This document shows, piece by piece, positions 1 through 64,000 of a stretch of DNA of 64,000 bases. Each line of letters begins with the position of its first letter. Position 1 is the first letter of the stretch. Location of the stretch: assembly GCA_020186115.1 (NCBI GenBank), contig WSYJ01000178.1:1302001-1366000 (forward strand). Direction: 5' to 3'. Position numbers and translations under genes: made by a program. The DNA comes from Histomonas meleagridis (taxonomy: Eukaryota > Parabasalia > Tritrichomonadida > Dientamoebidae). The notes below the pieces were generated by a model that saw nothing but the letters and a program-made list of their open reading frames with translations, had not been told where the DNA came from and did not search any database.

Positions 1-1736
1 AGGTTCAGAAATAATATTTCAAAAAATGAAATCTGACCCACTTCAATTTGCACGTATCTGTGGAGGCGTTCTTAATCAAGCCAATCTCCCATCATCGTCT
101 CACACTCAGGCATTAAATTGTATTGATCATATCATCACTCCTGATAATGATGTTAAAATCGAATTTATTAGGGGAAAATGGATGAGCTTTGACAAAGAAA
201 AGCGCGATTTCATTAAAAGCTCTATTCTTTGTGTGTTAACTTTACCAGACAAAAATGTTGCAAATGAAGCATCACAAACATTAAAAATTATATCCACTCA
301 TTGAGCAATTACTTGCTATTATCCAATCTTCAGAATACAATGATGATATACATTTATCATGTATCAATACCCTCAATAAAATTTGTTCTGAAGGTATTCT
401 TGATGACATGATACAAACAGATGAAGTTAAAGAAGTTCTCTCAAAGATTTTTTGATTCTATTGGCAAGCTTTTTGTCAACAAGAATAATCCAGAAAACAT
501 ACAAATCTCAATATGCAATGTATTAAACACATTAATATCAATTTCAGCACCACTCTTTTATCCCCCACAAGTTTTTAACCAATTTGTTACCCTCGTTACC
601 AATCACCTCGCTGATAATCCTCCTCAATTACTTCATCAACATTTGATACAACTTTTGACTTCACTCACATTGAAATTTTATGAGAGCGACGGTTTCAATT
701 TCAATGGTATCGGCTCTATCGTCCTCAAATATCTATTTGATGAAAAAACCCCAGAAAAAATCTTTAACGTTCTCGACTTTTGGATCGAACTCACGAAACT
801 TGAAAAAAAAATGCCCAAGAAATCCAATTCAAACAAAGGTATGAAAATCTGGTTGAAGAACGGCACTCATCAATTAAAACCAGGTTACCACCACATATTA
901 AATCCACAACTCTAACGGGAGATTTGATCCAATCCAATACTCGATAATATCATTCCTCGTTTAATGAGTATGTTAGGGCTTATGCCCGATGGTCAAAGAG
1001 AATCGGACTTGGTGAACAAGTTATTCATCATAAGGCATATCAAGTTCTTTCTAACATCTATGAATATCATCCTGATAAAGTATTTTCTTATGTTACAAAA
1101 TATTGGGCGTACAATAATCCTTTTTCTTGCACGTATCCAATTCTCCATTCCTTATTATTAACAATAGCGATTATTTCACTTCCACCTCAATCACCTCAAC
1201 AAGCAAATGATATCTATAAATATTTAACAAGAAATCTTTTGACTGAAGGTGAATTTTATATTAGCAAATTTTTAATTCAAACAATTGATCATCCAATTAA
1301 TCGAGTCTCAGATACAGCACTTTATGTTATTCGTTTGTTATTAGAAAACTTTGATTTGTATATGGAAGATGAATTTCTTTTTATTTTACTTAGACAAATG
1401 CAAAAACATTTCATGAGACATCCGATTATTACTGAACGAGTTTTTTCTGTTATTAATCAAATAGTTTTAAGATGTTATAATTCAAATAAAATAACATTAT
1501 TTGAAAAGCATTATGAACATTTAATAAGTTTTTGTACACAAATTTTAAGTAATCCAAATGACGTAACACAAAATGTAATTGTAAGGCACGGAAGGCAATG
1601 TGCTGTTAAATAGAGCTCTAAAAATTATCAATTGGTATTATTCGCTTATTGTATATCTCTGCCTAATAGAAGAAAAGATGAAAGAGAATTAAAACAAAAG
1701 TCAAAAGAGATATTTGAAATGATGAAAAAGGCATAA
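1..1736 (+). pseudogene. Importin-beta (karyopherin) like pseudogene, 5' end outside the window
   Basis: The forward strand reads as pieces of one HEAT-repeat nuclear-import receptor in shifting frames. Residues encoded at 26-304 match the importin-beta N-terminal pattern: a W-x-S/L-F-D run, then E-K-R-x-x-I-K and a helix ending in a repeat boundary. The frame open through 26 continues upstream to the window edge, so the gene probably begins outside. A stop at 302-304, a second open piece at 421-915, a third from about 1009 to 1613 in yet another frame, and a C-terminal piece ending with TAA at 1734-1736 need at least three frameshifts to join. Importin-beta binds Ran-GTP and carries cargo through nuclear pores, but this copy cannot make a full protein. 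Sequencing error is possible, but the number of breaks favours a decayed duplicate. The family call is by pattern recognition. Confidence 0.6.
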
Positions 1737-2647
1737 TAAGTACGTCACTTTTAGAATAAACATAAAAGTGGCAGTGTCATTAACATATTGAATACTTATC
1801 TTATTTTATGGAATTTATAAATTGTTAAAATTTAACGATGGGAACAGTTTTATTTGATACCGCGACAACAATTTCGTAATCTCCTCCAAGTTGCAAGATC
1901 TTCTGCCAGTGTCTAAATAGAAAACGCTCTTTCCTTATATGTTACAAACAGGATGAGACATTATGTATCCAAGTGAGAAAATAAAAATTGTAAAAATGTT
2001 ATTAGATAAATGATGAAATTGTAAGTAAAAAGAGCCGCAAAGCGATTGAGCGGATGTCTGAGGAAACAGATTCAAGAAGCCAAATCAAACTTTGATATGA
2101 AATGAATAAAAATGTTTTCAGTTATATCTCTGATTGTGGACTTACGTTCTCTGTAAGTGATTTTCCTATTTTCTTCATTTGTTGAAGAATTACAAAGTAA
2201 TGTTTTAAATTCACTAGTTTTATTAACAACAATGACTTTTTTGCCTTGCAATTCACAATAAATTTCTTAGGCTTTGGAGTTGAACTGTTCCTTGTAAATC
2301 CAAAAAACGCAAGGGAAAAATAAGATCATTAACACGATTTAATGCTTTACATATAAAATTTATTTTCCTTACTGGTAATTATTTTATTACACGTTTATAT
2401 AGAAATCCAAAGCAACTGATAATTTGGATAAACAAAAAAATGTAAAAAATGTGCACGAATAGATGATTTTTCACTTTGCTTAGTTTTCCCATAATGACAC
2501 CCAGGAATAAAGACGTTAAGTCATTTCACATTGAAAAAAACGATGAATTATCATGTTTTGAATCGAACGATAAAATAATCTTTACAAACATTGCTAACGA
2601 TACACATTCAAAGCAAAAACGTAACCTCAAAACTTAAGCAATAATAA
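1737..2647. other. Intergenic region upstream of the PTEN-like gene
   Basis: No coding sequence is visible. It holds AT-rich DNA plus two AACGATA-type boxes (about 2568-2575 and 2593-2602) in the last 80 bases before the PTEN-like start. These resemble the TAACGA Myb-recognition element described in Trichomonas vaginalis. A TGAATCGAACG string near 2567 was considered as a tRNA B box and rejected. Confidence 0.4.
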
Positions 2648-3604
2648 ATGTCAGTTTTCAACTGGGTTCGAGGCCAAGTCTCTAAGAAGAAACGTCGTCT
2701 TAAGGAAGGTCATTTTGACCTTGATCTTTCATATATTAATGATAGAATCATTGCTATGGGATATCCCGCTCAAGGTTTTGAATCACTTTATCGTAATAGC
2801 TTCAACGACGTCAAAGAATTTCTTGATGAAAAGCATGGAGATAACTATATGATTTATAATCTTTGTTCTGAACGAAGTTATAATCCCGAAGATTTTTGTA
2901 ATCGAGTTCAACGCTTTCCATTTGATGATCACAATCCACCCAAGCTTGACATGATTCGTCAATTTTGTAATCATGCCTCAGAATGGTTATCATCAGATCC
3001 ACAACATGTTGTAGTTGTCCATTGTAAAGCAGGGAAAGGTCGCACAGGCACAATGATTTGTTCTCTTCTTCTCCATTTAGGCCTATACAAGAGTTCACAA
3101 GAAGCCATGCAACATTATGCCGAGAATCGAACATTAAATGAAAAAGGCATCACGATTCCATCACAAATTCGATATGTTCGCTATTATGAGCAATATCTTA
3201 ATGGCGGTTTTGATCGCAATATTCCATTTGTTCCAAGCCCATGCTTAGTAAAACGCGTCCGATTTGTCGGAATCCCACCTCAATACTTTCCCGGTGTTAC
3301 AACACTCCAATTGTACCTAATGGACGCCGAAGAAGTGTTCGAAAGTAATGGGAACAATTTGGATGGGCCAACACGAAATGAAGACGAGAGATCGCTCGAC
3401 TATAATTTGGACGGATGCTTCCCTTCGCTTGTCGGAGACTTCAAAATCTCCGCGATGAAAAACGGGAAAGAAATTTGGTACATTTGGCTCAACTCGGAAT
3501 TTGTGAAAGAAGACGAAATCTTCTTCGCAACTGACGTCGATAAGGCGTCGAAATCGAAAGTGTTTACTGATGAGTTCCAAATGGAAGTTTATGCGTCACA
3601 TTAA
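2648..3604 (+). CDS. PTEN: PTEN-like phosphoinositide 3-phosphatase
   Basis: 318 residues, a compact PTEN (animal PTEN is about 403). The N-terminal basic segment and D-L-D-L-S/T-Y-I block (about 15-30) match PTEN almost residue for residue, as do the I-A-M-G-Y/F-P and Y-N-L-C-S/A-E-R motifs. The acid loop F-D-D-H-N-P-P lies at 92-98. The P-loop HCKAGKGR is at 125-132, with nucleophile C126 and the two lysines that give specificity for the 3-phosphate of PI(3,4,5)P3. A shortened C2 domain follows (about 195-318), ending in a K-A-x-K-x-K ... F-x-V/M-x-V/L-Y strand as in PTEN. The long acidic C-terminal tail and PDZ ligand of animal PTEN are missing. Expected role: lowering plasma-membrane PIP3 in motility or phagocytosis. 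The start has a short AT leader, and the stop is in TAAA. Confidence 0.95.
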   Translation: MSVFNWVRGQVSKKKRRLKEGHFDLDLSYINDRIIAMGYPAQGFESLYRNSFNDVKEFLDEKHGDNYMIYNLCSERSYNPEDFCNRVQRFPFDDHNPPKLDMIRQFCNHASEWLSSDPQHVVVVHCKAGKGRTGTMICSLLLHLGLYKSSQEAMQHYAENRTLNEKGITIPSQIRYVRYYEQYLNGGFDRNIPFVPSPCLVKRVRFVGIPPQYFPGVTTLQLYLMDAEEVFESNGNNLDGPTRNEDERSLDYNLDGCFPSLVGDFKISAMKNGKEIWYIWLNSEFVKEDEIFFATDVDKASKSKVFTDEFQMEVYASH

Positions 3605-4254
3605 AGTTTTAGTTGTAAATTAAATCCGAATTATTATTATATTTTGAGATAATTAAAATTATAAATGTTATTTCACGTGAAATATATCAAAAATTTTTTT
3701 ATCGTTATAACGAATTTATTTATATAATTATTTTTTGTTTACATCTGTAATCGTTCATTTGAAAAAAATTCATATATTTAACTGCAGGAAAAAAATTGTA
3801 TATGTTGCTAAGAAATTTAATATTGGTTAGAAATGAACTATTTAGAGCCATCTCAAGTAATTTTGAATATTAGTTGAAATTCTAACTTGGGTTTATTTCT
3901 CAGATAATGATTTTAAGCCTTATCGTGTTGCAACATAGTTTGTATGAATTGCAAAGGTTTGCATTTTTAATAGATTCTTGAAATGCTGTGATGGTTGAAA
4001 CGAAAATCACCCAAAATACAAATACAATTTTCTAGACAATACATTGAAATGGAAATTAATTGGCGAGAAAATCTATGCGTAATTGATATTTGCTAATTTC
4101 GCCATGAGCAGTTAAGGTGCCTTATCTAAAACTTTTCTTAGCACCTTATACTGTGAATCAATTAAATAAAATTTTTGACGAAAATCAAGAAATTTACATG
4201 CGTATGAAAAATATGCAAAACACATGTTTTTGATCTCAATATACTGCTCATTAG
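3605..4254. other. Intergenic region with no recognised content
   Basis: About 650 bases of AT-rich DNA between the PTEN-like gene and the end of the ankyrin pseudogene. I see no open frame, RNA gene or repeat in it. Confidence 0.4.
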
Positions 4255-6439
4255 CTAATGAGAGCTACCCAACATTAAACTTATATTTTTATAAAATTTC
4301 ATCTTCATCATTAATAATAATTCTTTCTTGACCATGAAATAGTTTAATGATTTCTGTATAACCATTTGTAGATGCGTACAGAAGTGCTGTATTAAATAAT
4401 TTAAATAATTTCCAAATATTATTTTGAAATAAAAAATTATTAAAATAAATATCAAATAAAACAAATAAATATTTTTAGCATTAATATGAATTCCTTCTTG
4501 TTCAAGAAGTAATTTAACTATTTCTGTATGACCATTTATAGATGCTCTAATAAGTGCTGTATCATCTAATTAAAAAAATTTCCATATAATATTTTGAAAT
4601 ATAAAATTATTAAAATTAAGATTAAATAAAACAAATAAATGTTTTTAAGATTAATATCAATTCCTTCATGTTCAAGAAGTAATTTAACGATTACTGTATG
4701 ACCATATTCAGATGCTTTCATAAGTGCTGTATAAAATAATTTAAATAATTTCCAAATATTATTTTGAAATCCAGAAATATTAAAATAAATATCAAATAAA
4801 ACAAATAAATATCTTTAGCATTAATATCAATTTCTTTTTATTCAAGAAGTAATTTAACTATTTCTGTATGTCCATTATTAGATGCATACATAAGTGCTGT
4901 CCAAAACAATTTGAATAATTTCCAAATATTATTTTGTAATATCAAATAAAACAAATAAATATCTTTAGCATTAATATCAATTCCTTCTTGTTCAAGAAGT
5001 AATTTGACTATTTTTATATGACCATTTAAAGATGCTTTCATAAGTGCTGTTTCAAATAATTTGAATAATTTTCAAATATTATTTTTAAATTGTAAATTAT
5101 TGAAATAAATATTAAATAAAACAAATAAATATTTTTTGCATTAATATCAATTTCTTTTTGTTCAAGAAGTAATTTAACAATTTTCATGTGACCATTTTCA
5201 GATGCTCTAATAAGTGCTGTATCATCTAATTAAAACAATTTCCAAATATTATTTTGAAACATCAAATGATTAAAATAAATATCAAATAAAACATATAAAT
5301 ATCTTTAGCATTTATATCAAAACATTTTTGCCCAAGAAGTAATTTAATGAGTTCATAATTTTTTGATTTTGCTGAAAATACTAAAATATTTTTTGGAATT
5401 TGATTATTTTGAGCATAATATTCAACTAGATATAAATTTCCGTTTCTTGCTGATTCATTAATTACAGGATTTTTGTTTTCAACAATATTTTCTTCCAATA
5501 ATGAAAGAATTTTATAATTTCCTTTTTCTATACAAAAACATTCCAAATTTTGGCTTAATTCTTCAATTTTATTTTCATAAAGATATTTAAATATATCATT
5601 TCGATGAAACATAATTGCAGCTTCAAATGCGCCTATAAATGATGAGTGATTTTGTTCACATAAATGAATAATTTCTTCATTTCCGCCTGCAACAGCATAT
5701 CCACCTGTGTTTTCTACTTTTGAACCATTCATAAGTAAATATTTAAAACATTTAATCGCAGAAAAAAATGCAGCATAATCAATTAATGTAACATTTTCTT
5801 TATTAATAAAGTCACATCTTTCATAAAGTGATGGTTCAATTTTTTGGTTAAAATCAAAATTTGGTTGTGATGATATTTCTTGAAGTTTTTCCATTTCATC
5901 ATTTCGAATTATTTTCGCAAGTTCATTTGGATTATGTCCTTCTTTAACATATTTCTTATGAAGCGCCCAATCATTCTTCGAAAGTTTTTTATATTTTTCT
6001 CTAAGTGTATCTTCGAATTGATTCTTGCGATATTTGCTTTTATTTTCTTCCTCTGTTTGGTGGTAATGTACAAAATATGGAAAATCGATTTTTTTGTTAC
6101 ATCTTTATCAATTAAATTTATTTCAAGCATTTTTTCAATTATGTAAAATGATTCTTGTGAATTGATATCAACTAAATTGTTAGTAAAAATTTCAATAATT
6201 TTTTGAATATTTTTATTTATTTCTTCTTCTTTTGTTTGAATTATTTCTAAATATTTAAAATATATATTGTTCACATCCTTTTGTGTAAAAAATACAAAAT
6301 AAATCAAATTACTTAAGATAGAATTAAATGAATATGGATGATTTGTATCAAATATTTTCATTGTTTGATCGACTGTAAATTCAAAATTTTCTTCTTTTAA
6401 ATTAAATATAATTTTCTCTAATTCTAAAAGCAATTCCAT
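4255..6439 (-). pseudogene. DUF3447/ankyrin-repeat gene, broken
   Basis: A close relative of the better preserved gene at 26919-28691. The N-terminal helical part is open from 6439 to about 6050. The reading frame then shifts: the conserved stretch N-D-x-x-L-H-K-K ... K-E-G-H-N-P-N-E-L-A-K-I-I-R-N-D-E at about 5900-6000 is in a different frame from the upstream part. The DUF3447 block is open at 5262-5894, with the L-I-D-Y-A-A-F-F and A-V-A-G-G-N motifs. Seven ankyrin modules follow down to about 4270. One carries an in-frame TAA (near 4847). The modules are separated by six AT-rich spacers, five of 83 nt, which break the frame. Read literally, no full-length protein is possible. Whether the spacers could be removed from RNA is discussed as a finding, but the upstream frameshift and the TAA still argue for a pseudogene. 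Confidence 0.75.
4391..5303 (-). repeat. Tandem array of ankyrin modules (87 nt) and AT-rich spacers (83 or 63 nt)
   Basis: Spacers lie at 4391-4473, 4561-4643, 4731-4813, 4901-4963, 5051-5133 and 5221-5303. Five are exactly 83 nt and one is 63 nt. The modules between them are all exactly 87 nt (29 codons, from T-A-L to I-N-A-K). The spacers share a core, AATAATATTTGGAAATT in coding orientation, about as well conserved as the coding modules. The 63-nt spacer differs from the 83-nt class by a 20-nt deletion. Confidence 0.9.
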
Positions 6440-6783
6440 TTAAATTTATTTTCAGTGAGAGTTTTATTTCGTCTTGATTCCTTGTTTCAGTCGACAAAAT
6501 GGGAATTCACAGAATTATTTGGAAAGTGCTTGCTCAGATAAATAAACGGTGGAAAATTCTTCAATTAAAAATCATTTTTCTTAATGTATTCTCAACATTA
6601 TGAAAATCATATTTTATACCAATACAAACCTTGTGCATGTATGTGCATCAAAGGCTGAAATGAAAATATCTAATTTTAATTTTTTTAATTTCATAAATAT
6701 GAAGACAAATGTGTACACATTGTTTAATTAAATTTCGCAAACCATTAAAAACAGATAAAATATATTTGAATTTACATAAAAAA
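6440..6783. other. Intergenic region between the ankyrin pseudogene and the HID1-like gene
   Basis: AT-rich, no gene seen. It contains one ATAAACGG box at about 6541-6549. In the orientation of the ankyrin gene this reads CCGTTTAT and lies about 100 bases before its start, so it may be its promoter element. Confidence 0.4.
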
Positions 6784-8733
6784 TTATTTCTCATCAAGAA
6801 ACTTTGATAATTCGTCATCTTCACCAAATGGATTTGGTATTTGTTCACTTAATATATCATTTTGCGCGATTTCATTTTCCCCATTTTCGCTTTCATTTTC
6901 TTCTTCCGCAGCGATTTGTTCTTCGAGAAACCTTTCGAATTCCGTTTTAACTTCCGATTTTTCCTTTGGAACAATTTCAATGTTTTTGTCCTCATTTTCG
7001 TCTTCATTTACTTCTTTGTTTCCGACTTCGATTTCGTATTTCTTCGGCATTTCAAACGATTTGATTTGGAGTCCGAAGTTTTCCGCTTCTTCCGGAAATA
7101 TCTTCCAAAACAAAACTTTAAACCAATCGAACAAAACCTCATTTAACTTGTTATTAATCTCAAACTCTTTTTGCGGTATTGGATCTTCATTAAATTCATT
7201 TAGGATCGGAGCAATGCTATTTTGTAATTTTAATAATTTCTCTTTTTCATTCTTTATATGTAGTGCTTTCTCGCCAGCATTAATTATAGATAAAATCTTT
7301 TCGACAATATTCTTGAATTTATTGTTATTCCCAACTATTTGAAGATTTTTTTTGTTCGTTGAACAAAACATGAAAAGTGACACTTTACCCAGCGGCTGAA
7401 ACCGCAGGAATTGAAAAAGTGAAATCAAAACGTACTCTATTGAATTTTGATTGACTTTTGGATTTGAGAACATTTTTTTGGCAAACACAAAAATTCTATT
7501 GGCAGAAAAATACGACAGGTTAGCGGTTGTTGCAGACAAATTCGTAATTATTCCAATGATGAAAGGAACAATCGAAATATTTGCATCGAAGTTATCATTA
7601 TTCAAAGGGTTTGTTATTACTTCTATTATCAAATCCGATACCGTTCCACGATGAGGTTTTATTAAATTAGTATTAAAAACTCCTACAAACGGAGTATTAA
7701 GTTTAATTAGTGCCGAATAATTTGATATAATTTTACTTAAAATTAATAAAATTAATGTATGGAAAAATGTAATATTTTGCTCTTCATATTTGATTTCATA
7801 TAAAAACAAAATAGATGAAATATAATCATTAGATAAATCATAGACAGATATAAACTCAATAAAAGTAGGAAATCGATGCATAATTACAAGTAATAATGTG
7901 ATGTAATAATCCGAAAACTTTTTCACTTTTTCAATGACGTAAAATGAATTAGATGAATATGATGAAACTTGTAAAAGCGGAGAAAAGCAGTGATTGATGA
8001 TGTTTTGATCAATGTTTTGTAACCTCCATGAATTACAACTTAATAAGGATGGTAATGAAAAGGTTACTAATGATTTGATAAAGTGAAATGCTTGTGGAGA
8101 TTTATTATGTAAGAGAACTTCTGGTATAAGATGGAAAAAAGTGGGTAAAAAAGAACTGGATTGAAAAGTCTCAAAGGATAACATGTATGGAGTAGGTATT
8201 GCCTTTGGTTGATCATTTAAACTATCCGCATTTTGGATAAACAAAAGAGTTTTGACATACGTAAGACGAATGGAAAGAAGATTATTTTGAAGGATTTGAT
8301 TTATTGGTTGCGAAAATTGAAGTAGACGTTGAAGTGTTTGAATTAAAGTTGAAATTGGTGATAATGCAGATAAATAAACACCTGGCATTTTAAACCATGG
8401 TGAGTTCTGTGGTGGTTCGTGAGATATAGAAAGCAAAAAACATATAAAGTTACAAACACCAATAAACGATGGATTTTGTACATTTTCTGAATCACTTATT
8501 TTTGATGCTTTAGAAAATGCATCAACTGTAACTTTTATTAAATGTGCTAAATTATTGGGATAGTTTTCTTTTATTTCTAGAAATAAAGATTTGATTTCTG
8601 GCGAATATGTAAAATTACCAATTGATTTAATAGAAAAATTATTCCATACTTGATGGTCTGGTGGGCAATTTTCTTGTTTTAGTATTTGTATTGAAGATGT
8701 AATATTACTACTAAAAGAAACAACACCCCCCAT
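6784..8733 (-). CDS. HID1: HID1-like Golgi/trans-Golgi trafficking protein
   Basis: 649 residues from the ATG at 8733. I prefer this start to an upstream ATG at 8868 because the family begins with an N-myristoylation signal, and this one starts M-G-G-V-V-S. The first 60 residues keep the order seen in HID-1: a V-W/F-W acid-aromatic segment, then E-I-K/R-x-L, then N-x-P-x-N-L-A-x-L. Around residue 390 there is a second family block: an L-L-L-L-S helix, L-N-x-P-F/Y, H-x-G-T-x-x-D-L-I-I-E-V, then I-N-L-S x T-A-N-L-S-Y-F-S-A-N-R. The C terminus (about 590-649) is strongly acidic. HID-1 is a peripheral, myristoylated Golgi protein needed for dense-core vesicle and secretory sorting. Trichomonads have a very large Golgi. 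Dymeclin, another M-G-starting HEAT-like Golgi protein, was considered and fits less well. Confidence 0.7.
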   Translation of the reverse strand: MGGVVSFSSNITSSIQILKQENCPPDHQVWNNFSIKSIGNFTYSPEIKSLFLEIKENYPNNLAHLIKVTVDAFSKASKISDSENVQNPSFIGVCNFICFLLSISHEPPQNSPWFKMPGVYLSALSPISTLIQTLQRLLQFSQPINQILQNNLLSIRLTYVKTLLFIQNADSLNDQPKAIPTPYMLSFETFQSSSFLPTFFHLIPEVLLHNKSPQAFHFIKSLVTFSLPSLLSCNSWRLQNIDQNIINHCFSPLLQVSSYSSNSFYVIEKVKKFSDYYITLLLVIMHRFPTFIEFISVYDLSNDYISSILFLYEIKYEEQNITFFHTLILLILSKIISNYSALIKLNTPFVGVFNTNLIKPHRGTVSDLIIEVITNPLNNDNFDANISIVPFIIGIITNLSATTANLSYFSANRIFVFAKKMFSNPKVNQNSIEYVLISLFQFLRFQPLGKVSLFMFCSTNKKNLQIVGNNNKFKNIVEKILSIINAGEKALHIKNEKEKLLKLQNSIAPILNEFNEDPIPQKEFEINNKLNEVLFDWFKVLFWKIFPEEAENFGLQIKSFEMPKKYEIEVGNKEVNEDENEDKNIEIVPKEKSEVKTEFERFLEEQIAAEEENESENGENEIAQNDILSEQIPNPFGEDDELSKFLDEK

Positions 8734-8815
8734 TTTAGATTTTTGGTGAGTTTTTTCATTGAAATTTTTATATAATTGAATTAAAATAATTTTGTCAAGT
8801 TTTTTACGATGGTAT

Positions 8816-8829
8816 GGCCGTTTATTTAG
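8816..8829. promoter_or_regulatory. Putative shared promoter element GGCCGTTTATTTAG
   Basis: It lies between the divergent HID1-like (minus) and RhoGAP (plus) genes, only a few bases before the RhoGAP ATG at 8833. The CCGTTTATTT core recurs upstream of several other genes in this window. A Myb-like recognition element is my inference. Confidence 0.5.
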
Positions 8830-8832
8830 AAA

Positions 8833-9600
8833 ATGTACGCACATTTTTTTACTAGAAGCTCTGATCAATTTGGTGGGAAAATATCATTTATAGTCACTGA
8901 TATTATTACTCAATTACGAAAGATGGATGCCAAAAAAGAAGAAGGAATATTTCGTCTAAATGGTGGCGGTAAAGAAATTCAACAACTTTGTGCCGAATTA
9001 GATAATGGAAGAGTAGTTGATTGGGATAAATACCAAAACCCTCATACATTAGCATGCGTTCTTAAAAAATATTATCGTGAAACTTATACAATCCATCCTT
9101 TAATCCCAAGCTTTGTTTATAGTGAAGTACTTGACATACCAAGAATAGGTGGTGATACTGTAGCACAATTTAAAGCTGTATTTGCAAAAATCAATCGAAG
9201 CACATATCAAGAACTTGCACTTTTAATGACTTATTTGCATGAAGTATCACTTGAATGCGAACAAAATAAGATGGATGCCTCTAATTTATCGCGTATGTTT
9301 GGTCCAAACATATTATTATTAAAAGATGAAAATCCAGATATGATTGATGTCAAAAAACATGAAGCAAGAAATGCTGCCATTGAATTACTCATCCAAAACG
9401 CTGATAAGATATTTGAGGGATTTCAACTTTCACCTTTAAATGTTCTTAAAGATGAAGAAATACAAAAAATTTCACCAACTCAATTTTCTTATCAAGATAT
9501 AGCAAACTCACTTAGGCTAAGAAAGCTAAGAATGAATTCATTAATCCCTTATCTACCAAAGGAATTTTATAATGCATCAAATTTTGTTCATCCAAAGTAA
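8833..9600 (+). CDS. RhoGAP-domain protein
   Basis: 255 residues, essentially one RhoGAP domain with a short C-terminal tail. The catalytic arginine finger is R41 in G-I-F-R-L-N-G. The second conserved patch, T-L-A-C-V-L-K-K-Y-Y-R-E, is at about 72-83, and the N-L-S-R-M-F-G-P-N helix is present. It is predicted to accelerate GTP hydrolysis by a Rho/Rac GTPase, which in trichomonads would be a Rac-type protein controlling actin. No membrane segment or lipid-binding domain is seen. The start is directly downstream of the shared CCGTTTATTT element, leaving an extremely short leader, usual for parabasalids. The stop lies in TAAA. Confidence 0.9.
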   Translation: MYAHFFTRSSDQFGGKISFIVTDIITQLRKMDAKKEEGIFRLNGGGKEIQQLCAELDNGRVVDWDKYQNPHTLACVLKKYYRETYTIHPLIPSFVYSEVLDIPRIGGDTVAQFKAVFAKINRSTYQELALLMTYLHEVSLECEQNKMDASNLSRMFGPNILLLKDENPDMIDVKKHEARNAAIELLIQNADKIFEGFQLSPLNVLKDEEIQKISPTQFSYQDIANSLRLRKLRMNSLIPYLPKEFYNASNFVHPK

Positions 9601-10075
9601 AAAAAAAATTATTTGCATCTTAAGTTTGACCGATAGAAAATTCTGAAGATTTCGTATCAAAATCCAGTCAAAAACTTAAAATGTAAATATTTTTAGTAAA
9701 CTCTTGCTATGTTCTCAATTTTTTATTAGCTTTAACATTAACTCTGTTTAATTTTTGGTAATAATAAGCCGCTGAAATATTTTAAACTCAATTAAAGAGA
9801 ATTTGTACAAACATAAAATTTACTGAATCAGAGTTGTGATCAATTTTTCCTTCTTATTTTTATGATAACTTTTTTATTATTTAGAAGATGAAGAATTTTT
9901 TCTTTCCAAGAAGCAATGTAGATATACATTTTAAATGGTTAAAAATCATTTCCAAGAATCAAATGTTGTACAAAAGTGCCATGTTGTGGCTCTTGTTGCC
10001 GATCAAATAAAGTATTTAATTATAATTCCATTGGAATTGTGAGTGTTTGTTTGGTTATATATATAACAACAAATT
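9601..10075. other. Intergenic region with a possible misframed N-terminus for nicalin
   Basis: Mostly AT-rich. From 9976 a short open frame encodes a Cys-rich start followed by a hydrophobic run (about 10030-10095), overlapping the nicalin start in another frame. It may be the true N-terminal anchor of nicalin separated by one frameshift, or chance. Confidence 0.3.
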
Positions 10076-11449
10076 ATGCTGTTCTTGTCTTTAATAGGCA
10101 TTGTTGCGTCACACAAAACAATGCCCGCATACCGCCTTTTGCAATACACATCCAATATTTCAAATTCAACGGTGTTAGGATCAACTCGCGTATCAATTGA
10201 TTCACAAATTCAAAAACTTGGTTCCAAGCCAGATTCCAAAAAAGCTGTTTTTATTCCATTAAAAGATGCCGATGTCGAAACTGTTGCTTCATATATAAAC
10301 GCGTCATCTCCAATAATTTTTCAAGTCGACGATAAAGTAAGTGACACAAATGAACTTGAAGACTTCCTTTTAAGCGGCATGCAAAAGGCTCCAATTTATT
10401 TTATTTTTGGCAAAAATGAAATTCCATCTGAATTTTCATACGTAAAAACAGTAGATATAAAAGCAAATAATCCAATTAAAAAGACCAAAATGCAAAACGT
10501 CATTGGCATAATAAACTCCAGTAGGACATATGGACAAGAAAAAATTGCAATAATTACAGCAGCTTTAGACAGCTTTTCAACAGCTCCATCAGCACCAATT
10601 GGAGCCAATAGCAACGGTATTTCTCTTGCAGCACTTCTTGAAATCATGCGTCAAGTTTCCAAATTCCCAATTACCAACAACTGGGTATTTATCTTTGCTC
10701 TTACTGATGGTAACTACTGTGGGTATGAAGGTCTTGAGAAGTATCTCAGTGCATTGTCAGCAGTTCATTCTTCAAAGATCAAATTTGCTGTATCATTAGA
10801 ATCCATTTCTTCTCCCAAACTCCGCGGTGTCTTTGGTCAGCGTCTTCGTCGTGATTCTGCTTTTGCAAATTTCATGTACAGTTTACTCGACGCACTGAAA
10901 ACGGTTGGCATTCAATTTGACAGCGGTTTGAACGATGAGGAGCACTTTTCTCAGCTATCGTTCAACAAACACCTCATCAACTCAATTGCGATCTTAAATC
11001 AAGATGGAGATCGAATTTCTCGAGTAACTGATACTGTTCCTAATGTAACCCGTGCAAATGATATTGCTTGGGCTGTCTCAGAAGGATTACTTCGTATGAT
11101 GTATAACGCAGATAATACAGCAACAATGATAGACCGCGATTCAGTTGATACATCAAAGTGGGCAGATATAATCGCAAATGTACCAAGAATGTCTGCATTT
11201 AGAGATCAGACATTTTCTCAGGTAATCCTTCAATGGATGAAAAAGTTTACACCATCAGCAACAATTGATGAGTGGACATCAAACAAATGTATAGCACCAT
11301 ATACAGCAGCTTCAGCAACACTCGTATTCTATAATAGGGTCTCATTCAAGAAATTAGCAATGCTTTTCATAGTTGGTGTTGCATATGGAGTAGCTGCGCT
11401 TCTCTTAACTGGCCGGAAGAAGGTCTTTGAGCTGTTGTCACACAAGTAA
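10076..11449 (+). CDS. NCLN: Nicalin-like ER membrane protein (M28-peptidase fold, catalytically dead)
   Basis: 457 residues. The opening of the luminal domain, P-A-Y-R-L-L-Q-Y, matches nicalin's V-Y-R-M-Q-Q-Y. The core carries A-L-D-S-F-S-T-A-P followed by G-A-N-S-N-G-I-S-L-A-A-L-L-E-I, which aligns with Y-D-A-F-G-x-A-P ... G-A-D-S-N-G. The metal ligands of true M28 peptidases are not retained. Near the C terminus a V-F-Y-N/D motif is followed by a single membrane segment (about 420-443) and a short basic tail, as in nicalin. In animals nicalin forms the BOS complex with TMEM147 and NOMO at the multipass translocon. The annotated start gives an unusually short signal sequence (M-L-F-L-S-L-I-G-I-V-A-S). 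An upstream frame could supply a longer anchor. The stop is in TAAA. Confidence 0.8.
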   Translation: MLFLSLIGIVASHKTMPAYRLLQYTSNISNSTVLGSTRVSIDSQIQKLGSKPDSKKAVFIPLKDADVETVASYINASSPIIFQVDDKVSDTNELEDFLLSGMQKAPIYFIFGKNEIPSEFSYVKTVDIKANNPIKKTKMQNVIGIINSSRTYGQEKIAIITAALDSFSTAPSAPIGANSNGISLAALLEIMRQVSKFPITNNWVFIFALTDGNYCGYEGLEKYLSALSAVHSSKIKFAVSLESISSPKLRGVFGQRLRRDSAFANFMYSLLDALKTVGIQFDSGLNDEEHFSQLSFNKHLINSIAILNQDGDRISRVTDTVPNVTRANDIAWAVSEGLLRMMYNADNTATMIDRDSVDTSKWADIIANVPRMSAFRDQTFSQVILQWMKKFTPSATIDEWTSNKCIAPYTAASATLVFYNRVSFKKLAMLFIVGVAYGVAALLLTGRKKVFELLSHK

Positions 11450-11589
11450 ACAAAACAGATTAATAAGAATTTTTTACACTTCCCAAACAAAGCATACCAG
11501 CACTAGTTTTTTGAAATTTAGCAAACATATGTCCTACAAATAAATTTGTTTGTCGGAATTGTTCATTGTTCAAATTTTTATTACATTAA

Positions 11590-11603
11590 ATAACCGTCGA
11601 ATT
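11590..11603 (+). promoter_or_regulatory. AACCGTCGAATT element
   Basis: It lies about 125 bases before the start of the cysteine-rich membrane protein gene and is one of the recurrent AACCGT boxes in the window. Its function is inferred from recurrence only. Confidence 0.3.
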
Positions 11604-11728
11604 TTGGATCCATATTAATCGATTAATTTGGTAAAACGACGTTGTTTGTTTTATCGTTATTCATTGAAATTTTATTTACAACAGTTCTATGCACACAAAA
11701 AGTTATACAAGGGGTTTTAAACAAAGTG

Positions 11729-12154
11729 ATGGTTCAACCCAGCTTTGCCTTTTTTCTTTTGGCTGTATTAGGATGCTGCGCGCAAAAGTCAGATGAAGAA
11801 GCATCCAACAACAAAAAATGGCATGATACAGTTAAAATTGTATCAATGGTATCTCTTCCGATCGTTTTAATTATTGTTGCAGGACTAACAATAAAATGTT
11901 GTACAAGCAAAGATGATCCAGAGTGTTGTGGGTGTCTTAGTTGTTGCATTGATGATGTTGAAGGATGCTGTCAAAAGTGTTTTCACTTGTCGATTCCTTG
12001 CTGCTGCACAATTAACGATGAAGATTTCTGCTGCAAATGTTTGTGCAACTGCCATAATAATTTTACAAATGATTGTTGTTATTGGTGCGAAATTCCAATA
12101 TGCTGGGACTTTTATGTTTGGTGGGAAGATCACTGTTGCAGCTGTATTGAATGA
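11729..12154 (+). CDS. Small cysteine-rich single-span membrane protein, unknown function
   Basis: 141 residues from the ATG at 11729. The longer frame to 11642 starts with TTG and has no ATG. Residues 1-18 look like a signal peptide (hydrophobic F-A-F-F-L-L-A-V-L-G-C-C-A). A short polar ectodomain follows, then a membrane segment at about 37-58, then a tail of some 80 residues with about 25 cysteines, many as C-C or C-C-C pairs, and several tryptophans and histidines. In total 27 of 141 residues are Cys. The arrangement suggests a type I protein with a cytosolic Cys-rich tail that may be heavily palmitoylated or bind metal. I recognise no family. The open frame, the membrane topology and the regular Cys pairing support a real gene. 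Confidence 0.6.
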   Translation: MVQPSFAFFLLAVLGCCAQKSDEEASNNKKWHDTVKIVSMVSLPIVLIIVAGLTIKCCTSKDDPECCGCLSCCIDDVEGCCQKCFHLSIPCCCTINDEDFCCKCLCNCHNNFTNDCCYWCEIPICWDFYVWWEDHCCSCIE

Positions 12155-12304
12155 GCTACGCGTAATTTGTTTAAACGGAAATTCATATTTTGATTCTGAA
12201 TTGATCAATAATCGAACATGTTATATAAATATATTCATTCCAATGTTTTAGTAAGTTTATTATTTATTCGTAAGCTAAAAGGTACATTTTTTTCTTGATG
12301 TAAC

Positions 12305-13582
12305 TCAAATCATAATGTTCATGATCATGGATATTTCACTTTCCTTCTGATCTTCATCTTCCTTTTCCTTTCTATACAACTCAAGTGCTTTATTTGGCAT
12401 CATTCCATAGATGCATTTTATCTTTAAATTTTGGAAAACATGTGATTGCTTTGAAGCATTCTTCGCATCATTGATGGACTTAAAGGTAAGAATAGCGTAC
12501 ACTTCGTTTTTGGACTTTTTGATATTTATATTAGAAGCATTGGGATACAGCGCCCTTAAGTCTTTGCTTGTGACCGATGGGTGCAAATTGAATGCGATAA
12601 CCGAAAAGTGGCACAGAAAACCGACTTCAAGTGGAGCTTTCTGTTCTTTAAGCGCTTTGAGAGCGTTGCTTGCATCTTCATGTGTGTAGTATTGAACAAT
12701 ACCGTACGTACCATTAGGTGATTGTTGTACAATAGCATGGTGAAGATTTCCAAATTGTTTGAAGAAATGATATAGATCAAAAGATGATGCTGTTTCAACA
12801 ATTCTTTTAACAATGATTTGGAACTCATTCATAGATTTGCGTGTATCACTGTCAAGAAAATGCATTGCAATAATTTCATTTCCATCAACAATAGCTCCAT
12901 TGAAATATTTAATGGAATTATTGGCGTCTATGTTGTTTGCAAAAGAAATACTGACAGTTTGCGTTGAATCTATTGAATTATGATATTTGATTCCAGTTCT
13001 TTTGATTGGGCATTTGAAATTTTCAAACTCTTTTACCCTAAAGTCAAGAGGTAAATTGGAAACAGTTATCACAGGAATTTCAATGGAATTTGTGGAAATT
13101 GTAATATTTACATTTTTCACTTTAACATATGGTAAAAATGTGTAAATCAAATGAGCAAGTGATTTCTTGCGAACAGTGATTGCTGCAACCATCGGATTAT
13201 TTGTTGGTTGAATATCAAATGCATCGGAATTTGTGGAAAATTTCTCCAAAAAATCGTGTACTGCAACGCAAATATCAGAACTTGTTGAAAAATTTGTTAT
13301 ATAAATAACGTCAAACAAGTTGATTGTTGATATATCAAAATCAATTGGAATAATATTCGTATTAATGATTGGTTTAGTTGAGAATGAATTTAACTCTGAT
13401 ACTACGAAAGAAAATGATTGTGGATACTTGAAAGTTATTAAGAGTAAGTTTGGACAATCAGGAATATTTATCACTTCTCTTATGAAAGATAAATATGGAT
13501 CTAGCTTAGATTTGAATTCTTCATAGTTAAAATCAGCTTGAATATCATTGATCAAATATTGTAAGTAGGTCTTTTCTTCCAT
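12305..13582 (-). CDS. Multi-RRM RNA-binding protein, divergent PABP-like
   Basis: 425 residues. At least two recognisable RRM folds, probably four in tandem. The clearest begins near residue 250: an I-I-V-K-R-I strand, a helix with L-Y-H-F-F-K-Q-F-G-N-L, then the RNP1-like strand G-T-Y-G-I-V-Q-Y-Y and the A-x-N-A-L-K-A-L helix. A final domain follows at about 330-400. An earlier one near 165-245 has I-T-V-S-N-L-P and a V-S-I-S-F-A strand. The order and spacing resemble poly(A)-binding proteins, but the aromatic RNP residues are poorly kept and there is no C-terminal MLLE domain. The tail is acidic and basic mixed. The ATG at 13582 follows a CCGTTTATTTG box at 13599-13610. Function in mRNA binding is inferred from the fold. 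Confidence 0.6.
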   Translation of the reverse strand: MEEKTYLQYLINDIQADFNYEEFKSKLDPYLSFIREVINIPDCPNLLLITFKYPQSFSFVVSELNSFSTKPIINTNIIPIDFDISTINLFDVIYITNFSTSSDICVAVHDFLEKFSTNSDAFDIQPTNNPMVAAITVRKKSLAHLIYTFLPYVKVKNVNITISTNSIEIPVITVSNLPLDFRVKEFENFKCPIKRTGIKYHNSIDSTQTVSISFANNIDANNSIKYFNGAIVDGNEIIAMHFLDSDTRKSMNEFQIIVKRIVETASSFDLYHFFKQFGNLHHAIVQQSPNGTYGIVQYYTHEDASNALKALKEQKAPLEVGFLCHFSVIAFNLHPSVTSKDLRALYPNASNINIKKSKNEVYAILTFKSINDAKNASKQSHVFQNLKIKCIYGMMPNKALELYRKEKEDEDQKESEISMIMNIMI

Positions 13583-13598
13583 TTGGAGTACGTTAAAT

Positions 13599-13610
13599 CA
13601 AATAAACGGC
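13599..13610 (-). promoter_or_regulatory. CCGTTTATTT promoter-like element
   Basis: In the orientation of the RRM gene it reads GCCGTTTATTTG and ends about 16 bases before its ATG. Same core and spacing as the boxes before the RhoGAP and PH-RhoGAP genes. Confidence 0.5.
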
Positions 13611-13864
13611 TGTTAGTTGGCCAACAGCTTCGATAAGGGTTTTGATTGCTTTACTTGGCGAATGTTCTTTGATAATTGAAACTGCTTGAACATTTAAAGA
13701 CAATTTTTAAGCAATTAAAATTTAACTTTCAATTTCGAATTTTGGTAATATAATGAAATTGTTGTTAACTCATGGAAAATTTAAATAAAAATCCTGAAAT
13801 ATTTTTTTATTTATTTGTTGTTAACAGATAGCAAATTAGCACAAGAAATTAATTTGCGTTGCGC

Positions 13865-14353
13865 TTATTTAAGTGTTATGTAGTCAAGCGCAGTTTGAAC
13901 AGTTGAAAGATTATCATCAAACCATTTAACAATTTGAGGCTTTCTTTTCAATTTTTTCTTGTTAAATTCGATACCAGTATAAGCAGATAATATACGAGCA
14001 ATAAGAGAAAGTTCACCTTTCATTAAATTTCCCCATTTAGAATCAATTATTTCCCATGCCTTTGATTCCTTATAATTAAAATCACATACATCAAGCTTTT
14101 TATGTGTTTCATTGTTTTTTTGAGACTCCATTAAATTCTTTTCGCCTTTTTCTTTTTTATCAATTCTTGTTTCAAAATTTCCCTGTAAAATAGTTTGATG
14201 TAAATTTCTATCTGGATTGCTGCTGATGTTTAAGAGACACTCTTCCTGGCTTCCCATTATGAAAATGAGGTTCAGATCAAATTGAAAAAAGATTACTTTT
14301 AAAAAAACCGTTTCAATAGAATATTGAATGGGATTTTTGTCATGTTTTGACAT
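13865..14353 (-). CDS. Unknown protein with a conserved-looking helical C-terminal domain
   Basis: 162 residues from the ATG at 14353, or 130 from a second ATG at 14257 (M-G-S-Q-E-E). The first 32 residues of the long form are hydrophobic and AT-driven, so the shorter start may be right. The middle is charged and low in complexity (K-K-E-K-G-E-K-N). The last 70 residues are compact and well mixed, with K-A-W-E-I-I-D-S-K-W-G-N-L, a helix with L-S-L-I-A-R-I-L-S-A-Y-T-G-I, a basic stretch K-K-K-L-K-R-K and a terminal W-F-D-D-N-L. That pattern would suit a small DNA- or protein-binding helical domain, but I cannot name a family. Confidence 0.5.
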   Translation of the reverse strand: MSKHDKNPIQYSIETVFLKVIFFQFDLNLIFIMGSQEECLLNISSNPDRNLHQTILQGNFETRIDKKEKGEKNLMESQKNNETHKKLDVCDFNYKESKAWEIIDSKWGNLMKGELSLIARILSAYTGIEFNKKKLKRKPQIVKWFDDNLSTVQTALDYITLK

Positions 14354-14731
14354 TTTTGTGAGAAGGGTTCCTGTGAAATAACAAAAAAAAAAAAACGAAA
14401 GAGAGTGAGCAAGTCCGAATCAAAAATATTTTTGATTGTTTATTCTAAACAATTCATATGATAGATTTTTCAAAACATTATAATTCAATAATTTAACTAA
14501 AGCAATTATAAATTTAAATTATATCAATCAAAATATATCAGATATTCCGAATTTTTCGAAAAGAACCCTACATTGATAGTTCTAAAAAGGCCATTAAACA
14601 AAAGGTTTTAAGTCACATACGAATAAAAGGAAACAATTTTTAGTGGTAAAAAAACAATATGTAAACCAATCAAAATATCGGTTTCGTCACTTTTCAAACA
14701 ACAAAATTTCGATAATTTCGTAAACAGTTGT

Positions 14732-16003
14732 TTACTGACTTTGTTGTCTTAAAGTCTTCAGTTTCTCTTGTAACGCCTCATAAAGTTGTACCGCCTCAGG
14801 ACATTTTGACTGCATTTTTGCCAATTCTTTTTGGGATAATTCCCATTTTTGTGTTTGAGTAGAGACTGCCTTTGATATAATTTTCAAATCCTTTACAGGT
14901 TCTAATGCAGTTTTATGTACACATCCCCAATTATTGTTATAAACAGAAATTGTCCAGCCGTCGCAATCCTCGGCGACCGTTTGTACGATAGCTCCTTGGG
15001 GAACGTTAAGAACAAACGGGTAATCTGTCTGAAGTTGCATTGTGATTAAATTAAACGATGTAACACCAGTAGAGTTATAATACATCAATGGGTTATCACC
15101 AAAGATCTCATCATAGTTCTCAATAATGCTAGTACATAAGGATTGTTGAATTGATGACTCTGTAAAAGCTTCATTACTATTACCTTCCTCAGAATAAATA
15201 AGAGAAGGCCCTACACATACTGAAATGGCTCGGGCATCCATAAGATTGGTGGCAGAATGCTCCATAACACGACGTAAATGTGCAAAAAGATACGCAAGAA
15301 GACAATAGTTAGAGATTGGAAGAAGCCTCATAAGCGAACGAAGACTTTCGATTTGTTTTTCACGTGAAAGTGTCGGAAGTGTCTTTAATTTCTCGATATT
15401 TTGTGGTGGGATGATTGATGTGGAAAGTGTTCGTAAAAATAACTTAACAGTGCCTGTAGCATCATGGCAATGAGTGAATTCAACATCTTTGTTGGCATTT
15501 ACTGCTTCTACGGTTTCTTCATATTTGACTGACGATCCATTATGTCGGTAAATTCCTTCGTCATCGAGATGGCTTTCTTCAATAAACTTAATTGCTTTGA
15601 CAATGAAATAAGGAACTGGAAGATAGCAGCCAACTTTATTTGGATTAACCATAGTGGCATTAAATAGCCTTTGTTTGAAGACAGTGATAACTGTACATTG
15701 ACGAATAGCATCCATCCATTCTTGACGTTCTTTATTTGTTGATGCACGGATTAAAAAGTCTGGCCGTTTTGCATTGACAGAAGGTGGAACGTGTAAAAGA
15801 AAGTAAAATCCTGGATCACCTGTTGATTGCTCATTTGTAACAACGCAATCAATTAATGGAATTGATCCAAGCTTTTCTTTAAGACTTTGATCTTTATAAT
15901 ACTCAAGTGATTTGGATCGTAGAGCAAAATGCCTACGCTTCCAACTATGAACAGAGCCTCCTTTTTTTTCAAGGAATCCTTTTTTTATAATTTCGTCGCT
16001 CAT
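14732..16003 (-). CDS. PH-RhoGAP-SH3-like signalling protein
   Basis: 423 residues with a clear domain string. An N-terminal PH domain (about 5-103) begins K-K-G-F-L-E-K-K-G-G with W-K-R-R-H-F-A-L and ends with the invariant Trp of E-R-Q-E-W-M-D-A-I. The RhoGAP domain (about 110-300) has arginine finger R153 in E-G-I-Y-R-H-N-G and K187 in V-K-L-F-L-R-T-L. The usual Asn of the N-L/M helix is partly replaced (N-L-M-D-A-R-A). An SH3-like segment lies at about 325-370 (D-Y-P-F-V-L-N-V-P ... D-G-W-T-I ... N-N-W-G-C-V), then a C-terminal coiled coil (about 385-423). It is probably recruited to phosphoinositide-rich membrane to turn off Rac/Rho. This fits the PTEN-like and IPK genes nearby, though proximity is not evidence of a complex. 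Confidence 0.88.
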   Translation of the reverse strand: MSDEIIKKGFLEKKGGSVHSWKRRHFALRSKSLEYYKDQSLKEKLGSIPLIDCVVTNEQSTGDPGFYFLLHVPPSVNAKRPDFLIRASTNKERQEWMDAIRQCTVITVFKQRLFNATMVNPNKVGCYLPVPYFIVKAIKFIEESHLDDEGIYRHNGSSVKYEETVEAVNANKDVEFTHCHDATGTVKLFLRTLSTSIIPPQNIEKLKTLPTLSREKQIESLRSLMRLLPISNYCLLAYLFAHLRRVMEHSATNLMDARAISVCVGPSLIYSEEGNSNEAFTESSIQQSLCTSIIENYDEIFGDNPLMYYNSTGVTSFNLITMQLQTDYPFVLNVPQGAIVQTVAEDCDGWTISVYNNNWGCVHKTALEPVKDLKIISKAVSTQTQKWELSQKELAKMQSKCPEAVQLYEALQEKLKTLRQQSQ

Positions 16004-16704
16004 TCTGTTTTTGGAGACAACTTTTTGATAATTTTATTGAAATAAACGGACAGATAAACTCAGAAAATTTTATTTGTGGCGAAATATGCCATGTCACATG
16101 ACAGATAAAATTAGTAACAAAGCATTGTATATATACAAAATTCTTTTATTTTGTAACGTAATATTCTCAATTACTTATCAATCTATTTCATTTATCAGAT
16201 TAAAATAAATTTTTCATAAAATCTATAAAAAATTATATTCAACAAGGTTCTTACTTTTTTTACTACTCCATTTCTCAAATTTAAAAACTTAATATAAAAA
16301 TATCAATGAAGAATATAAAATATATTTAAAGGTCTGACATTATGCCTTTTTTTTCGAATAAAAGGAAATATTAGTAATGATAATTTTGAAAAAATCTAGA
16401 TGAATACTTACCATAAATATTCCAAGTATTGAAGAAGAAAGGGACATCTTTATAACAAGTTATATATGATATGATTGAAAATTTATTGTTCGTACAAAAT
16501 TTATTCGTTGATTAATAATGAATTGTTTAATTCATGAGAACTCAAGACACCATCAAGTAAAACCGTCAAGGGGGAATAAACGCGCTTTTGTTTCCTTTAT
16601 TTTAATTATCCTTCCCTTTGAATTCAATTAGCGAGTTCTATATTTTCAAACCATATGAAATATTCTTAGCTTTAGACTCAATATCAATCGATTGGTTAAA
16701 AAAA
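16004..16704. other. Intergenic region with an orphan double element
   Basis: Apart from the promoter-like box at 16039, this 700-base stretch has no gene. At 16559-16583 there is an AACCGTC box followed closely by AATAAACG, the two forms of the recurrent upstream motif, with no intact gene start near them on either strand. They could mark a lost gene. Confidence 0.35.
16039..16051 (-). promoter_or_regulatory. CCGTTTATTT promoter-like element
   Basis: Reads GTCCGTTTATTTC in the orientation of the PH-RhoGAP gene, about 36 bases before its ATG. One of the best matches to the recurrent core. Confidence 0.5.
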
Positions 16705-17285
16705 TATTTAAATATCTTTCGCATCAATGTCAATTCCTACTTGTTCAAGAAGTAATTTCACTATTTCAATGTCACCATTTTCAGATGCAATCACAAGTGT
16801 TGTATCAAATTATTCGAATAATCACCAAATATCATATCAATAGATTTCTGATGTATAAAATACTTGACAAGCTCAATATTACCAAAATTATTTTCTATAA
16901 TAAAATCACTAATAAGATTTATATTTCCAATTTGCAAATTAATGTTTCATTGGTTTCTATTCCTTCTTTTATCAAAAAAAGAAAGAATTTCAAAATTACA
17001 ATATGTTATGCATTTATCTCCTAAAGTTTCTAGTTTTATAATGTCTTTGATACCATATTTATTATAAAGATAATAAAATATATCATTTAGATGAAATATA
17101 ATTGAATTATCATATGATATATCTGAATATTTACAATTTTGCTCACAAAGATGAAAAATTTCAAGATTCCCACCTGCAACAGCATATTTATATGTTTTTT
17201 CTATTTTTGCACCATTCAGAAGTAAATGTTTAAAACATTAAATAGATCCAAAAAATGCTGCATAATCAATTAATGTAACATTGAA
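16705..17285 (-). pseudogene. DUF3447/ankyrin gene remnant
   Basis: On the minus strand the sequence matches the intact ankyrin gene in pieces. The DUF3447 end (L-I-D-Y-A-A-F-F-like, A-V-A-G-G-N) lies at about 17170-17285. A stretch around 17070-17100 codes F-H-L-N-D-I-F-Y-Y-L-Y-like residues. A single ankyrin module lies at about 16705-16805, with its loop spacer beginning at 16809. Stops and frameshifts occur throughout and there is no start. It is a truncated, decayed copy. Confidence 0.7.
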
Positions 17286-17677
17286 ATATCAATTTAATTA
17301 TTTTTGTTTTTTTTATCACGATTCTTCATAGCATAATTACATTGAACAAATTATTTTCCCCAAATTATTTTTTATAAGATTACAAAATTTTATCGATAAT
17401 AATTACATTATTAATACATTGCATTATATCAATTTACACCTCTGTTTTACGACAAATATATTTTCATGTTTTTATTATTTGTTAAAAGATTTTTTGGTTA
17501 ATTTAAATTTACTAAAGCGAAAGACTTACAAAATTTTCTTTTATTTATTCTCTTTTTTTATGAAATCTTTTGAATCATTTGATTCATCAACTAAACGCTC
17601 ACTATTTCATCTTTAAGTGAATATTCTGAAAGAAATACATATAGAACTCAAGCACAAGATCTTATTATTGAAAGGGT

Positions 17678-19059
17678 GTTGAAGAAATCAATGCTTATGC
17701 TTTTGAGGAATGGATTTATCTTAAATCAGTTACATCAATTAGAAGTGCTGCATTTTATCGATGTGCATCATTAATTAATATTACAATACCAAATTCGATT
17801 CCTTCATTTGCAAGTTTTCTATTTTATCAGTGTGAATCATTGGTAAGCATTCCAATACCAAATACAGTTACATCAATTGGAAGTTCTGCGTTTCGTGATT
17901 GTATGGCGTTAATTGATATTACAATTCCGAATTTAATTACAATAATTAAAAGTTATGTAATTTATGGATGAGAATCATTTGTATATTTCATAATACCAAA
18001 TTCAATTACTTCAATTGGAAGTAATGCATTTGCATATTGTAGAAAATTGGAAATAATTAAAATTAGCGAAAATGTTGCAACAATTGGAAGTTCTTCATTT
18101 GAGTGATGTCTTAATTTAGTAACGATTAAAATTGGCGAAAATGTCACAACAATTGGAGATTATGCATTTCAATATTGTAACAATTTAATTTGTATTTATT
18201 TCACAGGCAATAAATCGCCATCAGATATAAGTTCAAATGCATTTTCACTTGTGCCAGCACAATATGTTATTACATCAGATTTGTATGAAGATGAAACATT
18301 TCCGTATCGAAAGGTTCATCTATTGAAGGATGCGATCAATATCCCTGGCCTACGCAAAAATTCACACAGTCAAATACATTAACAAAGTCAAATACATATT
18401 TTCCAAGTAATATATTTACTGAATCAAATACATATTCTCAGAGTAATACATTTTCTAATTCATTTTTAGAATCAAACACATTTACTGAGACAAATACTTT
18501 TACTAACACGAGCGTATACGCAATCATTAACATTTTCTAATTCGAATGCTTTCACTAATTTAAATACATTTACACAGTTACTGCAATATAATACATCTTT
18601 TGTTCACACATTATTCATTACGTAATCGATTACGCAAACAATTATATCCAAAACTGTGATTACAAATACTATTTCTCTTACGTTCATTAATTCTTCATAT
18701 TGTGTTAAAACATTTTTATCTATTATTAATATATAATTCTTGAATATTTTTCATACATTTCATATTATACTGGTTTATATACTATTATAAAACAAAATGA
18801 AATGAATAACAATATGAATAACAAACAAATTATTTTAATTATTACTTGTGTTTATGTTATAGTAATTATCATTGTTATATTCTCTATAATATTAATTATT
18901 CATAAAAAACGAAGTAATGAAGCAGAAAACATGAAAGAAGGAAATGTTGATAAAGATAACTTTGACATTTCAATGAATAACTTATCAATAGATATCTCGA
19001 ATATTGAAGAAGATACATTCGCAGTTGATTTCAAAGAAAAGAAATTTAAACATATTTAA
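17678..19059 (+). pseudogene. BspA-like leucine-rich-repeat surface protein, broken and 5'-truncated
   Basis: From 17678 the sequence codes successive 23-residue BspA (Treponema pallidum-type) LRR units: V-T-S-I-G-S-x-A-F-x-x-C-x-S-L-x-x-I-x-I-P-N. It is open except for TGA codons at about 17969 and 18105. After the last unit comes the C-I-Y-F-T-G motif, then a stalk rich in S-N-T-F-T repeats (about 18360-18600) that needs a frameshift near 18345. About 200 bases on, a separate open frame from 18802 encodes a membrane segment (about 22 hydrophobic residues) and an acidic 50-residue tail. Intact relatives are abundant trichomonad surface proteins with cytosolic tails thought to act in adhesion or endocytosis. 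The N-terminus is missing here. The copy at 25167-26442 shares layout and breaks. Confidence 0.8.
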
Positions 19060-19270
19060 ATCAAGTTAATGGAAATTTACTGTTTTTCATTGACTTAGCT
19101 TTATATCGTTGTGTTAAAGCTTCAATGATGTTGAAAATTTATAAAAGATATCGCATAATGAAATAAAATGTTTTTAATATAAATCGTTATGCGTTTTAAG
19201 AACAAAATTTGTTAATAAACATAAAAAATTAAAATTTTTAAATATGTTAAAAAGAAAAATAATACAATTT

Positions 19271-19939
19271 TTAATCAATGTTTCGTTTGGTTTTGTTGAA
19301 CAAATTCGTTTTGGAGAGTTCCCACCCAAAAATTGGAAACTTGAAGAAGATTAAGAAATATGAAACAAACTCAAAGAAAGAGCTGATTGATATGATCTCT
19401 TCTACGCTTAGAACTGTTGACAATATTCGTGTTATGTGGAAGGAAACAATGAAAAATGATGAAAATGCATTGTAAAAAATTATTGGAAGATTGATTGTAT
19501 AACCGATTCTTTTCAGAAGATAATCACAAAGAATGAAGTTAACTTGAGCAGAGAAAAAGAACAAGAATTCCATAACAGTCTGATAATTTATCAGATCAAA
19601 TTCAGAAAGTGATGAAAACCCAATTAACCCAGCAATGGTCCCAAACGAGTTCAAAAATATAATGTATCTGATAGTGGTATCAATTTTTGAATGAGTTTTG
19701 CTTGCAACATTTTTAAAGAATTCATAAAAAAGATAGCAAATCAAAACGCATGTTATATGTGTTGAAATATGAAACAGTTTTGATATTGGAGAACGACTTA
19801 ACATTAATGAAATTGGTATAAAAGAAAAAAAACTATCAAATTCATGACTTGAAAAAAGCAAAGAAATTAAAATTACAGCTCCTTGGAGAATAAAAATACT
19901 TGTGTACAATACGTAAGGAAACTGAAAAGCAAAATACAT
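19271..19939 (-). CDS. Polytopic membrane protein, possibly Frag1/DRAM/Sfk1-like
   Basis: 222 residues from the ATG at 19939. The frame extends to 19978 only with GTG and has an upstream stop. About six hydrophobic helices are visible: around residues 8-30, 40-55, 60-85, 95-115, 125-145 and 185-210. Loops are short and the tail is basic (K-T-N-L-F-N-K-T-K-R). The spacing of helices and the pattern F-G-x-I-A-G-L-I-G-F-S followed by E-F...F-F-F-S-A-Q suggest the six-span Frag1/DRAM/Sfk1 group, whose members act in lipid or GPI-anchor remodelling and autophagy. The match is weak and I would not transfer a function. Other small polytopic families are equally possible. Confidence 0.45.
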   Translation of the reverse strand: MYFAFQFPYVLYTSIFILQGAVILISLLFSSHEFDSFFSFIPISLMLSRSPISKLFHISTHITCVLICYLFYEFFKNVASKTHSKIDTTIRYIIFLNSFGTIAGLIGFSSLSEFDLINYQTVMEFLFFFSAQVNFILCDYLLKRIGYTINLPIIFYNAFSSFFIVSFHITRILSTVLSVEEIISISSFFEFVSYFLIFFKFPIFGWELSKTNLFNKTKRNID

Positions 19940-20262
19940 GATGTTTAATTTGGTCGAATGTTGAGATTTTGTTTCCACTTTTTAAGTTGTTATTTGGTCT
20001 GATATATCAAGTCCGAATTCGGATATTTGCTGTTTTGGTCTGTATTTTATAATTTTTAACTCCTTAATTATTTTTTATCAAAAAATAATTACTCCATCAC
20101 TTTCTAAAAGGTATTTATTTATTAACAAAGAAAATGATAAATTATTTGTTTATGAAGAATTTTGTAAATTCATAAACATCAGCTGAATGGATGACTCTCT
20201 ATTCTTCACCGACATTTATAAAATTATTTAAATCATAAAATATAATAAAAACATATATATTC
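19940..20262. other. Intergenic region with no recognised content
   Basis: AT-rich spacer between divergently oriented genes. I see no clear AACCGT element or other feature in it. Confidence 0.35.
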
Positions 20263-21513
20263 ATGATTCGTTTTCATGTTTGTTTCTTAAGAATGAGATA
20301 TTATTATTTCCTTTTTCAATTTATTAGAAAAAAAATAAGCGTAAAAAATGAATTCATAAAAAAACCTAATCATACTTTTATTTTTTTTTTAATGTTTCTT
20401 TTTTTCATCTCCACAATCTATTGTCATAATCCTAAGCACAAGATTATTTATTATGGAAATAAGGATTCAACTCTTGTACCTGATATTAAAAATTATGATC
20501 AAAAATATTGCAATGAAAAAAAAAATTTGCACAAATGTGAAAAAATTAAAGAGATATTTAAAACATTTTCAGAAATTTTAATTTTCAAGGATTTAAGCGA
20601 ACTTGTAAACTTGAAAAAAGATCTTTTAGGACTTAATTCAGCAGTTATATTCATTGGTGAAAACCAATCTAATCCATTAGATCTTTCTGGTGTTACAATT
20701 CCAAAACTAGGCATTAAATCATATGGTTTAAACAAAAGTTTATATATTAAAGGAATTAATGTATCAAATACAATTCCTGTTATTGTTTTAGATGATAATA
20801 TTCAATTCGATGGTAATTTTATAGCAGATACTATTTATATCAATCAGTTAAAAGATGGAAAGTTAAATGCCAATCGTGTTATTATCCCATCATTTCGAGA
20901 AACAAAAAATATCCAAGCAAATAAAATCGAATATTTTTATTTCTCTCCTTTTGATATTAATATTGATGGTGATAGATATATAGTAAGTTCTAAACCAATT
21001 AATTTTAAAGATAAGATTAGCATTGTTGCTGATCCTTATACTGGAAAAGATTTTGAAATAAATATGACTTTAAAAAAGAGTTGTAATGAATTTTCATACA
21101 TAGAAATATACCTTGAAAAACCTTTCGAAAGTTTGACATATAGTTTCATGGATCCTGATGATATGGATATTGTGATGTTGGGAGAAAAAATATTTACGTC
21201 TTCAGATGTTCCTAAAATTAAATTTTCATTTGACAAAAATGATTGGGATAAGTCAAATGTAAAACTAAATATTATTACTTCTCCGAGTTCTAAAAAATTT
21301 ATAGATATTAGTGGTATACCTGCACGTGTTTTGGCAACAGTGAAAGAAGATACAACATTTGTAGGAAAAAGTATATCAAAATATAATTATGGGAATAAGA
21401 CGTTTGTATTAGTCATTGCTATAGTTTTTTTGTTGGTTGTTTCCGTTATTATTGCTTTCATTTATTTGAAGTGCCACTCAAAAAATTCCTCAGATTTAAA
21501 TTTTAATTATTAA
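20263..21513 (+). CDS. Type I membrane surface protein of unknown family
   Basis: 416 residues from 20263. A second ATG at 20392 gives 373 residues starting directly at a signal peptide (M-F-L-F-F-I-S-T-I-Y-C), and the first 43 residues are probably leader or mis-annotated. The ectodomain (about 55-380) is rich in Asn, Ile, Asp and Lys, with paired cysteines near 85-95 and a single one near 272, and several N-x-S/T sites. Short strands such as I-P-V-I-V-L-D-D-N and F-I-A-D-T-I-Y-I suggest a beta-rich fold. One membrane segment (about 382-405) precedes a short K-C-H-S-K cytosolic tail. I do not recognise the family. It is predicted to sit on the cell surface or in the endomembrane system. Confidence 0.6.
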   Translation: MIRFHVCFLRMRYYYFLFQFIRKKISVKNEFIKKPNHTFIFFLMFLFFISTIYCHNPKHKIIYYGNKDSTLVPDIKNYDQKYCNEKKNLHKCEKIKEIFKTFSEILIFKDLSELVNLKKDLLGLNSAVIFIGENQSNPLDLSGVTIPKLGIKSYGLNKSLYIKGINVSNTIPVIVLDDNIQFDGNFIADTIYINQLKDGKLNANRVIIPSFRETKNIQANKIEYFYFSPFDINIDGDRYIVSSKPINFKDKISIVADPYTGKDFEINMTLKKSCNEFSYIEIYLEKPFESLTYSFMDPDDMDIVMLGEKIFTSSDVPKIKFSFDKNDWDKSNVKLNIITSPSSKKFIDISGIPARVLATVKEDTTFVGKSISKYNYGNKTFVLVIAIVFLLVVSVIIAFIYLKCHSKNSSDLNFNY

Positions 21514-22078
21514 AAAAATTATTATAAAAATTGATTTTTTCTTAGAATTATTGTAAAAAGCCGATTTTTTCACATGAATAATTTAATGCCTCTAATGCAT
21601 TATTAAAGTTCTTAAAAATATTAAAGAATTGTATTAATTAGAAAGGACATTTCACAAATTTTATTTTTTTTGAAATGCACCAAAATATTTTGAAAGCAAA
21701 AATTGGTAACAGGATTCTGATTCTAATTAGTTTTTGGTTGCTAATATACTATGATAGCAATTCTTAGATATTGAAGAGTGTTATTAAAATTGATCCTAAC
21801 AATTTCCAAAAATTTTTTGTTTTTTATTTCATGACAATATGAGTGTTTTTCATTAGATAGCTCTTGCCTGAAAATTATATATATGACTCAAAAATATCTC
21901 GTTCTGATAAATCATAACTACCCGTTGTACAAAATTAAACAAGTTATAATCCTCGAGGATGAGATTAACGTTATCCATTCAATATTGAATTTGCCGATCT
22001 AATGATATGCCGAACAAATTTCTTTGAATTTTGTCACTTTTCAGGTGCACTTTTTAGAGGCAAAACGGTTTATGAAAA
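21514..22078. other. Intergenic region upstream of the CEP131-like gene
   Basis: No gene seen. The last 20 bases hold AAAACGGTTTATG (about 22064-22076) just before the ATG, another case of the recurrent element. A TTTGTCACTTTT box about 40 bases before the ATG resembles similar TGTCACTTTT strings near 36547 and 40785. Confidence 0.4.
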
Positions 22079-22864
22079 ATGACAAACAATATTTTAAATC
22101 AATCAGAAACACTCAGTGAGCTCTATCAATTCTTGGATTCAGCAAAATCAAAAGATGTATCTGATTTGGTTTTACCAGATTTGAGTCAAGTAGAAGAGAT
22201 TCATTCTGAATTAAATATGAAGATTGAAGAACTTGAAAAAGAAATCAATCAATCCAAAGAAAACGAAAGGAAAACAAAAGCCATTATGGCAAAAAACATT
22301 GAAGATTTCAACAAAGAAAAAGAAAAGCTTATTTCAAAATATGAAAAAAAATTAGCATTACAAAAGAATAATTACGAAAAAGCGCTTAAGCATTATCAAG
22401 CCCTTCTTCAAGATTCTATCCGTGAGAAGGAAGAACTAGTTGATCAAATTGAACTTTTGTCAAAAAAAATCATTGTTACCCGAGAAGAATCATCCAAACG
22501 TGAAAAAGAGATTCAACGTCAAGCGTCCATACAGATAACACAACAGCGGGAACTTGCAATTTCACAGAACAAAGCGCAACAAAAGAAAATATATTCAAAA
22601 AAGCTCAAAACCGCCAAAGAAACCGCTTTGAAATCCTTTGAACCCGAATTGAATAGTTTACTCGAAAAGCATCAAAACGAAATAAATGAAATCAATCAGA
22701 ACCATAAAAAAGAACTAAACGAATTACGAGAAATGATAACAAAGCAAATGAATGAAGAAAGAGAACGAATTGTTGAAAACTTAAAAAAACAACATGAAAT
22801 TGAATTAAAAGAAGTCGAAGAAAGATATAAAGCGCAAATATTAAAACTAAAAGAACTGAACTAA
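22079..22864 (+). CDS. Coiled-coil protein, CEP131/AZI1-like
   Basis: 261 residues, almost entirely coiled coil from about residue 40 to the end, rich in K, E, Q and N. The segment A-L-K-S-F-E-P-E-L-N-S-L-L-E-K-H followed by N-E-I-N-E-I-N-Q-N-H-K-K-E-L (about 183-215) resembles the signature of CEP131, where a G-L-E-P-E-I-Q-x-L-I-x-K-H is followed by a helix of the same register. CEP131 is a centriolar-satellite and basal-body protein needed for cilia. Trichomonads have basal bodies and four or five flagella, so the role would fit. The protein is far shorter than animal CEP131 and would correspond only to its C-terminal coil. Coiled-coil composition alone can mislead, so the family call is moderate. 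Confidence 0.5.
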   Translation: MTNNILNQSETLSELYQFLDSAKSKDVSDLVLPDLSQVEEIHSELNMKIEELEKEINQSKENERKTKAIMAKNIEDFNKEKEKLISKYEKKLALQKNNYEKALKHYQALLQDSIREKEELVDQIELLSKKIIVTREESSKREKEIQRQASIQITQQRELAISQNKAQQKKIYSKKLKTAKETALKSFEPELNSLLEKHQNEINEINQNHKKELNELREMITKQMNEERERIVENLKKQHEIELKEVEERYKAQILKLKELN

Positions 22865-23305
22865 GGTAACGTGAGAAATGTTTATGTTGTAAGTAAATAT
22901 AACTTTTATTATTTTAAATAAATTTTTTTTTAAACATCAAATTATATTGTTAACTAAGAAAAATAAAACCTTTTATCATGTTTGATGAACAGTAATCATT
23001 TATTCAACTGCATTAGTCCTAATGCTTTTGTAATTACATGTGTGGGTAAAATCATGATGCGATATGTTGTTGTCTCTTATATAAAATATTTTGTTAATGT
23101 AATTATGTTAGGGTAATGTATAAAAATAACATCTGCAAAAAAATAAATGGTCACGATTTTTAAAAAACAAAATTCGAAGGTTATTATACATTATATAATA
23201 TGTTTTTTAATGAGCATAATTTTCTTCCTTTTTATTTCGAAATAAAGAAATATCAGATTGGAGCACCCCAATATCCGAGCAAACTCTTTCAAATGCTAAC
23301 AAAAG
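22865..23305. other. Intergenic region with no recognised content
   Basis: AT-rich. A TTTCAAATGCTAAC stretch sits just before the ribophorin start. It contains TCA in an initiator-like context, but this is too weak to call. Confidence 0.3.
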
Positions 23306-24625
23306 ATGCTGGCCCAATTTCTTCTTTTTACATTTGCTCTTTCGGAAACAAATATAATAAATACAGAAGTTAACAGAAAATACAGTATAAAAGATGATCT
23401 AATAGTAGTTAATGTTTTAGTTAAAGTTTTAAACCAAGGTGAACCATTTTCAAAATACACTTTCACAATTCCGGATCGCGAAAATCAGCATATTGGACAT
23501 ACAACAGCTTCTTTTTCAACAAATAACATACGTTCATTCGACAAATCACTTCCAATTTCTGTAAATGGTAATGAGTACACTGTTGATCTTCAGAAAGAAA
23601 TACCAAATGGAGAAGAATTCACGTTATACTTTTCTTATACATTAGGTGATTACTTGTTGTTCATAAAGCAAAAAGTTTCATTAAATCAACGAATCCAACT
23701 TTATTTCAATACAACAAAATTCTTTAAATCAAAGTACGAGACAAGGAAATCTTCTCTTTCGATCTCAGGCATTCCAAAGGCATCCATTACTACTCCGAAG
23801 CACATTCTTGAAGATTCAGGAATTCGAATACAATCGTCAATGATTATCCTGAAAGATTTGACGAACGATGATGGATCTGACTTCGAAATCGAGTTCACGA
23901 CGTCCCGACCGATGATTCGTATTGATCAAATAATATCACAAACTACAGTCTCTCACTGGGGAAAGACCAAACAAAAGGCGTTCTACTCAGTGACAAACGC
24001 AGGGCCGAAGTTCACTGGTGAATTTAACAGAATTGATTTCAATCCTCGAACAACTCCATGCTTCACTCAGTCCATAGAAATGAGACCTCCGAAGGGTGCC
24101 CGTAACTTTTGGGCCTCTGATGAATCAGGGCTTCTCCAGAAAGAGCTTTCTTTGACTGGAGATAATTTATTGATTCCTCTTCGTGGTCCAATGCTTAGCA
24201 GTTGGAAGGCAACGTTTACTGCTGGCTGGACCATAGATACTTCTGTGTTTGTTTCTGGGGGATATCGCTTCGAATCTCCACTTATTACAAAATGCGTATC
24301 AGCTCCTGTAACAGAGGTTGTTGCAGAGTTTGTTCTCCCAGAAGGAGCCGTCGTCGTGGATGTACAGGTTCCAATTGATGCAAATGTCACCAAATTCATC
24401 CAGCCACATAACCTCGATTTGAACGGCCGAACCGTCGTAAGGATTGAGGCCGACCATCTCTCGACTGAGGACGACGTGCCTGTTGTGATTTCTTATCATT
24501 TGAGCGCACATTATCACTTCTTGAAGATATTAACATTAAGCGTCGCATTTGTCATTGTGTTTGTAGCAATAATCGTTGCAAGGCGTTTCGATTGCGGAAT
24601 AGCAAATAAGCAAAAAACTCAATAA
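23306..24625 (+). CDS. OST1: Ribophorin I, oligosaccharyltransferase subunit OST1
   Basis: 439 residues. A cleavable signal peptide (M-L-A-Q-F-L-L-F-T-F-A-L-S) is followed by two beta-rich luminal domains and one membrane segment (about 404-427), with a short basic tail. Family landmarks are the V-S-H-W-G motif near residue 212, matching I-E-V-S-H-W-G-N in ribophorin I, F-x-G-x-F-x-R-x-D-F/Y at about 232-240, A-x-x-F/Y-W/Y-x-x-D-E-S/I-G at about 262-272, and I-P-L-R-G/P-R ... L/S-W-K at about 290-302. Ribophorin I is an essential accessory subunit of the ER N-glycosylation complex, placing substrate near STT3. The length is about 150 residues below the human protein, mostly lost from the cytosolic tail. 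The stop is in TAAA. Confidence 0.88.
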   Translation: MLAQFLLFTFALSETNIINTEVNRKYSIKDDLIVVNVLVKVLNQGEPFSKYTFTIPDRENQHIGHTTASFSTNNIRSFDKSLPISVNGNEYTVDLQKEIPNGEEFTLYFSYTLGDYLLFIKQKVSLNQRIQLYFNTTKFFKSKYETRKSSLSISGIPKASITTPKHILEDSGIRIQSSMIILKDLTNDDGSDFEIEFTTSRPMIRIDQIISQTTVSHWGKTKQKAFYSVTNAGPKFTGEFNRIDFNPRTTPCFTQSIEMRPPKGARNFWASDESGLLQKELSLTGDNLLIPLRGPMLSSWKATFTAGWTIDTSVFVSGGYRFESPLITKCVSAPVTEVVAEFVLPEGAVVVDVQVPIDANVTKFIQPHNLDLNGRTVVRIEADHLSTEDDVPVVISYHLSAHYHFLKILTLSVAFVIVFVAIIVARRFDCGIANKQKTQ

Positions 24626-25166
24626 ATCTTATCAAATGTAATTATCAATCTAATTATAAGAAAAGAAAAATTTGCAGTAACGTTAAGCCATAATACAATA
24701 TAAGCAATTTCATGTGAGATTTACAATTTTAATATGAATTATTGCATATTGAGCTATAAAGTTATAAACTTATGAAAACTTTAAATTTTCTTCAAAATCT
24801 CCAATTGTTGTTACATTTTCTCCAATGATAACTGTTTATAATTGGATGAATTTTGTTGTTTTCTTAAATTAAGTTTGTTTGCATATCTTAATCCAAAATT
24901 AATTTTTTATCATGTTTTAATTCTACCTAAATCGTTGTATATCACATTTCTGATGAATACTTTCCGCCTGGTTAAGGTTTATGACCCCCTTATGTCAAAC
25001 TAGTTTCAACTTTACGAAATTATAAGATATTAATATAATCAATATAGTTAAGTTATTATTAAAACAAATGAAAAAATGCGCCGCTTGAATTCAATAAAAT
25101 TTATATAAACCCATAAATCAGGTTGCAGTTCTATTATTGGCATAACGGATTTCGATATAGTGTTTT
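24626..25166. other. Intergenic region with a short antisense BspA repeat remnant
   Basis: At 24791-24831 the minus strand codes I-I-G-E-N-V-T-T-I-G-D-F, one BspA-type LRR unit, without neighbours. The rest is AT-rich with no gene. Confidence 0.45.
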
Positions 25167-26442
25167 TTGGAAATCTATTTAATCGCATTTTGGGATTGTA
25201 CATCATTAACAAATATTAAAATTCCTAATTCAGTTACATCAATTGAAACTTATACATTTGGCAATTGCTATAAATTAGAAAAAATAAAAATCGGTGAAAA
25301 TGTTGAATCAATTGGAGATTATGTATTCTTTATGTGTTCATCTTTAAGTAATATAGAAATTCCATATGCAGTTACATCGATTGGAAGGCATGTATTTGAA
25401 CGTTGTAAGTCATTAATTAATATCGATATTCCAAATGCAGTTACATTAATTAGTAATGCTGAATTTTTTATTGCGAATCATTAATTAAGATCACAATTCC
25501 AAATTTAGTTAAAACAATTGAAACTGAAACATTTTCAAATTGCTATAAATTAGAAACGATTAAAATTGGTGAAAATGTTGCAACAATTGAATATAAAGCA
25601 TTTTATTATTGTCAAGATTTAAAATGTATTTATTTTACAGGCCACAAATCACCAAATATAGATTCAAATGCATTTTTAAATGTGTCAGCGCAATGTGTTA
25701 TGACGTCATATTTTTATGAGGCTGAATCATTTGGAGCGCTTTCAGTATCGAAAGGTTCTTCCATTGATCAATGCGATCAATATATTTGGCCAACGCATAC
25801 ATTCACTAAATCAAATGCGTTTATACAATCAAATACATTTACTAAGTCAAATTCATTTTCTCCAAGTAATACATTCACTAACTCAAATTCATTTACTAAA
25901 TCAAATGCTTTTACACAATCGAATACATTCACTAACTCAAATTCATTTACTAATTCAAATAAATTTACATCTTCATTTCGATTTGATGTAACATTCGTTC
26001 AAACATTATTTTCGAAACATTCCATTACATAAACAATTATTTCCAAAACGATATTACCGAAAACGATTTTTATTACTTTATTTAAATCAACATATTTTTA
26101 TTATTATTCAAATTTGATATCATATGAATATATCATTCAACAATATTCGACATATTATATTATATATTTTATACATATTATAGTTATATCTTTAGTACAT
26201 TTGAAAATAGATCAGGTAAAAATAAAATGTCGAATAATCTTTTGATTGGTATTATCTGTGGTTCAATCTTTATCATTCTTCTTATTGTTGGTATTATTTT
26301 GTTCTTAATTAGAAGAAATAGAAATAAAAATTCGTATGTTAAAACTGAAACAACACCTTCGAGTTCAGTCACGAAACAACAAAACATTGAAAATGTCGAT
26401 GAAGAATTCAAAAATTTTATACTAAAAGAGAATGATCAATAG
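25167..26442 (+). pseudogene. BspA-like leucine-rich-repeat surface protein, broken and 5'-truncated
   Basis: LRR units of about 23 residues run from 25167 (no ATG, TAG just upstream). The frame breaks at 25461-25475. Adding back one T in the T run at about 25464-25469 would restore F-Y-C-E-S-L and the next unit, so a one-base loss in a homopolymer explains it. The following frame is open from about 25475 to 26032, covering more LRR units, the C-I-Y-F-T-G-x-K-S-P motif and a stalk of S-N-T/S-F-T repeats. After TAA at 26030-26032 there are about 195 bases, and then an open frame at 26227-26442 with a membrane helix, a basic stop-transfer R-R-N-R-N-K and a 45-residue tail. The layout parallels the locus at 17678-19059. 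Sequencing error cannot explain the missing 5' end. Confidence 0.75.
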
Positions 26443-26886
26443 ATATAATTTCTAATCATGTTTAAAATGGTAAATTTTACTGGGAATTTTTGTTGCATGC
26501 CCACTCTGGTAGGTAAAATTGTAAAAAGTCAAATTAGTATAAATTTAAATTTCATTTATTTATTCATATGTAAACTATACACTATTTGCATTGTAAAGCA
26601 TTTAAAAAATGTATGGAACGATCAAAATGTCTTTCATTACGTTAACTTCAGTGAATTATCTTTATTTTGTTTTTAATATATTTTTTTTAAATATATTATT
26701 ATTCATCTGATTGGGATCTAATAGGCGGATAGATCAATGTATTCAAAATTCATATTATTTTGATGCTGTACAACTTTATACCTCAAATATTGTAATATTT
26801 TTCCTAAATTACAGACTTTCAACAAGTATATATACAGATATTTTTTATTGCAAATATACAACATAATGTTTTTATTTCGTGAAAAA
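26443..26886. other. Intergenic region with no recognised content
   Basis: AT-rich DNA between the convergent BspA remnant and the ankyrin gene. Nothing recognisable. Confidence 0.35.
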
Positions 26887-26918
26887 CTAAGTGGAAACTT
26901 TAGCTAGTTTGGAATTGA

Positions 26919-28691
26919 TTAATATTCGAATTTCTTCATGACATTGTTCTGCTGCCCATATAAGTGCTGTATTAAATAATACAAATAATTTCCAAATATT
27001 ATTTTGAAACAAAAAATTAATATGATAAATATTATATAAAACATATGAATATCTTTAGCATTAATATCAATTCCTTCTTGCTCAAGAAGTAACTTCGCTA
27101 TTTCTGTATGTCCTTTTTCGGCAGCGATCATTAACACAGTAAAAAATAATTTAAATAATTTCCGAATATTATTTTCATACAAAAAATTATTAAAATAAAT
27201 ATTATCTTTAGTATTAATATCAATTCCTTCTTGTTTGAGAAGTAGTTTAACTATTTCAGTATGACCCTCTTCAGTTGCATTCATAAGTGCTGTATCAAAT
27301 AATTTAATTAATTTCCAAATATTATTTTGAAATAAAAAATAATAAAAATAATTATATTTAGCATTAACATCAATTCCTTTTTGCTCAAGAAGTAATTGAA
27401 CTATTTCTATATACCCTCTTATAGATGCAATAATAAGTGCAGTTATAAATAATTTAAACAATTTCCAAATATTATTTTGAAATATGAAACAATAAAAATA
27501 AATATTATCTTTAGCATTAATATCAATTCCTTCTTTATTAATAACATATTTAATAAGCTCAATGTTTCCTGATTGTGTTGATGAAATAATGATGTCTTTT
27601 GGGATTTCGTTTTCTGCAAGGAAATATTTGACAAGAAATATGTTTCCTGTTCTTGATGCAAAATTTATAACATCTTCGTTAACTTTCATTCCTTCTTTTT
27701 TTAAATATAATAAGATATCATAGTTATGGTATGAAATGCATTTAATACCTAATTCTTCTAAACTGTGGGTTTTTTCGATTTTGTTTTCATAAAGATATTT
27801 AAAGATATCATTTTGATGAAATTCAATTGCTGCTTCATATGCATTTTGAAAAGATGAATGATTTTGTTCACATAAATGAATTATCTCAAGATTTCCACCA
27901 GCAACTGCATATTTACCTGTATTAATTACATTAGCACCATTCATAAGGAAATATTTAAAACATTTAACTGATGAAAAAAATGCTGCATAATCAATTAATG
28001 AAACATTTCTTTGATTAATAAATGAACACATTTCATAAAGTGATGGTTCAATAGTTTGGTCAAAATCAAAATTTGTTTGTGATGATATTTCTTGAAGTTT
28101 TTCTATTTCATCATTTCGAATTATTTTTGCAAGTTCATTTGGATTATGCCCTTCTTTGATTAATTTCTTATGAAGTTCGAAATCATTCTGTGTAAGTTCT
28201 TCATAAGGAATTTTTTCTGTGATATTGAACCTCTTTATATGATAAATATTTAATATATCTTGATGATAATGAATAAAAAATGGATCTTTCATATTTTGAA
28301 TAATTTTTGCTTCAATCAAATTATGATCTATCATGAAATTTAGATAATAATATGATTCTTTTGTTCTTTTTTTAAGAAGATATCGAGAAAATACATCGGA
28401 TATTTCTGATGTACACTTTTTGTCTTTCTCATGTTTTTCTATTTCTTGTAATAATCTCAAATATATCTCATAATCATTATTCCAAATGGAAAATGATTTA
28501 AATATCATATGGCTTACAACCATATTAAAAGATATTGGATATTTATCTAAAAATTTATTAATTATGAAATTTACTGATTGATCAAAATTATTTGAGTTTA
28601 AATAAAAAATTATATCTTTGAGTGTTGTTAATATTTTCCATTCATTTTGAGGTTTTTGTTGATTTTCTTCGTTTTCTTTATCATTTAACAT
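26919..28691 (-). CDS. DUF3447/ankyrin-repeat protein
   Basis: 590 residues from the ATG at 28691. The frame extends to 28742, but that part overlaps the CCGTTTAT promoter-like box, so the later ATG is preferred. The N-terminal 190 residues are helical and charged. The DUF3447 region (about 225-310) has L-I-D-Y-A-A-F-F-S-S-V-K-C-F-K-Y, A-V-A-G-G-N-L-E-I-I-H and H-Q-N-D-I-F-K-Y. Ankyrin modules follow (G-H-T-E-I-V-K-L-L-L x Q-E-G-I-D-I-N-x-K). Each is interrupted in the loop before T-A-L by an AT-rich spacer coding F-Q-N-N-I-W-K-L-F-K-L-F-like residues. Three spacers (66, 63, 66 nt) keep the frame. The last (83 nt) shifts it, so the literal C terminus leaves the ankyrin register. If that spacer were removed, an ankyrin half-repeat and TAG at 26887 would end the protein. 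It is probably a cytosolic scaffold of unknown partner. Confidence 0.65.
   Translation of the reverse strand: MLNDKENEENQQKPQNEWKILTTLKDIIFYLNSNNFDQSVNFIINKFLDKYPISFNMVVSHMIFKSFSIWNNDYEIYLRLLQEIEKHEKDKKCTSEISDVFSRYLLKKRTKESYYYLNFMIDHNLIEAKIIQNMKDPFFIHYHQDILNIYHIKRFNITEKIPYEELTQNDFELHKKLIKEGHNPNELAKIIRNDEIEKLQEISSQTNFDFDQTIEPSLYEMCSFINQRNVSLIDYAAFFSSVKCFKYFLMNGANVINTGKYAVAGGNLEIIHLCEQNHSSFQNAYEAAIEFHQNDIFKYLYENKIEKTHSLEELGIKCISYHNYDILLYLKKEGMKVNEDVINFASRTGNIFLVKYFLAENEIPKDIIISSTQSGNIELIKYVINKEGIDINAKDNIYFYCFIFQNNIWKLFKLFITALIIASIRGYIEIVQLLLEQKGIDVNAKYNYFYYFLFQNNIWKLIKLFDTALMNATEEGHTEIVKLLLKQEGIDINTKDNIYFNNFLYENNIRKLFKLFFTVLMIAAEKGHTEIAKLLLEQEGIDINAKDIHMFYIIFIILIFCFKIIFGNYLYYLIQHLYGQQNNVMKKFEY
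26971..27509 (-). repeat. Ankyrin modules with intra-repeat AT-rich spacers (83, 66, 63, 66 nt)
   Basis: Spacers lie at 26971-27053 (83 nt), 27141-27206 (66), 27294-27356 (63) and 27444-27509 (66). They occupy the same loop as in the 4.4-5.3 kb array and share its AATAATATTTGGAAATT core. The modules between are 87 nt, so spacer insertion is at a fixed ankyrin position in both genes. Confidence 0.88.
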
Positions 28692-28710
28692 TTGTTGGTG
28701 TTGATTAATA

Positions 28711-28725
28711 TATATAAACGGTCGC
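28711..28725 (-). promoter_or_regulatory. GACCGTTTATATA promoter-like element
   Basis: In the orientation of the ankyrin gene it reads GCGACCGTTTATATA, about 20 bases before the ATG at 28691. It argues for that start. Confidence 0.5.
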
Positions 28726-29084
28726 TTCCGGCCTTGCAGCAAATATTCAAAAATTTAATGCAACATCCATATAATACTTTAGTAATTATTTAATCTAGTT
28801 CGCTATCACTATTTTTTTTTTAAGATTTCAAAAAAATTTCCAAAATGGAAAACAAAATCAAAATGATTCATAATATATATTAAGGATTCCTTTGCTTTTA
28901 TCCCTCTTTATCAATGCCACTTTGTTGGGCACTAAATTTTCTATTATTTTATTGGAGAAACATTTTTTGTAGAAACTTGAATAAGGCATTTTTCTTATTA
29001 AATAAACCTCAGAAAATCAAAAACTTGAAATACAAATTTGTTACGATTTTTAAAAATAAAAGTGTGTTACTTGTGAAAATTAAT
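28726..29084. other. Intergenic region with no recognised content
   Basis: Between the ankyrin gene start and the end of the minus-strand 4-TM gene. AT-rich with poly-T and poly-A runs. No gene seen. Confidence 0.35.
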
Positions 29085-29507
29085 TTACTTACTGCGTGCT
29101 CTGTGAACAACTTCCAAAATAATTAATATGGCTGCAGCGATAATTTCAAGAGAACCTCCTGCAACACCAAGATCTCCAGAAACGCCCAAGCAGCAAATGC
29201 CTTTTACACAATAAATTATACCACGGATATAACCAACTTCGAAGTAAGATGTGTATTTTGTTTGGAAAATAAGACCGAATTCGACAAGTGCGTAGAAGAA
29301 AGATATAAGGCAGAAAGCCAAGCAAGAAGACCAAAAGTAGAAGTTACCATTCCTGTTGTTATTTTCTGAGTTTGATGGGCTATAACCCGAATAAATCTTT
29401 CCAACTCCTCTACGAGAGCAAGTGTTTGCAAAAGCAGCTCCAGAAATGATTTCAGCTATGATGCAATAAATGGTGATGACGAGGTTTATGTTGATAACCA
29501 CAACCAT
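29085..29507 (-). CDS. Four-span membrane protein, paralogue of the divergent neighbour
   Basis: 140 residues with four hydrophobic helices: about 3-25, 55-80, 88-108 and 112-135. The polar loop between the first and second helices carries cysteine and S/N-rich sequence. The last two helices read R-G-I-I-Y-C-V-K-G-I followed by D-L-G-V-A-G-G-S-L-E-I-I, nearly identical in pattern to the plus-strand gene at 29658. This layout and the Y-x-x-x-G ... G-x-x-x-I signature recall COPI-associated/TVP15-type small Golgi membrane proteins, but the resemblance is loose. The tail is short and basic. The two genes are head to head and share about 150 bp of promoter, which suggests an inverted duplication and co-expression. 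Confidence 0.7.
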   Translation of the reverse strand: MVVVININLVITIYCIIAEIISGAAFANTCSRRGVGKIYSGYSPSNSENNNRNGNFYFWSSCLAFCLISFFYALVEFGLIFQTKYTSYFEVGYIRGIIYCVKGICCLGVSGDLGVAGGSLEIIAAAILIILEVVHRARSK

Positions 29508-29657
29508 ATCAAAGATTTGGTGGGTGTTTTGAATGCACAGAAAAAGTCAACAGTCAGTTCAACGGGACAAAAGGCCAAGGTCAATTTCACAGAAAATTCA
29601 AAAAAAAGACTTTTTCAAAGCACACAATTCAATTTAATTCGAGCAGACACTTCAACA

Positions 29658-30092
29658 ATGTCTGGAGAAAAAAAGGTTGTTGTCTTATCAATTGATTTCA
29701 TACTGGCAATTGCTGCATGCATTGCCCTGATTCTCGTAGCAGCTACTTATATTACCTACTTAAATAAACACTGGTGGGGAGGTTCAATTAAAGTAGGATG
29801 CAGTCCAAAAGATGCTTGGGGCTGTAACAGCGCTTTCTACGCAAGTTGCACCTCCGTTATTATGACAATCACTGCTCTTTGCTTCGCTATCTTTGAAATC
29901 GGAATTATTTTCAAAGGTGCATGGTTCACATCCATCAAAAATAGGCTTGTAAGAGCTGTTTTCTATCTCCTTCAAGGAATGATGACACTCGGAATGATGA
30001 ACGATCTTGGAATTGCCGCAGGTTCCATCGAAATGATTGTTGCTGGAGTCATGATCATCATCGAAGTCTTTTTCATTTGCAAAAACCGCTAA
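29658..30092 (+). CDS. Four-span membrane protein, paralogue of the divergent neighbour
   Basis: 144 residues from the ATG at 29658 (TTCAACAATG context). The frame reaches 29517, but that part is charged, overlaps the shared promoter and lacks a partner in the paralogue. Four helices lie at about 7-30, 50-75, 85-105 and 112-138. The loop after helix 1 has W-W-G-G and two cysteines (V-G-C-S and W-G-C-N). The final helices show R-A-V-F-Y-L-L-Q-G-M and D-L-G-I-A-A-G-S-I-E-M-I, the same skeleton as its neighbour. Both are probably small Golgi or vesicle membrane proteins (COPI-associated-like), but I assign no function firmly. The stop is in TAAA. Confidence 0.72.
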   Translation: MSGEKKVVVLSIDFILAIAACIALILVAATYITYLNKHWWGGSIKVGCSPKDAWGCNSAFYASCTSVIMTITALCFAIFEIGIIFKGAWFTSIKNRLVRAVFYLLQGMMTLGMMNDLGIAAGSIEMIVAGVMIIIEVFFICKNR

Positions 30093-30353
30093 ATAATCAG
30101 TATTTAAAGCCAAAAATATTTTTTTTCATATGTTGACACATTTCCCCCTATCGTCTGTCAGAACGATCATGTTTTTTGTGTCCGTTTTGACGATCATTTT
30201 TATCGTCTGTTTCACGTTACTTATGAATTTTTGAGTTCCACGAGATTGTTAGAGGTAGATAATTCTATGAAATATCAATCTCGAAGTTCTCAATATTTTC
30301 AATAGAGAAATAACCTCATGTAAAGCAATGAAAATGTCAATTTCGTGTGACAG

Positions 30354-31805
30354 TCATCTCAAATTTTTGCCAAAGCAGCAGCACTTTTGCGGTGTGAAGT
30401 CACCCTTCACCAAACCTTCAAGAAAACACTTTTGGCATTTCGGATTGCCTTTCAAGTATCTTTCTATCAAATCCTTCTCCTTGTATGCAATATCTAATTT
30501 TCTTAATCTTATTAAATCATTTTCGTCAATGAATATTCCACAATATACTTCTTCTTCCCTATTTCCTACATGCGAACATTCTTCACAATACTTTGTTAAG
30601 CTCATTGGCGTTGTCATATAAATCACATATCTAATCTTTTCACTTTCTACAATTATTTTTGCACCCCATTCCTCTGTTACAACTACAGCTGCCAACTTAC
30701 CCATTGTCCATCTTTTTCTTACTTCTTTTACCAATTTGTCATTCATATTCGAATGTAAAAATGCCGCAAATAATCCTTTGTCGCATAATTTTTTCGACAT
30801 AATTTCTGTCTCATTTGCATTTGCACAAATGATAACACCACAACTTGAATTAACTATATCAAATATTTGTTCAAAAGAATTTTGTTTTTTTCTAACTTCA
30901 AATCGAATGTTTCTAAGGTTCAGTGGTTGTTTAAGTGTATTCGGCATTGTAATGTTACATGAGTAATTTGCAAAGATAACTATTTGAAGATTTGGAAATG
31001 ATTTTTTTGCTTCCGATACAACATTTACCTTTTGCGGATTTGATATCTGTAATATTACCCTTCGAATTTTTTGGGTATTTGATAATTCATCAAATTTGTC
31101 AATATAAATAACTGACAAATTCTCATTTTCTTGTTCAATTGTTGTGTACACTGCAGTCGAATTCTTTTGCACATATGAAATCACTTTGTAGCATATTGTT
31201 GATGATGTAATATCCCAAAAAAGTACATTAATTTCATTTTCGGATTCATTTAATATCTTTTGGATAACTTCAAGTTGAAATTCGTCGATTTTTTGTTGGA
31301 AATATTCCAAACTTTGCTCTTGAAGATATTTGGATTCATAAAAAATCGGTTCTGTGATTGTTATTTTGTTTTGTGTTTCATTTGGTAAAAGCGTTTGTTC
31401 AAGTCTTAGTATATTTTCCCAAATGATTTTTCGTTCTTTCTGGAGTTCAGTGATATTAAGTTTTTGGGAAAGATTCTTTGATATTTGCTGTGATATTTCT
31501 GTAGATTTATTATATAATGTTTGAAGTTCTGTTAAAGGTGTATCTTCTTGAAAATCTGATAAATATTCTATTGTAAATGGATCATCATCATCTTCGTCGA
31601 TATAATGTATAGAGGGTTCTTCTTCTTGATTAATATGAAGAAAATTTGGTGATTCCATCTGAAATGTTTCTTCTAATTTGTCGATATTAATATTAGTATA
31701 AATTGGTTCATCAAGGTAACTCCAGACAAAACAAGAGAGCTCAAGCTGTTGTTGCTGCTTCTTGATGATTTTATTTAATTTTTCAAAGTTTGTGCGCATT
31801 TCCAT
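30354..31805 (-). CDS. RecQ-derived protein with degenerate helicase motifs (pseudo-helicase)
   Basis: 483 residues. The C-terminal half (about 315-440) follows the RecQ second helicase lobe: C-G-V-I-I-C-A-N, a helix with S-K-K-L-C-D-K-G-L-F-A-A-F-L-H-S, W/F-x-x-G-K-L-A-A-V-V-V-T-E-E-W-G-A-K-I, I-R-Y-V-I-Y, then P-M-S-L-T-K-Y-C-E-E-C. The first lobe starts with the RecQ-like F-Q-x-x-I-x-x-F-Q-L-E-V-I-Q-K-I-L (about 169-185). Motif I, normally T-G-x-G-K-S-L-C-Y, is T-S-S-T-I-C-Y (200-206), losing the ATP-binding lysine. Motif II is D-K-F-D (236-239), not D-E-A-H. Motif VI, normally G-R-A-G-R-D, is S-H-V-G-N-R (411-416). A cysteine cluster at 457-477 may replace the RecQ zinc domain. The N-terminal 160 residues are acidic and unrecognised. 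ATP-driven unwinding is unlikely; a structural role in DNA repair is inferred. Confidence 0.7.
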   Translation of the reverse strand: MEMRTNFEKLNKIIKKQQQQLELSCFVWSYLDEPIYTNINIDKLEETFQMESPNFLHINQEEEPSIHYIDEDDDDPFTIEYLSDFQEDTPLTELQTLYNKSTEISQQISKNLSQKLNITELQKERKIIWENILRLEQTLLPNETQNKITITEPIFYESKYLQEQSLEYFQQKIDEFQLEVIQKILNESENEINVLFWDITSSTICYKVISYVQKNSTAVYTTIEQENENLSVIYIDKFDELSNTQKIRRVILQISNPQKVNVVSEAKKSFPNLQIVIFANYSCNITMPNTLKQPLNLRNIRFEVRKKQNSFEQIFDIVNSSCGVIICANANETEIMSKKLCDKGLFAAFLHSNMNDKLVKEVRKRWTMGKLAAVVVTEEWGAKIIVESEKIRYVIYMTTPMSLTKYCEECSHVGNREEEVYCGIFIDENDLIRLRKLDIAYKEKDLIERYLKGNPKCQKCFLEGLVKGDFTPQKCCCFGKNLR

Positions 31806-31857
31806 TTAACTTTTGATGCGCTTGATGTAAACCGTGATAATTGAACTGAATTTTCTG

Positions 31858-31871
31858 TATAACCGTCGAAG
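31858..31871. promoter_or_regulatory. AACCGTCGAAG element
   Basis: About 55 bases upstream of the RecQ-like start on the minus strand. It is the same AACCGTCGAA core as at 11590-11603. Orientation differs between genes. Confidence 0.35.
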
Positions 31872-32176
31872 ATCAAGTTGTGTTTTTGTTGCAATTGCAT
31901 CACAGCATACACCCTCACAAGAAAGAGAGGGCTGCAGTCAAACAAATTCATAAAAAATGATAAAAATACATACACATTCAAATTTTGTTTATTCAAGGGT
32001 TTACAACAGAAAATGCATTTTCTTGGGACTGTAAAGGTGTGTGTGTTGTTGTACAATTGTGGGCTACTAAATAACAATTATTGAATTTTAATAATTTGGT
32101 TTAAGTTTTTATGAAAACATAAATTTTTGCAAATTTTTAATTTTTATGAAACAAATGTATAACTCCGGTGGTGGAG

Positions 32177-34096
32177 TTATTTCACAGTTTGCTCAAATAT
32201 CAAAAACTTATTGTCATCTGTGAGTTTCCCATTGAAGAGAATAGTTCCTGAAACAATAAACGGATTCTCTCCACCGATCATTTTCTTCACAAATTCTACG
32301 GTTTCTTCGTTATTCAATTCAAATTTTTTCTCGAGGAACGATATAGAAATGCTATCATAAAATATATCGGCTGTTTGTAGGAAACAGCTCATGGACACCT
32401 TCTTCAAGTCGGTTTCAAGTCTTTCACTATTGATATCCTTCTTTATGGCTTCATATGCAGCATGCCAATCACCAATCTTTGCTTTTTGAACCATCATAAT
32501 TACACGCTGAAGTGTATTCTCTGGCTGAGGTGTTGGTAATCCTTTTTGGAAATTAATATGAAGAGAATTACCAACATGTGATTCAGATTTACCAACAGTT
32601 AAGTACGGCAAATCTAAAAATGCTGCAGATATAATAGAAAGCAAGTACATGTAATCTGGGTCTATAAACATCCATGGCGGAACAATAAATGGTGCTTGAC
32701 CTATATTCCGAGGGATTGAACCTAAACCAAAAATTCTCAAGTAATCGTATGATATAGAATATAGCCCAGCTTGAAATGCAGAAATACCAATTTGTGCTCG
32801 AGCACGATTTGATATAACCTGAGTAAGTGGTTTAGAATCCGGAACTGAAGGCACCCTAATAAATAGCTGACTAGCTTCTTGAGGGTATCCTCTTAAAGAA
32901 AGGTTTATGCATAAGTAAAGAGCTGACCGTGTTTTTATATCTAAGGCAACATCATCTGGAAAAGTGCCAGAAACCGATACAATTTCCATGATAGAGGACG
33001 TTAAATCGTAAACGTCCTCTTCTGGTTTGTTATGAATGTGTTCAACAACCATAAGCATTAGCTTAGCTGCGTTTGATTTTTCTCCTTCTCCTAGTAAGGG
33101 TTCTATGAAATCTTTAAGAATTTGTACAAATTTTGGAATTATCATTTGAAGCTTAGAAACATCACGAGTAAATAAATGACGTGGATCAATTGACCTTGCC
33201 CAGTAATCTTGGTTGAGTCTTTCTAAAAACTTCATTAACAATTTGCCATCTGATTTCAAATTTGGAAGATGCTTTAAAGCAAGCTCCCAATCGCCAACTG
33301 GAATTGGTAATGATTCAGACATTGACATAATTGTTTGGCATAATTCAAGGGCAACATCATGAGCAAGTTTTGAATCATTATCTTGAATATAATTGTAAAT
33401 ATTATCAAGCCGTTCTGGTGTTGCTTGCACATTACCTGTTTCTCGCTTTTTTACGATGCTTGGAAGCAATCTACGAACTTTATCTATATTTGCAATTTTT
33501 CGTGCTTCAGCTTCAGTTCGTGCTTGAACAAATTCTGAAAAGTATCCTTGAGTAGGGTTTTCTAAGTCTTGTTCTTTTTTAAATTTTTTCTTGATATCTT
33601 CGATTTCTTCATCATCTGAATCTACAAACCAATGTGATGATATACTTGTGGTTTGTGCTTTGTTATCATAGAGTTCGTCTTTTTGGAATTTTTCTGGGTG
33701 TTTATGAAATTCTTGTAAAGCATCATTAAATGGTTCGCAAAATTTTTTAAAATCTTCATAAAAATCATGTAACTCTTTTTTATCTTTATCAATAGCCTCG
33801 AGTTTAGAAGAAATTTTTGCTATCAAACAAATAAAATTATTTGGATAAAGATTATCTTGAAGATTAGGAATTTCTTTTGCAAACTTTTTTTGAAAATTTT
33901 GAAAATTATTTATAGCATTTGTGTAATTTCCTGATTCAGAATCATTTAAAATCTTATTTAACAAGTCATTGAATTGATTCCATAAAATTTTTTTTTGTTC
34001 TGGAATTTGATTTTTTACAGAATCATTGCTTTGATTTATTTCTTCCTCTTCAGATTCATCATCACTACCACTGCTCTCAACAAAAAAACGAGACAT
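32177..34096 (-). CDS. EIF3C: Translation initiation factor eIF3 subunit C
   Basis: 639 residues from the ATG at 34096. The frame extends to 34174, but the true start is recognisable as M-S-R-F-F, the eIF3c hallmark, followed by the acidic serine tract G-S-D-D-E-S-E-E-E-E. A charged N-terminal part (about 30-220) includes a second family motif, H-W-F/Y-x-D-S-D-x-E near 155-165. The helical repeat region then runs into the C-terminal PCI domain (about 400-590), where the W-x-x-A-Y-E-A-I block is visible. eIF3c is a core subunit of the eIF3 octamer that binds the 40S ribosome, eIF1 and eIF5. The protein is some 170-270 residues shorter than yeast and human eIF3c, mainly by loss of the C-terminal tail and linker. 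Confidence 0.9.
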   Translation of the reverse strand: MSRFFVESSGSDDESEEEEINQSNDSVKNQIPEQKKILWNQFNDLLNKILNDSESGNYTNAINNFQNFQKKFAKEIPNLQDNLYPNNFICLIAKISSKLEAIDKDKKELHDFYEDFKKFCEPFNDALQEFHKHPEKFQKDELYDNKAQTTSISSHWFVDSDDEEIEDIKKKFKKEQDLENPTQGYFSEFVQARTEAEARKIANIDKVRRLLPSIVKKRETGNVQATPERLDNIYNYIQDNDSKLAHDVALELCQTIMSMSESLPIPVGDWELALKHLPNLKSDGKLLMKFLERLNQDYWARSIDPRHLFTRDVSKLQMIIPKFVQILKDFIEPLLGEGEKSNAAKLMLMVVEHIHNKPEEDVYDLTSSIMEIVSVSGTFPDDVALDIKTRSALYLCINLSLRGYPQEASQLFIRVPSVPDSKPLTQVISNRARAQIGISAFQAGLYSISYDYLRIFGLGSIPRNIGQAPFIVPPWMFIDPDYMYLLSIISAAFLDLPYLTVGKSESHVGNSLHINFQKGLPTPQPENTLQRVIMMVQKAKIGDWHAAYEAIKKDINSERLETDLKKVSMSCFLQTADIFYDSISISFLEKKFELNNEETVEFVKKMIGGENPFIVSGTILFNGKLTDDNKFLIFEQTVK

Positions 34097-34259
34097 TAAA
34101 CACGAACACAGAGGTTGCACGTTAATTTCCCAGCTAACGTTCAAATGGATTTTGTTCCATTTGCCAAAGCACAAATTGGAACAATTTTACAAATGAAATA
34201 TCAAAACATAAAAAAAAATATCAAAGTCAAAAATTATGATTATTTATCAAAACGGCGTT

Positions 34260-35570
34260 TTAACGATTAACTGATTCGTTGGCCTCGTTCACTATATCCT
34301 CGAAGTTTTGTGGGAGTTCCTCTATTTTTGTATGATAGAAATCCTCAATATCTCTAAGTAATTTAACTTCAGTAGAATCGATGATATTGAATGCAACACC
34401 CTTTCTTCCATATCTACCACTTCTACCAATTCTGTGAAGATATTGTTCAGCAGAGTATGGAAGTTCAAAGTTAATTACAAGTGTAACTTGTTGAACATCA
34501 ATACCACGTGCAAGTAAATCAGTAGATATAAGTACACGTGTATTTCCTGTTCTGAATTGTTGCATGATCTTCGCACGTTCTGCTTGAAGAAGCCCACTAT
34601 GGATTGCGGAAACATCAAATTTCTCCTTCTCGAACTCGTGCTGAAGGTAGTCGACCGTTTGTTTCCTGTTGGCAAAGATAATGGCTTTTTGAATGGATAA
34701 CCTGCCGTAAATGTCCAAAAGTGTCGGGAACTTGTATTTTGGGTCGTTTACGTTGACAAAATATTGACTAATACCTTCAAGTGTAAGTTGTTCTGATCTG
34801 ACAAGAATCTTGATTGGATCCCTCATGAATTGCTTCATAAGTTCAAAGATTTCTCCGGGAATTGTGGCGGAGAAAAGAAGAATTTGAATAGTAGGATCGA
34901 AATATGAAAATATCTCTTGAATCTGTTCAATAAATCCACCAGAAAGCATTTCATCGGCTTCATCAACACACACGATTTTGATTTTTTCACATCGAAGATA
35001 TCCATCTTGGATGAGATTAAGTGCACGACCTGGTGTAGCAACAACAACATGTGGGAATTTACTGGCACGTTCACAATCCTCTTGAACTGATGAACCTCCA
35101 ATAAATTGGTCAACGGTTAAGTTTGGTATTCTACTACCAATGCTTGTCATTACCATAAATGTCTGTGTAGCAAGTTCACGTGTAGGAGACAAGATGAGAG
35201 CTTGAGTTGTTTTCTTGGAAGTATCAATCTCTTGTAGAATTCCAATTGAAAAGGCACCAGTTTTACCTGTACCGGATTGTGCTTGAGCAATGACGTGACG
35301 GCCCATTATAATAGGTTGAATTGCTAATGACTGAATAGGTGATGGATTTTTAAAACCATAGCTGAAAATACCGTGTAGTAAATCTTCATTTAATTCCATC
35401 TGATCAAAGTCATCGATTTCTTGGGTCCAATTTGTTTCGAAATCTTTTGGTACAAAATCGGAACGTTGGATTTGACGGCCGGTACGGCCACGGCGGCCAC
35501 GATATTGTCCTCGTTTGTCGTTATTGCGTGGAGTTCTATCTGAAGAGTAATCATCCCCTCGGCTATGCAT
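34260..35570 (-). CDS. DEAD-box RNA helicase, eIF4A family, with RG-rich N-terminus
   Basis: 436 residues from the ATG at 35570 (M-H-S-R-G-D-D); an in-frame ATG six codons upstream is less likely. The first 45 residues are Arg/Gly-rich (R-G-R-R-G-R-T-G-R). The helicase core has all motifs: Q-motif F-x-x-P-S-P-I-Q-S, motif I A-Q-S-G-T-G-K-T (99-104 for S-G-T-G-K-T), P-T-R-E-L-A, D-E-A-D (203-206), S-A-T (234-236) and a C-terminal H-R-I-G-R-S-G-R-Y-G-R-K-G. The D-E-A-D-E-M-L and L-E-G-I-x-Q-F/Y signatures place it in the eIF4A/eIF4A-III/FAL1 branch rather than the Ded1 branch. It could be the translation helicase or the exon-junction paralogue. The basic RG tail is unusual for eIF4A itself, so I leave the symbol blank. 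Confidence 0.9.
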   Translation of the reverse strand: MHSRGDDYSSDRTPRNNDKRGQYRGRRGRTGRQIQRSDFVPKDFETNWTQEIDDFDQMELNEDLLHGIFSYGFKNPSPIQSLAIQPIIMGRHVIAQAQSGTGKTGAFSIGILQEIDTSKKTTQALILSPTRELATQTFMVMTSIGSRIPNLTVDQFIGGSSVQEDCERASKFPHVVVATPGRALNLIQDGYLRCEKIKIVCVDEADEMLSGGFIEQIQEIFSYFDPTIQILLFSATIPGEIFELMKQFMRDPIKILVRSEQLTLEGISQYFVNVNDPKYKFPTLLDIYGRLSIQKAIIFANRKQTVDYLQHEFEKEKFDVSAIHSGLLQAERAKIMQQFRTGNTRVLISTDLLARGIDVQQVTLVINFELPYSAEQYLHRIGRSGRYGRKGVAFNIIDSTEVKLLRDIEDFYHTKIEELPQNFEDIVNEANESVNR

Positions 35571-35878
35571 AAAAAAGTGAATGGCCACAACATAGATTTT
35601 TCAAACAAACCGTCGGCCAACCTGAATTTTTCCAAAGAAAATTGTTGATCGATCTGTGAAATAATTATAAATTACGAGATTAAAAAGAAATATCATTCAT
35701 GCTTTCACTTGTGTGTGTTATTTTTTATGAAAGAAAGAGAGTGTGATAAATAAAAATGGTTTCCAGTCATGAAAGTGCGAAAAAAAAAAAAGTTAAACGT
35801 TTTTTGTGAAATACTAAACTGCTGAAAAGATTGTGAAATTTTGTGAATTGAGTGGTTTATTCAAGTGAAAATATTTTT

Positions 35879-36511
35879 TTAACAACATTTCTTCTGCTGA
35901 GAAGTTGTTGTGTTAATGTTTACAGGATTTCCGCCACCACCTTGTGTTGATTCATTACCTCCATCGTTTGGTTGGTTTTGTTTGATTTGTAAATATTTTT
36001 CGGCAAGTTTTTCGAAAAGTGTATTAATTCCATCGCCAGTAACAGCACTTGTTTCAAAATATTCCAAGTCGCTTGATAACTCTTCTGCTTTCTCACATCC
36101 GTCTTCAGTAGATATTTCACGTTCGGTAAGATCATTCATGTTTCCGCATAAACATATAACAGCATTTCTATTTGCTGACGAAATTTCTTCGTACCAACTT
36201 GATACAGAGTTAAATGAACTACGACTAATTTGACTTGTTGGTGTTGGGTTTCCAACAGCAAAAACAATAATTACAATAGAAGCATCACGATAATACATAG
36301 GTGTTAGAGTCCTGTATTCCTCTTGTCCAGCAGTATCCCAAATTGCTAAATTGATTTTTTGTCCATGAACATTTAAAGACTTTGATAATATGTCAACACC
36401 AACTGTTGCTGATGTTGATGAATAAGCGCCATTGACAAAGCGTAGTAATATAGCTGTTTTGCCAACGCCAGAATCACCAACAAGGACAACCTTAGTTGCA
36501 ACCTCAGACAT
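35879..36511 (-). CDS. Rab-family small GTPase with altered G4 motif
   Basis: 210 residues ending K-K-C-C, a double-cysteine geranylgeranylation signal. G1 is G-D-S-G-V-G-K-T (12-19), the switch II motif is W-D-T-A-G-Q-E-E-Y-R (58-67) and G5 is E-T-S-A (153-156). The base-recognition motif, normally N-K-x-D, reads N-M-N-D (124-127), losing the lysine that packs on guanine, so nucleotide affinity may be reduced. The switch region has the T-V-G-V-D of Rab-like proteins, and M-Y-Y-R is present. There is a long insert around P-T-P-T-S-Q-I-S-R (90-98) and a Gly/Asn-rich hypervariable tail. It is divergently paired with the RABL6-like gene across 73 bp. Assignment to a specific Rab subfamily is not possible. 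Confidence 0.9.
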   Translation of the reverse strand: MSEVATKVVLVGDSGVGKTAILLRFVNGAYSSTSATVGVDILSKSLNVHGQKINLAIWDTAGQEEYRTLTPMYYRDASIVIIVFAVGNPTPTSQISRSSFNSVSSWYEEISSANRNAVICLCGNMNDLTEREISTEDGCEKAEELSSDLEYFETSAVTGDGINTLFEKLAEKYLQIKQNQPNDGGNESTQGGGGNPVNINTTTSQQKKCC

Positions 36512-36568
36512 TTCTTGACAAAAGGCGTCAATTCAAAAAGTTGATGTCACTTTTAACAATACGAAGAA

Positions 36569-36579
36569 TTAACGGTCAT
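36569..36579. promoter_or_regulatory. TTAACGGTCAT element shared by the Rab/RABL6 divergent pair
   Basis: It lies in the 73-bp gap between the two starts (36511 minus, 36585 plus), 5 bases before the RABL6-like ATG. A TGTCACTTTT string is also present at 36545-36554. Bidirectional use is inferred. Confidence 0.45.
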
Positions 36580-36584
36580 GAGTT

Positions 36585-37442
36585 ATGAACGTTAGAACAG
36601 GAATCGACTCATCAAAATTAATCTTGTTAATTAGAGGTGCAAAAAAGACAGGAAAAACAAGCTTACTGAGATGTATGCGTGGTAAGCAATTTAATAATAA
36701 TTATGAACCAACATTAACTAGTATTCAAAAAAAAATCCACTGGCGCCTTGTTACAAATCCATATAGATATATTACTATAACTATTATTGAAATTGTTTCT
36801 AATTTGAGTTCTCTTAAATCAGGATCACCAAATGGAATTATTATTTTATATGATCCACGTGATCAAGCAAGTGTATCATATGGAGTAGAAGCAATTATGC
36901 AAACACCACCTTCAATACCCATTGCAGTTCTAACAAATTTTCAAGATATAATTACTGCTGATTTACATCCTTCTTTCTTCCCTTTTAAAAATCGATGCCA
37001 TTTTATTTGTACATCAATGGCAACAAATCTTGGAATGATAGAGCTTGCTAAATGGATAGAACTTCCATTGTCATTAAAAATTTATCGGTTATATAAATCA
37101 TTAATAAGTTATACAAACCAAGAAATCACACAAATAGAGAAAAAATTGCATAATACAATAAATAGAAAAGAAAGTAGCGATGATAAATTTTGGAATAATG
37201 ATAATACAAATATAACAAATAAAAAAATTGAATTAATCCAAGAAGTTAAGCCGTTGGTACAAAAAACTACAGAGGAACAAAAGAAAAAGAAAATTTCAAA
37301 AAATGAACAAAATCCAAAAAAGAGAAACAGTTCTCACGGAAAGCAATTAAATTTAGAAATTGTTCCTAAGCTTCAAAATATCCCATTGTGTTCGCTTGAA
37401 AATGGGTTTTATTCTGTTCCAGAACCAAAAAGAAATAAGTAA
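36585..37442 (+). CDS. RABL6-like atypical Rab GTPase
   Basis: 285 residues. The GTPase-like half matches RABL6 (Parf) in sequence and order: I-R-G-A-K-K-T-G-K-T-S-L (17-28) corresponds to I-R-G-D-R-N-T-G-K-T; Q-F-N-N-N-Y-E-P-T (35-43); S-I-Q-K-K-I-H-W (46-53); then N-G-I-I-I-L-Y-D; I-P-I-A-V-L-T-N-F-Q-D; and a final S-M-A-T-N-L-G ... L-P-L block equivalent to S-M-K-N-S-F-G ... I-P-F. As in RABL6 the DTAGQ and NKxD motifs are missing or altered, so GTP hydrolysis is doubtful. The C-terminal 110 residues are Lys/Asn/Gln-rich and disordered. In animals RABL6 affects cell proliferation and ciliogenesis-linked traffic. The protein is shorter than human RABL6 (about 730). Confidence 0.82.
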   Translation: MNVRTGIDSSKLILLIRGAKKTGKTSLLRCMRGKQFNNNYEPTLTSIQKKIHWRLVTNPYRYITITIIEIVSNLSSLKSGSPNGIIILYDPRDQASVSYGVEAIMQTPPSIPIAVLTNFQDIITADLHPSFFPFKNRCHFICTSMATNLGMIELAKWIELPLSLKIYRLYKSLISYTNQEITQIEKKLHNTINRKESSDDKFWNNDNTNITNKKIELIQEVKPLVQKTTEEQKKKKISKNEQNPKKRNSSHGKQLNLEIVPKLQNIPLCSLENGFYSVPEPKRNK

Positions 37443-37819
37443 CGATATGGAATTCAGAACTTTACTTGTTGATAAAGCTTAAAATTAATAAACATTTGTT
37501 TGAATTAGAAAAATCGAATATTTACGAATTATTTTTGATCAAGTCAATATAAGTGAATTGATTGGAGTAAGAGTTTTTTTTCGGAATTTTATTTTTGATC
37601 AATCTAAGATTCAAAATATTTTTTCTTTTTTCACTTTTTCTTTATTAATAAAAGCTAGATATTCTTAAATTGATTGATTTTTCTCTTTAATATTTATCAT
37701 ATGGAAAAATTATTATGATGTAATTGATGAAATTTTTGTTCGTTATTAATAACCGTTTATGGTCTTCAAGGACAAATTTATTTTTTTGATATCCTTTTTT
37801 TAATTTAACAAGGTTCTAT
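37443..37819. other. Intergenic region with an AACCGTTTATGG element
   Basis: AT-rich spacer. AACCGTTTATGG at 37751-37762 lies about 58 bases before the tubby-like start. Nothing else recognised. Confidence 0.45.
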
Positions 37820-38755
37820 ATGGAAAAAAGATTCTTAATCGATCAAGTGTATCGATTTAAAGAGAATTATTATGATTTTGATCTGAGTATAGATAATTCC
37901 ATCATTAATTTTTTAAATTTTCAAAATTCAAATCAAGAAAATCCACATGAAACATATCCTAAAAACGAAAATATTGAAGATAAAAAGATCAATATTATAA
38001 TTGATAAGACAGAAATCAAAGTAAATAAGGAAAGTCAAAATCTAAAGGAAAGTCAAAATATAAAAGAAATTCAAAATGACGAAAAACTTCAAAATATTAT
38101 AATTACTAAAGAAAATATACATTTACCATTATCAAAAGGGACAGTAGCATATTTTAAAATTACACATTATGATAAAATTAATAATAGTAATTTTATAATT
38201 ACTAATTTTTATGAAGAAGAAGATTTAAATAATGATAATTTAAAAATTCAAGTCGAAAGAACAAGTAAATTAGGATCCATTCAATATAAACTTTATTATG
38301 AAAATGAAGAAAAATATTTTTGTTTTATTCAAAGTAATTTTTCACGTGATTCATTTTTTAGTATTCTTAAAATAAATCAGCAATTTAAAGAAATATCGGC
38401 CATTAAAATTAAAACTCGCTTTCAAGAAATCAATAAAATTCGACAATTTAAAAGTTATATTCCAAAAGAAACTATTTTTAATAAAGGAGAAACATCAATT
38501 TTACTTAAGCACAAAGAAAAACGACATAAAATGATACCAAAACCACCCAAAATGAAATCAGGTATTCCAACATTATATTTTGGCGGACGAGTTAAAATGG
38601 AATCAATTAAAAATTTTATTTTAGTTTCACCAAATAATTTTACCAATAAATTTTTAGTATTTGGGAAAGTTACACATACTAGTTATGTCGGTGAAGTATG
38701 TCATCCACTATCACCAATTCAAGCTATTACACTTGCGCTTCCACATTTTAAATAA
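37820..38755 (+). CDS. Tubby-like protein (TULP)
   Basis: 311 residues. The C-terminal 65 residues carry the tubby signature almost intact: L-Y-F-G-G-R-V-K-M-E-S-I-K-N-F (about 253-267), then L-V-F-G-K-V (about 281-286), a x-Y-V-G-E-V-C-H-P-L-S-P-I-Q-A-I-T-L-A-L-P-H-F ending. Upstream strands fit the tubby beta-barrel, including K-L-G-S-I-Q-Y (about 150), equivalent to E-L-G-A-V-x-Y. The first 110 residues are charged, Asn/Lys/Glu-rich and disordered, with E-S-Q-N repeats. Tubby domains bind PI(4,5)P2, and TULP3-type proteins deliver cargo to cilia. A flagellate with PTEN, IPK and RhoGAP genes near it is a sensible host. The phosphoinositide-binding lysines were not checked one by one. Confidence 0.88.
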   Translation: MEKRFLIDQVYRFKENYYDFDLSIDNSIINFLNFQNSNQENPHETYPKNENIEDKKINIIIDKTEIKVNKESQNLKESQNIKEIQNDEKLQNIIITKENIHLPLSKGTVAYFKITHYDKINNSNFIITNFYEEEDLNNDNLKIQVERTSKLGSIQYKLYYENEEKYFCFIQSNFSRDSFFSILKINQQFKEISAIKIKTRFQEINKIRQFKSYIPKETIFNKGETSILLKHKEKRHKMIPKPPKMKSGIPTLYFGGRVKMESIKNFILVSPNNFTNKFLVFGKVTHTSYVGEVCHPLSPIQAITLALPHFK

Positions 38756-38839
38756 ATCAAATGATCAAAACAAAATAAAATTCAGTAAGTCTGTTTGCAT
38801 TCGTCGCAGGCGAACCGAAATCAAACTTTTTGAGAGAAA

Positions 38840-38962
38840 ATGACATTTGTTTTCACAATGGATGCCGCAAATGTTTTAGCCATTATAGTTGGAGTTGGAA
38901 TTATTGTTGTAGGTGCACTGGCAGGTGTTGGTTTTTACCTTCGTAGGAATGAACAAAAATAA
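38840..38962 (+). CDS. Very small single-span membrane protein (40 residues)
   Basis: A short open frame of 40 codons, or 34 from the second ATG at 38858 (M-D-A-A-N-V-L). It has one clean hydrophobic helix (about 11-34: A-I-I-V-G-V-G-I-I-V-V-G-A-L-A-G-V-G-F-Y) with two GxxxG-like spacings, followed by a positive C-terminal cap R-R-N-E-Q-K. The codon third positions are mixed, unlike the surrounding AT-rich spacer, and the local GC content rises just over this frame. Candidates are small subunits of ER or mitochondrial-type (hydrogenosomal) complexes, but no family is recognised. The size is below usual annotation limits, so it would be missed by default. Confidence 0.55.
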   Translation: MTFVFTMDAANVLAIIVGVGIIVVGALAGVGFYLRRNEQK

Positions 38963-39080
38963 TCAAAATTCCTTATTAAAACTCATATATATTTATTAAT
39001 TTTTTTTTCCTTTTTAAGATTAAGATGTTGAACTAAACAAAACCAATAGAAATATGTTGTAAAATTATAAAATGAGTTTA

Positions 39081-39695
39081 TTAGTCTTTAGGAACCCAAC
39101 GTGAAGAGCAAAGTGGACAATTTGACATTGTCTTGATCCATTTGTCCAAGCAGTGAATATGGAAGATATGTCCACACTTTCCTTCTTGTGTTGGACAAGG
39201 ATCAGTAAGACCAAGTGCAGTATCATCTGCACATGGACCATGTAAAGGCATACGGCAAAATGAGCAATCGACTGTTTCGTTTTTGAAGCTTGAGATATAA
39301 ACAGGATTGAATTTTCTAAGGACTAATCTTGGTTGATCAGTTCCAGCGGCTCCTGGACGACCAGCTGGTCTTGCGCCTGGGCGAGCGCCTGCTCTTCCTG
39401 CACGTGAACGTGTTGGATGAGGAGCAGAGGTTTCAGGTGCTGATGTTGGTGCTGATTCTTCAGATGGTTTTTCGGTTGGAGTTTCTTTTGTGGTGGTTTC
39501 TTGAGCTTCTTGCTTCTTTTCTTCAGCTTCGTGTGGTGGAGCAGCTGCTGGACGAGCAGCTCCACGAGCTCTTGGTGTTGCAATTCTTCCACGGACTCCT
39601 CCACCACGTGTTGCTTGCCCGCGTCCACGAGCTGATGCACCACGTCCGCGTGTTGTTGCTGGGGCTGGAGCTTCAGGTTCTGGTTTGTCAGACAT
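39081..39695 (-). CDS. RBX/APC11-type RING-H2 protein with long RG/Ala/Pro-rich N-terminus
   Basis: 204 residues. The C-terminal 85 residues follow the cullin-RING pattern: L-V-L-R-K-F-N-P-V (the strand that enters the cullin), then C144-S-F-C147-R, C155, C167, C174-G-H176, H179, C182 and C193-P-L-C196 before R-W. A final C-x-x-C rather than C-x-x-D suggests RBX2 or APC11 over RBX1. The first 120 residues are low-complexity: G-R-G-A-S-A-R-G-R-G repeats, Ala/Pro and Lys/Glu/Thr-rich. The codons there are GC-rich, against AT-rich neighbours. RBX and APC11 recruit the E2 in SCF or APC/C ubiquitin ligases. The RG extension is not part of the known family members and could bind RNA or be arginine-methylated. 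Confidence 0.8.
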   Translation of the reverse strand: MSDKPEPEAPAPATTRGRGASARGRGQATRGGGVRGRIATPRARGAARPAAAPPHEAEEKKQEAQETTTKETPTEKPSEESAPTSAPETSAPHPTRSRAGRAGARPGARPAGRPGAAGTDQPRLVLRKFNPVYISSFKNETVDCSFCRMPLHGPCADDTALGLTDPCPTQEGKCGHIFHIHCLDKWIKTMSNCPLCSSRWVPKD

Positions 39696-40803
39696 TTTAA
39701 TGGTGACACTTTTATTATTAATTCAAAAAAGTTGGCAAAAAATATTTGGGGTGTACCAACAACCTCCCTCACATAAGGATTTTCAATTTAGTTTTATCGT
39801 ATTATCATATGGCAGGCAAATTATGTTTTTGATGTTTTTTAAAGATTTTTTTGTTTCTTTCATTATATATCTTTCTTTCAATACTTGTGTGAAAAATAAA
39901 TTTTGTTTTTTGCGTGATAAAATCAATTATGTTTATATGATATTAAATGTTTATAAAGTTTGAAATAAGGTATCTTGTTTAACAATAATTTTTCGCTATT
40001 ATTTTTATTCGATATTATCACTTGTTAATTCCTTTGTATATCTAAGAAACATTCTTTTTAGATTTCAATTAATATTTATATATCATTATTAAAGCTTTTC
40101 GAAAAGCTTATAAATTAACATTACTATATTTTATGAAAAAAAGGATACAAACAGTAATATGATTTTTTAATTCATGTTCAAGTCAGTTTCGAAAATGATA
40201 TTATTTACAATGAATATATTTTTTGTGGAAATGGTTATTATTTTTTATTATTTGGGATTTCATTAAGCATTTTCCAATTCCCTTAAAGAGTTTTTCTTAA
40301 ATTTGCTTTAGAATTATTTTAAATTTGTAATGTTATATTTTCCAATTGCTTATGGAGTAGATTTCAATACTATCAATTTTTCATATCTTTCACGAAAGTA
40401 CTTATATTATCTACCTCTCCAAATTATAAATAAGGGCCCAAAATATAAGACAATAAATTAACATATACCTGCATGATTTTAATTTTATAAATAAATTTGA
40501 AATTCTATTTTATGAATTCTACATCATAAAATAATAAACCGTTAATTCACCTGCCAACCTTTTTTTTTTTTTTATAAAAAATTGATAAATAGAAAACTTG
40601 TCTGATCTTATACAACATTTAAAATTAAAAACGGGCAGCAATTATTTCCTGTTATTAAATATTTTATGTAATATTATATTTTAGATTGGACAAAATTCTT
40701 ATTTTAACGGTGAAAGAACCAGATTTCTGTTTTCTTTGAATTTTTGACAAGTTTCTCAAATTTCATTCAAAACTTTTGATAATGTCACTTTTTGTCATTC
40801 GAT
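39696..40803. other. Long intergenic region with no recognised gene
   Basis: About 1.1 kb. Contents: a perfect 18-bp palindrome AAGCTTTTCGAAAAGCTT at 40092-40109; a T run of 14 at 40560-40573; an AACCGTTAAT box at 40538-40547; an AACGGTGAAAG box at about 40706-40716; and a TGTCACTTTTTGTCAT stretch at 40783-40798 just before the Rab start. Confidence 0.4.
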
Positions 40804-41418
40804 ATGTCTGAACTCCAGTCAATTGATTCAAAGATCGTTTTACTTGGTGCCACAAGCGTCGGTAAAACTTCCATCATCTGCAGAGCAGTTTCTGATGAAT
40901 TTGATGCCGAAATGCCAGCAACAATTGGAGCTTGCTACACTGCAAAACAAATTGAACTCGACAAAGTAAGTGTTAACCTACAGATTTGGGATACAGCTGG
41001 TCAAGAACGTTTCAGGACCCTCGCTCCAATGTATTATCGTGGTTCTATTGTTGCTTTATTGGTATTCTCACTCATTGAAGAATCATCACTCAACGATGTC
41101 AAAAGTTGGGCACAAGAAATGAAAGCACAAACAGATGAAATGCCAACCATTTTTGTTATCGGAAATAAAATGGATCTTGTTGATGAGAGAACAATCACAA
41201 CAGAACAAGGAGAGGCTGTTGCCAAAGAACTTGGCGCTTTTTACTATGAAGTTAGTGCAAAATCCGGACGTGGAATTGAGGAACTTTTTGTTCGTATTGC
41301 AGAAGAATCCGCTAAAAAACTTGCAGGAGACAATTCTACCGGAGGGTCAGGTCATAAAAAAGATGGGGTCAATATTAAAGAAGGTGAAAAGGAAGGCAAA
41401 AAGAAATGCGGATGCTAA
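40804..41418 (+). CDS. Rab5-like small GTPase
   Basis: 204 residues from the ATG at 40804; the frame continues to 40792 with a TTG only. G1 is G-A-T-S-V-G-K-T (15-22). The effector region reads A-T-I-G-A and the switch II/RabF region D-T-A-G-Q-E-R-F-R-T-L-A-P-M-Y-Y-R-G (63-80), the combination typical of Rab5 and Rab21. N-K-M-D is at 121-124 and S-A-K near 149. The C-terminal tail is Lys/Gly-rich and ends C-G-C, a Rab-type geranylgeranylation signal. It is probably a regulator of early endosome fusion and uptake. All catalytic residues including Q67 are present. Alternative: one of the many lineage-specific trichomonad Rabs. Confidence 0.93.
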   Translation: MSELQSIDSKIVLLGATSVGKTSIICRAVSDEFDAEMPATIGACYTAKQIELDKVSVNLQIWDTAGQERFRTLAPMYYRGSIVALLVFSLIEESSLNDVKSWAQEMKAQTDEMPTIFVIGNKMDLVDERTITTEQGEAVAKELGAFYYEVSAKSGRGIEELFVRIAEESAKKLAGDNSTGGSGHKKDGVNIKEGEKEGKKKCGC

Positions 41419-41697
41419 AGTTAATAAAGTTCACCTCAGACGCTAACTTTGGGCAAATTTCGTTATTTGAAAATTCAATGCTCCTCACAAAAGTTACTTC
41501 TTTTTGAATGCTTTTCTGTATAAGACGATCAATAATCAGAAAATTTCAAATTCCAAAAACCTTTTTGAAAGTCATTTTTTTGACTTGCAAATGATCGTTT
41601 TTGCACCTTTTTGAGATAATTTGAGAAGAACAAAATAAAAACGAAACAAATTTATGTAAAACACAGAATTTTCTATCGTTATAATCACATCAAGTTA

Positions 41698-44600
41698 CTA
41701 ATAAATGAGATCTTGTAATATCTGAGTCATCGAGTCAATTCCCTGCTTTGTTACTCTTGGAACAGAAAGTGAACTCCTTTGCCATCTTCCCCCAGTAACT
41801 TGTGCTTGGAATGCTACTGTCTGTACGCCCAAAGATGCCCTCTTTGAAACAGATAATCTTTCGATTTCTCGCTTGACAAAACGAATTCTTTTCTCATATT
41901 CAACTTTTCCTCTTGTTTCTTGCGCGTATAAGTTGGATATTAAATCTTTGATTGGATACATTCCAATAAGAAGAACAAGAAGCATTGTTGCAGCCCTTTT
42001 AAGTTTGATGTAAATGAAAGATTCATTTTTCAACTCAACTTTTATCTGATATGTTTTGCGTTTATTACAGCTCTGTGCAACCAAGTACATTTTCTGCTTA
42101 CGAAAACGGAAATTTTTTGGATCGATTGTCATATTGATTTTACATGTTTTATGTGGATGAAGGCGATGACGACAATCGTGATGATAGTGTACTTTATAGC
42201 CAACAAAACCATTGATTGCGATAGGGATTGTTACATTTGCGATATTCTTAATGTATAGAAAATGATGAATTGGGCGAGCTTCCATATTATGAAACTCAAC
42301 AGAGTTAGAAACATCGCCCCATTTGTTAACGAATGAGAATTGAGGAGTAATTGAATAGCTGAAAATGTCGAGTTGAAAAGATGGAGTTGAATTTGTTGCA
42401 ATCCTAAGAGTGAACTTCTGTTGTCCTTCTGATAATGGTCTGTAGTTAAATGTTATGTTAAAATATTGTTGTGGTTGAATAATTGCTGATACTGGAGATT
42501 TAAGCATAACTGTTTTCCTTTTCTTGAAGTCCACATGAACATAGAATATCACAGGTGTATCCAAAAAGTTTTGTACTGTTACATTTCCTTGGTTAATTGA
42601 CGATTTTGCGATTTGTCCAAAATTGTACGATAGGTCCTGAAAAGTGCCGTATGTCAAGAGAACGTTTACAGACGATCCTATTTTGAAAACTTTTGTATCC
42701 AAAACGAACTCGAACGGCAAAAGTGACGGCTTAAACGGGTCCCTTTCGACCGATATATTCAATTTCTTATATGAAATAAAACTTTTCACGAACTTTAAAT
42801 CGACCACATAATCGACAGATATTATATGTGTGAAGATATTTGGGAAGAGCACTAGTTTTTTTAGCTTTTTTTCAGAGCCATCAGGGAGTAACACTTTATA
42901 AATTGTAATGTTCGAATCAAATGTTGAAATAGCGAACAAATCGATTTTCACTTTTGTTCCCAAACAAATTGAAGACGGAAGTGTTGACGTAATGAATATG
43001 TTACCAACGGCTAATGTCCAAGTCACTTCTATTTCATATAATCTTTTTGCGACTTCGAACTTTATTATTTGGTTTTGCTCATTATAGTTCGTAGTGTTCT
43101 CAAATCGGATATCAATTTGAACCTTTTGGGATACTAATGGACTGACTCTAATTGTTCGTGATGACATAATTTTGATTTTCGAGTCTTTCGGGTTTTTAAA
43201 TTTGATGTCATAACATATCGGATGCGGATTCTCGATGAAGAACGAAAGTTGTTTGACTGAATTCGGATAAACTTTCGAAAAATTATAAAACAATTTCTTC
43301 GTGTCTAATTTAAAATCACTTGAATTTGATATAGAAACATTTCCATTATAACCAAAAACAGGAATTTTAAGTCGAGTTATATTTGTATCGATATAAAGAT
43401 ATGTCTGAATATTATCATTTAATTCATCTTCATCATGGAATAACACATATATTTGCTGAGATAAAGATTTGGATGGTATCACAAATGGTTTAAAATCGAG
43501 AATCGAAAATTTTTCAGATTCAATTGAAACTGCAAAAACAGCGACGGTTTCTTTAAAAAAGTTGAAAAAACTAAAATTTGAAATTTGCGATCCAATAATT
43601 TGTATTTCCTTAACAATAGGAACAAATTTACCATATGTGACATAACCTCTGATTGGTACATCGACCACTTGTATTGAATCTGCAGATTCATATGAAATTG
43701 TAACACTTGTTTCAACTTCGCCTTTTCTTTCACCAGTTAAAATCACTTTGCAAACATTTGTCGTCGACCGTATTTCACAATCAAGAGGCGGCGTAATATG
43801 TTCTATTTTACAATTCGATGGTGCGTCTGGTGCCAAATGAACGGAAAGGACATGAATTCTAAAAAATGTTGGATTGACAATTTTGACTTCCATTTCGATT
43901 TTTTCAGTTGGAGATGTGATGACATTAAACAAAAGAATTGGTAAATAGCTTTGAAGAAGTTTGGTTGAGACAAAAAGATATAAAGGATAAGATCGACCAA
44001 CACTATTTGATATCAAATGAACAAATAATACATAAAACCCAGATTTCAGAGAAGGAAGCTTAAATTCAATGTTCGAATTTGTGGTTCGATCATTATCAAT
44101 TGTTAAAATTGACCCATCAAAGAAGACAGAAGACTGCTTTAATGAGAACGATAGCGGCGGTTTGATTGAAATGTTGTTGCCGATAATTGATGAGGAGTGA
44201 AATATTGGATCAAAAACACTGTCTTTGGGTGTTAGTGTTGATTTCAATGTGATGGAATATGGTATAATACCTTTAGATGTGAATATAAGTAGAATAGTAC
44301 TAGATATACCGGGTTTAAGTGGACATATGTATATTGAAAAATGTTTATGGCTTTGAGGTGGAATCGTGATAGAATCAATTTCGGTAACAAATATGTCAGG
44401 AGAAAAAGAAGTAATTTCTGTTATTATAAGTGGAGTTGTTAGCATTTTATTATGAATTGTGAAACTGAATTTTCGCATGATATTAATATTTAAAAAAGCA
44501 ACATGAATAAATGGAGGATGTAGCTCCATAAAATTTGAAAAATTAAATAAAATTGTTGTGGGTGGTAAATAATGAAAATTTGAACAAATAAAATTGTACC

Positions 44601-44808
44601 AATATGGACTCGTAAAATGAAGTGGGTGGTCAGTATGAAGAAGAAATTGTGAACTGTTTAGTTGCATTGAATCAAATGGACCAATTTCTTCAAGAAGAAA
44701 ATTATGATCTGAACGCCCAATATGATCAACAAAATAAGATTGTAAGGGAAGAACTACGCTACTTTCTAATGTTAAGGAATATGTATAATAAAAAAATAAG
44801 AAAATCAT
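41698..44808 (-). CDS. TMEM131-like type I membrane protein
   Basis: 1036 residues. A short N-terminal signal peptide (M-I-F-L-F-F-Y-Y-T-Y-S) is followed by a chain of immunoglobulin/PapD-like beta domains. The first shows the TMEM131 PapD-L layout: L-H-P-P-F-I-H-V-A-F, H-N-x-M-L-x-x-P-L, I-x-x-I-T-S-F-S, P-P-x-S-x-x-x-F-S-I, P-G-x-x-S-T-I-L-L-I-F-T-S, then a P-x-x-S-V-F-D-P-I-F linker (about 90-205). Many Asn-x-Ser/Thr sites suggest luminal glycosylation. One membrane segment lies near residues 940-958 (A-T-M-L-L-V-L-L-I-G-M-Y), followed by a basic cytosolic tail of about 80 residues. TMEM131 recruits procollagen and TRAPPIII for ER-to-Golgi secretion. Trichomonads lack collagen, so cargo would differ. 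TMEM131L is equally possible. Confidence 0.65.
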   Translation of the reverse strand: MIFLFFYYTYSLTLESSVVLPLQSYFVDHIGRSDHNFLLEEIGPFDSMQLNSSQFLLHTDHPLHFTSPYWYNFICSNFHYLPPTTILFNFSNFMELHPPFIHVAFLNINIMRKFSFTIHNKMLTTPLIITEITSFSPDIFVTEIDSITIPPQSHKHFSIYICPLKPGISSTILLIFTSKGIIPYSITLKSTLTPKDSVFDPIFHSSSIIGNNISIKPPLSFSLKQSSVFFDGSILTIDNDRTTNSNIEFKLPSLKSGFYVLFVHLISNSVGRSYPLYLFVSTKLLQSYLPILLFNVITSPTEKIEMEVKIVNPTFFRIHVLSVHLAPDAPSNCKIEHITPPLDCEIRSTTNVCKVILTGERKGEVETSVTISYESADSIQVVDVPIRGYVTYGKFVPIVKEIQIIGSQISNFSFFNFFKETVAVFAVSIESEKFSILDFKPFVIPSKSLSQQIYVLFHDEDELNDNIQTYLYIDTNITRLKIPVFGYNGNVSISNSSDFKLDTKKLFYNFSKVYPNSVKQLSFFIENPHPICYDIKFKNPKDSKIKIMSSRTIRVSPLVSQKVQIDIRFENTTNYNEQNQIIKFEVAKRLYEIEVTWTLAVGNIFITSTLPSSICLGTKVKIDLFAISTFDSNITIYKVLLPDGSEKKLKKLVLFPNIFTHIISVDYVVDLKFVKSFISYKKLNISVERDPFKPSLLPFEFVLDTKVFKIGSSVNVLLTYGTFQDLSYNFGQIAKSSINQGNVTVQNFLDTPVIFYVHVDFKKRKTVMLKSPVSAIIQPQQYFNITFNYRPLSEGQQKFTLRIATNSTPSFQLDIFSYSITPQFSFVNKWGDVSNSVEFHNMEARPIHHFLYIKNIANVTIPIAINGFVGYKVHYHHDCRHRLHPHKTCKINMTIDPKNFRFRKQKMYLVAQSCNKRKTYQIKVELKNESFIYIKLKRAATMLLVLLIGMYPIKDLISNLYAQETRGKVEYEKRIRFVKREIERLSVSKRASLGVQTVAFQAQVTGGRWQRSSLSVPRVTKQGIDSMTQILQDLIY

Positions 44809-45034
44809 CTAGATGTCTGTTTGTTCCAGATCAAACGATCTTGGATGATTTTTTTAACGTTTTTTAATCGTTACTTCATTCAAAATATTGTATGAGATCA
44901 TTTAAATGGCATTCATTTTTTGAAACTTGGCTTTAGTGATAAATATTAAACCATTCTTAAGAAATGGTGAGTTATGTTGCTCTAGAAAAAATTCAAAAAA
45001 ATTGGTATGCTTAGTTGGATTTTTTTATCTAAAT

Positions 45035-45667
45035 TTAGAAAGTTTTCATGATTTGTGCAAGTGGCTCCATTTGTTCTTTGGGAATCAGTTTGAACTCAAG
45101 ACAAAACAACGCAAAATTTTTAAATGATGTGTCAAATTTAGATTCTATTCCTAATTCGACGACCTTATCTCGATGGTGATGGTAAACATGAGCATAAATC
45201 CGGAACAATCTCTTAAACATATTTGATGCTACACTTACAAAGTCTTGAGGAAATGGGATAGATGGATCTGAAGGGAAGTATTTTTCGTTATTCAATAAAG
45301 ATTGAATCCACTCCAATACGTTGCTAATATATTCATGAGCAGGAAGCATAGTTGGCTTCTTATATTTTACTCCGTCTTGCCAATAGTACTTGAAACCAGG
45401 TCCTGCTGTAGTTTCTGGACATGTTTGAGTTGTACAATAATCGCCAATAGGATGATAGAGATTTTGAATTTGATTGTAAAACTCTATGAGATTCATTGCA
45501 ATCCAATCATTTACATTCTCTCCTGGAGGAAGCTTGACTGCTTGTTCAATGTTTCCTTTTTCTAAATTTGCCTTGTTAATTTCTCTTAACCTATAATGAC
45601 GATTTTCCTTTGATACGTGTTTCACTTGATGAAAAGTATTGATGTTTTTCTTTCCCCATCCAAACAT
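45035..45667 (-). CDS. MOB1: MOB1 kinase activator
   Basis: 210 residues, the usual MOB1 length (216 in human). The zinc-binding residues are all present: C78 and C83 in C-T-T-Q-T-C, and H160 and H165 in A-H-V-Y-H-H-H. The E-x-C/T...M-x-A-G-P x F-x-Y-x-W motif is present as T-A-G-P-G-F-K-Y-Y-W. The N-terminal K-x-H-R segment begins at residue 17, and L-P-P-G-E-x-x-N-D-W-I-A matches MOB1 exactly. MOB1 binds and activates NDR/LATS kinases in the Hippo and mitotic-exit pathways. In a flagellate it is likely to act in cytokinesis. The start is ATG with M-F-G-W-G. Confidence 0.95.
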   Translation of the reverse strand: MFGWGKKNINTFHQVKHVSKENRHYRLREINKANLEKGNIEQAVKLPPGENVNDWIAMNLIEFYNQIQNLYHPIGDYCTTQTCPETTAGPGFKYYWQDGVKYKKPTMLPAHEYISNVLEWIQSLLNNEKYFPSDPSIPFPQDFVSVASNMFKRLFRIYAHVYHHHRDKVVELGIESKFDTSFKNFALFCLEFKLIPKEQMEPLAQIMKTF

Positions 45668-46084
45668 TTTTTGAAAATGAAGTTGTTTTGAATGATTTTC
45701 TGTGCGACACCGTAATTTGAATGATTATTTGGAAATTTTGAGATTGAAAATTCAATTCGGCAATTGTAGATATTGAATAAAATTATTAGAAGTTACAGAA
45801 ATTTATTTTATAAAAAAGAAAATTATCTAGAGTTATGTTGTTATGAACTATTTTGGTTGACATTTTTTTCAAGTACTTCCATGAGTATATGTCTTCAAAA
45901 GTAAAATATTACAATGTATTTTGTGAATTTGATGTTAACTTTTGTTTTGATATTTTCCTTTTTATTGTCTTCTTTATACACTTGAAATTCAAGTTGATTT
46001 TGTTCATCTGTAAAACTATTTTCAGTATTTATCGAAAGCCAAGAAGTAGTATTCATAGAAGAAGATTTTGAATTAGAATTTTCT
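45668..46084. other. Intergenic region with no recognised content
   Basis: AT-rich. A short phenylalanine-rich open frame at 45853-46071 is compositional, without a family resemblance. Confidence 0.3.
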
Positions 46085-46400
46085 TATGCTCCTTTTTCAC
46101 AAAGTAAATTTTCTATTATGGTATAACCATTTTGTTGTGCGATTTGAATTTCTGTATAAAATTATTAAAACATATTTCAAATTCTTAAAACATATTTCAA
46201 ATTATTAAAGCAGATCCAAAATTATTCAAATGAATATATTTTGCATTAACATCAATTCCTTTATCTAATAGTAATTTTACTATTTCTATATTATTATTTC
46301 TAACTGCTATATGAAGTGCTGTTTCAAATCATTAAAACATATTTCAAATTATTCAAATGAATATTTTTTACATTAACATCAATTCCTTCTTTAGTTTATA
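46085..46400 (-). pseudogene. Ankyrin-repeat remnant
   Basis: On the minus strand there are at least two ankyrin modules: I-D-V-N-A-K then, before a spacer, N-N-x-E-I-V-K-L-L-L-D-K-G-I-D-V-N-A-K-like residues at about 46230-46325. Another loop spacer follows at 46330-46375 with AT-rich, A-T-T-C-A-A-A-T-like sequence. Spacers here are about 44 nt and differ from the 83-nt class, but they sit at the same place before the T/S-A-L codons. Frames and stops are broken. Confidence 0.55.
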
Positions 46401-47071
46401 CAAATGCCATCAATACTGATTATTTTCAGAAAATTTAAATTTAAATGACACTAATAACCTAAAAAATGGTATTTTGAATAACTTATCTAGCATTAAAGAA
46501 AATCTAATTGGATTCTATGGAATATTTCAAGGAATAAATTTATGAATATTCACATTTTCATTTAAAAATAAGTAAAAGAATGAGTTTTTTATTAAAATAT
46601 TGTTAAATAATAATCCAATATATAAAAAGGTTTATTATTTAATATAATTCGAAGAAATGATTCCAAAGCTATAAATATCAATGAAGCTTTTCCTTGTCAA
46701 TATGTCTCAGAAGAGTTGAATATTCAATATCATCATCATTTACCAATATATTGGAATAACAAAAACAATGATCTTTGGAAGATAAGTAATAATAAATTCT
46801 TTTACTCGAAAAGAAAATTATTTTATTTATTTACAATTGTAATAATATGATAAAATTTCCAAAGAATAATTACTAACAATTTTTTATATTAAAATTTGTT
46901 TACTAAATTAAAATCACAAGAAAAAAAGTTAATTTAATAAATTTTTTTTGTTTATTTATACAAGTACTTCTCATTCTTTCAATCAATTTATTTATATTAT
47001 TAAAAATTTAAAAACATTTTCATATTTAATTTCTAACGAAACAATTTTTAACATAAGAACAAAATTATGAA
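46401..47071. other. Intergenic region with no recognised content
   Basis: Strongly AT-rich, without open frame or RNA gene that I can see. Confidence 0.3.
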
Positions 47072-47917
47072 CTAAATCAAATCATTTTGTGACTTTGGGA
47101 AAACGCATTCCTGTATTGCGTACGCAAAAAAAGACGTCATGCCTAAGATGTTCATTGATATTTTTTCCCATTCTTTTTCAGCATTCGGATTTGATATCAA
47201 CGGAACCAAATTAATTTCATCGTAACTTTGCACAGGTGAATCCCTTTCAAGTAGTTCTGACGCTTTAGAACATAAACTTATACAAAGTTTTAAGAAATAT
47301 CCAATTGATGTCTGAATCTCCATTTGTTCAGATGAAATATTATTTTTGGAATTGAAGAACAAATTGTGCTTCTCGCCTTTGTATGTCATGTACGAGTAAA
47401 ACGGAGTTGGAAATAATTGATAATCTGTTTCACATTTAAGAATACTTTGAAGACCAAATGTAATATGAACTATTTCATATATGGAGAGATTAAATTCAGT
47501 GGGATTAAGAAATGGGTGAGTAAGTTTATTTTTTCGTATTGTAAGATTTTCGGGCTCAATATCAATAATATTAAATAAGTCCGAACTTGACCTAACTATT
47601 GATGGGGTTTGGTAAACTTGACTTATTTCAGGAAGCTTTTGTGTTGGCAGTACTTTTTCTTTAGTTTGCTGTAATGGAATAAATTTAAATTTTGGCATTT
47701 GATAGGAAACATTTTTCTTTTGAGCAATCGAATTCTTAAATACTCTTGTGAGTTTTGACTCATATTCTAATGATGCTGATAGTAGTTTATCTGCTGTTTC
47801 ATAATCACCAAAAAGATCAATTTCTCTTTGAGTAGTTGATAGAGATATATCTTCAGCAGAAATTAGACAAGAGGGTGGAAGATTCTCCCTCTTATCAAAC
47901 ATGGCCTTTGCGGTCAT
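47072..47917 (-). CDS. Unknown protein
   Basis: 281 residues from the ATG at 47917. The frame runs back to 47983 with a TTG only; there is no upstream ATG, but the CCGTTTATTTC box at 47997-48010 would suit an even shorter leader. The first 60 residues are acidic and polar, the middle is basic and Pro/Gln-rich (about 70-120), and the second half has several hydrophobic helices (for example I-G-Y-F-L-K-L-C-I-S-L-C-S-K-A near 205-220 and I-S-M-N-I-L-G-M-T-S-F-F-A-Y-A-I near 256-272) without a continuous membrane-length stretch. No domain is recognised. Composition is normal for a real gene here, and no repeat or low-complexity explanation applies. Confidence 0.55.
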   Translation of the reverse strand: MTAKAMFDKRENLPPSCLISAEDISLSTTQREIDLFGDYETADKLLSASLEYESKLTRVFKNSIAQKKNVSYQMPKFKFIPLQQTKEKVLPTQKLPEISQVYQTPSIVRSSSDLFNIIDIEPENLTIRKNKLTHPFLNPTEFNLSIYEIVHITFGLQSILKCETDYQLFPTPFYSYMTYKGEKHNLFFNSKNNISSEQMEIQTSIGYFLKLCISLCSKASELLERDSPVQSYDEINLVPLISNPNAEKEWEKISMNILGMTSFFAYAIQECVFPKSQNDLI

Positions 47918-47996
47918 GACTTCGATTTGTGTAACGCAATCTGTGTTATCTGGAATCTCCAATTTGTATTTGAGGTGCTCCAAATTTTTTATAGAG

Positions 47997-48010
47997 AAAT
48001 AAACGGCTTC
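47997..48010 (-). promoter_or_regulatory. CCGTTTATTTC promoter-like element
   Basis: Reads GAAGCCGTTTATTT in the orientation of the unknown gene at 47072-47917, 80 bases before its first ATG. The same core occurs upstream of several other genes in the window. Confidence 0.45.
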
Positions 48011-48106
48011 AAAATAAAGGCAATATTCAAATGATTTTTTTTGTTAATTAACCACAGGATTAGTTGGTATAAATCAGTGCGTATGAAAATAGTATATTAA
48101 AACATT

Positions 48107-48724
48107 TTATTGATCTGATGATTGAACAAAAGAATGTTCATTTAATCGTATCTGTTGATTCATTTCAGAGTACATGGCTTCATACTCTACTCGATGCCTT
48201 TCTATCATTGCCTTAAATGCTTCCCTGAAATGTTTATCGCTATCAAGAAAAGAATTTTGAATAAAGCTACTTTCATTTTGAGTCGTACGATCACGGAGAT
48301 CTTTGGCTGCATCAAAACATTCGCAAGAAGCCAGAACTTTCGATGTGAAAATAAGTTCGTCAATTTTCTTTTTTGTTAATTTTTCAGTTTTTTGATGGTA
48401 AGAAATCCATTGATTTTTAAGAGATGTTGCCTCTCGGCGATGTTCTTGAGCTAATTTTAAAAATTTGACTTGGAATTTGTATCTGATTTGTGAAATTGTT
48501 GAATCGGATTGATCTTCAGTTTTTTCAGAAGATTTTGTAAGTTCTTTTTCATCATCATTATCAAAAATTTCTGTACTGCTTTGAGAAAATTTGAAGTTTA
48601 TATCTTCATCATTTTCCAAATCGATTTCTTTAATAGCTTTTTCTAAGTCAAGCTCTTCCTCTTCACTGTTATCTGAGAAATCTATGAAGATTTGATTCCC
48701 ATTTTGCTTGATTAAACGACTCAT
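48107..48724 (-). CDS. Unknown coiled-coil protein
   Basis: 205 residues from the ATG at 48724 (M-S-R-L-I-K-Q-N); a TTG two codons upstream is not used. Residues 15-75 are extremely acidic (E-E-E-E-L-D-L-E and D-D-E-K-E-L) and probably disordered. Residues 80-200 form a helical coil with basic and acidic alternation (V-K-F-L-K-L-A-Q-E-H-R-R-E-A, T-K-K-K-I-D-E-L). One segment has a C-E-C-F-D-A-A-K-D-L-R-D-R motif. It has the character of a small adaptor or cytoskeletal protein. I recognise no family. Confidence 0.55.
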   Translation of the reverse strand: MSRLIKQNGNQIFIDFSDNSEEEELDLEKAIKEIDLENDEDINFKFSQSSTEIFDNDDEKELTKSSEKTEDQSDSTISQIRYKFQVKFLKLAQEHRREATSLKNQWISYHQKTEKLTKKKIDELIFTSKVLASCECFDAAKDLRDRTTQNESSFIQNSFLDSDKHFREAFKAMIERHRVEYEAMYSEMNQQIRLNEHSFVQSSDQ

Positions 48725-48931
48725 CGACAATAAAAATTAAATACTTTATTAAAAAATTAAATGATTTACATAAGAAAGTTTACATATATTTTGTGCAAAA
48801 TCCGAAAGCATTCCATTATAAATGCTTTAAGATTTGATTAAATTCTATATGTAAAAAGAAGATAAAAAGATTTGCAAATGGTAATTCTGTAATTTAATTT
48901 TCATCATATGATGAAATCTTTGTTTACTCTA

Positions 48932-49780
48932 CTAATTCCGTTCTAATTTTTCTTTTTCGTGGGACGGCATTGGATGTATAAGTAAGTCGATTAGTGACTG
49001 TAATCCTTTAATTGCATTATCATCATAAAATGGATCTGTAGAGTCACCACCCTCAACATCAACATCCAAATATGCATGTGCAAAGTCAATTATTGTTACT
49101 CTCATTGGTGCATCGGAATCTCCGTCATATACAGCGAGAATTGATGCACTATACAAACGCATCTTAGGGAAGATCTCAATCGTCTCCAATAAGGCACTTC
49201 GTATTTTACAAATTTGTTCAATGAATTCGTGCTTACGTTTTCCTGGGAAAAATGTGCGAAGAAGTTTTTCGACTTCTTTGATGTTAAGGTTATGACCTTG
49301 AACTCTATCACATTTGTATGTAACAGTGTTATCCTTTCGCATACGAGCATCAATTATTCTGATAGCATGGGTAGATGTGGTTGTATTTTTCATATGATCA
49401 AGTTGGGCTTTAACCTTCTCAGGTGAAGCACCTATTTCGAAAGATCGTGTTCCTAACTTGATATCTAAGATACATGGAGAAGACATGCCTTGGGTTTGAT
49501 CTTGAAGAAGAAGCCATCTTTTACCTTCGGAAATATGTGAACCCATATAACGGCATGTATGAAGGGAGAGAGGTGAAGGAAGAATTGCTCTATAAAAATT
49601 ATCTTCACGAGTAATATAAGGTTTTGCTATGGCTGATATTGAAGTAGAATTATATATTGACTTCTGTATTTCGCCGTGGCCACCACCTTGTGTCTTAAGA
49701 TAACCAACAATTCGTATATCACCAGATATTTGTTCATAGTTCGGAGTGGACATATCCATCATTTTTGGCCTAACGGTCAT
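48932..49780 (-). CDS. Inositol polyphosphate kinase (IPK/IP6K family)
   Basis: 282 residues. The IPK signature P-x-x-x-D-x-K-x-G is P-C-I-L-D-I-K-L-G at 102-110. The second motif, normally S-S-L-L near the ATP site, reads S-A-S-I-L (about 217-221). The metal-binding I-D-F-A-H is present (about 238-242) and is followed by the D-N-x-x-x-G-L pattern (about 261-267). This family makes InsP5/InsP6/InsP7 from inositol phosphates. Subfamily (IPMK, IP3K or IP6K) cannot be fixed by eye. The annotated ATG at 49780 overlaps the ACCGTTA element at 49770-49782, so the true start may be M7 or M10 in M-M-D-M-S-T. Family identity is firm. Confidence 0.9.
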   Translation of the reverse strand: MTVRPKMMDMSTPNYEQISGDIRIVGYLKTQGGGHGEIQKSIYNSTSISAIAKPYITREDNFYRAILPSPLSLHTCRYMGSHISEGKRWLLLQDQTQGMSSPCILDIKLGTRSFEIGASPEKVKAQLDHMKNTTTSTHAIRIIDARMRKDNTVTYKCDRVQGHNLNIKEVEKLLRTFFPGKRKHEFIEQICKIRSALLETIEIFPKMRLYSASILAVYDGDSDAPMRVTIIDFAHAYLDVDVEGGDSTDPFYDDNAIKGLQSLIDLLIHPMPSHEKEKLERN

Positions 49781-49818
49781 AATCAGCTTTCAATGCTTTA
49801 GAACCGTTAAACCGTCAA
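49770..49818 (-). promoter_or_regulatory. Cluster of ACCGTTA/AACCGT elements
   Basis: TAACGGTCAT at 49771-49780 (which contains the first ATG of the IPK gene) and GAACCGTTAAACCGTC at 49801-49816. Three copies of the core within 50 bases is the densest cluster in the window. If transcription starts near here, the first ATG of the gene would be bypassed. Confidence 0.4.
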
Positions 49819-50190
49819 ATTGTACCAGATTTTTGATCAAATTTCCAAAGGTTAAAGAAAAATTGAATTCCAAAATCACTACGGCTCAAATTTTAACAGT
49901 TTACTTGTTTTTTTGGGTTGTTTGAGAGGGGATTCGGTGGGTAAATTTTACTTAGTTTACACCAACCATTTTGATTCAAATAACCGCGCCATGCATTCAA
50001 AATCAATGGTGTTTTGACTTAAGTTTGCCTTTTTCAGATAAGGTTTAATCACCTACATTGAAAATATTGTTTGAGGTTTTGTTGTAAAAGTTTTTGAAAA
50101 TCGTTAATTTGAAAACAATAAAGCTGTAACATGGTTTTTTTAATGATGTAAAAATATGTTTTCGTTGACTAATTTTTGCGTATCAATATG
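49819..50190. other. Intergenic region with no recognised content
   Basis: AT-rich, with no open frame or clear element beyond the cluster above. Confidence 0.3.
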
Positions 50191-51534
50191 TTAAATCTGA
50201 TTCTCAATTCTATTTGTCAATTTCTCTTTCTGTAAACTCAATTCGCCTATTTTATCAAATAGATCATTTAATTGTGTGATTTCTTTTGATTCAGCTTTGT
50301 CTGTGTTATTATTTTCGAAGTGTTTTGAACTGAAGAATAATTTCAAATCACTCTCGATTGGAAAGTTCGCTTCAGTACAGCTTTTTTCATTAATTTCTCC
50401 CTTAATTTCTCCTTCTAATCCATAATATTTATTTGGACTCTTTGAAGAATCTTTAATCAAAACCCTTTTTTCATCGCCAGTTACTACCACTGATATACCT
50501 GGTCTCATTGGTATCCTGAAAAGCCAATTCTGAAACACAAGAAGAAATAGAGTAAATTCTTCTTCAATGGTTCTATCGATAGCCACAGGGAAGAGAACGT
50601 TAGTGAGTAAACCGATAACCGTCACATCATGGCATGCGGTTGAAAAGCATTGGCATACTTCAAGCAGCATGCAATGCGTCGTCAATGGAAGCAACGCAAC
50701 AATGGCATGTATGAGCCTCATTTTATTGACTTGCGTTTGATTGCGGAGATTATTTATGATCGCTGAATGAAGTTGCTCTGAAATATATTCAGTGCCATTA
50801 TAAGAAAGAAGAAGAAAAAGAAGTGAAACTAATTCACATGTGGTGAACTGCTGAAGGTTACTGGTTGTTCGTATTGACTCAAAAAATGATTCTACTGTAG
50901 TTTGTGTAAGTTCACATAATATGTATGATGATTGCTTCTTCATTTTGATTGAAGAAGTAAGAGCAAAAAATGGATGGTTGATGATATTTTTGCTAAAGCT
51001 GACAACAGGATATGATGGACTTGAGGAATCATAAGCAAATTTTGATGATGTGAATAGAATTGGATTTAATGTTAGATCAAATGACTTTAAAATGATCATA
51101 GGAGTGTTGAATGAATGGTCTAACGGATAAATAGAGTTTGTTTGAGGATTATAAGCAACATATTTCTTTCGATCATATGGAAGTTTGAGACATTCAATCG
51201 CAAGTTCAATCAAGCGATATATCTGTAAGTTCATTCCAACTGCGAGAGATGAACTTTTATCTTCAAAAATTACTTGGATCAACTTTGATGAATTTGTAAG
51301 AAGATAAAGAGAATCATATTGTTTTCTAAAAAATATAGAGCAAGTTTCAGTTTTAGGTATTTCTTCAAATGCTGAACTAAGACCGAAAAGAAAGAATTCT
51401 GCATTTGAATTTGGAAGATCAAAAGTAGCCAAAACATTTGTGATTAAATCAGAAATAGTTTCACTGTAATTCGCTTTGTATTTTACGACTTGGCTTAAAT
51501 CTGGAATTGAGATAAGGACTTTTGCACAAGCCAT
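50191..51534 (-). CDS. RhoGAP-like helical protein with possible ubiquitin-like N-terminal domains
   Basis: 447 residues. Two successive beta-grasp-looking segments lie at about 5-75 (V-L-I-S-I-P-D-L ... I-S-D-L-I-T-N-V-L-A-T-F) and 85-155 (K-L-I-Q-V-I-F-E ... I-Y-R-L-I-E-L-A-I-E-C-L), as in RA/RBD domains. From about 230 to 320 the helix pattern resembles the second half of a RhoGAP fold: L-L-S-Y-N-G-T-E-Y, M-R-L-I-H-A-I-V-A-L-L-P, then H-C-M-L-L-E-V-C-Q-C-F. I find no arginine finger (G-I/L-F/Y-R), so a GAP reaction is doubtful. The C terminus has a coiled coil (about 410-447). A scaffold in small-GTPase signalling is a guess; the family is uncertain. Confidence 0.45.
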   Translation of the reverse strand: MACAKVLISIPDLSQVVKYKANYSETISDLITNVLATFDLPNSNAEFFLFGLSSAFEEIPKTETCSIFFRKQYDSLYLLTNSSKLIQVIFEDKSSSLAVGMNLQIYRLIELAIECLKLPYDRKKYVAYNPQTNSIYPLDHSFNTPMIILKSFDLTLNPILFTSSKFAYDSSSPSYPVVSFSKNIINHPFFALTSSIKMKKQSSYILCELTQTTVESFFESIRTTSNLQQFTTCELVSLLFLLLSYNGTEYISEQLHSAIINNLRNQTQVNKMRLIHAIVALLPLTTHCMLLEVCQCFSTACHDVTVIGLLTNVLFPVAIDRTIEEEFTLFLLVFQNWLFRIPMRPGISVVVTGDEKRVLIKDSSKSPNKYYGLEGEIKGEINEKSCTEANFPIESDLKLFFSSKHFENNNTDKAESKEITQLNDLFDKIGELSLQKEKLTNRIENQI

Positions 51535-51559
51535 TTGTTCAAAAAAACGTTTCTGTCAA

Positions 51560-51572
51560 GCGACGGTTATAC
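51560..51572. promoter_or_regulatory. AACCGTCGC element
   Basis: About 26 bases upstream of the 51534 start on the minus strand, reading TATAACCGTCGCT in gene orientation. Same core as the boxes at 11590 and 31858. Confidence 0.4.
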
Positions 51573-51697
51573 GAACGTTGCAAGAAATTTCTTTTTGAAG
51601 ACACAACTTCCAAATAAAAAAAATATAACTAACGTTCTATTTTAAAAACATTAACATGTCGATAAATGTCAACATGAAACATATTCGTCTTTAAGTA

Positions 51698-53044
51698 TCA
51701 TTTGATACTTTCGATCTCTTCGATGTTCAAACATTTCTTGAGTGATTCAATGAATTCTTGAGCGCAATCCTTATATTCAAATGGTGCCTTTTGCCCTATA
51801 TATTGAGTAATTATTGCATGATTTTCATTATCAGTATTCTTCGGAAGTCCATTTTTACAATTGCTGTAATCTAATAGGATATATGCGTTCTCTTCATCAC
51901 CTTCAGGTATCTTAGAGTATATAGGAAGCATTACTAACTCATCATTTCTTTCAGTAACTTTAAATGGAATTGTTTTTGTCTTACTGAAATAGCATGATGC
52001 GGTCTTTGATGTGCCCATAATTTCAGCTAATTGCATTAGCTGCGCTACAAATTTCGGGTTTGGGCTTGAAATCCTTCTTTTAGAACGAACCGTATCGTAA
52101 GCGGTTTTGTAGTCAATTTCGTTGGTAACGATCAAGTAGCCGATACAAACCGCTGCTGATCGAGAAACTCCTTCAACACAATGAAGAAGAACTTTACCGC
52201 CTTCTTTAATTGCATCGTTAATAAAATTAGTGATTCTGAAAATATGCGATAATATATTTTCATTACCACCATCAAACATAGGAATATCAAGATGAATAAA
52301 GTTTGGTAATGATTTTATTACTTGTGATGCACAATTAACAATATGAGTGATCCCAGCGTGGTTAAGTAGGGCCTCGTTTTGTGATGTTGTTTGGGAGCCT
52401 ATAAAAATGTTATCTGTTACTTGACTAAGATAGTCTCTCCATCGAGCTAATTTGTCTTGCTTCCCCCAATGTAGTTTTGTACACGTGTCTTGAGAACAAC
52501 AGAGTAAGGCTGGACATGGGTTTATTGGCAAAAATGATGATGGAAAAAATGGTGGAGGAGTAATAGAATAACGTAAAGAAAACTGTGAAAGAGGTGGAAA
52601 TAAATCAAACAGATTTTGGACAGGAAATGTTTTTTTCCCGATAATAGGACGAAGATTTAAAACTTGTATTAAAGAAATACAACGCGCTCGAGATAAACAA
52701 TTAGATTCCTTTCCTGTAAGGATAAAGCAAAATCCCTTTTCATTGTTTAAATTGATAGGATGCAAAAATCCATCTTCATTAAACGAATTTTTAAATTCAT
52801 CAATAGGAAAATCACTTGGTTGTAATGCAAGTGAATCACAATTTACAGGTGTTGGAGAGAAAACAGCTAGTAATGATATTTTCTTCAATTTATTTGAAAT
52901 TTCAAATAAAGATGAAAAAGAAAGAGATTTAACTGAAGAACGAATTTGATTTTGTGAGACAGGCCAGAGCGATAGGCTAATTTTATTTCCCTTCGGTTGT
53001 TCATCTGAAGGCTGACCAAATTCGAAACCACTACTAAAAAACAT
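51698..53044 (-). CDS. Dual-specificity protein phosphatase with an N-terminal extension
   Basis: 448 residues from the ATG at 53044. A TTG-only extension to 53089 has no ATG. The phosphatase domain (about 195-340) has the catalytic P-loop H-C-V-E-G-V-S-R-S-A-A (288-298) and a Asp-Gly acid loop, M-F-D-G-G (256-260). R-I-S-S-P-N-P-K-F follows, typical of DUSPs. The N-terminal 195 residues are unrecognised, Ser/Pro-rich and without a kinase-interaction motif I can see. The C-terminal 100 residues contain no clear domain. It probably acts on phosphotyrosine/phosphothreonine in kinases. Confidence 0.85.
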   Translation of the reverse strand: MFFSSGFEFGQPSDEQPKGNKISLSLWPVSQNQIRSSVKSLSFSSLFEISNKLKKISLLAVFSPTPVNCDSLALQPSDFPIDEFKNSFNEDGFLHPINLNNEKGFCFILTGKESNCLSRARCISLIQVLNLRPIIGKKTFPVQNLFDLFPPLSQFSLRYSITPPPFFPSSFLPINPCPALLCCSQDTCTKLHWGKQDKLARWRDYLSQVTDNIFIGSQTTSQNEALLNHAGITHIVNCASQVIKSLPNFIHLDIPMFDGGNENILSHIFRITNFINDAIKEGGKVLLHCVEGVSRSAAVCIGYLIVTNEIDYKTAYDTVRSKRRISSPNPKFVAQLMQLAEIMGTSKTASCYFSKTKTIPFKVTERNDELVMLPIYSKIPEGDEENAYILLDYSNCKNGLPKNTDNENHAIITQYIGQKAPFEYKDCAQEFIESLKKCLNIEEIESIK

Positions 53045-53555
53045 TCTTTTCCAATATCGCTGATAAAAAGGGTGCCCCAAAAAGTTCAAATTTTTATTCC
53101 TAAATTTTTATAACTAAGTGATAACTATATGCTTGATGATCATTGTTATTATTATCTAATGTTTTTGAAAGATTTAGTAAGTATTAACTCAAAATTATGA
53201 AGGATTTAATTATGATAATGAAAAATCTTGAAGTAAAAAATATGTACGACTTCCACGCAAACGGTTTTTATAAGGGAATTAAGCTTTTAAGCTTTTATTC
53301 TTCTTTTTAGAGTCATTTTTAGAGATTATTGTTCAAGGATGTTTGGACGTTTTTGTGCAGTAAGTCGAAATGTTGCTGAAATTAACGGTCGATATATCAC
53401 CACTTTTTTCATAGTTTACATATAACTAACAAAATATTGAACGATTAAAATTTATTAAAAAAGTCGATGAGTCAAAATATTTTTGATCTTTTTCAATACT
53501 TTATATTCAATGTAATCCATTCAATTCTTTTACATCGATGTCACTTTTACGATAG

Positions 53556-53603
53556 AAATACGATAGAGTTTTTTGAACATTTTCAAAAAACTCTATCGTA
53601 TTT
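53556..53603. repeat. Perfect 22-bp inverted repeat with 4-nt loop
   Basis: Arms at 53556-53577 and 53582-53603 (AAATACGATAGAGTTTTTTGAA and its reverse complement), separated by CATT. All 22 base pairs match. In RNA it would be a strong hairpin. In DNA it could be an extruded cruciform or the folded-back end of a mobile element. The core ACGATAGA is repeated just upstream at 53549-53556. Confidence 0.9.
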
Positions 53604-54067
53604 TAATCATTGGCCCGTACCAGATGCTGGGGCAACATATCTATCTTTTTTAAAATTATCATAATTCTTCTTCTGCCTCGAAAAATTTAAAAATTATATA
53701 TTTAACCAAGAATTGTACTTGATATTAAGCAACTTTATCTATTTGTATATATATGGATTTGTCACTTTTATTTTGAAATAAATGTATTTTAAAATTTTTT
53801 TCGAAGTCGCTCCATACATATCAAATATACCAGCACTCCGGGTCATTTGTTATTGTTTTTGATATACAAAATTTGTTCATTTGTTAATTTTGAAATTTTT
53901 ATCTCCCCACTCAGTTTGTTTCAACATCACTTTTCTGTAAAGTAACCAATGAAATTAAATACTTTACTTGATTTAAACACGATAGAGGACGTTAAAAACA
54001 ATTACAGCCACCTCAAAATATTTTGACGTATTCGACTTTTTGAATTAATAAAGTTTTGAAAATTGGT

Positions 54068-54088
54068 GACCGTTTATTGACCGTTAAT
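54068..54088 (+). promoter_or_regulatory. Tandem ACCGTTTATTGACCGTTA element
   Basis: Two copies of the recurrent core (GACCGTTTATT and GACCGTTAAT) in direct tandem, followed by TTTCAGCAAC. This is 165 bases before the cyclase ATG, much farther than for other genes, with an overlapping small open frame between. Confidence 0.5.
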
Positions 54089-54254
54089 TTCAGCAACATA
54101 TCGACTTACAACAGTTTGGACGTTTTTGGTGGGTTCTCAAAAATTTCAATTGAGCAAAAACTCGTTATGACAAAACTGTATGATCATCATTCAAAACCCC
54201 AAGTTTTGATAGCTTTATACCAAATTTCACCCTCAGAGGTAACAAGTTATTTCG

Positions 54255-57200
54255 ATGAAAAAAACAGTTGAAGAATCTGGAACACAAGGCACCAACAAAT
54301 CAAACTCTAACCGCATGTCATGTTCCAGTGTGGACAACAATGCATCGAAATCAAAAGCATTTGAATCAGTATTAATTCAACTAATCACAGAATCAAATCG
54401 AACAACAAGTATTCCTCAAGCCCTTGGTATCATTTGGTTTCTTTTTTCATCACTTCAGCTTGTAATTGCTTCGTATTTTATTTTTCGCGATGGCTTTGAA
54501 ATGGGTTCATTTATGCGTATTTTATCAAGTGTCCTTTATTTTGGCTTTGATAACAATACATCTAACTGGATATTTGCACTTATTCCACCAATTATCAATC
54601 TTCTCACATTTTTAATAACCTTTGTCATGTATGTTGACTTCAATATCAATCATGAATACCGTCGTGTATTTATGTGGATCTTTCGTTATTGGCATGGTGC
54701 CTATTATCATATCTTTTCATCACCCTCTATTATTTCATTAGGCTTTTCCCTTAAGATTTATACTGAAAATCCCAATGGCCCCAAAGGAATTCTTCTTCTT
54801 GTCAACATTTTTAGCATTGCATATCTTTGTTATCATTTTTACAACCTTACATTACCCATTTTTTCAAGTCCATATCTCCACAATCATTATTTCTTTATTT
54901 GGATGCCGCATTCTGTTTTTAATCTTGTATTAATTGTCGGCGTTCCAAATGCATTTTCAGTTTTTGCAATTCGTAGTACAGGCTGGATGTTTTATATATC
55001 ATATCTCATCTTAATAGGCGCATCCGTTCTTATGTTTTATCAATTTTTATATGATAATTTTTCACGTATTTTTTCTGCTGCATTATTACTGACGTTACCA
55101 GTTTGGTGTATTTTTAATGGTATTATTTCATTTTGTTCAATTTTTATACCGATTAATCTTTACATATATTATTTTGTTCCATTTGGCTTAGCGATTATTG
55201 TTTCTATCATTCTTAAGATAATATTAACACGAAGAGAAGATCGAATCGCTAAAGAACTTACAACAGATATTGAAATGAATGAAGAAGAGAAGAAAGAATA
55301 TTTTGATAATTTAGGAATTAATGAAAGAAACATATTCTTATATATGCAAATTGGTATACAAAGAGAATGTTCATTGTTTCTTGATTGGTCACTTTCTAAT
55401 TATGCATGTAAACGATTTCCACAAAATCAATCAGTGTTAGTCTTATCAACATGGATGGTATCATTTTTCCCATCTGAATCATACACATTTAATAAGATGT
55501 TAGATTGTTGTAGTAAAATATTGGATCCAAGTTTATATACCAAATGTATGTATTATCAATTACATCGCGCACATTTATTTAGACAAAGTTCAGCATCCAA
55601 TGAAATTAACAAGGATTTTTCAAAGATATCACAAATGTCAAATTGGTTAATATCGAACATGAGTAACTTTTGGAAAACAATTTATAGTGATCCAGAAGAT
55701 ATAAATGAATCGATTTGTAGTGAAATTAATGAGATTAAAAAACAAGTTGATCAACAATGGATCGAAATTAATGATAAATATCCGAATAATGCACGATTTG
55801 CATTAGAATATTCACGTTATTTAATCGAAGGGAAAAGTTGTTTTAAAGAAGGACTTATATGGCATAAGAAATCACTTTTATTAGAAAGTGGTAAACGATT
55901 TGAAAATGATAAATTATTTAGATGTTTCTTATTACAATTCCCTTATTACTTAAAGCATAAAGTTGTTGACTTTAATGGGAATTTATTAAACAAAAGAAAC
56001 TTAAAAATGAATACTGAAACAACTACAATATCAACAAATTCAAGTTTCGATACTGATTCAGATATATTTATTAATGAAGAAGAAGATAGAGAATATTTAC
56101 CATTAATAGATCTTCGATTAGCATTACAAAATTCCGTTTCTATTATGTCAAGTGCTACAGGTAAAATATTAATATCAGTTATATTATCATTAATAGTTTT
56201 ATTAGCAGTAAGTATAGCACAATTTTGTTTTATTTCTTATTCATTTAAATCTACAAATGATTTTATATCTGTTTTAGAAGATTTTGATTCGATATTTCAT
56301 TCATATGATATAACTTCTAATAGTAATATTTGGTTATCTATTATGTCATCTGAAGAAGTTAATAATAATATTGATATAATATCTAATGAATTATCATCAA
56401 GATTATTAAATTGGTTTGATGATACATTAAATAATGCAAGTTTAAATGTATTAGCTAATTCAAATGAAGGTATTATTAACATTGATACATTTTCATCTTT
56501 TCTTTATAATGTACATGCTGAAAGTGCACGTTTAACATCATTTAGTTCAGTATTTTCGAAAGAATTATTTTCGACACATAAATGTGTATATAATAATGAT
56601 TTATTAGAAGAAGAAGTTGAAAATAATGAAATATCACTTGATTATCTTTTAAGGTCATTTTTCCAATTATCTACGGAATTAATTAATTATCCAAAGAATG
56701 ATATCTTTTCATGGTTAAACTCACCTGATTTTTGTACATTATATATGCAACAATTCGAAATTCAAGAAGCTTTGTTCCATTCATTAGGACATTTTACTAT
56801 AACTTATAAAACTTATTTTGATAATGATACTGATGATGATTATAATTTCTCTGATGATGATGATTATTCTTATAGAGAAACTATGTTTACATTTTTAGGT
56901 TCATTTATACCTTTTGTAATCTTTTTAGTAAGTGTACCAGTATATATATCTACAACTTATTTCCCTGCTAAACAACTTCATAGTTCATTAAAATTATTAT
57001 TTTCAGTATCTAAAGACGATTCATTAGCAGCTTCTAAACAAATATTAAGTAATGATGACTCGAAAAGTAATAATAATTCAACGTTTTCTAAAATTAACAA
57101 ATTTTCATTTTATAGTATATTAATAGTTTTAGGAGTTATAATATTATTTGTCTTATTAATAATATTACCAATTCATTCTACAATGCATAATAATGATTTA

Positions 57201-59021
57201 TATGTATTTATCGATTATTTTATAATGATGATAGCACATCGAAATTTATTATATGCTATAGGTAGAGATACATCATATTATATATTTATTAATAATATAA
57301 AGAAAATTGATTATAATGATAATACTAAAAATAAAATATTCCAAAATGCAATTAATGTTTATTCCAATTTCTTAAGACAACATATATTAAATATATTATA
57401 TCAATATAATGAAATGGCGCCAATTATAGACTTCCAAACTTTAACTACATCTACATCGAATTTTAAAGAAAATAATAATATATTACAAAACACAAAACTT
57501 TGTGATCCTGATCCTACATTAGGAGATGAGACAGAATATTATAGTTGTATCTCATTTAATCGTTTAGTTAATTATTATATTGGTAAAATTAAAAGTGCGT
57601 TAGCAATATATCAAAACATTACAGCAACAGAAAGTTTTATATATCAAATTGGACATATATTAGATTCACGTTTTAATGAAAGTTTCCATGAAATTTCAAC
57701 ATTATACATATCAAACATTGAAAGTCTTAAAGTCAGTTTCTTTATTATTAATTTGATCATATTTTTAATATCGATTATTATCATTATCTTTATGTTTTTA
57801 TTAGAATATCAATCAATTAATAAAGCGAATGAACAATTTGATATATTTAAAGCATTATTAATGCGATTAAATCCTTTATCTATAGTATCTAATCCTTTAT
57901 TATTATCATTAGTTTATGGTACTAAAAATCGTAACAAACAAAAGATTAGTAGTTCTTCACATGCTATGTTTCAAACTTCTCAAGATGCGATGATCTTATT
58001 TAATGATGAATGTATAATCGAAAACTTAAATCCAGCAGTGACTGAAATATTTGGTTTTACTCCTGAACAAATCCTTGGACAACATATTAAATCATTAATT
58101 GATACTGAAAATAATTCACAACTATTTTATGTGATTAATTTAATGTTAAGTGGACAAACAAAATTAATGTATGAAACTCAAGCTATAGGTACTAAAGATG
58201 ATTCATCTAAAATACATTTACAAGTTACTTTAGTCGGGTTTACTCAAAATGAACGTAACGCTTCAAGTTTCGCAATATTATGTAAAGATATGACAACTGA
58301 AATAGAACAAAAGAATGCTGTCGAAGAAGCTAAAAAGAAATCAGATGAAATTTTAAACCAAATATTACCAAAGGATATCATCATTAGATTAAATAGAGGT
58401 GAAAAAAATATTTCATTTACTGTACCTTGTGCAACTGTTATGTTTTTGGATATCGAAAAATTCTCAAAATATACTTCGACTTTAACTGCAAAAGAAATTA
58501 TGCAAAACTTAAGCCGAATATTTACGGAATTCGATACCATTTTGGGTGGTGAAGAATTTAACTTAATTACAAAAATTAAATTAATCGGTGATGACTATAT
58601 GGCTGCTGCTGGATTGTTTAACCCTGACGTAGATAAGTCATTGCATGCAATACAATCCGTAAACTTCGCAATTAAGGCTTTGGAAGCTGTGGAAAATTTG
58701 AACATAGTATTGAACGCAAACTTACAATTAAGAGTTGGCGTGAATACGGATGGGCCTTTGATCGCAGGCGTGCTTGGCGTGGATAAGCCTTTGTTCGATA
58801 TTATCGGAGATACAATTAATGTGGCCGCTAGATTGCAAAGTACAGATATCCCAAGCTTGATACAGGTGTCAGAAGGTACTTATAATTGTATTGCAAATCA
58901 AAAGTTTTATATAACACAAAGAGGTGAAATAGAACTAAAAGGTAAAGGTAAAAGAATGACATACTTGGTGCACCCCGAAGAAACAAGACAATTAAGAAAA
59001 AATGAAATAAGTAATGTATGA
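54255..59021 (+). CDS. Multi-span adenylyl cyclase with PAS domain
   Basis: 1588 residues. An N-terminal block of about seven to nine membrane helices (55-330) is followed by a long cytosolic helical region (about 330-630) of the kind seen in the TmcB-type proteins of trichomonad cyclases. Two to four further membrane segments lie near 640-665, 880-900, 955-980 and 1155-1180, with luminal loops between. A PAS domain follows (about 1230-1350; A-M-I-L-F-N-D-E then N-P-A-V-T-E-I-F-G-F). The cyclase catalytic domain is at about 1385-1575. Metal Asp is in M-F-L-D-I-E, second metal Asp in I-G-D-D-Y-M, with adenine-selecting Lys in K-I-K-L-I-G and Asp in F-D-I-I-G-D. N-V-A-A-R-L carries the transition-state Asn and Arg. 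The K/D pair favours ATP over GTP. These are sensory cyclases expanded in trichomonads. Confidence 0.9.
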   Translation: MKKTVEESGTQGTNKSNSNRMSCSSVDNNASKSKAFESVLIQLITESNRTTSIPQALGIIWFLFSSLQLVIASYFIFRDGFEMGSFMRILSSVLYFGFDNNTSNWIFALIPPIINLLTFLITFVMYVDFNINHEYRRVFMWIFRYWHGAYYHIFSSPSIISLGFSLKIYTENPNGPKGILLLVNIFSIAYLCYHFYNLTLPIFSSPYLHNHYFFIWMPHSVFNLVLIVGVPNAFSVFAIRSTGWMFYISYLILIGASVLMFYQFLYDNFSRIFSAALLLTLPVWCIFNGIISFCSIFIPINLYIYYFVPFGLAIIVSIILKIILTRREDRIAKELTTDIEMNEEEKKEYFDNLGINERNIFLYMQIGIQRECSLFLDWSLSNYACKRFPQNQSVLVLSTWMVSFFPSESYTFNKMLDCCSKILDPSLYTKCMYYQLHRAHLFRQSSASNEINKDFSKISQMSNWLISNMSNFWKTIYSDPEDINESICSEINEIKKQVDQQWIEINDKYPNNARFALEYSRYLIEGKSCFKEGLIWHKKSLLLESGKRFENDKLFRCFLLQFPYYLKHKVVDFNGNLLNKRNLKMNTETTTISTNSSFDTDSDIFINEEEDREYLPLIDLRLALQNSVSIMSSATGKILISVILSLIVLLAVSIAQFCFISYSFKSTNDFISVLEDFDSIFHSYDITSNSNIWLSIMSSEEVNNNIDIISNELSSRLLNWFDDTLNNASLNVLANSNEGIINIDTFSSFLYNVHAESARLTSFSSVFSKELFSTHKCVYNNDLLEEEVENNEISLDYLLRSFFQLSTELINYPKNDIFSWLNSPDFCTLYMQQFEIQEALFHSLGHFTITYKTYFDNDTDDDYNFSDDDDYSYRETMFTFLGSFIPFVIFLVSVPVYISTTYFPAKQLHSSLKLLFSVSKDDSLAASKQILSNDDSKSNNNSTFSKINKFSFYSILIVLGVIILFVLLIILPIHSTMHNNDLYVFIDYFIMMIAHRNLLYAIGRDTSYYIFINNIKKIDYNDNTKNKIFQNAINVYSNFLRQHILNILYQYNEMAPIIDFQTLTTSTSNFKENNNILQNTKLCDPDPTLGDETEYYSCISFNRLVNYYIGKIKSALAIYQNITATESFIYQIGHILDSRFNESFHEISTLYISNIESLKVSFFIINLIIFLISIIIIIFMFLLEYQSINKANEQFDIFKALLMRLNPLSIVSNPLLLSLVYGTKNRNKQKISSSSHAMFQTSQDAMILFNDECIIENLNPAVTEIFGFTPEQILGQHIKSLIDTENNSQLFYVINLMLSGQTKLMYETQAIGTKDDSSKIHLQVTLVGFTQNERNASSFAILCKDMTTEIEQKNAVEEAKKKSDEILNQILPKDIIIRLNRGEKNISFTVPCATVMFLDIEKFSKYTSTLTAKEIMQNLSRIFTEFDTILGGEEFNLITKIKLIGDDYMAAAGLFNPDVDKSLHAIQSVNFAIKALEAVENLNIVLNANLQLRVGVNTDGPLIAGVLGVDKPLFDIIGDTINVAARLQSTDIPSLIQVSEGTYNCIANQKFYITQRGEIELKGKGKRMTYLVHPEETRQLRKNEISNV

Positions 59022-59288
59022 AAAAAATAAAAAATAATTTAAACATTTTTAAGGTTAATCAACAATTAAATTTTATCGAACCTAAAAAAATTAAATGTTT
59101 GATCAAATTAATTTTAAAATTCTCATTCGCTTAAATAATTATTAATTGCTTTTTCCTTTAAAAAAGTAATTAAACTACTTATCAATATGACAAAATTGAT
59201 ATTATGCCTTTTTGAACTCTTTGATAATAATTCAAAACAAAAATAAAAAAACGTTAAGCAGTCAAATATTTTTACTGTTATTGTGAAA

Positions 59289-59720
59289 ATGAATTCGGAG
59301 TTTATGTTGGCTTCAAGAGATATTTCAAGAGATGATGATGACGATATCCCAATAGATGATAGTGATGATGAATATAAAAGTAGATCTGAAACTGTGGAAA
59401 AAATGATTTCTGAAATGACGGAAGAAGAAAGAACAAGATATAACATATTTCAATCACAGACTTGTAGATTCCCGAAAAATAAAGTTAAGAGCTTAATGCA
59501 AAATGCTGTACCTGGTGTTCAAGTTCAAAATAAAGCAGTCACAGTCGCATCATTCGCTGTTCGTTTATTTTCAGCAGAATTGATTGAGCTTGCACGTGAA
59601 ATTAGTGGAAATGAAGAACCTTTAACACCTGATCTTATAATGATAGCATTAAATGAAATAATTGACAAAGGAACCATTCCAGGATTAGGTCCAGGAACAA
59701 AAAAATCTCAAGTATTTTAA
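59289..59720 (+). CDS. TAF11: TFIID subunit TAF11
   Basis: 143 residues from the ATG at 59289; the frame reaches two codons further only through GTG. An acidic N-terminus (D-D-D-D-D-I-P-I-D-D-S-D-D-E) is followed by the TAF11 histone-fold: M-T-E-E-E-R-T-R-Y-N-I/x-F (about 43-54), F-P-K-N-K-V-K-S-L-M-Q (about 61-71), an A-V-T-V-A-S-F-A-V-R-L-F helix and E-L-I-E-L-A-R-E-I, then a loop and I-A-L-N-E-I-I-D-K-G-T-I-P (about 118-132), the exact counterpart of the K-x-K-G-x-I-P end in TAF11. TAF11 pairs with TAF13 in TFIID and stabilises TBP/TFIIA on promoters. Interesting in a lineage whose promoters use initiators and Myb-like boxes rather than TATA. Confidence 0.9.
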   Translation: MNSEFMLASRDISRDDDDDIPIDDSDDEYKSRSETVEKMISEMTEEERTRYNIFQSQTCRFPKNKVKSLMQNAVPGVQVQNKAVTVASFAVRLFSAELIELAREISGNEEPLTPDLIMIALNEIIDKGTIPGLGPGTKKSQVF

Positions 59721-59889
59721 AGCACTTCATTGTTTTTGTCATAAAAATTATAATATTTTTGCATTACTTTTTTTAAATGATTGACCAGTGATGCAAATGT
59801 TTAAATTTTTATTAAAAAAAAAGTATTAAACATATTAGCAAATATATCAAATTTTTTATGGAAAACACATTAATTTGGTGAAAGATGAT

Positions 59890-60282
59890 TTTTTGAGGCT
59901 TTTTTGTCCCTTCAAGAATCTTGCCAATTTGATTCATCTAAAGCTATTGGGTGTCTCTAAGTATATAGAGGTTATATCAGGCGACGAAGAAGACCTCCAA
60001 GCAAATATAGAGGAATATGGACCTGCTTGTGTTGCTATTGATGCTTCACACTGGAGTTTCCAACTTTATACCAGTGGAATTTATGATGAACCAAGATGCT
60101 CATCTACAGCACTTGACCATTGTGTTGGATGCGTTGGATTTGGTGTCGAAGGTACTACTAATTATTGGATTGTTCGTGACTCTTGGGGAGAATCATGGGG
60201 TGAAGACGGATATATCCGTATGATCAAGAACAAGAACAACCAATGTGGTATTGAGACTGATGCTGTTATCCCAATTGCTTAA
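59890..60282 (+). pseudogene. Papain-family cysteine protease remnant
   Basis: Only the C-terminal part of a clan CA protease is present. It carries the catalytic-His region A-L-D-H-C-V-G-C-V-G-F-G and then N-Y-W-I-V-R-D-S-W-G-E-S-W-G, ending with C-G-I-E-T-D-A-V-I-P. The conserved N-S-W-G asparagine is Asp here. The catalytic-Cys half is missing. A short upstream piece (Q-E-S-C-Q-F-D-S-S-K-A-I-G at about 59915-59955) is in another frame and interrupted by a stop at 59959-59961. A related piece at 59961-60050 reads D-E-E-D-L-Q-A-N-I-E-E-Y-G-P in frame. This is a broken duplicate of one of the numerous trichomonad cathepsin-L-like proteases. Confidence 0.8.
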
Positions 60283-60353
60283 AAAATTTATGAAACTTTT
60301 GTTTTGTACTGATGTAAAATATTCAAATTCAGCGGTTTCGACAGCTTCCAAAA

Positions 60354-62270
60354 ATGCATCCAAACATTATTCCTGCACCTTTACATCTGGAAGTTGGAAA
60401 CGGAGAATGGATATTAACCTCAAACGCAGTAATTATGTATGATTCTTCTGTAGAAGGGTTATTCTTTATTTCAAATTATCTTGCTAATTTTATCAGAAAA
60501 TCTACAGCTATCTCTATTAAAGTTTCAAACGTCATCAACTCAAATGGAATTGTTCTCAAAAAATCAGTTGGGTTTGGAAAAGAAGAATATTCACTCATAG
60601 TTGATACAGAAGGTGTTAAAATTTCTGCTTCAGAATATAACGGATTCTTTTATGGAGTTCAAACGCTATTACAACTTTTCCCAGTTGAAATTTTTAGCAG
60701 AGCTTATACTCCAAATATAAAATGGAGTGTTCCATTTATCAAAATATCTGATAAGCCAAGATTAGAATGGCGTGGGTTTTTATTAGATTGTAGTCGTCAT
60801 TTCTTTGATGTCAGTACAATTAAACATGTGTTAGATACAATGGCTCTTCATAAAATTAATGTATTCCATTGGCATCTTGTTGATGACCAATCATGGAGAA
60901 TTGAAATTAAAAAATATCCACTTTTAACACAGAAAGGAGCGCTTACTGACGAGCTTCCAATTCCATGGCATCGACTTGAATATGATGGAACTCCATATGG
61001 ACCATATTATTACACACAAGAAGAAATCAAAGAAGTTGTTGCTTATGCTAAATCATTAGCTATCACAGTTGTCCCTGAGATCGAAATGCCTGGTCATGCA
61101 GTGGCTGCTCTTTCGGGGTACCCCGAATTTTCTTGTAAAGGTGACACTTTTCGCCCGTTAACGTATTGGGGTTGTTCACCAGACGCATTTTGTCCTGGAA
61201 ATGATGGAACAATTAAATTCTTGGAAGACATATTAGATGAAGTAATGGAACTTTTTGATTCAAAGTTTATACATTGTGGTGGTGATGAATGTAGTAAATG
61301 TAGATGGGATGAATGTCCAAAATGTCAGAAAAGAATAAAGGATAAGGGATTAAAAAACACTGAAGAACTTCAATCATGGTTTGTTAACCAAATTGCTAAT
61401 TATGTCGAATCAAAAGGAAGACATATGATAGGTTGGGATGAGATTATGCAAGGCGGCCTCCCAAAGGAAGCATCTGTAATGAGTTGGCAAGGAGTTGAAG
61501 GAGGAACTAAAGCTGCGCAACAAGGACATTATGTCGTAATGTCACCAAATCCGATTCTTTATGTTGATCATGGCCAGTTACCAGTTGCTGAAAAATATGA
61601 ATATATTGTTGATTATTCAAAAGGACAACTTAATAATTTATATAAAGTATATACATTCGAACCAACAAAAGGAATCCCTGAAGAATGTAAGAAATATATT
61701 ATCGGAGCTCAATGTAATCTATTTGCTGAATATGTATGGGGAGGTAGAATGGATATCGATTACAAATATTTCCCACGTATGTGTGCTCTTTCTGAAGTAT
61801 GTTGGTCGAAATTAGAAGATAGAAGTATGGAAAATTTCTTAGCAAAAATGTCACGTTCTCATAGTGAAAGGTTAGTTAGATATGGCATTAACATTGGTCC
61901 TATCACAGGGCATAAAAACATTTATTGGAATAATAATCACATCAAAGCCAATGTTTTCACATCACATGTCTGGAATATTAACGGTGGAATTGGAATTCCT
62001 GCTTCATATCAAGCTGTGTTCATAATGAAAGCAGGAAATAATAATATTAAGGTGAGGAATGTTAAAATTTTATATGATGACGAAGTTGTCGCAAATGATT
62101 TAAGCGAAAAATTGGTAACAGAAATAAATACACCATCATTTAACTTCGTTATAAAAGAAAATGCAGAAGGTCATAACGTAACAATTAGTGCTGAATTATG
62201 TGGTATCGGTGGAAATGATTCATGTGGCGAGATACAGATTTACTATACAATGCCAAATGAGAATAAATAA
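60354..62270 (+). CDS. Beta-N-acetylhexosaminidase (GH20)
   Basis: 638 residues. The N-terminal GH20b-like domain is at about 5-125. The (beta/alpha)8 domain (about 135-500) starts W-R-G-F-L-L-D-C-S-R-H-F-F with the H-W-H-L-V-D-D-Q-S-W-R motif (172-182). The catalytic Asp-Glu pair is D311-E312 in H-C-G-G-D-E. V-P-E-I-E-M-P-G-H-A (240-249), E-A-S-V-M-S-W-Q-G and a late A-E-Y-V-W-G-G motif complete the active site. The C-terminal 120 residues are beta-rich. It removes terminal GlcNAc/GalNAc from glycoproteins. An obvious N-terminal signal peptide is missing (M-H-P-N-I-I-P-A-P), which is unusual for a lysosomal or secreted enzyme; no better start is in view. Confidence 0.92.
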   Translation: MHPNIIPAPLHLEVGNGEWILTSNAVIMYDSSVEGLFFISNYLANFIRKSTAISIKVSNVINSNGIVLKKSVGFGKEEYSLIVDTEGVKISASEYNGFFYGVQTLLQLFPVEIFSRAYTPNIKWSVPFIKISDKPRLEWRGFLLDCSRHFFDVSTIKHVLDTMALHKINVFHWHLVDDQSWRIEIKKYPLLTQKGALTDELPIPWHRLEYDGTPYGPYYYTQEEIKEVVAYAKSLAITVVPEIEMPGHAVAALSGYPEFSCKGDTFRPLTYWGCSPDAFCPGNDGTIKFLEDILDEVMELFDSKFIHCGGDECSKCRWDECPKCQKRIKDKGLKNTEELQSWFVNQIANYVESKGRHMIGWDEIMQGGLPKEASVMSWQGVEGGTKAAQQGHYVVMSPNPILYVDHGQLPVAEKYEYIVDYSKGQLNNLYKVYTFEPTKGIPEECKKYIIGAQCNLFAEYVWGGRMDIDYKYFPRMCALSEVCWSKLEDRSMENFLAKMSRSHSERLVRYGINIGPITGHKNIYWNNNHIKANVFTSHVWNINGGIGIPASYQAVFIMKAGNNNIKVRNVKILYDDEVVANDLSEKLVTEINTPSFNFVIKENAEGHNVTISAELCGIGGNDSCGEIQIYYTMPNENK

Positions 62271-63457
62271 TATCGACATTCATTTATACAAATAAAAAGT
62301 AAATTTTGTTTAAAAAAATCTTTTTATTGTACTAAATCTTTTCCAACATCTTAAGAAGTTTTAAAACATTTGAAATGTAACGAGCACTGCTTTTTTTCAT
62401 ATACAAATAATATGAGAAATATGTATTAGTACTAATTTTTAGAAATTTCTAAAAATGCAAATGTTTTGTTTTGCTTTCTAAACAAATTACCATTTCATAA
62501 AATTGTAAAAGCAAACTTGCTTTCACTTTGAATCGCAGATAAAGTTCAACCAACGATTTTGTTAATCGTTTTGTTTGATAAACAGAATGAATATGTCCAT
62601 TTAAAAAATCAAGAGAAAATAAAAAATAAAATATAAAAAATATTTTTACTGAAAATATTTTTTTATTAAATGTTTTAATATTTCTTTAACATCTGAGATT
62701 ATAAATTGGAGACAGCGATTATAACAAGAGTGTCTTCTTAAGTAAGAGGTATTGGATCATACTGAATTTTATAAATAACAAAAAGGGCAAAAATTAGATA
62801 CATTGTCTTAAATATAGATGAGGATACCATAAAACTAATTATACTGTTCATATTCAAGCTTTATATGTAATCAAAAACAATGTAAACCAAGTAGATGAAT
62901 CATTATTTGGTAAAAATTATCAAAACACATAAATTAAGATCTATTTCAACTTCAAAGTTGAAAATTCGAAAATAAATATAAAAACATATTTTTTTCATTG
63001 AGACCAAATTTATGGTTTGACTTGTTTGCTCTTATGTTTACTGGCTGTCTTATTGGTGATTTTTGTAATATGGATAGTACAAAATTAAATTTATTCATAA
63101 TAATCTTTTGAGACAAGCTAATTCAATATGTAATTTGTTTTAATATTCTTTCAAACAATTTTGTTAACATTGGTTTTAATTTTACAGAGCTTTAAGTTGA
63201 AATAACCCATTTTGCAGTTAATCACATCAATTATGTGAAGTGAAGTGTTTTATCATAGAAAAAGTCATGTAAAATTTTGATTTTTTACTTCACTCGGCTT
63301 CATTAAACTGTCACATTCATTTTTCTATACCATGGTCCATGTTTAACAGTTAAACAACAAACAATGCATTGAATTCATTGTTTACTTTGTATGATTTGAA
63401 TATATTTAATGAAAAATCTCTTAAAATAATATTAACAAATTTTCTCACCTCATTTTC
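62271..63457. other. Long intergenic region with small hairpins
   Basis: No gene seen in nearly 1.2 kb. At 63340-63356 there is a palindrome TGTTTAACAGTTAAACA. At 63359-63366 and 63376-63383 there are two arms (AAACAATG/CATTGTTT) with a 9-nt loop. CATGGTCCATG lies just upstream at 63331-63341. These are probably a local cluster of chance hairpins in AT-rich DNA. Confidence 0.35.
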
Positions 63458-64000
63458 ATGTTGGTATATTTTTTGACGATTCTCAACATTTTTAATTATA
63501 TTCCAGATGAATATAAAAGCCTTTCACAAAAAGCAAGAGAACAAGTCCGTCTCCGTGTTGTCAAGAGTGATCGTGAGCCAATATATAAGAAAGGATATTA
63601 TTCTCAAAAAGGAATTGACTTTTATCTGACCACAAACTTAATGAGTTCAACATCCAAAGGAATCAAAGGTTATGCTTTTGATAATGAAACCAAATCCATA
63701 GCAATCATACCTAATCGAAAGAAAGTTCTTTCTGATGATGCTGACATAAAGACAGGTTCATTTGTTGAACCAATAACAAAAGATATATATAAACTTTATA
63801 AAGTTGCTGATGATGGTGAAGTTCAAATATTTAAAACCAAAAAATTAGATAAATTACATGTTTTTAGGAATCTTCATTTATATACATCTCAACCAAATAA
63901 TAATAAAGATACAACGAATGAAGAGGAAGAAGAAGAATCAAATGAAAATATAGGATGGACAATTGGATATACTCCAGAGGACAAAACTACAGGATTATCA
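63458..64000 (+). CDS. Incomplete gene running off the window, unknown function
   Basis: The frame from the ATG at 63458 is open for at least 181 codons and reaches the end of the window without a stop. The first 15 residues are hydrophobic (M-L-V-Y-F-L-T-I-L-N-I-F-N-Y-I), a possible signal peptide or anchor. The rest is charged and rich in Lys, Asp, Asn, Ser and Thr, with V-V-K-S-D-R-E-P and K-G-I-D-F-Y-L-T-T-N motifs and an acidic run of six glutamates near 160-166. I recognise no family. The ATG follows about 1.2 kb of intergenic sequence, and no AACCGT element is seen close to it. Confidence 0.5.
   Translation, partial: MLVYFLTILNIFNYIPDEYKSLSQKAREQVRLRVVKSDREPIYKKGYYSQKGIDFYLTTNLMSSTSKGIKGYAFDNETKSIAIIPNRKKVLSDDADIKTGSFVEPITKDIYKLYKVADDGEVQIFKTKKLDKLHVFRNLHLYTSQPNNNKDTTNEEEEEESNENIGWTIGYTPEDKTTGLS

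What the first reader, a model, noticed from the sequence alone, without database searches (positions are those of the whole stretch)
4391..27509. Ankyrin repeats interrupted at one fixed loop by AT-rich spacers of 83, 63 or 66 nt
Seen directly: in two loci (4391-5303 and 26971-27509) ten spacers occur, with lengths 83 (six), 63 (two) and 66 (two). All lie in the loop before T-A-L. Modules between spacers are 87 nt (29 codons). A full ankyrin repeat is 33 residues (99 nt), so each spacer holds 12 nt of ordinary loop and an excess of 71, 51 or 54 nt. 83 is not a multiple of three, yet the modules downstream stay open (one TAA in the array at 4391-5303). Spacer sequences are alike in both genes. 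In the 26.9-kb gene the last 83-nt spacer shifts the frame; without it an ankyrin half-repeat would end at TAG 26887. Neither GT-AG nor the parabasalid splice consensus (GTATGT ... ACTAACACACAG) is visible in the spacers. Possible meanings: unusual introns, frame-changing insertions copied with the repeat, or neutral decay.
Basis: partly seen in the sequence, partly recalled or inferred. Interest (0 to 1): 0.75.

Follow-up and report, generated by a model that had tools for sequence, protein, structure and literature searches.

The report
Seventeen-base inserts between single codons
In what looks like a poultry parasite, ankyrin-repeat genes seem to be interrupted by 17-base inserts placed before single codons, so the cell must somehow skip or cut them out to make the protein, and they do not look like known introns.

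Summary
The ten spacers are real, but composite. Each is a train of 20-nt units: a 17-nt insert (94% A+T) followed by one codon. The four triplets read D-x-x-G-x-T-A-L, the ankyrin loop. In 113 distinct 80-nt spacers, 0 of 452 triplets is a stop (23 expected if columns were independent), Gly is third in 98 of 113, and only one of 18 registers tested scores as an ankyrin loop. Modules keep their frame (15 of 182 with a stop; 87 expected under shuffling). A more distant ankyrin gene has repeats of 96-102 nt, and 119 (+17), 119 (+17), 153 (+51) and one unexplained 154. A second family has trains of 2-17 units. A diagnostic 23-mer has 5,952 copies in the 43.3-Mb genome (reversed control 6), so perhaps 20,000 inserts. 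Ends are A(W)TT...ATTT; 0 of 452 are GT-AG, although canonical-looking introns exist in the same genome. Best reading: each 17-mer is removed, probably from RNA, leaving single-codon exons. Codon-wise interruption is well supported; removal is inferred, as no RNA data were available.

The parts
26887..28742 (-). DUF3447-ankyrin gene; the literal open frame runs 28742-26919 through three 3-insert spacers, and ankyrin coding continues in another frame to TAG 26887-26889
27444..27506 (-). 63-nt spacer: AAT + 3 units; inserts 27487-27503, 27467-27483, 27447-27463; loop N-H-G-I
27294..27353 (-). 60-nt spacer: 3 units; inserts 27337-27353, 27317-27333, 27297-27313; loop F-G-D
27141..27203 (-). 63-nt spacer: AAT + 3 units; inserts 27184-27200, 27164-27180, 27144-27160; loop N-F-G-F
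26971..27050 (-). 80-nt spacer: 4 units; inserts 27034-27050, 27014-27030, 26994-27010, 26974-26990; loop N-F-G-N
4301..6439 (-). second DUF3447-ankyrin gene; frame break in its N-terminal half (frames 5265-6104 and 5912-6439) and a TAA in module 4811-4900
5221..5300 (-). 80-nt spacer, 4 inserts (5284-5300, 5264-5280, 5244-5260, 5224-5240); loop D-D-G-D
5051..5130 (-). 80-nt spacer, 4 inserts (5114-5130, 5094-5110, 5074-5090, 5054-5070); loop N-T-E-E
4901..4960 (-). 60-nt spacer, 3 inserts (4944-4960, 4924-4940, 4904-4920); loop D-G-W
4731..4810 (-). 80-nt spacer, 4 inserts (4794-4810, 4774-4790, 4754-4770, 4734-4750); loop D-W-G-Y
4561..4640 (-). 80-nt spacer, 4 inserts (4624-4640, 4604-4620, 4584-4600, 4564-4580); loop N-Y-G-D
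4391..4470 (-). 80-nt spacer, 4 inserts (4454-4470, 4434-4450, 4414-4430, 4394-4410); loop D-F-G-N; all four inserts equal a class consensus
46323..46362 (-). third locus, second insert family: 2 units (inserts 46346-46362, 46326-46342), triplets GAA GAA before ACA GCA CTT
46156..46235 (-). third locus: 4 units (inserts 46219-46235, 46199-46215, 46179-46195, 46159-46175), triplets TGG GAA GAA TAT
46236..46322 (-). uninterrupted 87-nt ankyrin module between the two trains

Best explanation
Each spacer is a series of separate 17-nt intervening sequences, roughly A(T/A)TT-N9-ATTT, each placed exactly between codons (phase 0) and each followed by one codon of the ankyrin loop. The codons are kept and translated; the 17-mers are not. 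Supported by sequence: the 17+3 architecture, codon-level constraint on the isolated triplets, and indifference of the reading frame to the number of inserts. Inferred: the 17-mers are cut out of the RNA before translation by an intron-like reaction with non-GT-AG ends and a nearly fixed length, leaving exons of one codon. Because a 20-nt unit adds exactly one codon once its 17 nt are gone, duplicating or losing a unit is frame-neutral, so loops can lengthen or shorten one residue at a time (2-17 units seen). The units spread by tandem and segmental duplication of ankyrin repeats.
For: (1) In 113 distinct 80-nt spacers, positions 18-20, 38-40 and 78-80 are the variable ones (58-60 is nearly fixed as GGA) and none of the 452 triplets there is a stop; expectation from independent columns is 3.3+12.1+1.7+6.0. 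Triplet 2, flanked by inserts on both sides, has 21 types, 0 stops (12.1 expected) and TGG 11 times (1.4 expected). (2) Read as loop x1x2x3x4 against 296 uninterrupted loops from homologous proteins, register 18 scores +4.79; the other 17 registers tested score -2.1 to -14.1. Gly is x3 in 98 of 113. (3) G+C: inserts 5.8%, triplets 31.7%, modules 27.3%. (4) 178 spacers (duplicates included) parse as IcIcIcIc 131, cIcIcIc 20, IcIcIcIcIc 5, IcIcIc 4, cIcIcIcIc 4, IcIccIcIc 4, IcccIcIc 3 and 7 single odd forms; insert lengths 17 nt 676, 16 nt 6, 18 nt 5. Only 30 of 178 are a multiple of 3 long. (5) Modules: 15 of 182 distinct with a stop, shuffled mean 86.6 (68-104). (6) A more distant ankyrin gene, L073 (no DUF3447 match in its 451-aa frame): repeat starts are 96-102 nt apart when uninterrupted and 119, 119 and 153 when interrupted, i.e. 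+17, +17, +51 over 102; one 17-mer splits KDENG|N-TPLH while another repeat of the gene reads SLDENGMTPLH intact. (7) Second family: 21 trains of 2-17 units in 9 records scanned, train length mod 3 = 0/1/2 in 6/8/7, 1 stop in 130 triplets against 16.0 expected. (8) P0004 and P0010, at most 55% and 57% identical to anything scored in this genome, have literal C-termini that decode to the same 80-nt and 63-nt layouts with Gly at x3; decoded by hand, with a computed check of the TAL part and of residue 20 for P0004 only. (9) Insert ends are alike across the four classes while the middles differ.
Against: No RNA or peptide evidence was available, so removal is inferred. Inserts have no GT-AG pair (0 of 452), no CTAAC (0 of 113 spacers) and no fold clearly better than shuffles in 5 of 5 spacers folded (z -0.66 to +1.46), so no known machinery is implicated. 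In the sampled loci the inserts lie in ankyrin loops, where retained or lost residues might be tolerated. Some arrays are broken; 21 of 221 full-length modules, duplicates included, hold a stop. pN/pS over whole modules is 1.42 among the closest pairs and 0.77 among the most distant; the split into framework 0.51 and surface 1.25 used surface positions that I picked after seeing which vary, so it is partly circular. One gap in L073 is +52, not a multiple of 17. Mutual information is not confined to triplets: some edge or insert pairs also score (S60-S61 z 3.7, S56-S57 z 5.1, S40-S42 z 4.6). The copies are related by duplication, so the stop expectations overstate independence.
Confidence: 0.75

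Rival explanations
1. Translational bypassing: the inserts stay in the mRNA and the ribosome hops 17 nt before each loop codon, like T4 gene 60 or the Magnusiomyces mitochondrial elements.
For: Also explains codon-wise retention and frame neutrality; short AU-rich inserts.
Against: [quoted passage not shown] Up to 17 hops in a row would be needed.
Confidence: 0.08
2. One composite intron per loop (about 77 nt) is removed as a block; the triplets inside are relics.
For: Would also restore the module frame; the cost is a loop three residues shorter (arithmetic).
Against: Inner triplet x2 keeps codon structure: 0 stops, 12.1 expected, TGG in excess. A single 17-mer occurs alone with the rest of the loop contiguous in L073. 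Trains of 2-17 units keep sense triplets, 129 of 130.
Confidence: 0.07
3. Neutral decay: arrays are unexpressed and inserts were simply copied with the repeat.
For: Some loci look decayed (L065, L068, L069; L050); the first window gene has a TAA and a frame break. Whole-module pN/pS is near or above 1 among close pairs.
Against: Stop avoidance in modules and triplets. For DUF3447, 150 of 1695 candidates were scored; all 150 pass the cut-off and 148 show no stop inside the matched domain, many in open frames of 350-500 aa.
Confidence: 0.06
4. Spacers are translated literally as hydrophobic loop insertions.
For: Three-insert spacers are in frame; the 26.9-kb gene stays open for 607 aa; 16 of 24 distinct 60/63/66-nt spacers are open in that frame.
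Against: Only 30 of 178 spacers are multiples of three. 8 of 24 distinct 60/63/66-nt spacers hold a stop in the literal frame. 80-nt spacers shift the frame.
Confidence: 0.02
5. DNA-level elimination, as for ciliate internal eliminated sequences.
For: Short AT-rich inserts with near-repeated ends (ATTT..ATTT).
Against: The inserts are in the assembled genome in thousands of copies; parabasalids are not known (recalled) to have a separate somatic nucleus.
Confidence: 0.02

Closest known systems
Parabasalid spliceosomal introns (T. vaginalis types A and B)
   Same: Short, AT-rich; type B about 25 nt, down to 23 (PMC12316389: abstract, outline, passages and part 1 of the results). Canonical-looking GTATGT...CTAACACACAG introns with inverted repeats seen by eye are present in this genome (L053, L059, L060).
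   Different: 17 nt, no GT-AG, no ACTAAC; thousands per genome against 63 active introns in T. vaginalis; exons of one codon.
Nonconventional introns of euglenids
   Same: Non-canonical borders, mechanism of removal unknown, purine common at the 5' end and pyrimidine at the 3' end (PMC4770533, abstract and passages).
   Different: Those form a structure that brings the ends together and range from tens of nt to over 1 kb. Here no fold clearly beats shuffles and the length is nearly always 17.
Mitochondrial byp elements / T4 gene 60 coding gap
   Same: Short non-coding inserts inside open frames that translation ignores (PMC5009743, passages).
   Different: Matched take-off/landing codons tested and absent; apparently nuclear genes; 17-nt length.
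Ultra-short introns of ciliates such as Stentor (15-16 nt)
   Same: Comparable length (recalled, nothing read here).
   Different: Those are GT-AG (recalled).
Introners
   Same: Thousands of near-identical interrupting units in one genome (PMC9860276, start of abstract in the listing; a term search of its text gave no hit for Trichomonas, Histomonas or parabasalid).
   Different: In the loci sampled here the copies sit in ankyrin loops and spread with the repeat, not by scattered insertion.

Membership tests
Spliceosomal intron (U2 type, parabasalid) | GT...AG ends | tested here: not met
   0 of 452 inserts are GT..AG; 247 of 452 are AT..TT
Spliceosomal intron (U2 type, parabasalid) | ACTAAC-like branch site fused to the 3' splice site | tested here: not met
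   CTAAC in 0 of 113 distinct 80-nt spacers
Spliceosomal intron (U2 type, parabasalid) | removal from RNA shown by cDNA | not testable with these tools
Euglenid nonconventional intron | secondary structure bringing the ends together | tested here: inconclusive
   5 whole spacers folded: z from -0.66 to +1.46; single 17-mers with flanks not folded
[quoted passage not shown]
   5 of 452
Ankyrin repeat | TALxxA..G....VxxLL module and D-x-x-G-x-T loop | tested here: met
   Pfam PF00023 103.6 bits for the literal frame of the 26.9-kb gene; loop consensus over four separated codons
DUF3447-ankyrin gene family | DUF3447 domain before the repeats | tested here: met
   PF11929 36.0 and 35.1 bits in the two window genes

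The most novel reading that the evidence does not exclude
A previously undescribed class of intervening sequence: 17-nt, non-GT-AG elements excised precisely between single codons, perhaps 20,000 or more in one nuclear genome, forming a frame-neutral minisatellite that lets binding loops grow or shrink one residue at a time.
Probability: 0.6. Interest if true: 0.97.

Novelty: categorically new. Interest (0 to 1): 0.9.

Why it matters
If the inserts are excised, single-codon exons flanked by 17-nt non-GT-AG introns would break the accepted border rules of splicing and crowd the lower length limit, and a large gene family would have been misread by annotation: the published annotation reports 573-638 introns and its main text does not contain the word ankyrin. 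If they are bypassed, it would be ribosome hopping on an unprecedented scale. Either way it is a direct test of how little sequence an intervening element needs, and a possible new way to vary loop length without frameshift. Transcriptome reads could decide it quickly.

Tried and rejected
A GT-AG intron starting at the GT inside insert 1: by arithmetic it breaks the frame, and 11 of 20 63-nt spacers hold no GT at all. A hairpin or self-splicing element: no fold clearly better than shuffles in 5 of 5. Matched-codon bypass. Shifting the insert by one base: rejected because third-base choice depends on the first two bases (TGG excess, mutual information). Searching other collections for the same DNA: 0 hits in viral contigs and genome contigs. 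A regular-expression search for uninterrupted N-x-K/Q/R-D/N/G-x(2-5)-TAL loops in the 64 records held then gave 0, but uninterrupted ankyrin genes exist in the genome, including L070, which overlaps a DUF3447 match. Six hits that looked isolated in the lists were fetched; by eye six of six lie beside ankyrin modules. Literature searches in whose listings I saw no match for this phenomenon: (open-licence library only).

Limits: L031-L050 were chosen from the first 100 listed exact matches to one 23-mer (contigs C1-C8), so insert classes are sampled with bias. The 178 spacers include duplicates from overlapping loci (L006/L032, L021/L050); counts called 'distinct' were deduplicated. The parser penalises stop triplets, so its zero is not used as evidence; one search is at fixed positions. 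Registers 19 and 20 were not scored. In one search (933 hits, 152 'isolated') the printed list was cut; most 'isolated' hits that I could see are opposite-strand matches to a near-palindrome. Of the 21 trains at least two are cut short (end of L062, a broken unit in L063). In L073 I left out one regex hit at 563 that is not an ankyrin repeat. Other loci looked at for +17 steps (L074-L076) showed none that was clear: steps of 102 or 99, a +1 at a run of A in L075, and larger gaps not resolved.
Full report
WHERE. The window is a stretch of contig C112 of a 43.28-Mb, 121-contig genome. Size and GC fit Histomonas meleagridis: 43.1-43.4 Mb, 28.7% GC (PMC8529796, passages); contig C120 holds matches out to 3.364 Mb, near the published largest contig of 3.384 Mb, and three close homologues (P0014, P0017, P0019) are labelled Histomonas meleagridis. 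The published contig number (187 or 281) differs. The two genes of the finding are DUF3447-ankyrin genes.

THE OBSERVATION. Counting from the codon after the last module codon, they are 80 (six), 60 (two) and 63 nt (two). Modules are 90 nt, TAL...NAKD.

THE STRUCTURE. In 27 sources searched with a module profile (236 modules), 178 spacers lie between full 90-nt modules: 128 of 80 nt, 20 of 63, 8 of 83, 5 of 100, 4 of 60 and 13 of other lengths. Per-site variation in 113 distinct 80-nt spacers is low except at triplets 18-20, 38-40 and 78-80; 58-60 is nearly fixed as GGA. So the spacer is four units of 17+3. The four 17-mers have class consensus ATTTATTTGTTTTATTT, ATTTATTTTAATAATTT, ATTTCAAAATAATATTT and AATTATTTAAATTATTT. 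The triplets read K/N/E/D, Y/D/W/R..., G, N/E/K/D/R..., i.e. D-x-x-G-x-T-A-L, the loop of an ordinary ankyrin repeat. The window loops are N-H-G-I, F-G-D, N-F-G-F, N-F-G-N, D-D-G-D, N-T-E-E, D-G-W, D-W-G-Y, N-Y-G-D and D-F-G-N; nine of ten have Gly at the consensus place.

TESTS OF CODON STATUS. No stop among 452 triplets; 23.0 expected if columns were independent. TGG 11 against 1.4 at x2 and 5 against 0.14 at x4. Mutual information is high inside x2, x3 and x4, moderate inside x1, and mostly low across triplet edges, but not everywhere: S60-S61 z 3.7, S56-S57 z 5.1, S40-S42 z 4.6. Scored against 296 uninterrupted loops from homologous proteins, only register 18 of the 18 tested is positive. 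Base composition changes from 5.8% GC in inserts to 31.7% in triplets. The copies are related by duplication, so these figures are not independent trials; the agreement of several tests carries the case.

FRAME. 30 of 178 spacers have a length divisible by three, yet modules stay in the ankyrin frame: 15 of 182 distinct modules hold a stop, against 86.6 (68-104) when each module's own substitutions are re-placed at random. Whole-module pN/pS runs from 1.42 (closest pairs) to 0.77 (most distant), which alone would not show constraint. Split into framework (0.51) and surface codons (1.25) it looks like constraint plus diversification, but I chose the surface positions after seeing which vary, so this split is suggestive only. 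Literal reading of distinct 60/63/66-nt spacers is open in 16 of 24, so literal translation is not strictly maintained.

A SECOND FAMILY. Consensus ATATGTTTTAATAATTT, with 3142 hits at one mismatch or fewer against 510 for the reversed control. In L062 and L063 trains of up to 17 units separate ankyrin modules. In nine records scanned, 1 of 130 triplets is a stop (16.0 expected); it lies in L050, where the preceding repeat also reads TAA. Train length shows no preference modulo three (6, 8, 7). The window has two such trains (46323-46362 and 46156-46235). Long uninterrupted ankyrin loops occur in proteins labelled Tritrichomonas musculus, which makes long loops plausible.

AN INDEPENDENT GENE. 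L073, an ankyrin gene whose 451-aa N-terminal frame has no DUF3447 match at E <= 0.001, has repeat starts 102, 119, 99, 102, 102, 153, 119, 102, 154 and 96 nt apart: +17, +51 and +17 over 102. The 154 is +52 and does not fit simply. The second 119 is a single 17-mer between Gly and the next codon of KDENG|N-TPLH, while another repeat of the same gene reads SLDENGMTPLH intact. The uninterrupted repeats are an internal control. Three other loci checked the same way (L074-L076) gave no clear +17 step.

ANOTHER SPECIES. Of database proteins P0001-P0013, seven of thirteen end within one residue of the first Lys-Asp-type pair, five run on past it, and P0013 ends before it. The literal tails of P0004 and P0010 decode, by hand, to an 80-nt and a 63-nt spacer with Gly at x3 and TAL after it. 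For P0004 the TAL part was checked by script; random residues would pass with probability about 0.007. Best identity to G000 is 55% and 57% (99 of 8255 and 93 of 9529 candidates scored), so they probably come from another organism, or, less likely, from paralogues that were not scored.

HOW MANY. The 23-mer spanning insert 3, GGA and insert 4 has 5952 hits at three mismatches or fewer (control 6). With mostly four inserts per loop this suggests 20,000 or more inserts; an estimate, since most hits were not inspected. At one mismatch or fewer, class 1 alone has 3183 (control 87) and class 3 has 4078 (control 37).

NOT A KNOWN INTRON. The canonical 3' motif CTAACACACAG occurs 11 times (control 4). 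Three of these (L053, L059, L060) have GTATGT with 65-71 nt from there to the end of the motif and inverted repeats seen by eye between, so ordinary introns seem to coexist. The 17-mers share their ends: A at position 1 in 91%, T at 3 and 4 in 93-94%, ATTT at 14-17 in 90-95%; the middle differs between classes. None of 452 is GT..AG. The four classes, the second family and L073 differ in sequence but keep 17 nt (676 of 687 parsed inserts, with a parser that favours 17), which hints at a length rule.

MECHANISM. Supported: the codons are separate and constrained. Inferred: 17-mers are removed, most simply from RNA. Not known: by what. Consequence: a 20-nt unit adds one codon without frameshift, so loop length can evolve by unit duplication.

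COUNTER-EVIDENCE. No transcript or peptide was seen. The gene family is decaying in places. Inserts outside ankyrin loops were not seen in the sampled loci, but diverged inserts in other families were not searched for. One TMT proteome paper lists a protein annotated as KANK1 (one passage of PMC10063853); whether it belongs to this family is unknown. A second proteome paper has no hit for ankyrin in its main text (PMC6250841).

Noticed in passing
window 412-1610 (+): Two same-strand open frames (412-912 and 948-1610) in different frames may be one protein broken near 912-948; not tested for a 17-nt insert.
   Followed up: no
window 5909-6104 (-): N-terminal half of the 4-6 kb gene is split between two frames near a run of A; possibly an assembly error (by eye).
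   Followed up: partly
L073 minus strand 2072-2226: A spacer giving a repeat distance of 154 nt (+52) that does not parse cleanly into 17+3 units.
   Followed up: partly
L053, L059, L060 around 1500: Putative canonical parabasalid introns with GTATGTTT, an inverted repeat by eye and CTAACACACAG.
   Followed up: partly
window 16714-16803 (-): A lone ankyrin module with degraded flanks, apparently in a decayed DUF3447-ankyrin gene.
   Followed up: partly
window 25682-26032 (+): Short open frame of FTKSNSFTNSN-like repeats (18-nt period) near a leucine-rich-like frame.
   Followed up: no
L071 and other PF12796 matches: Large uninterrupted ankyrin open frames (up to 1578 aa) coexist with the interrupted genes in the same genome.
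   Followed up: partly
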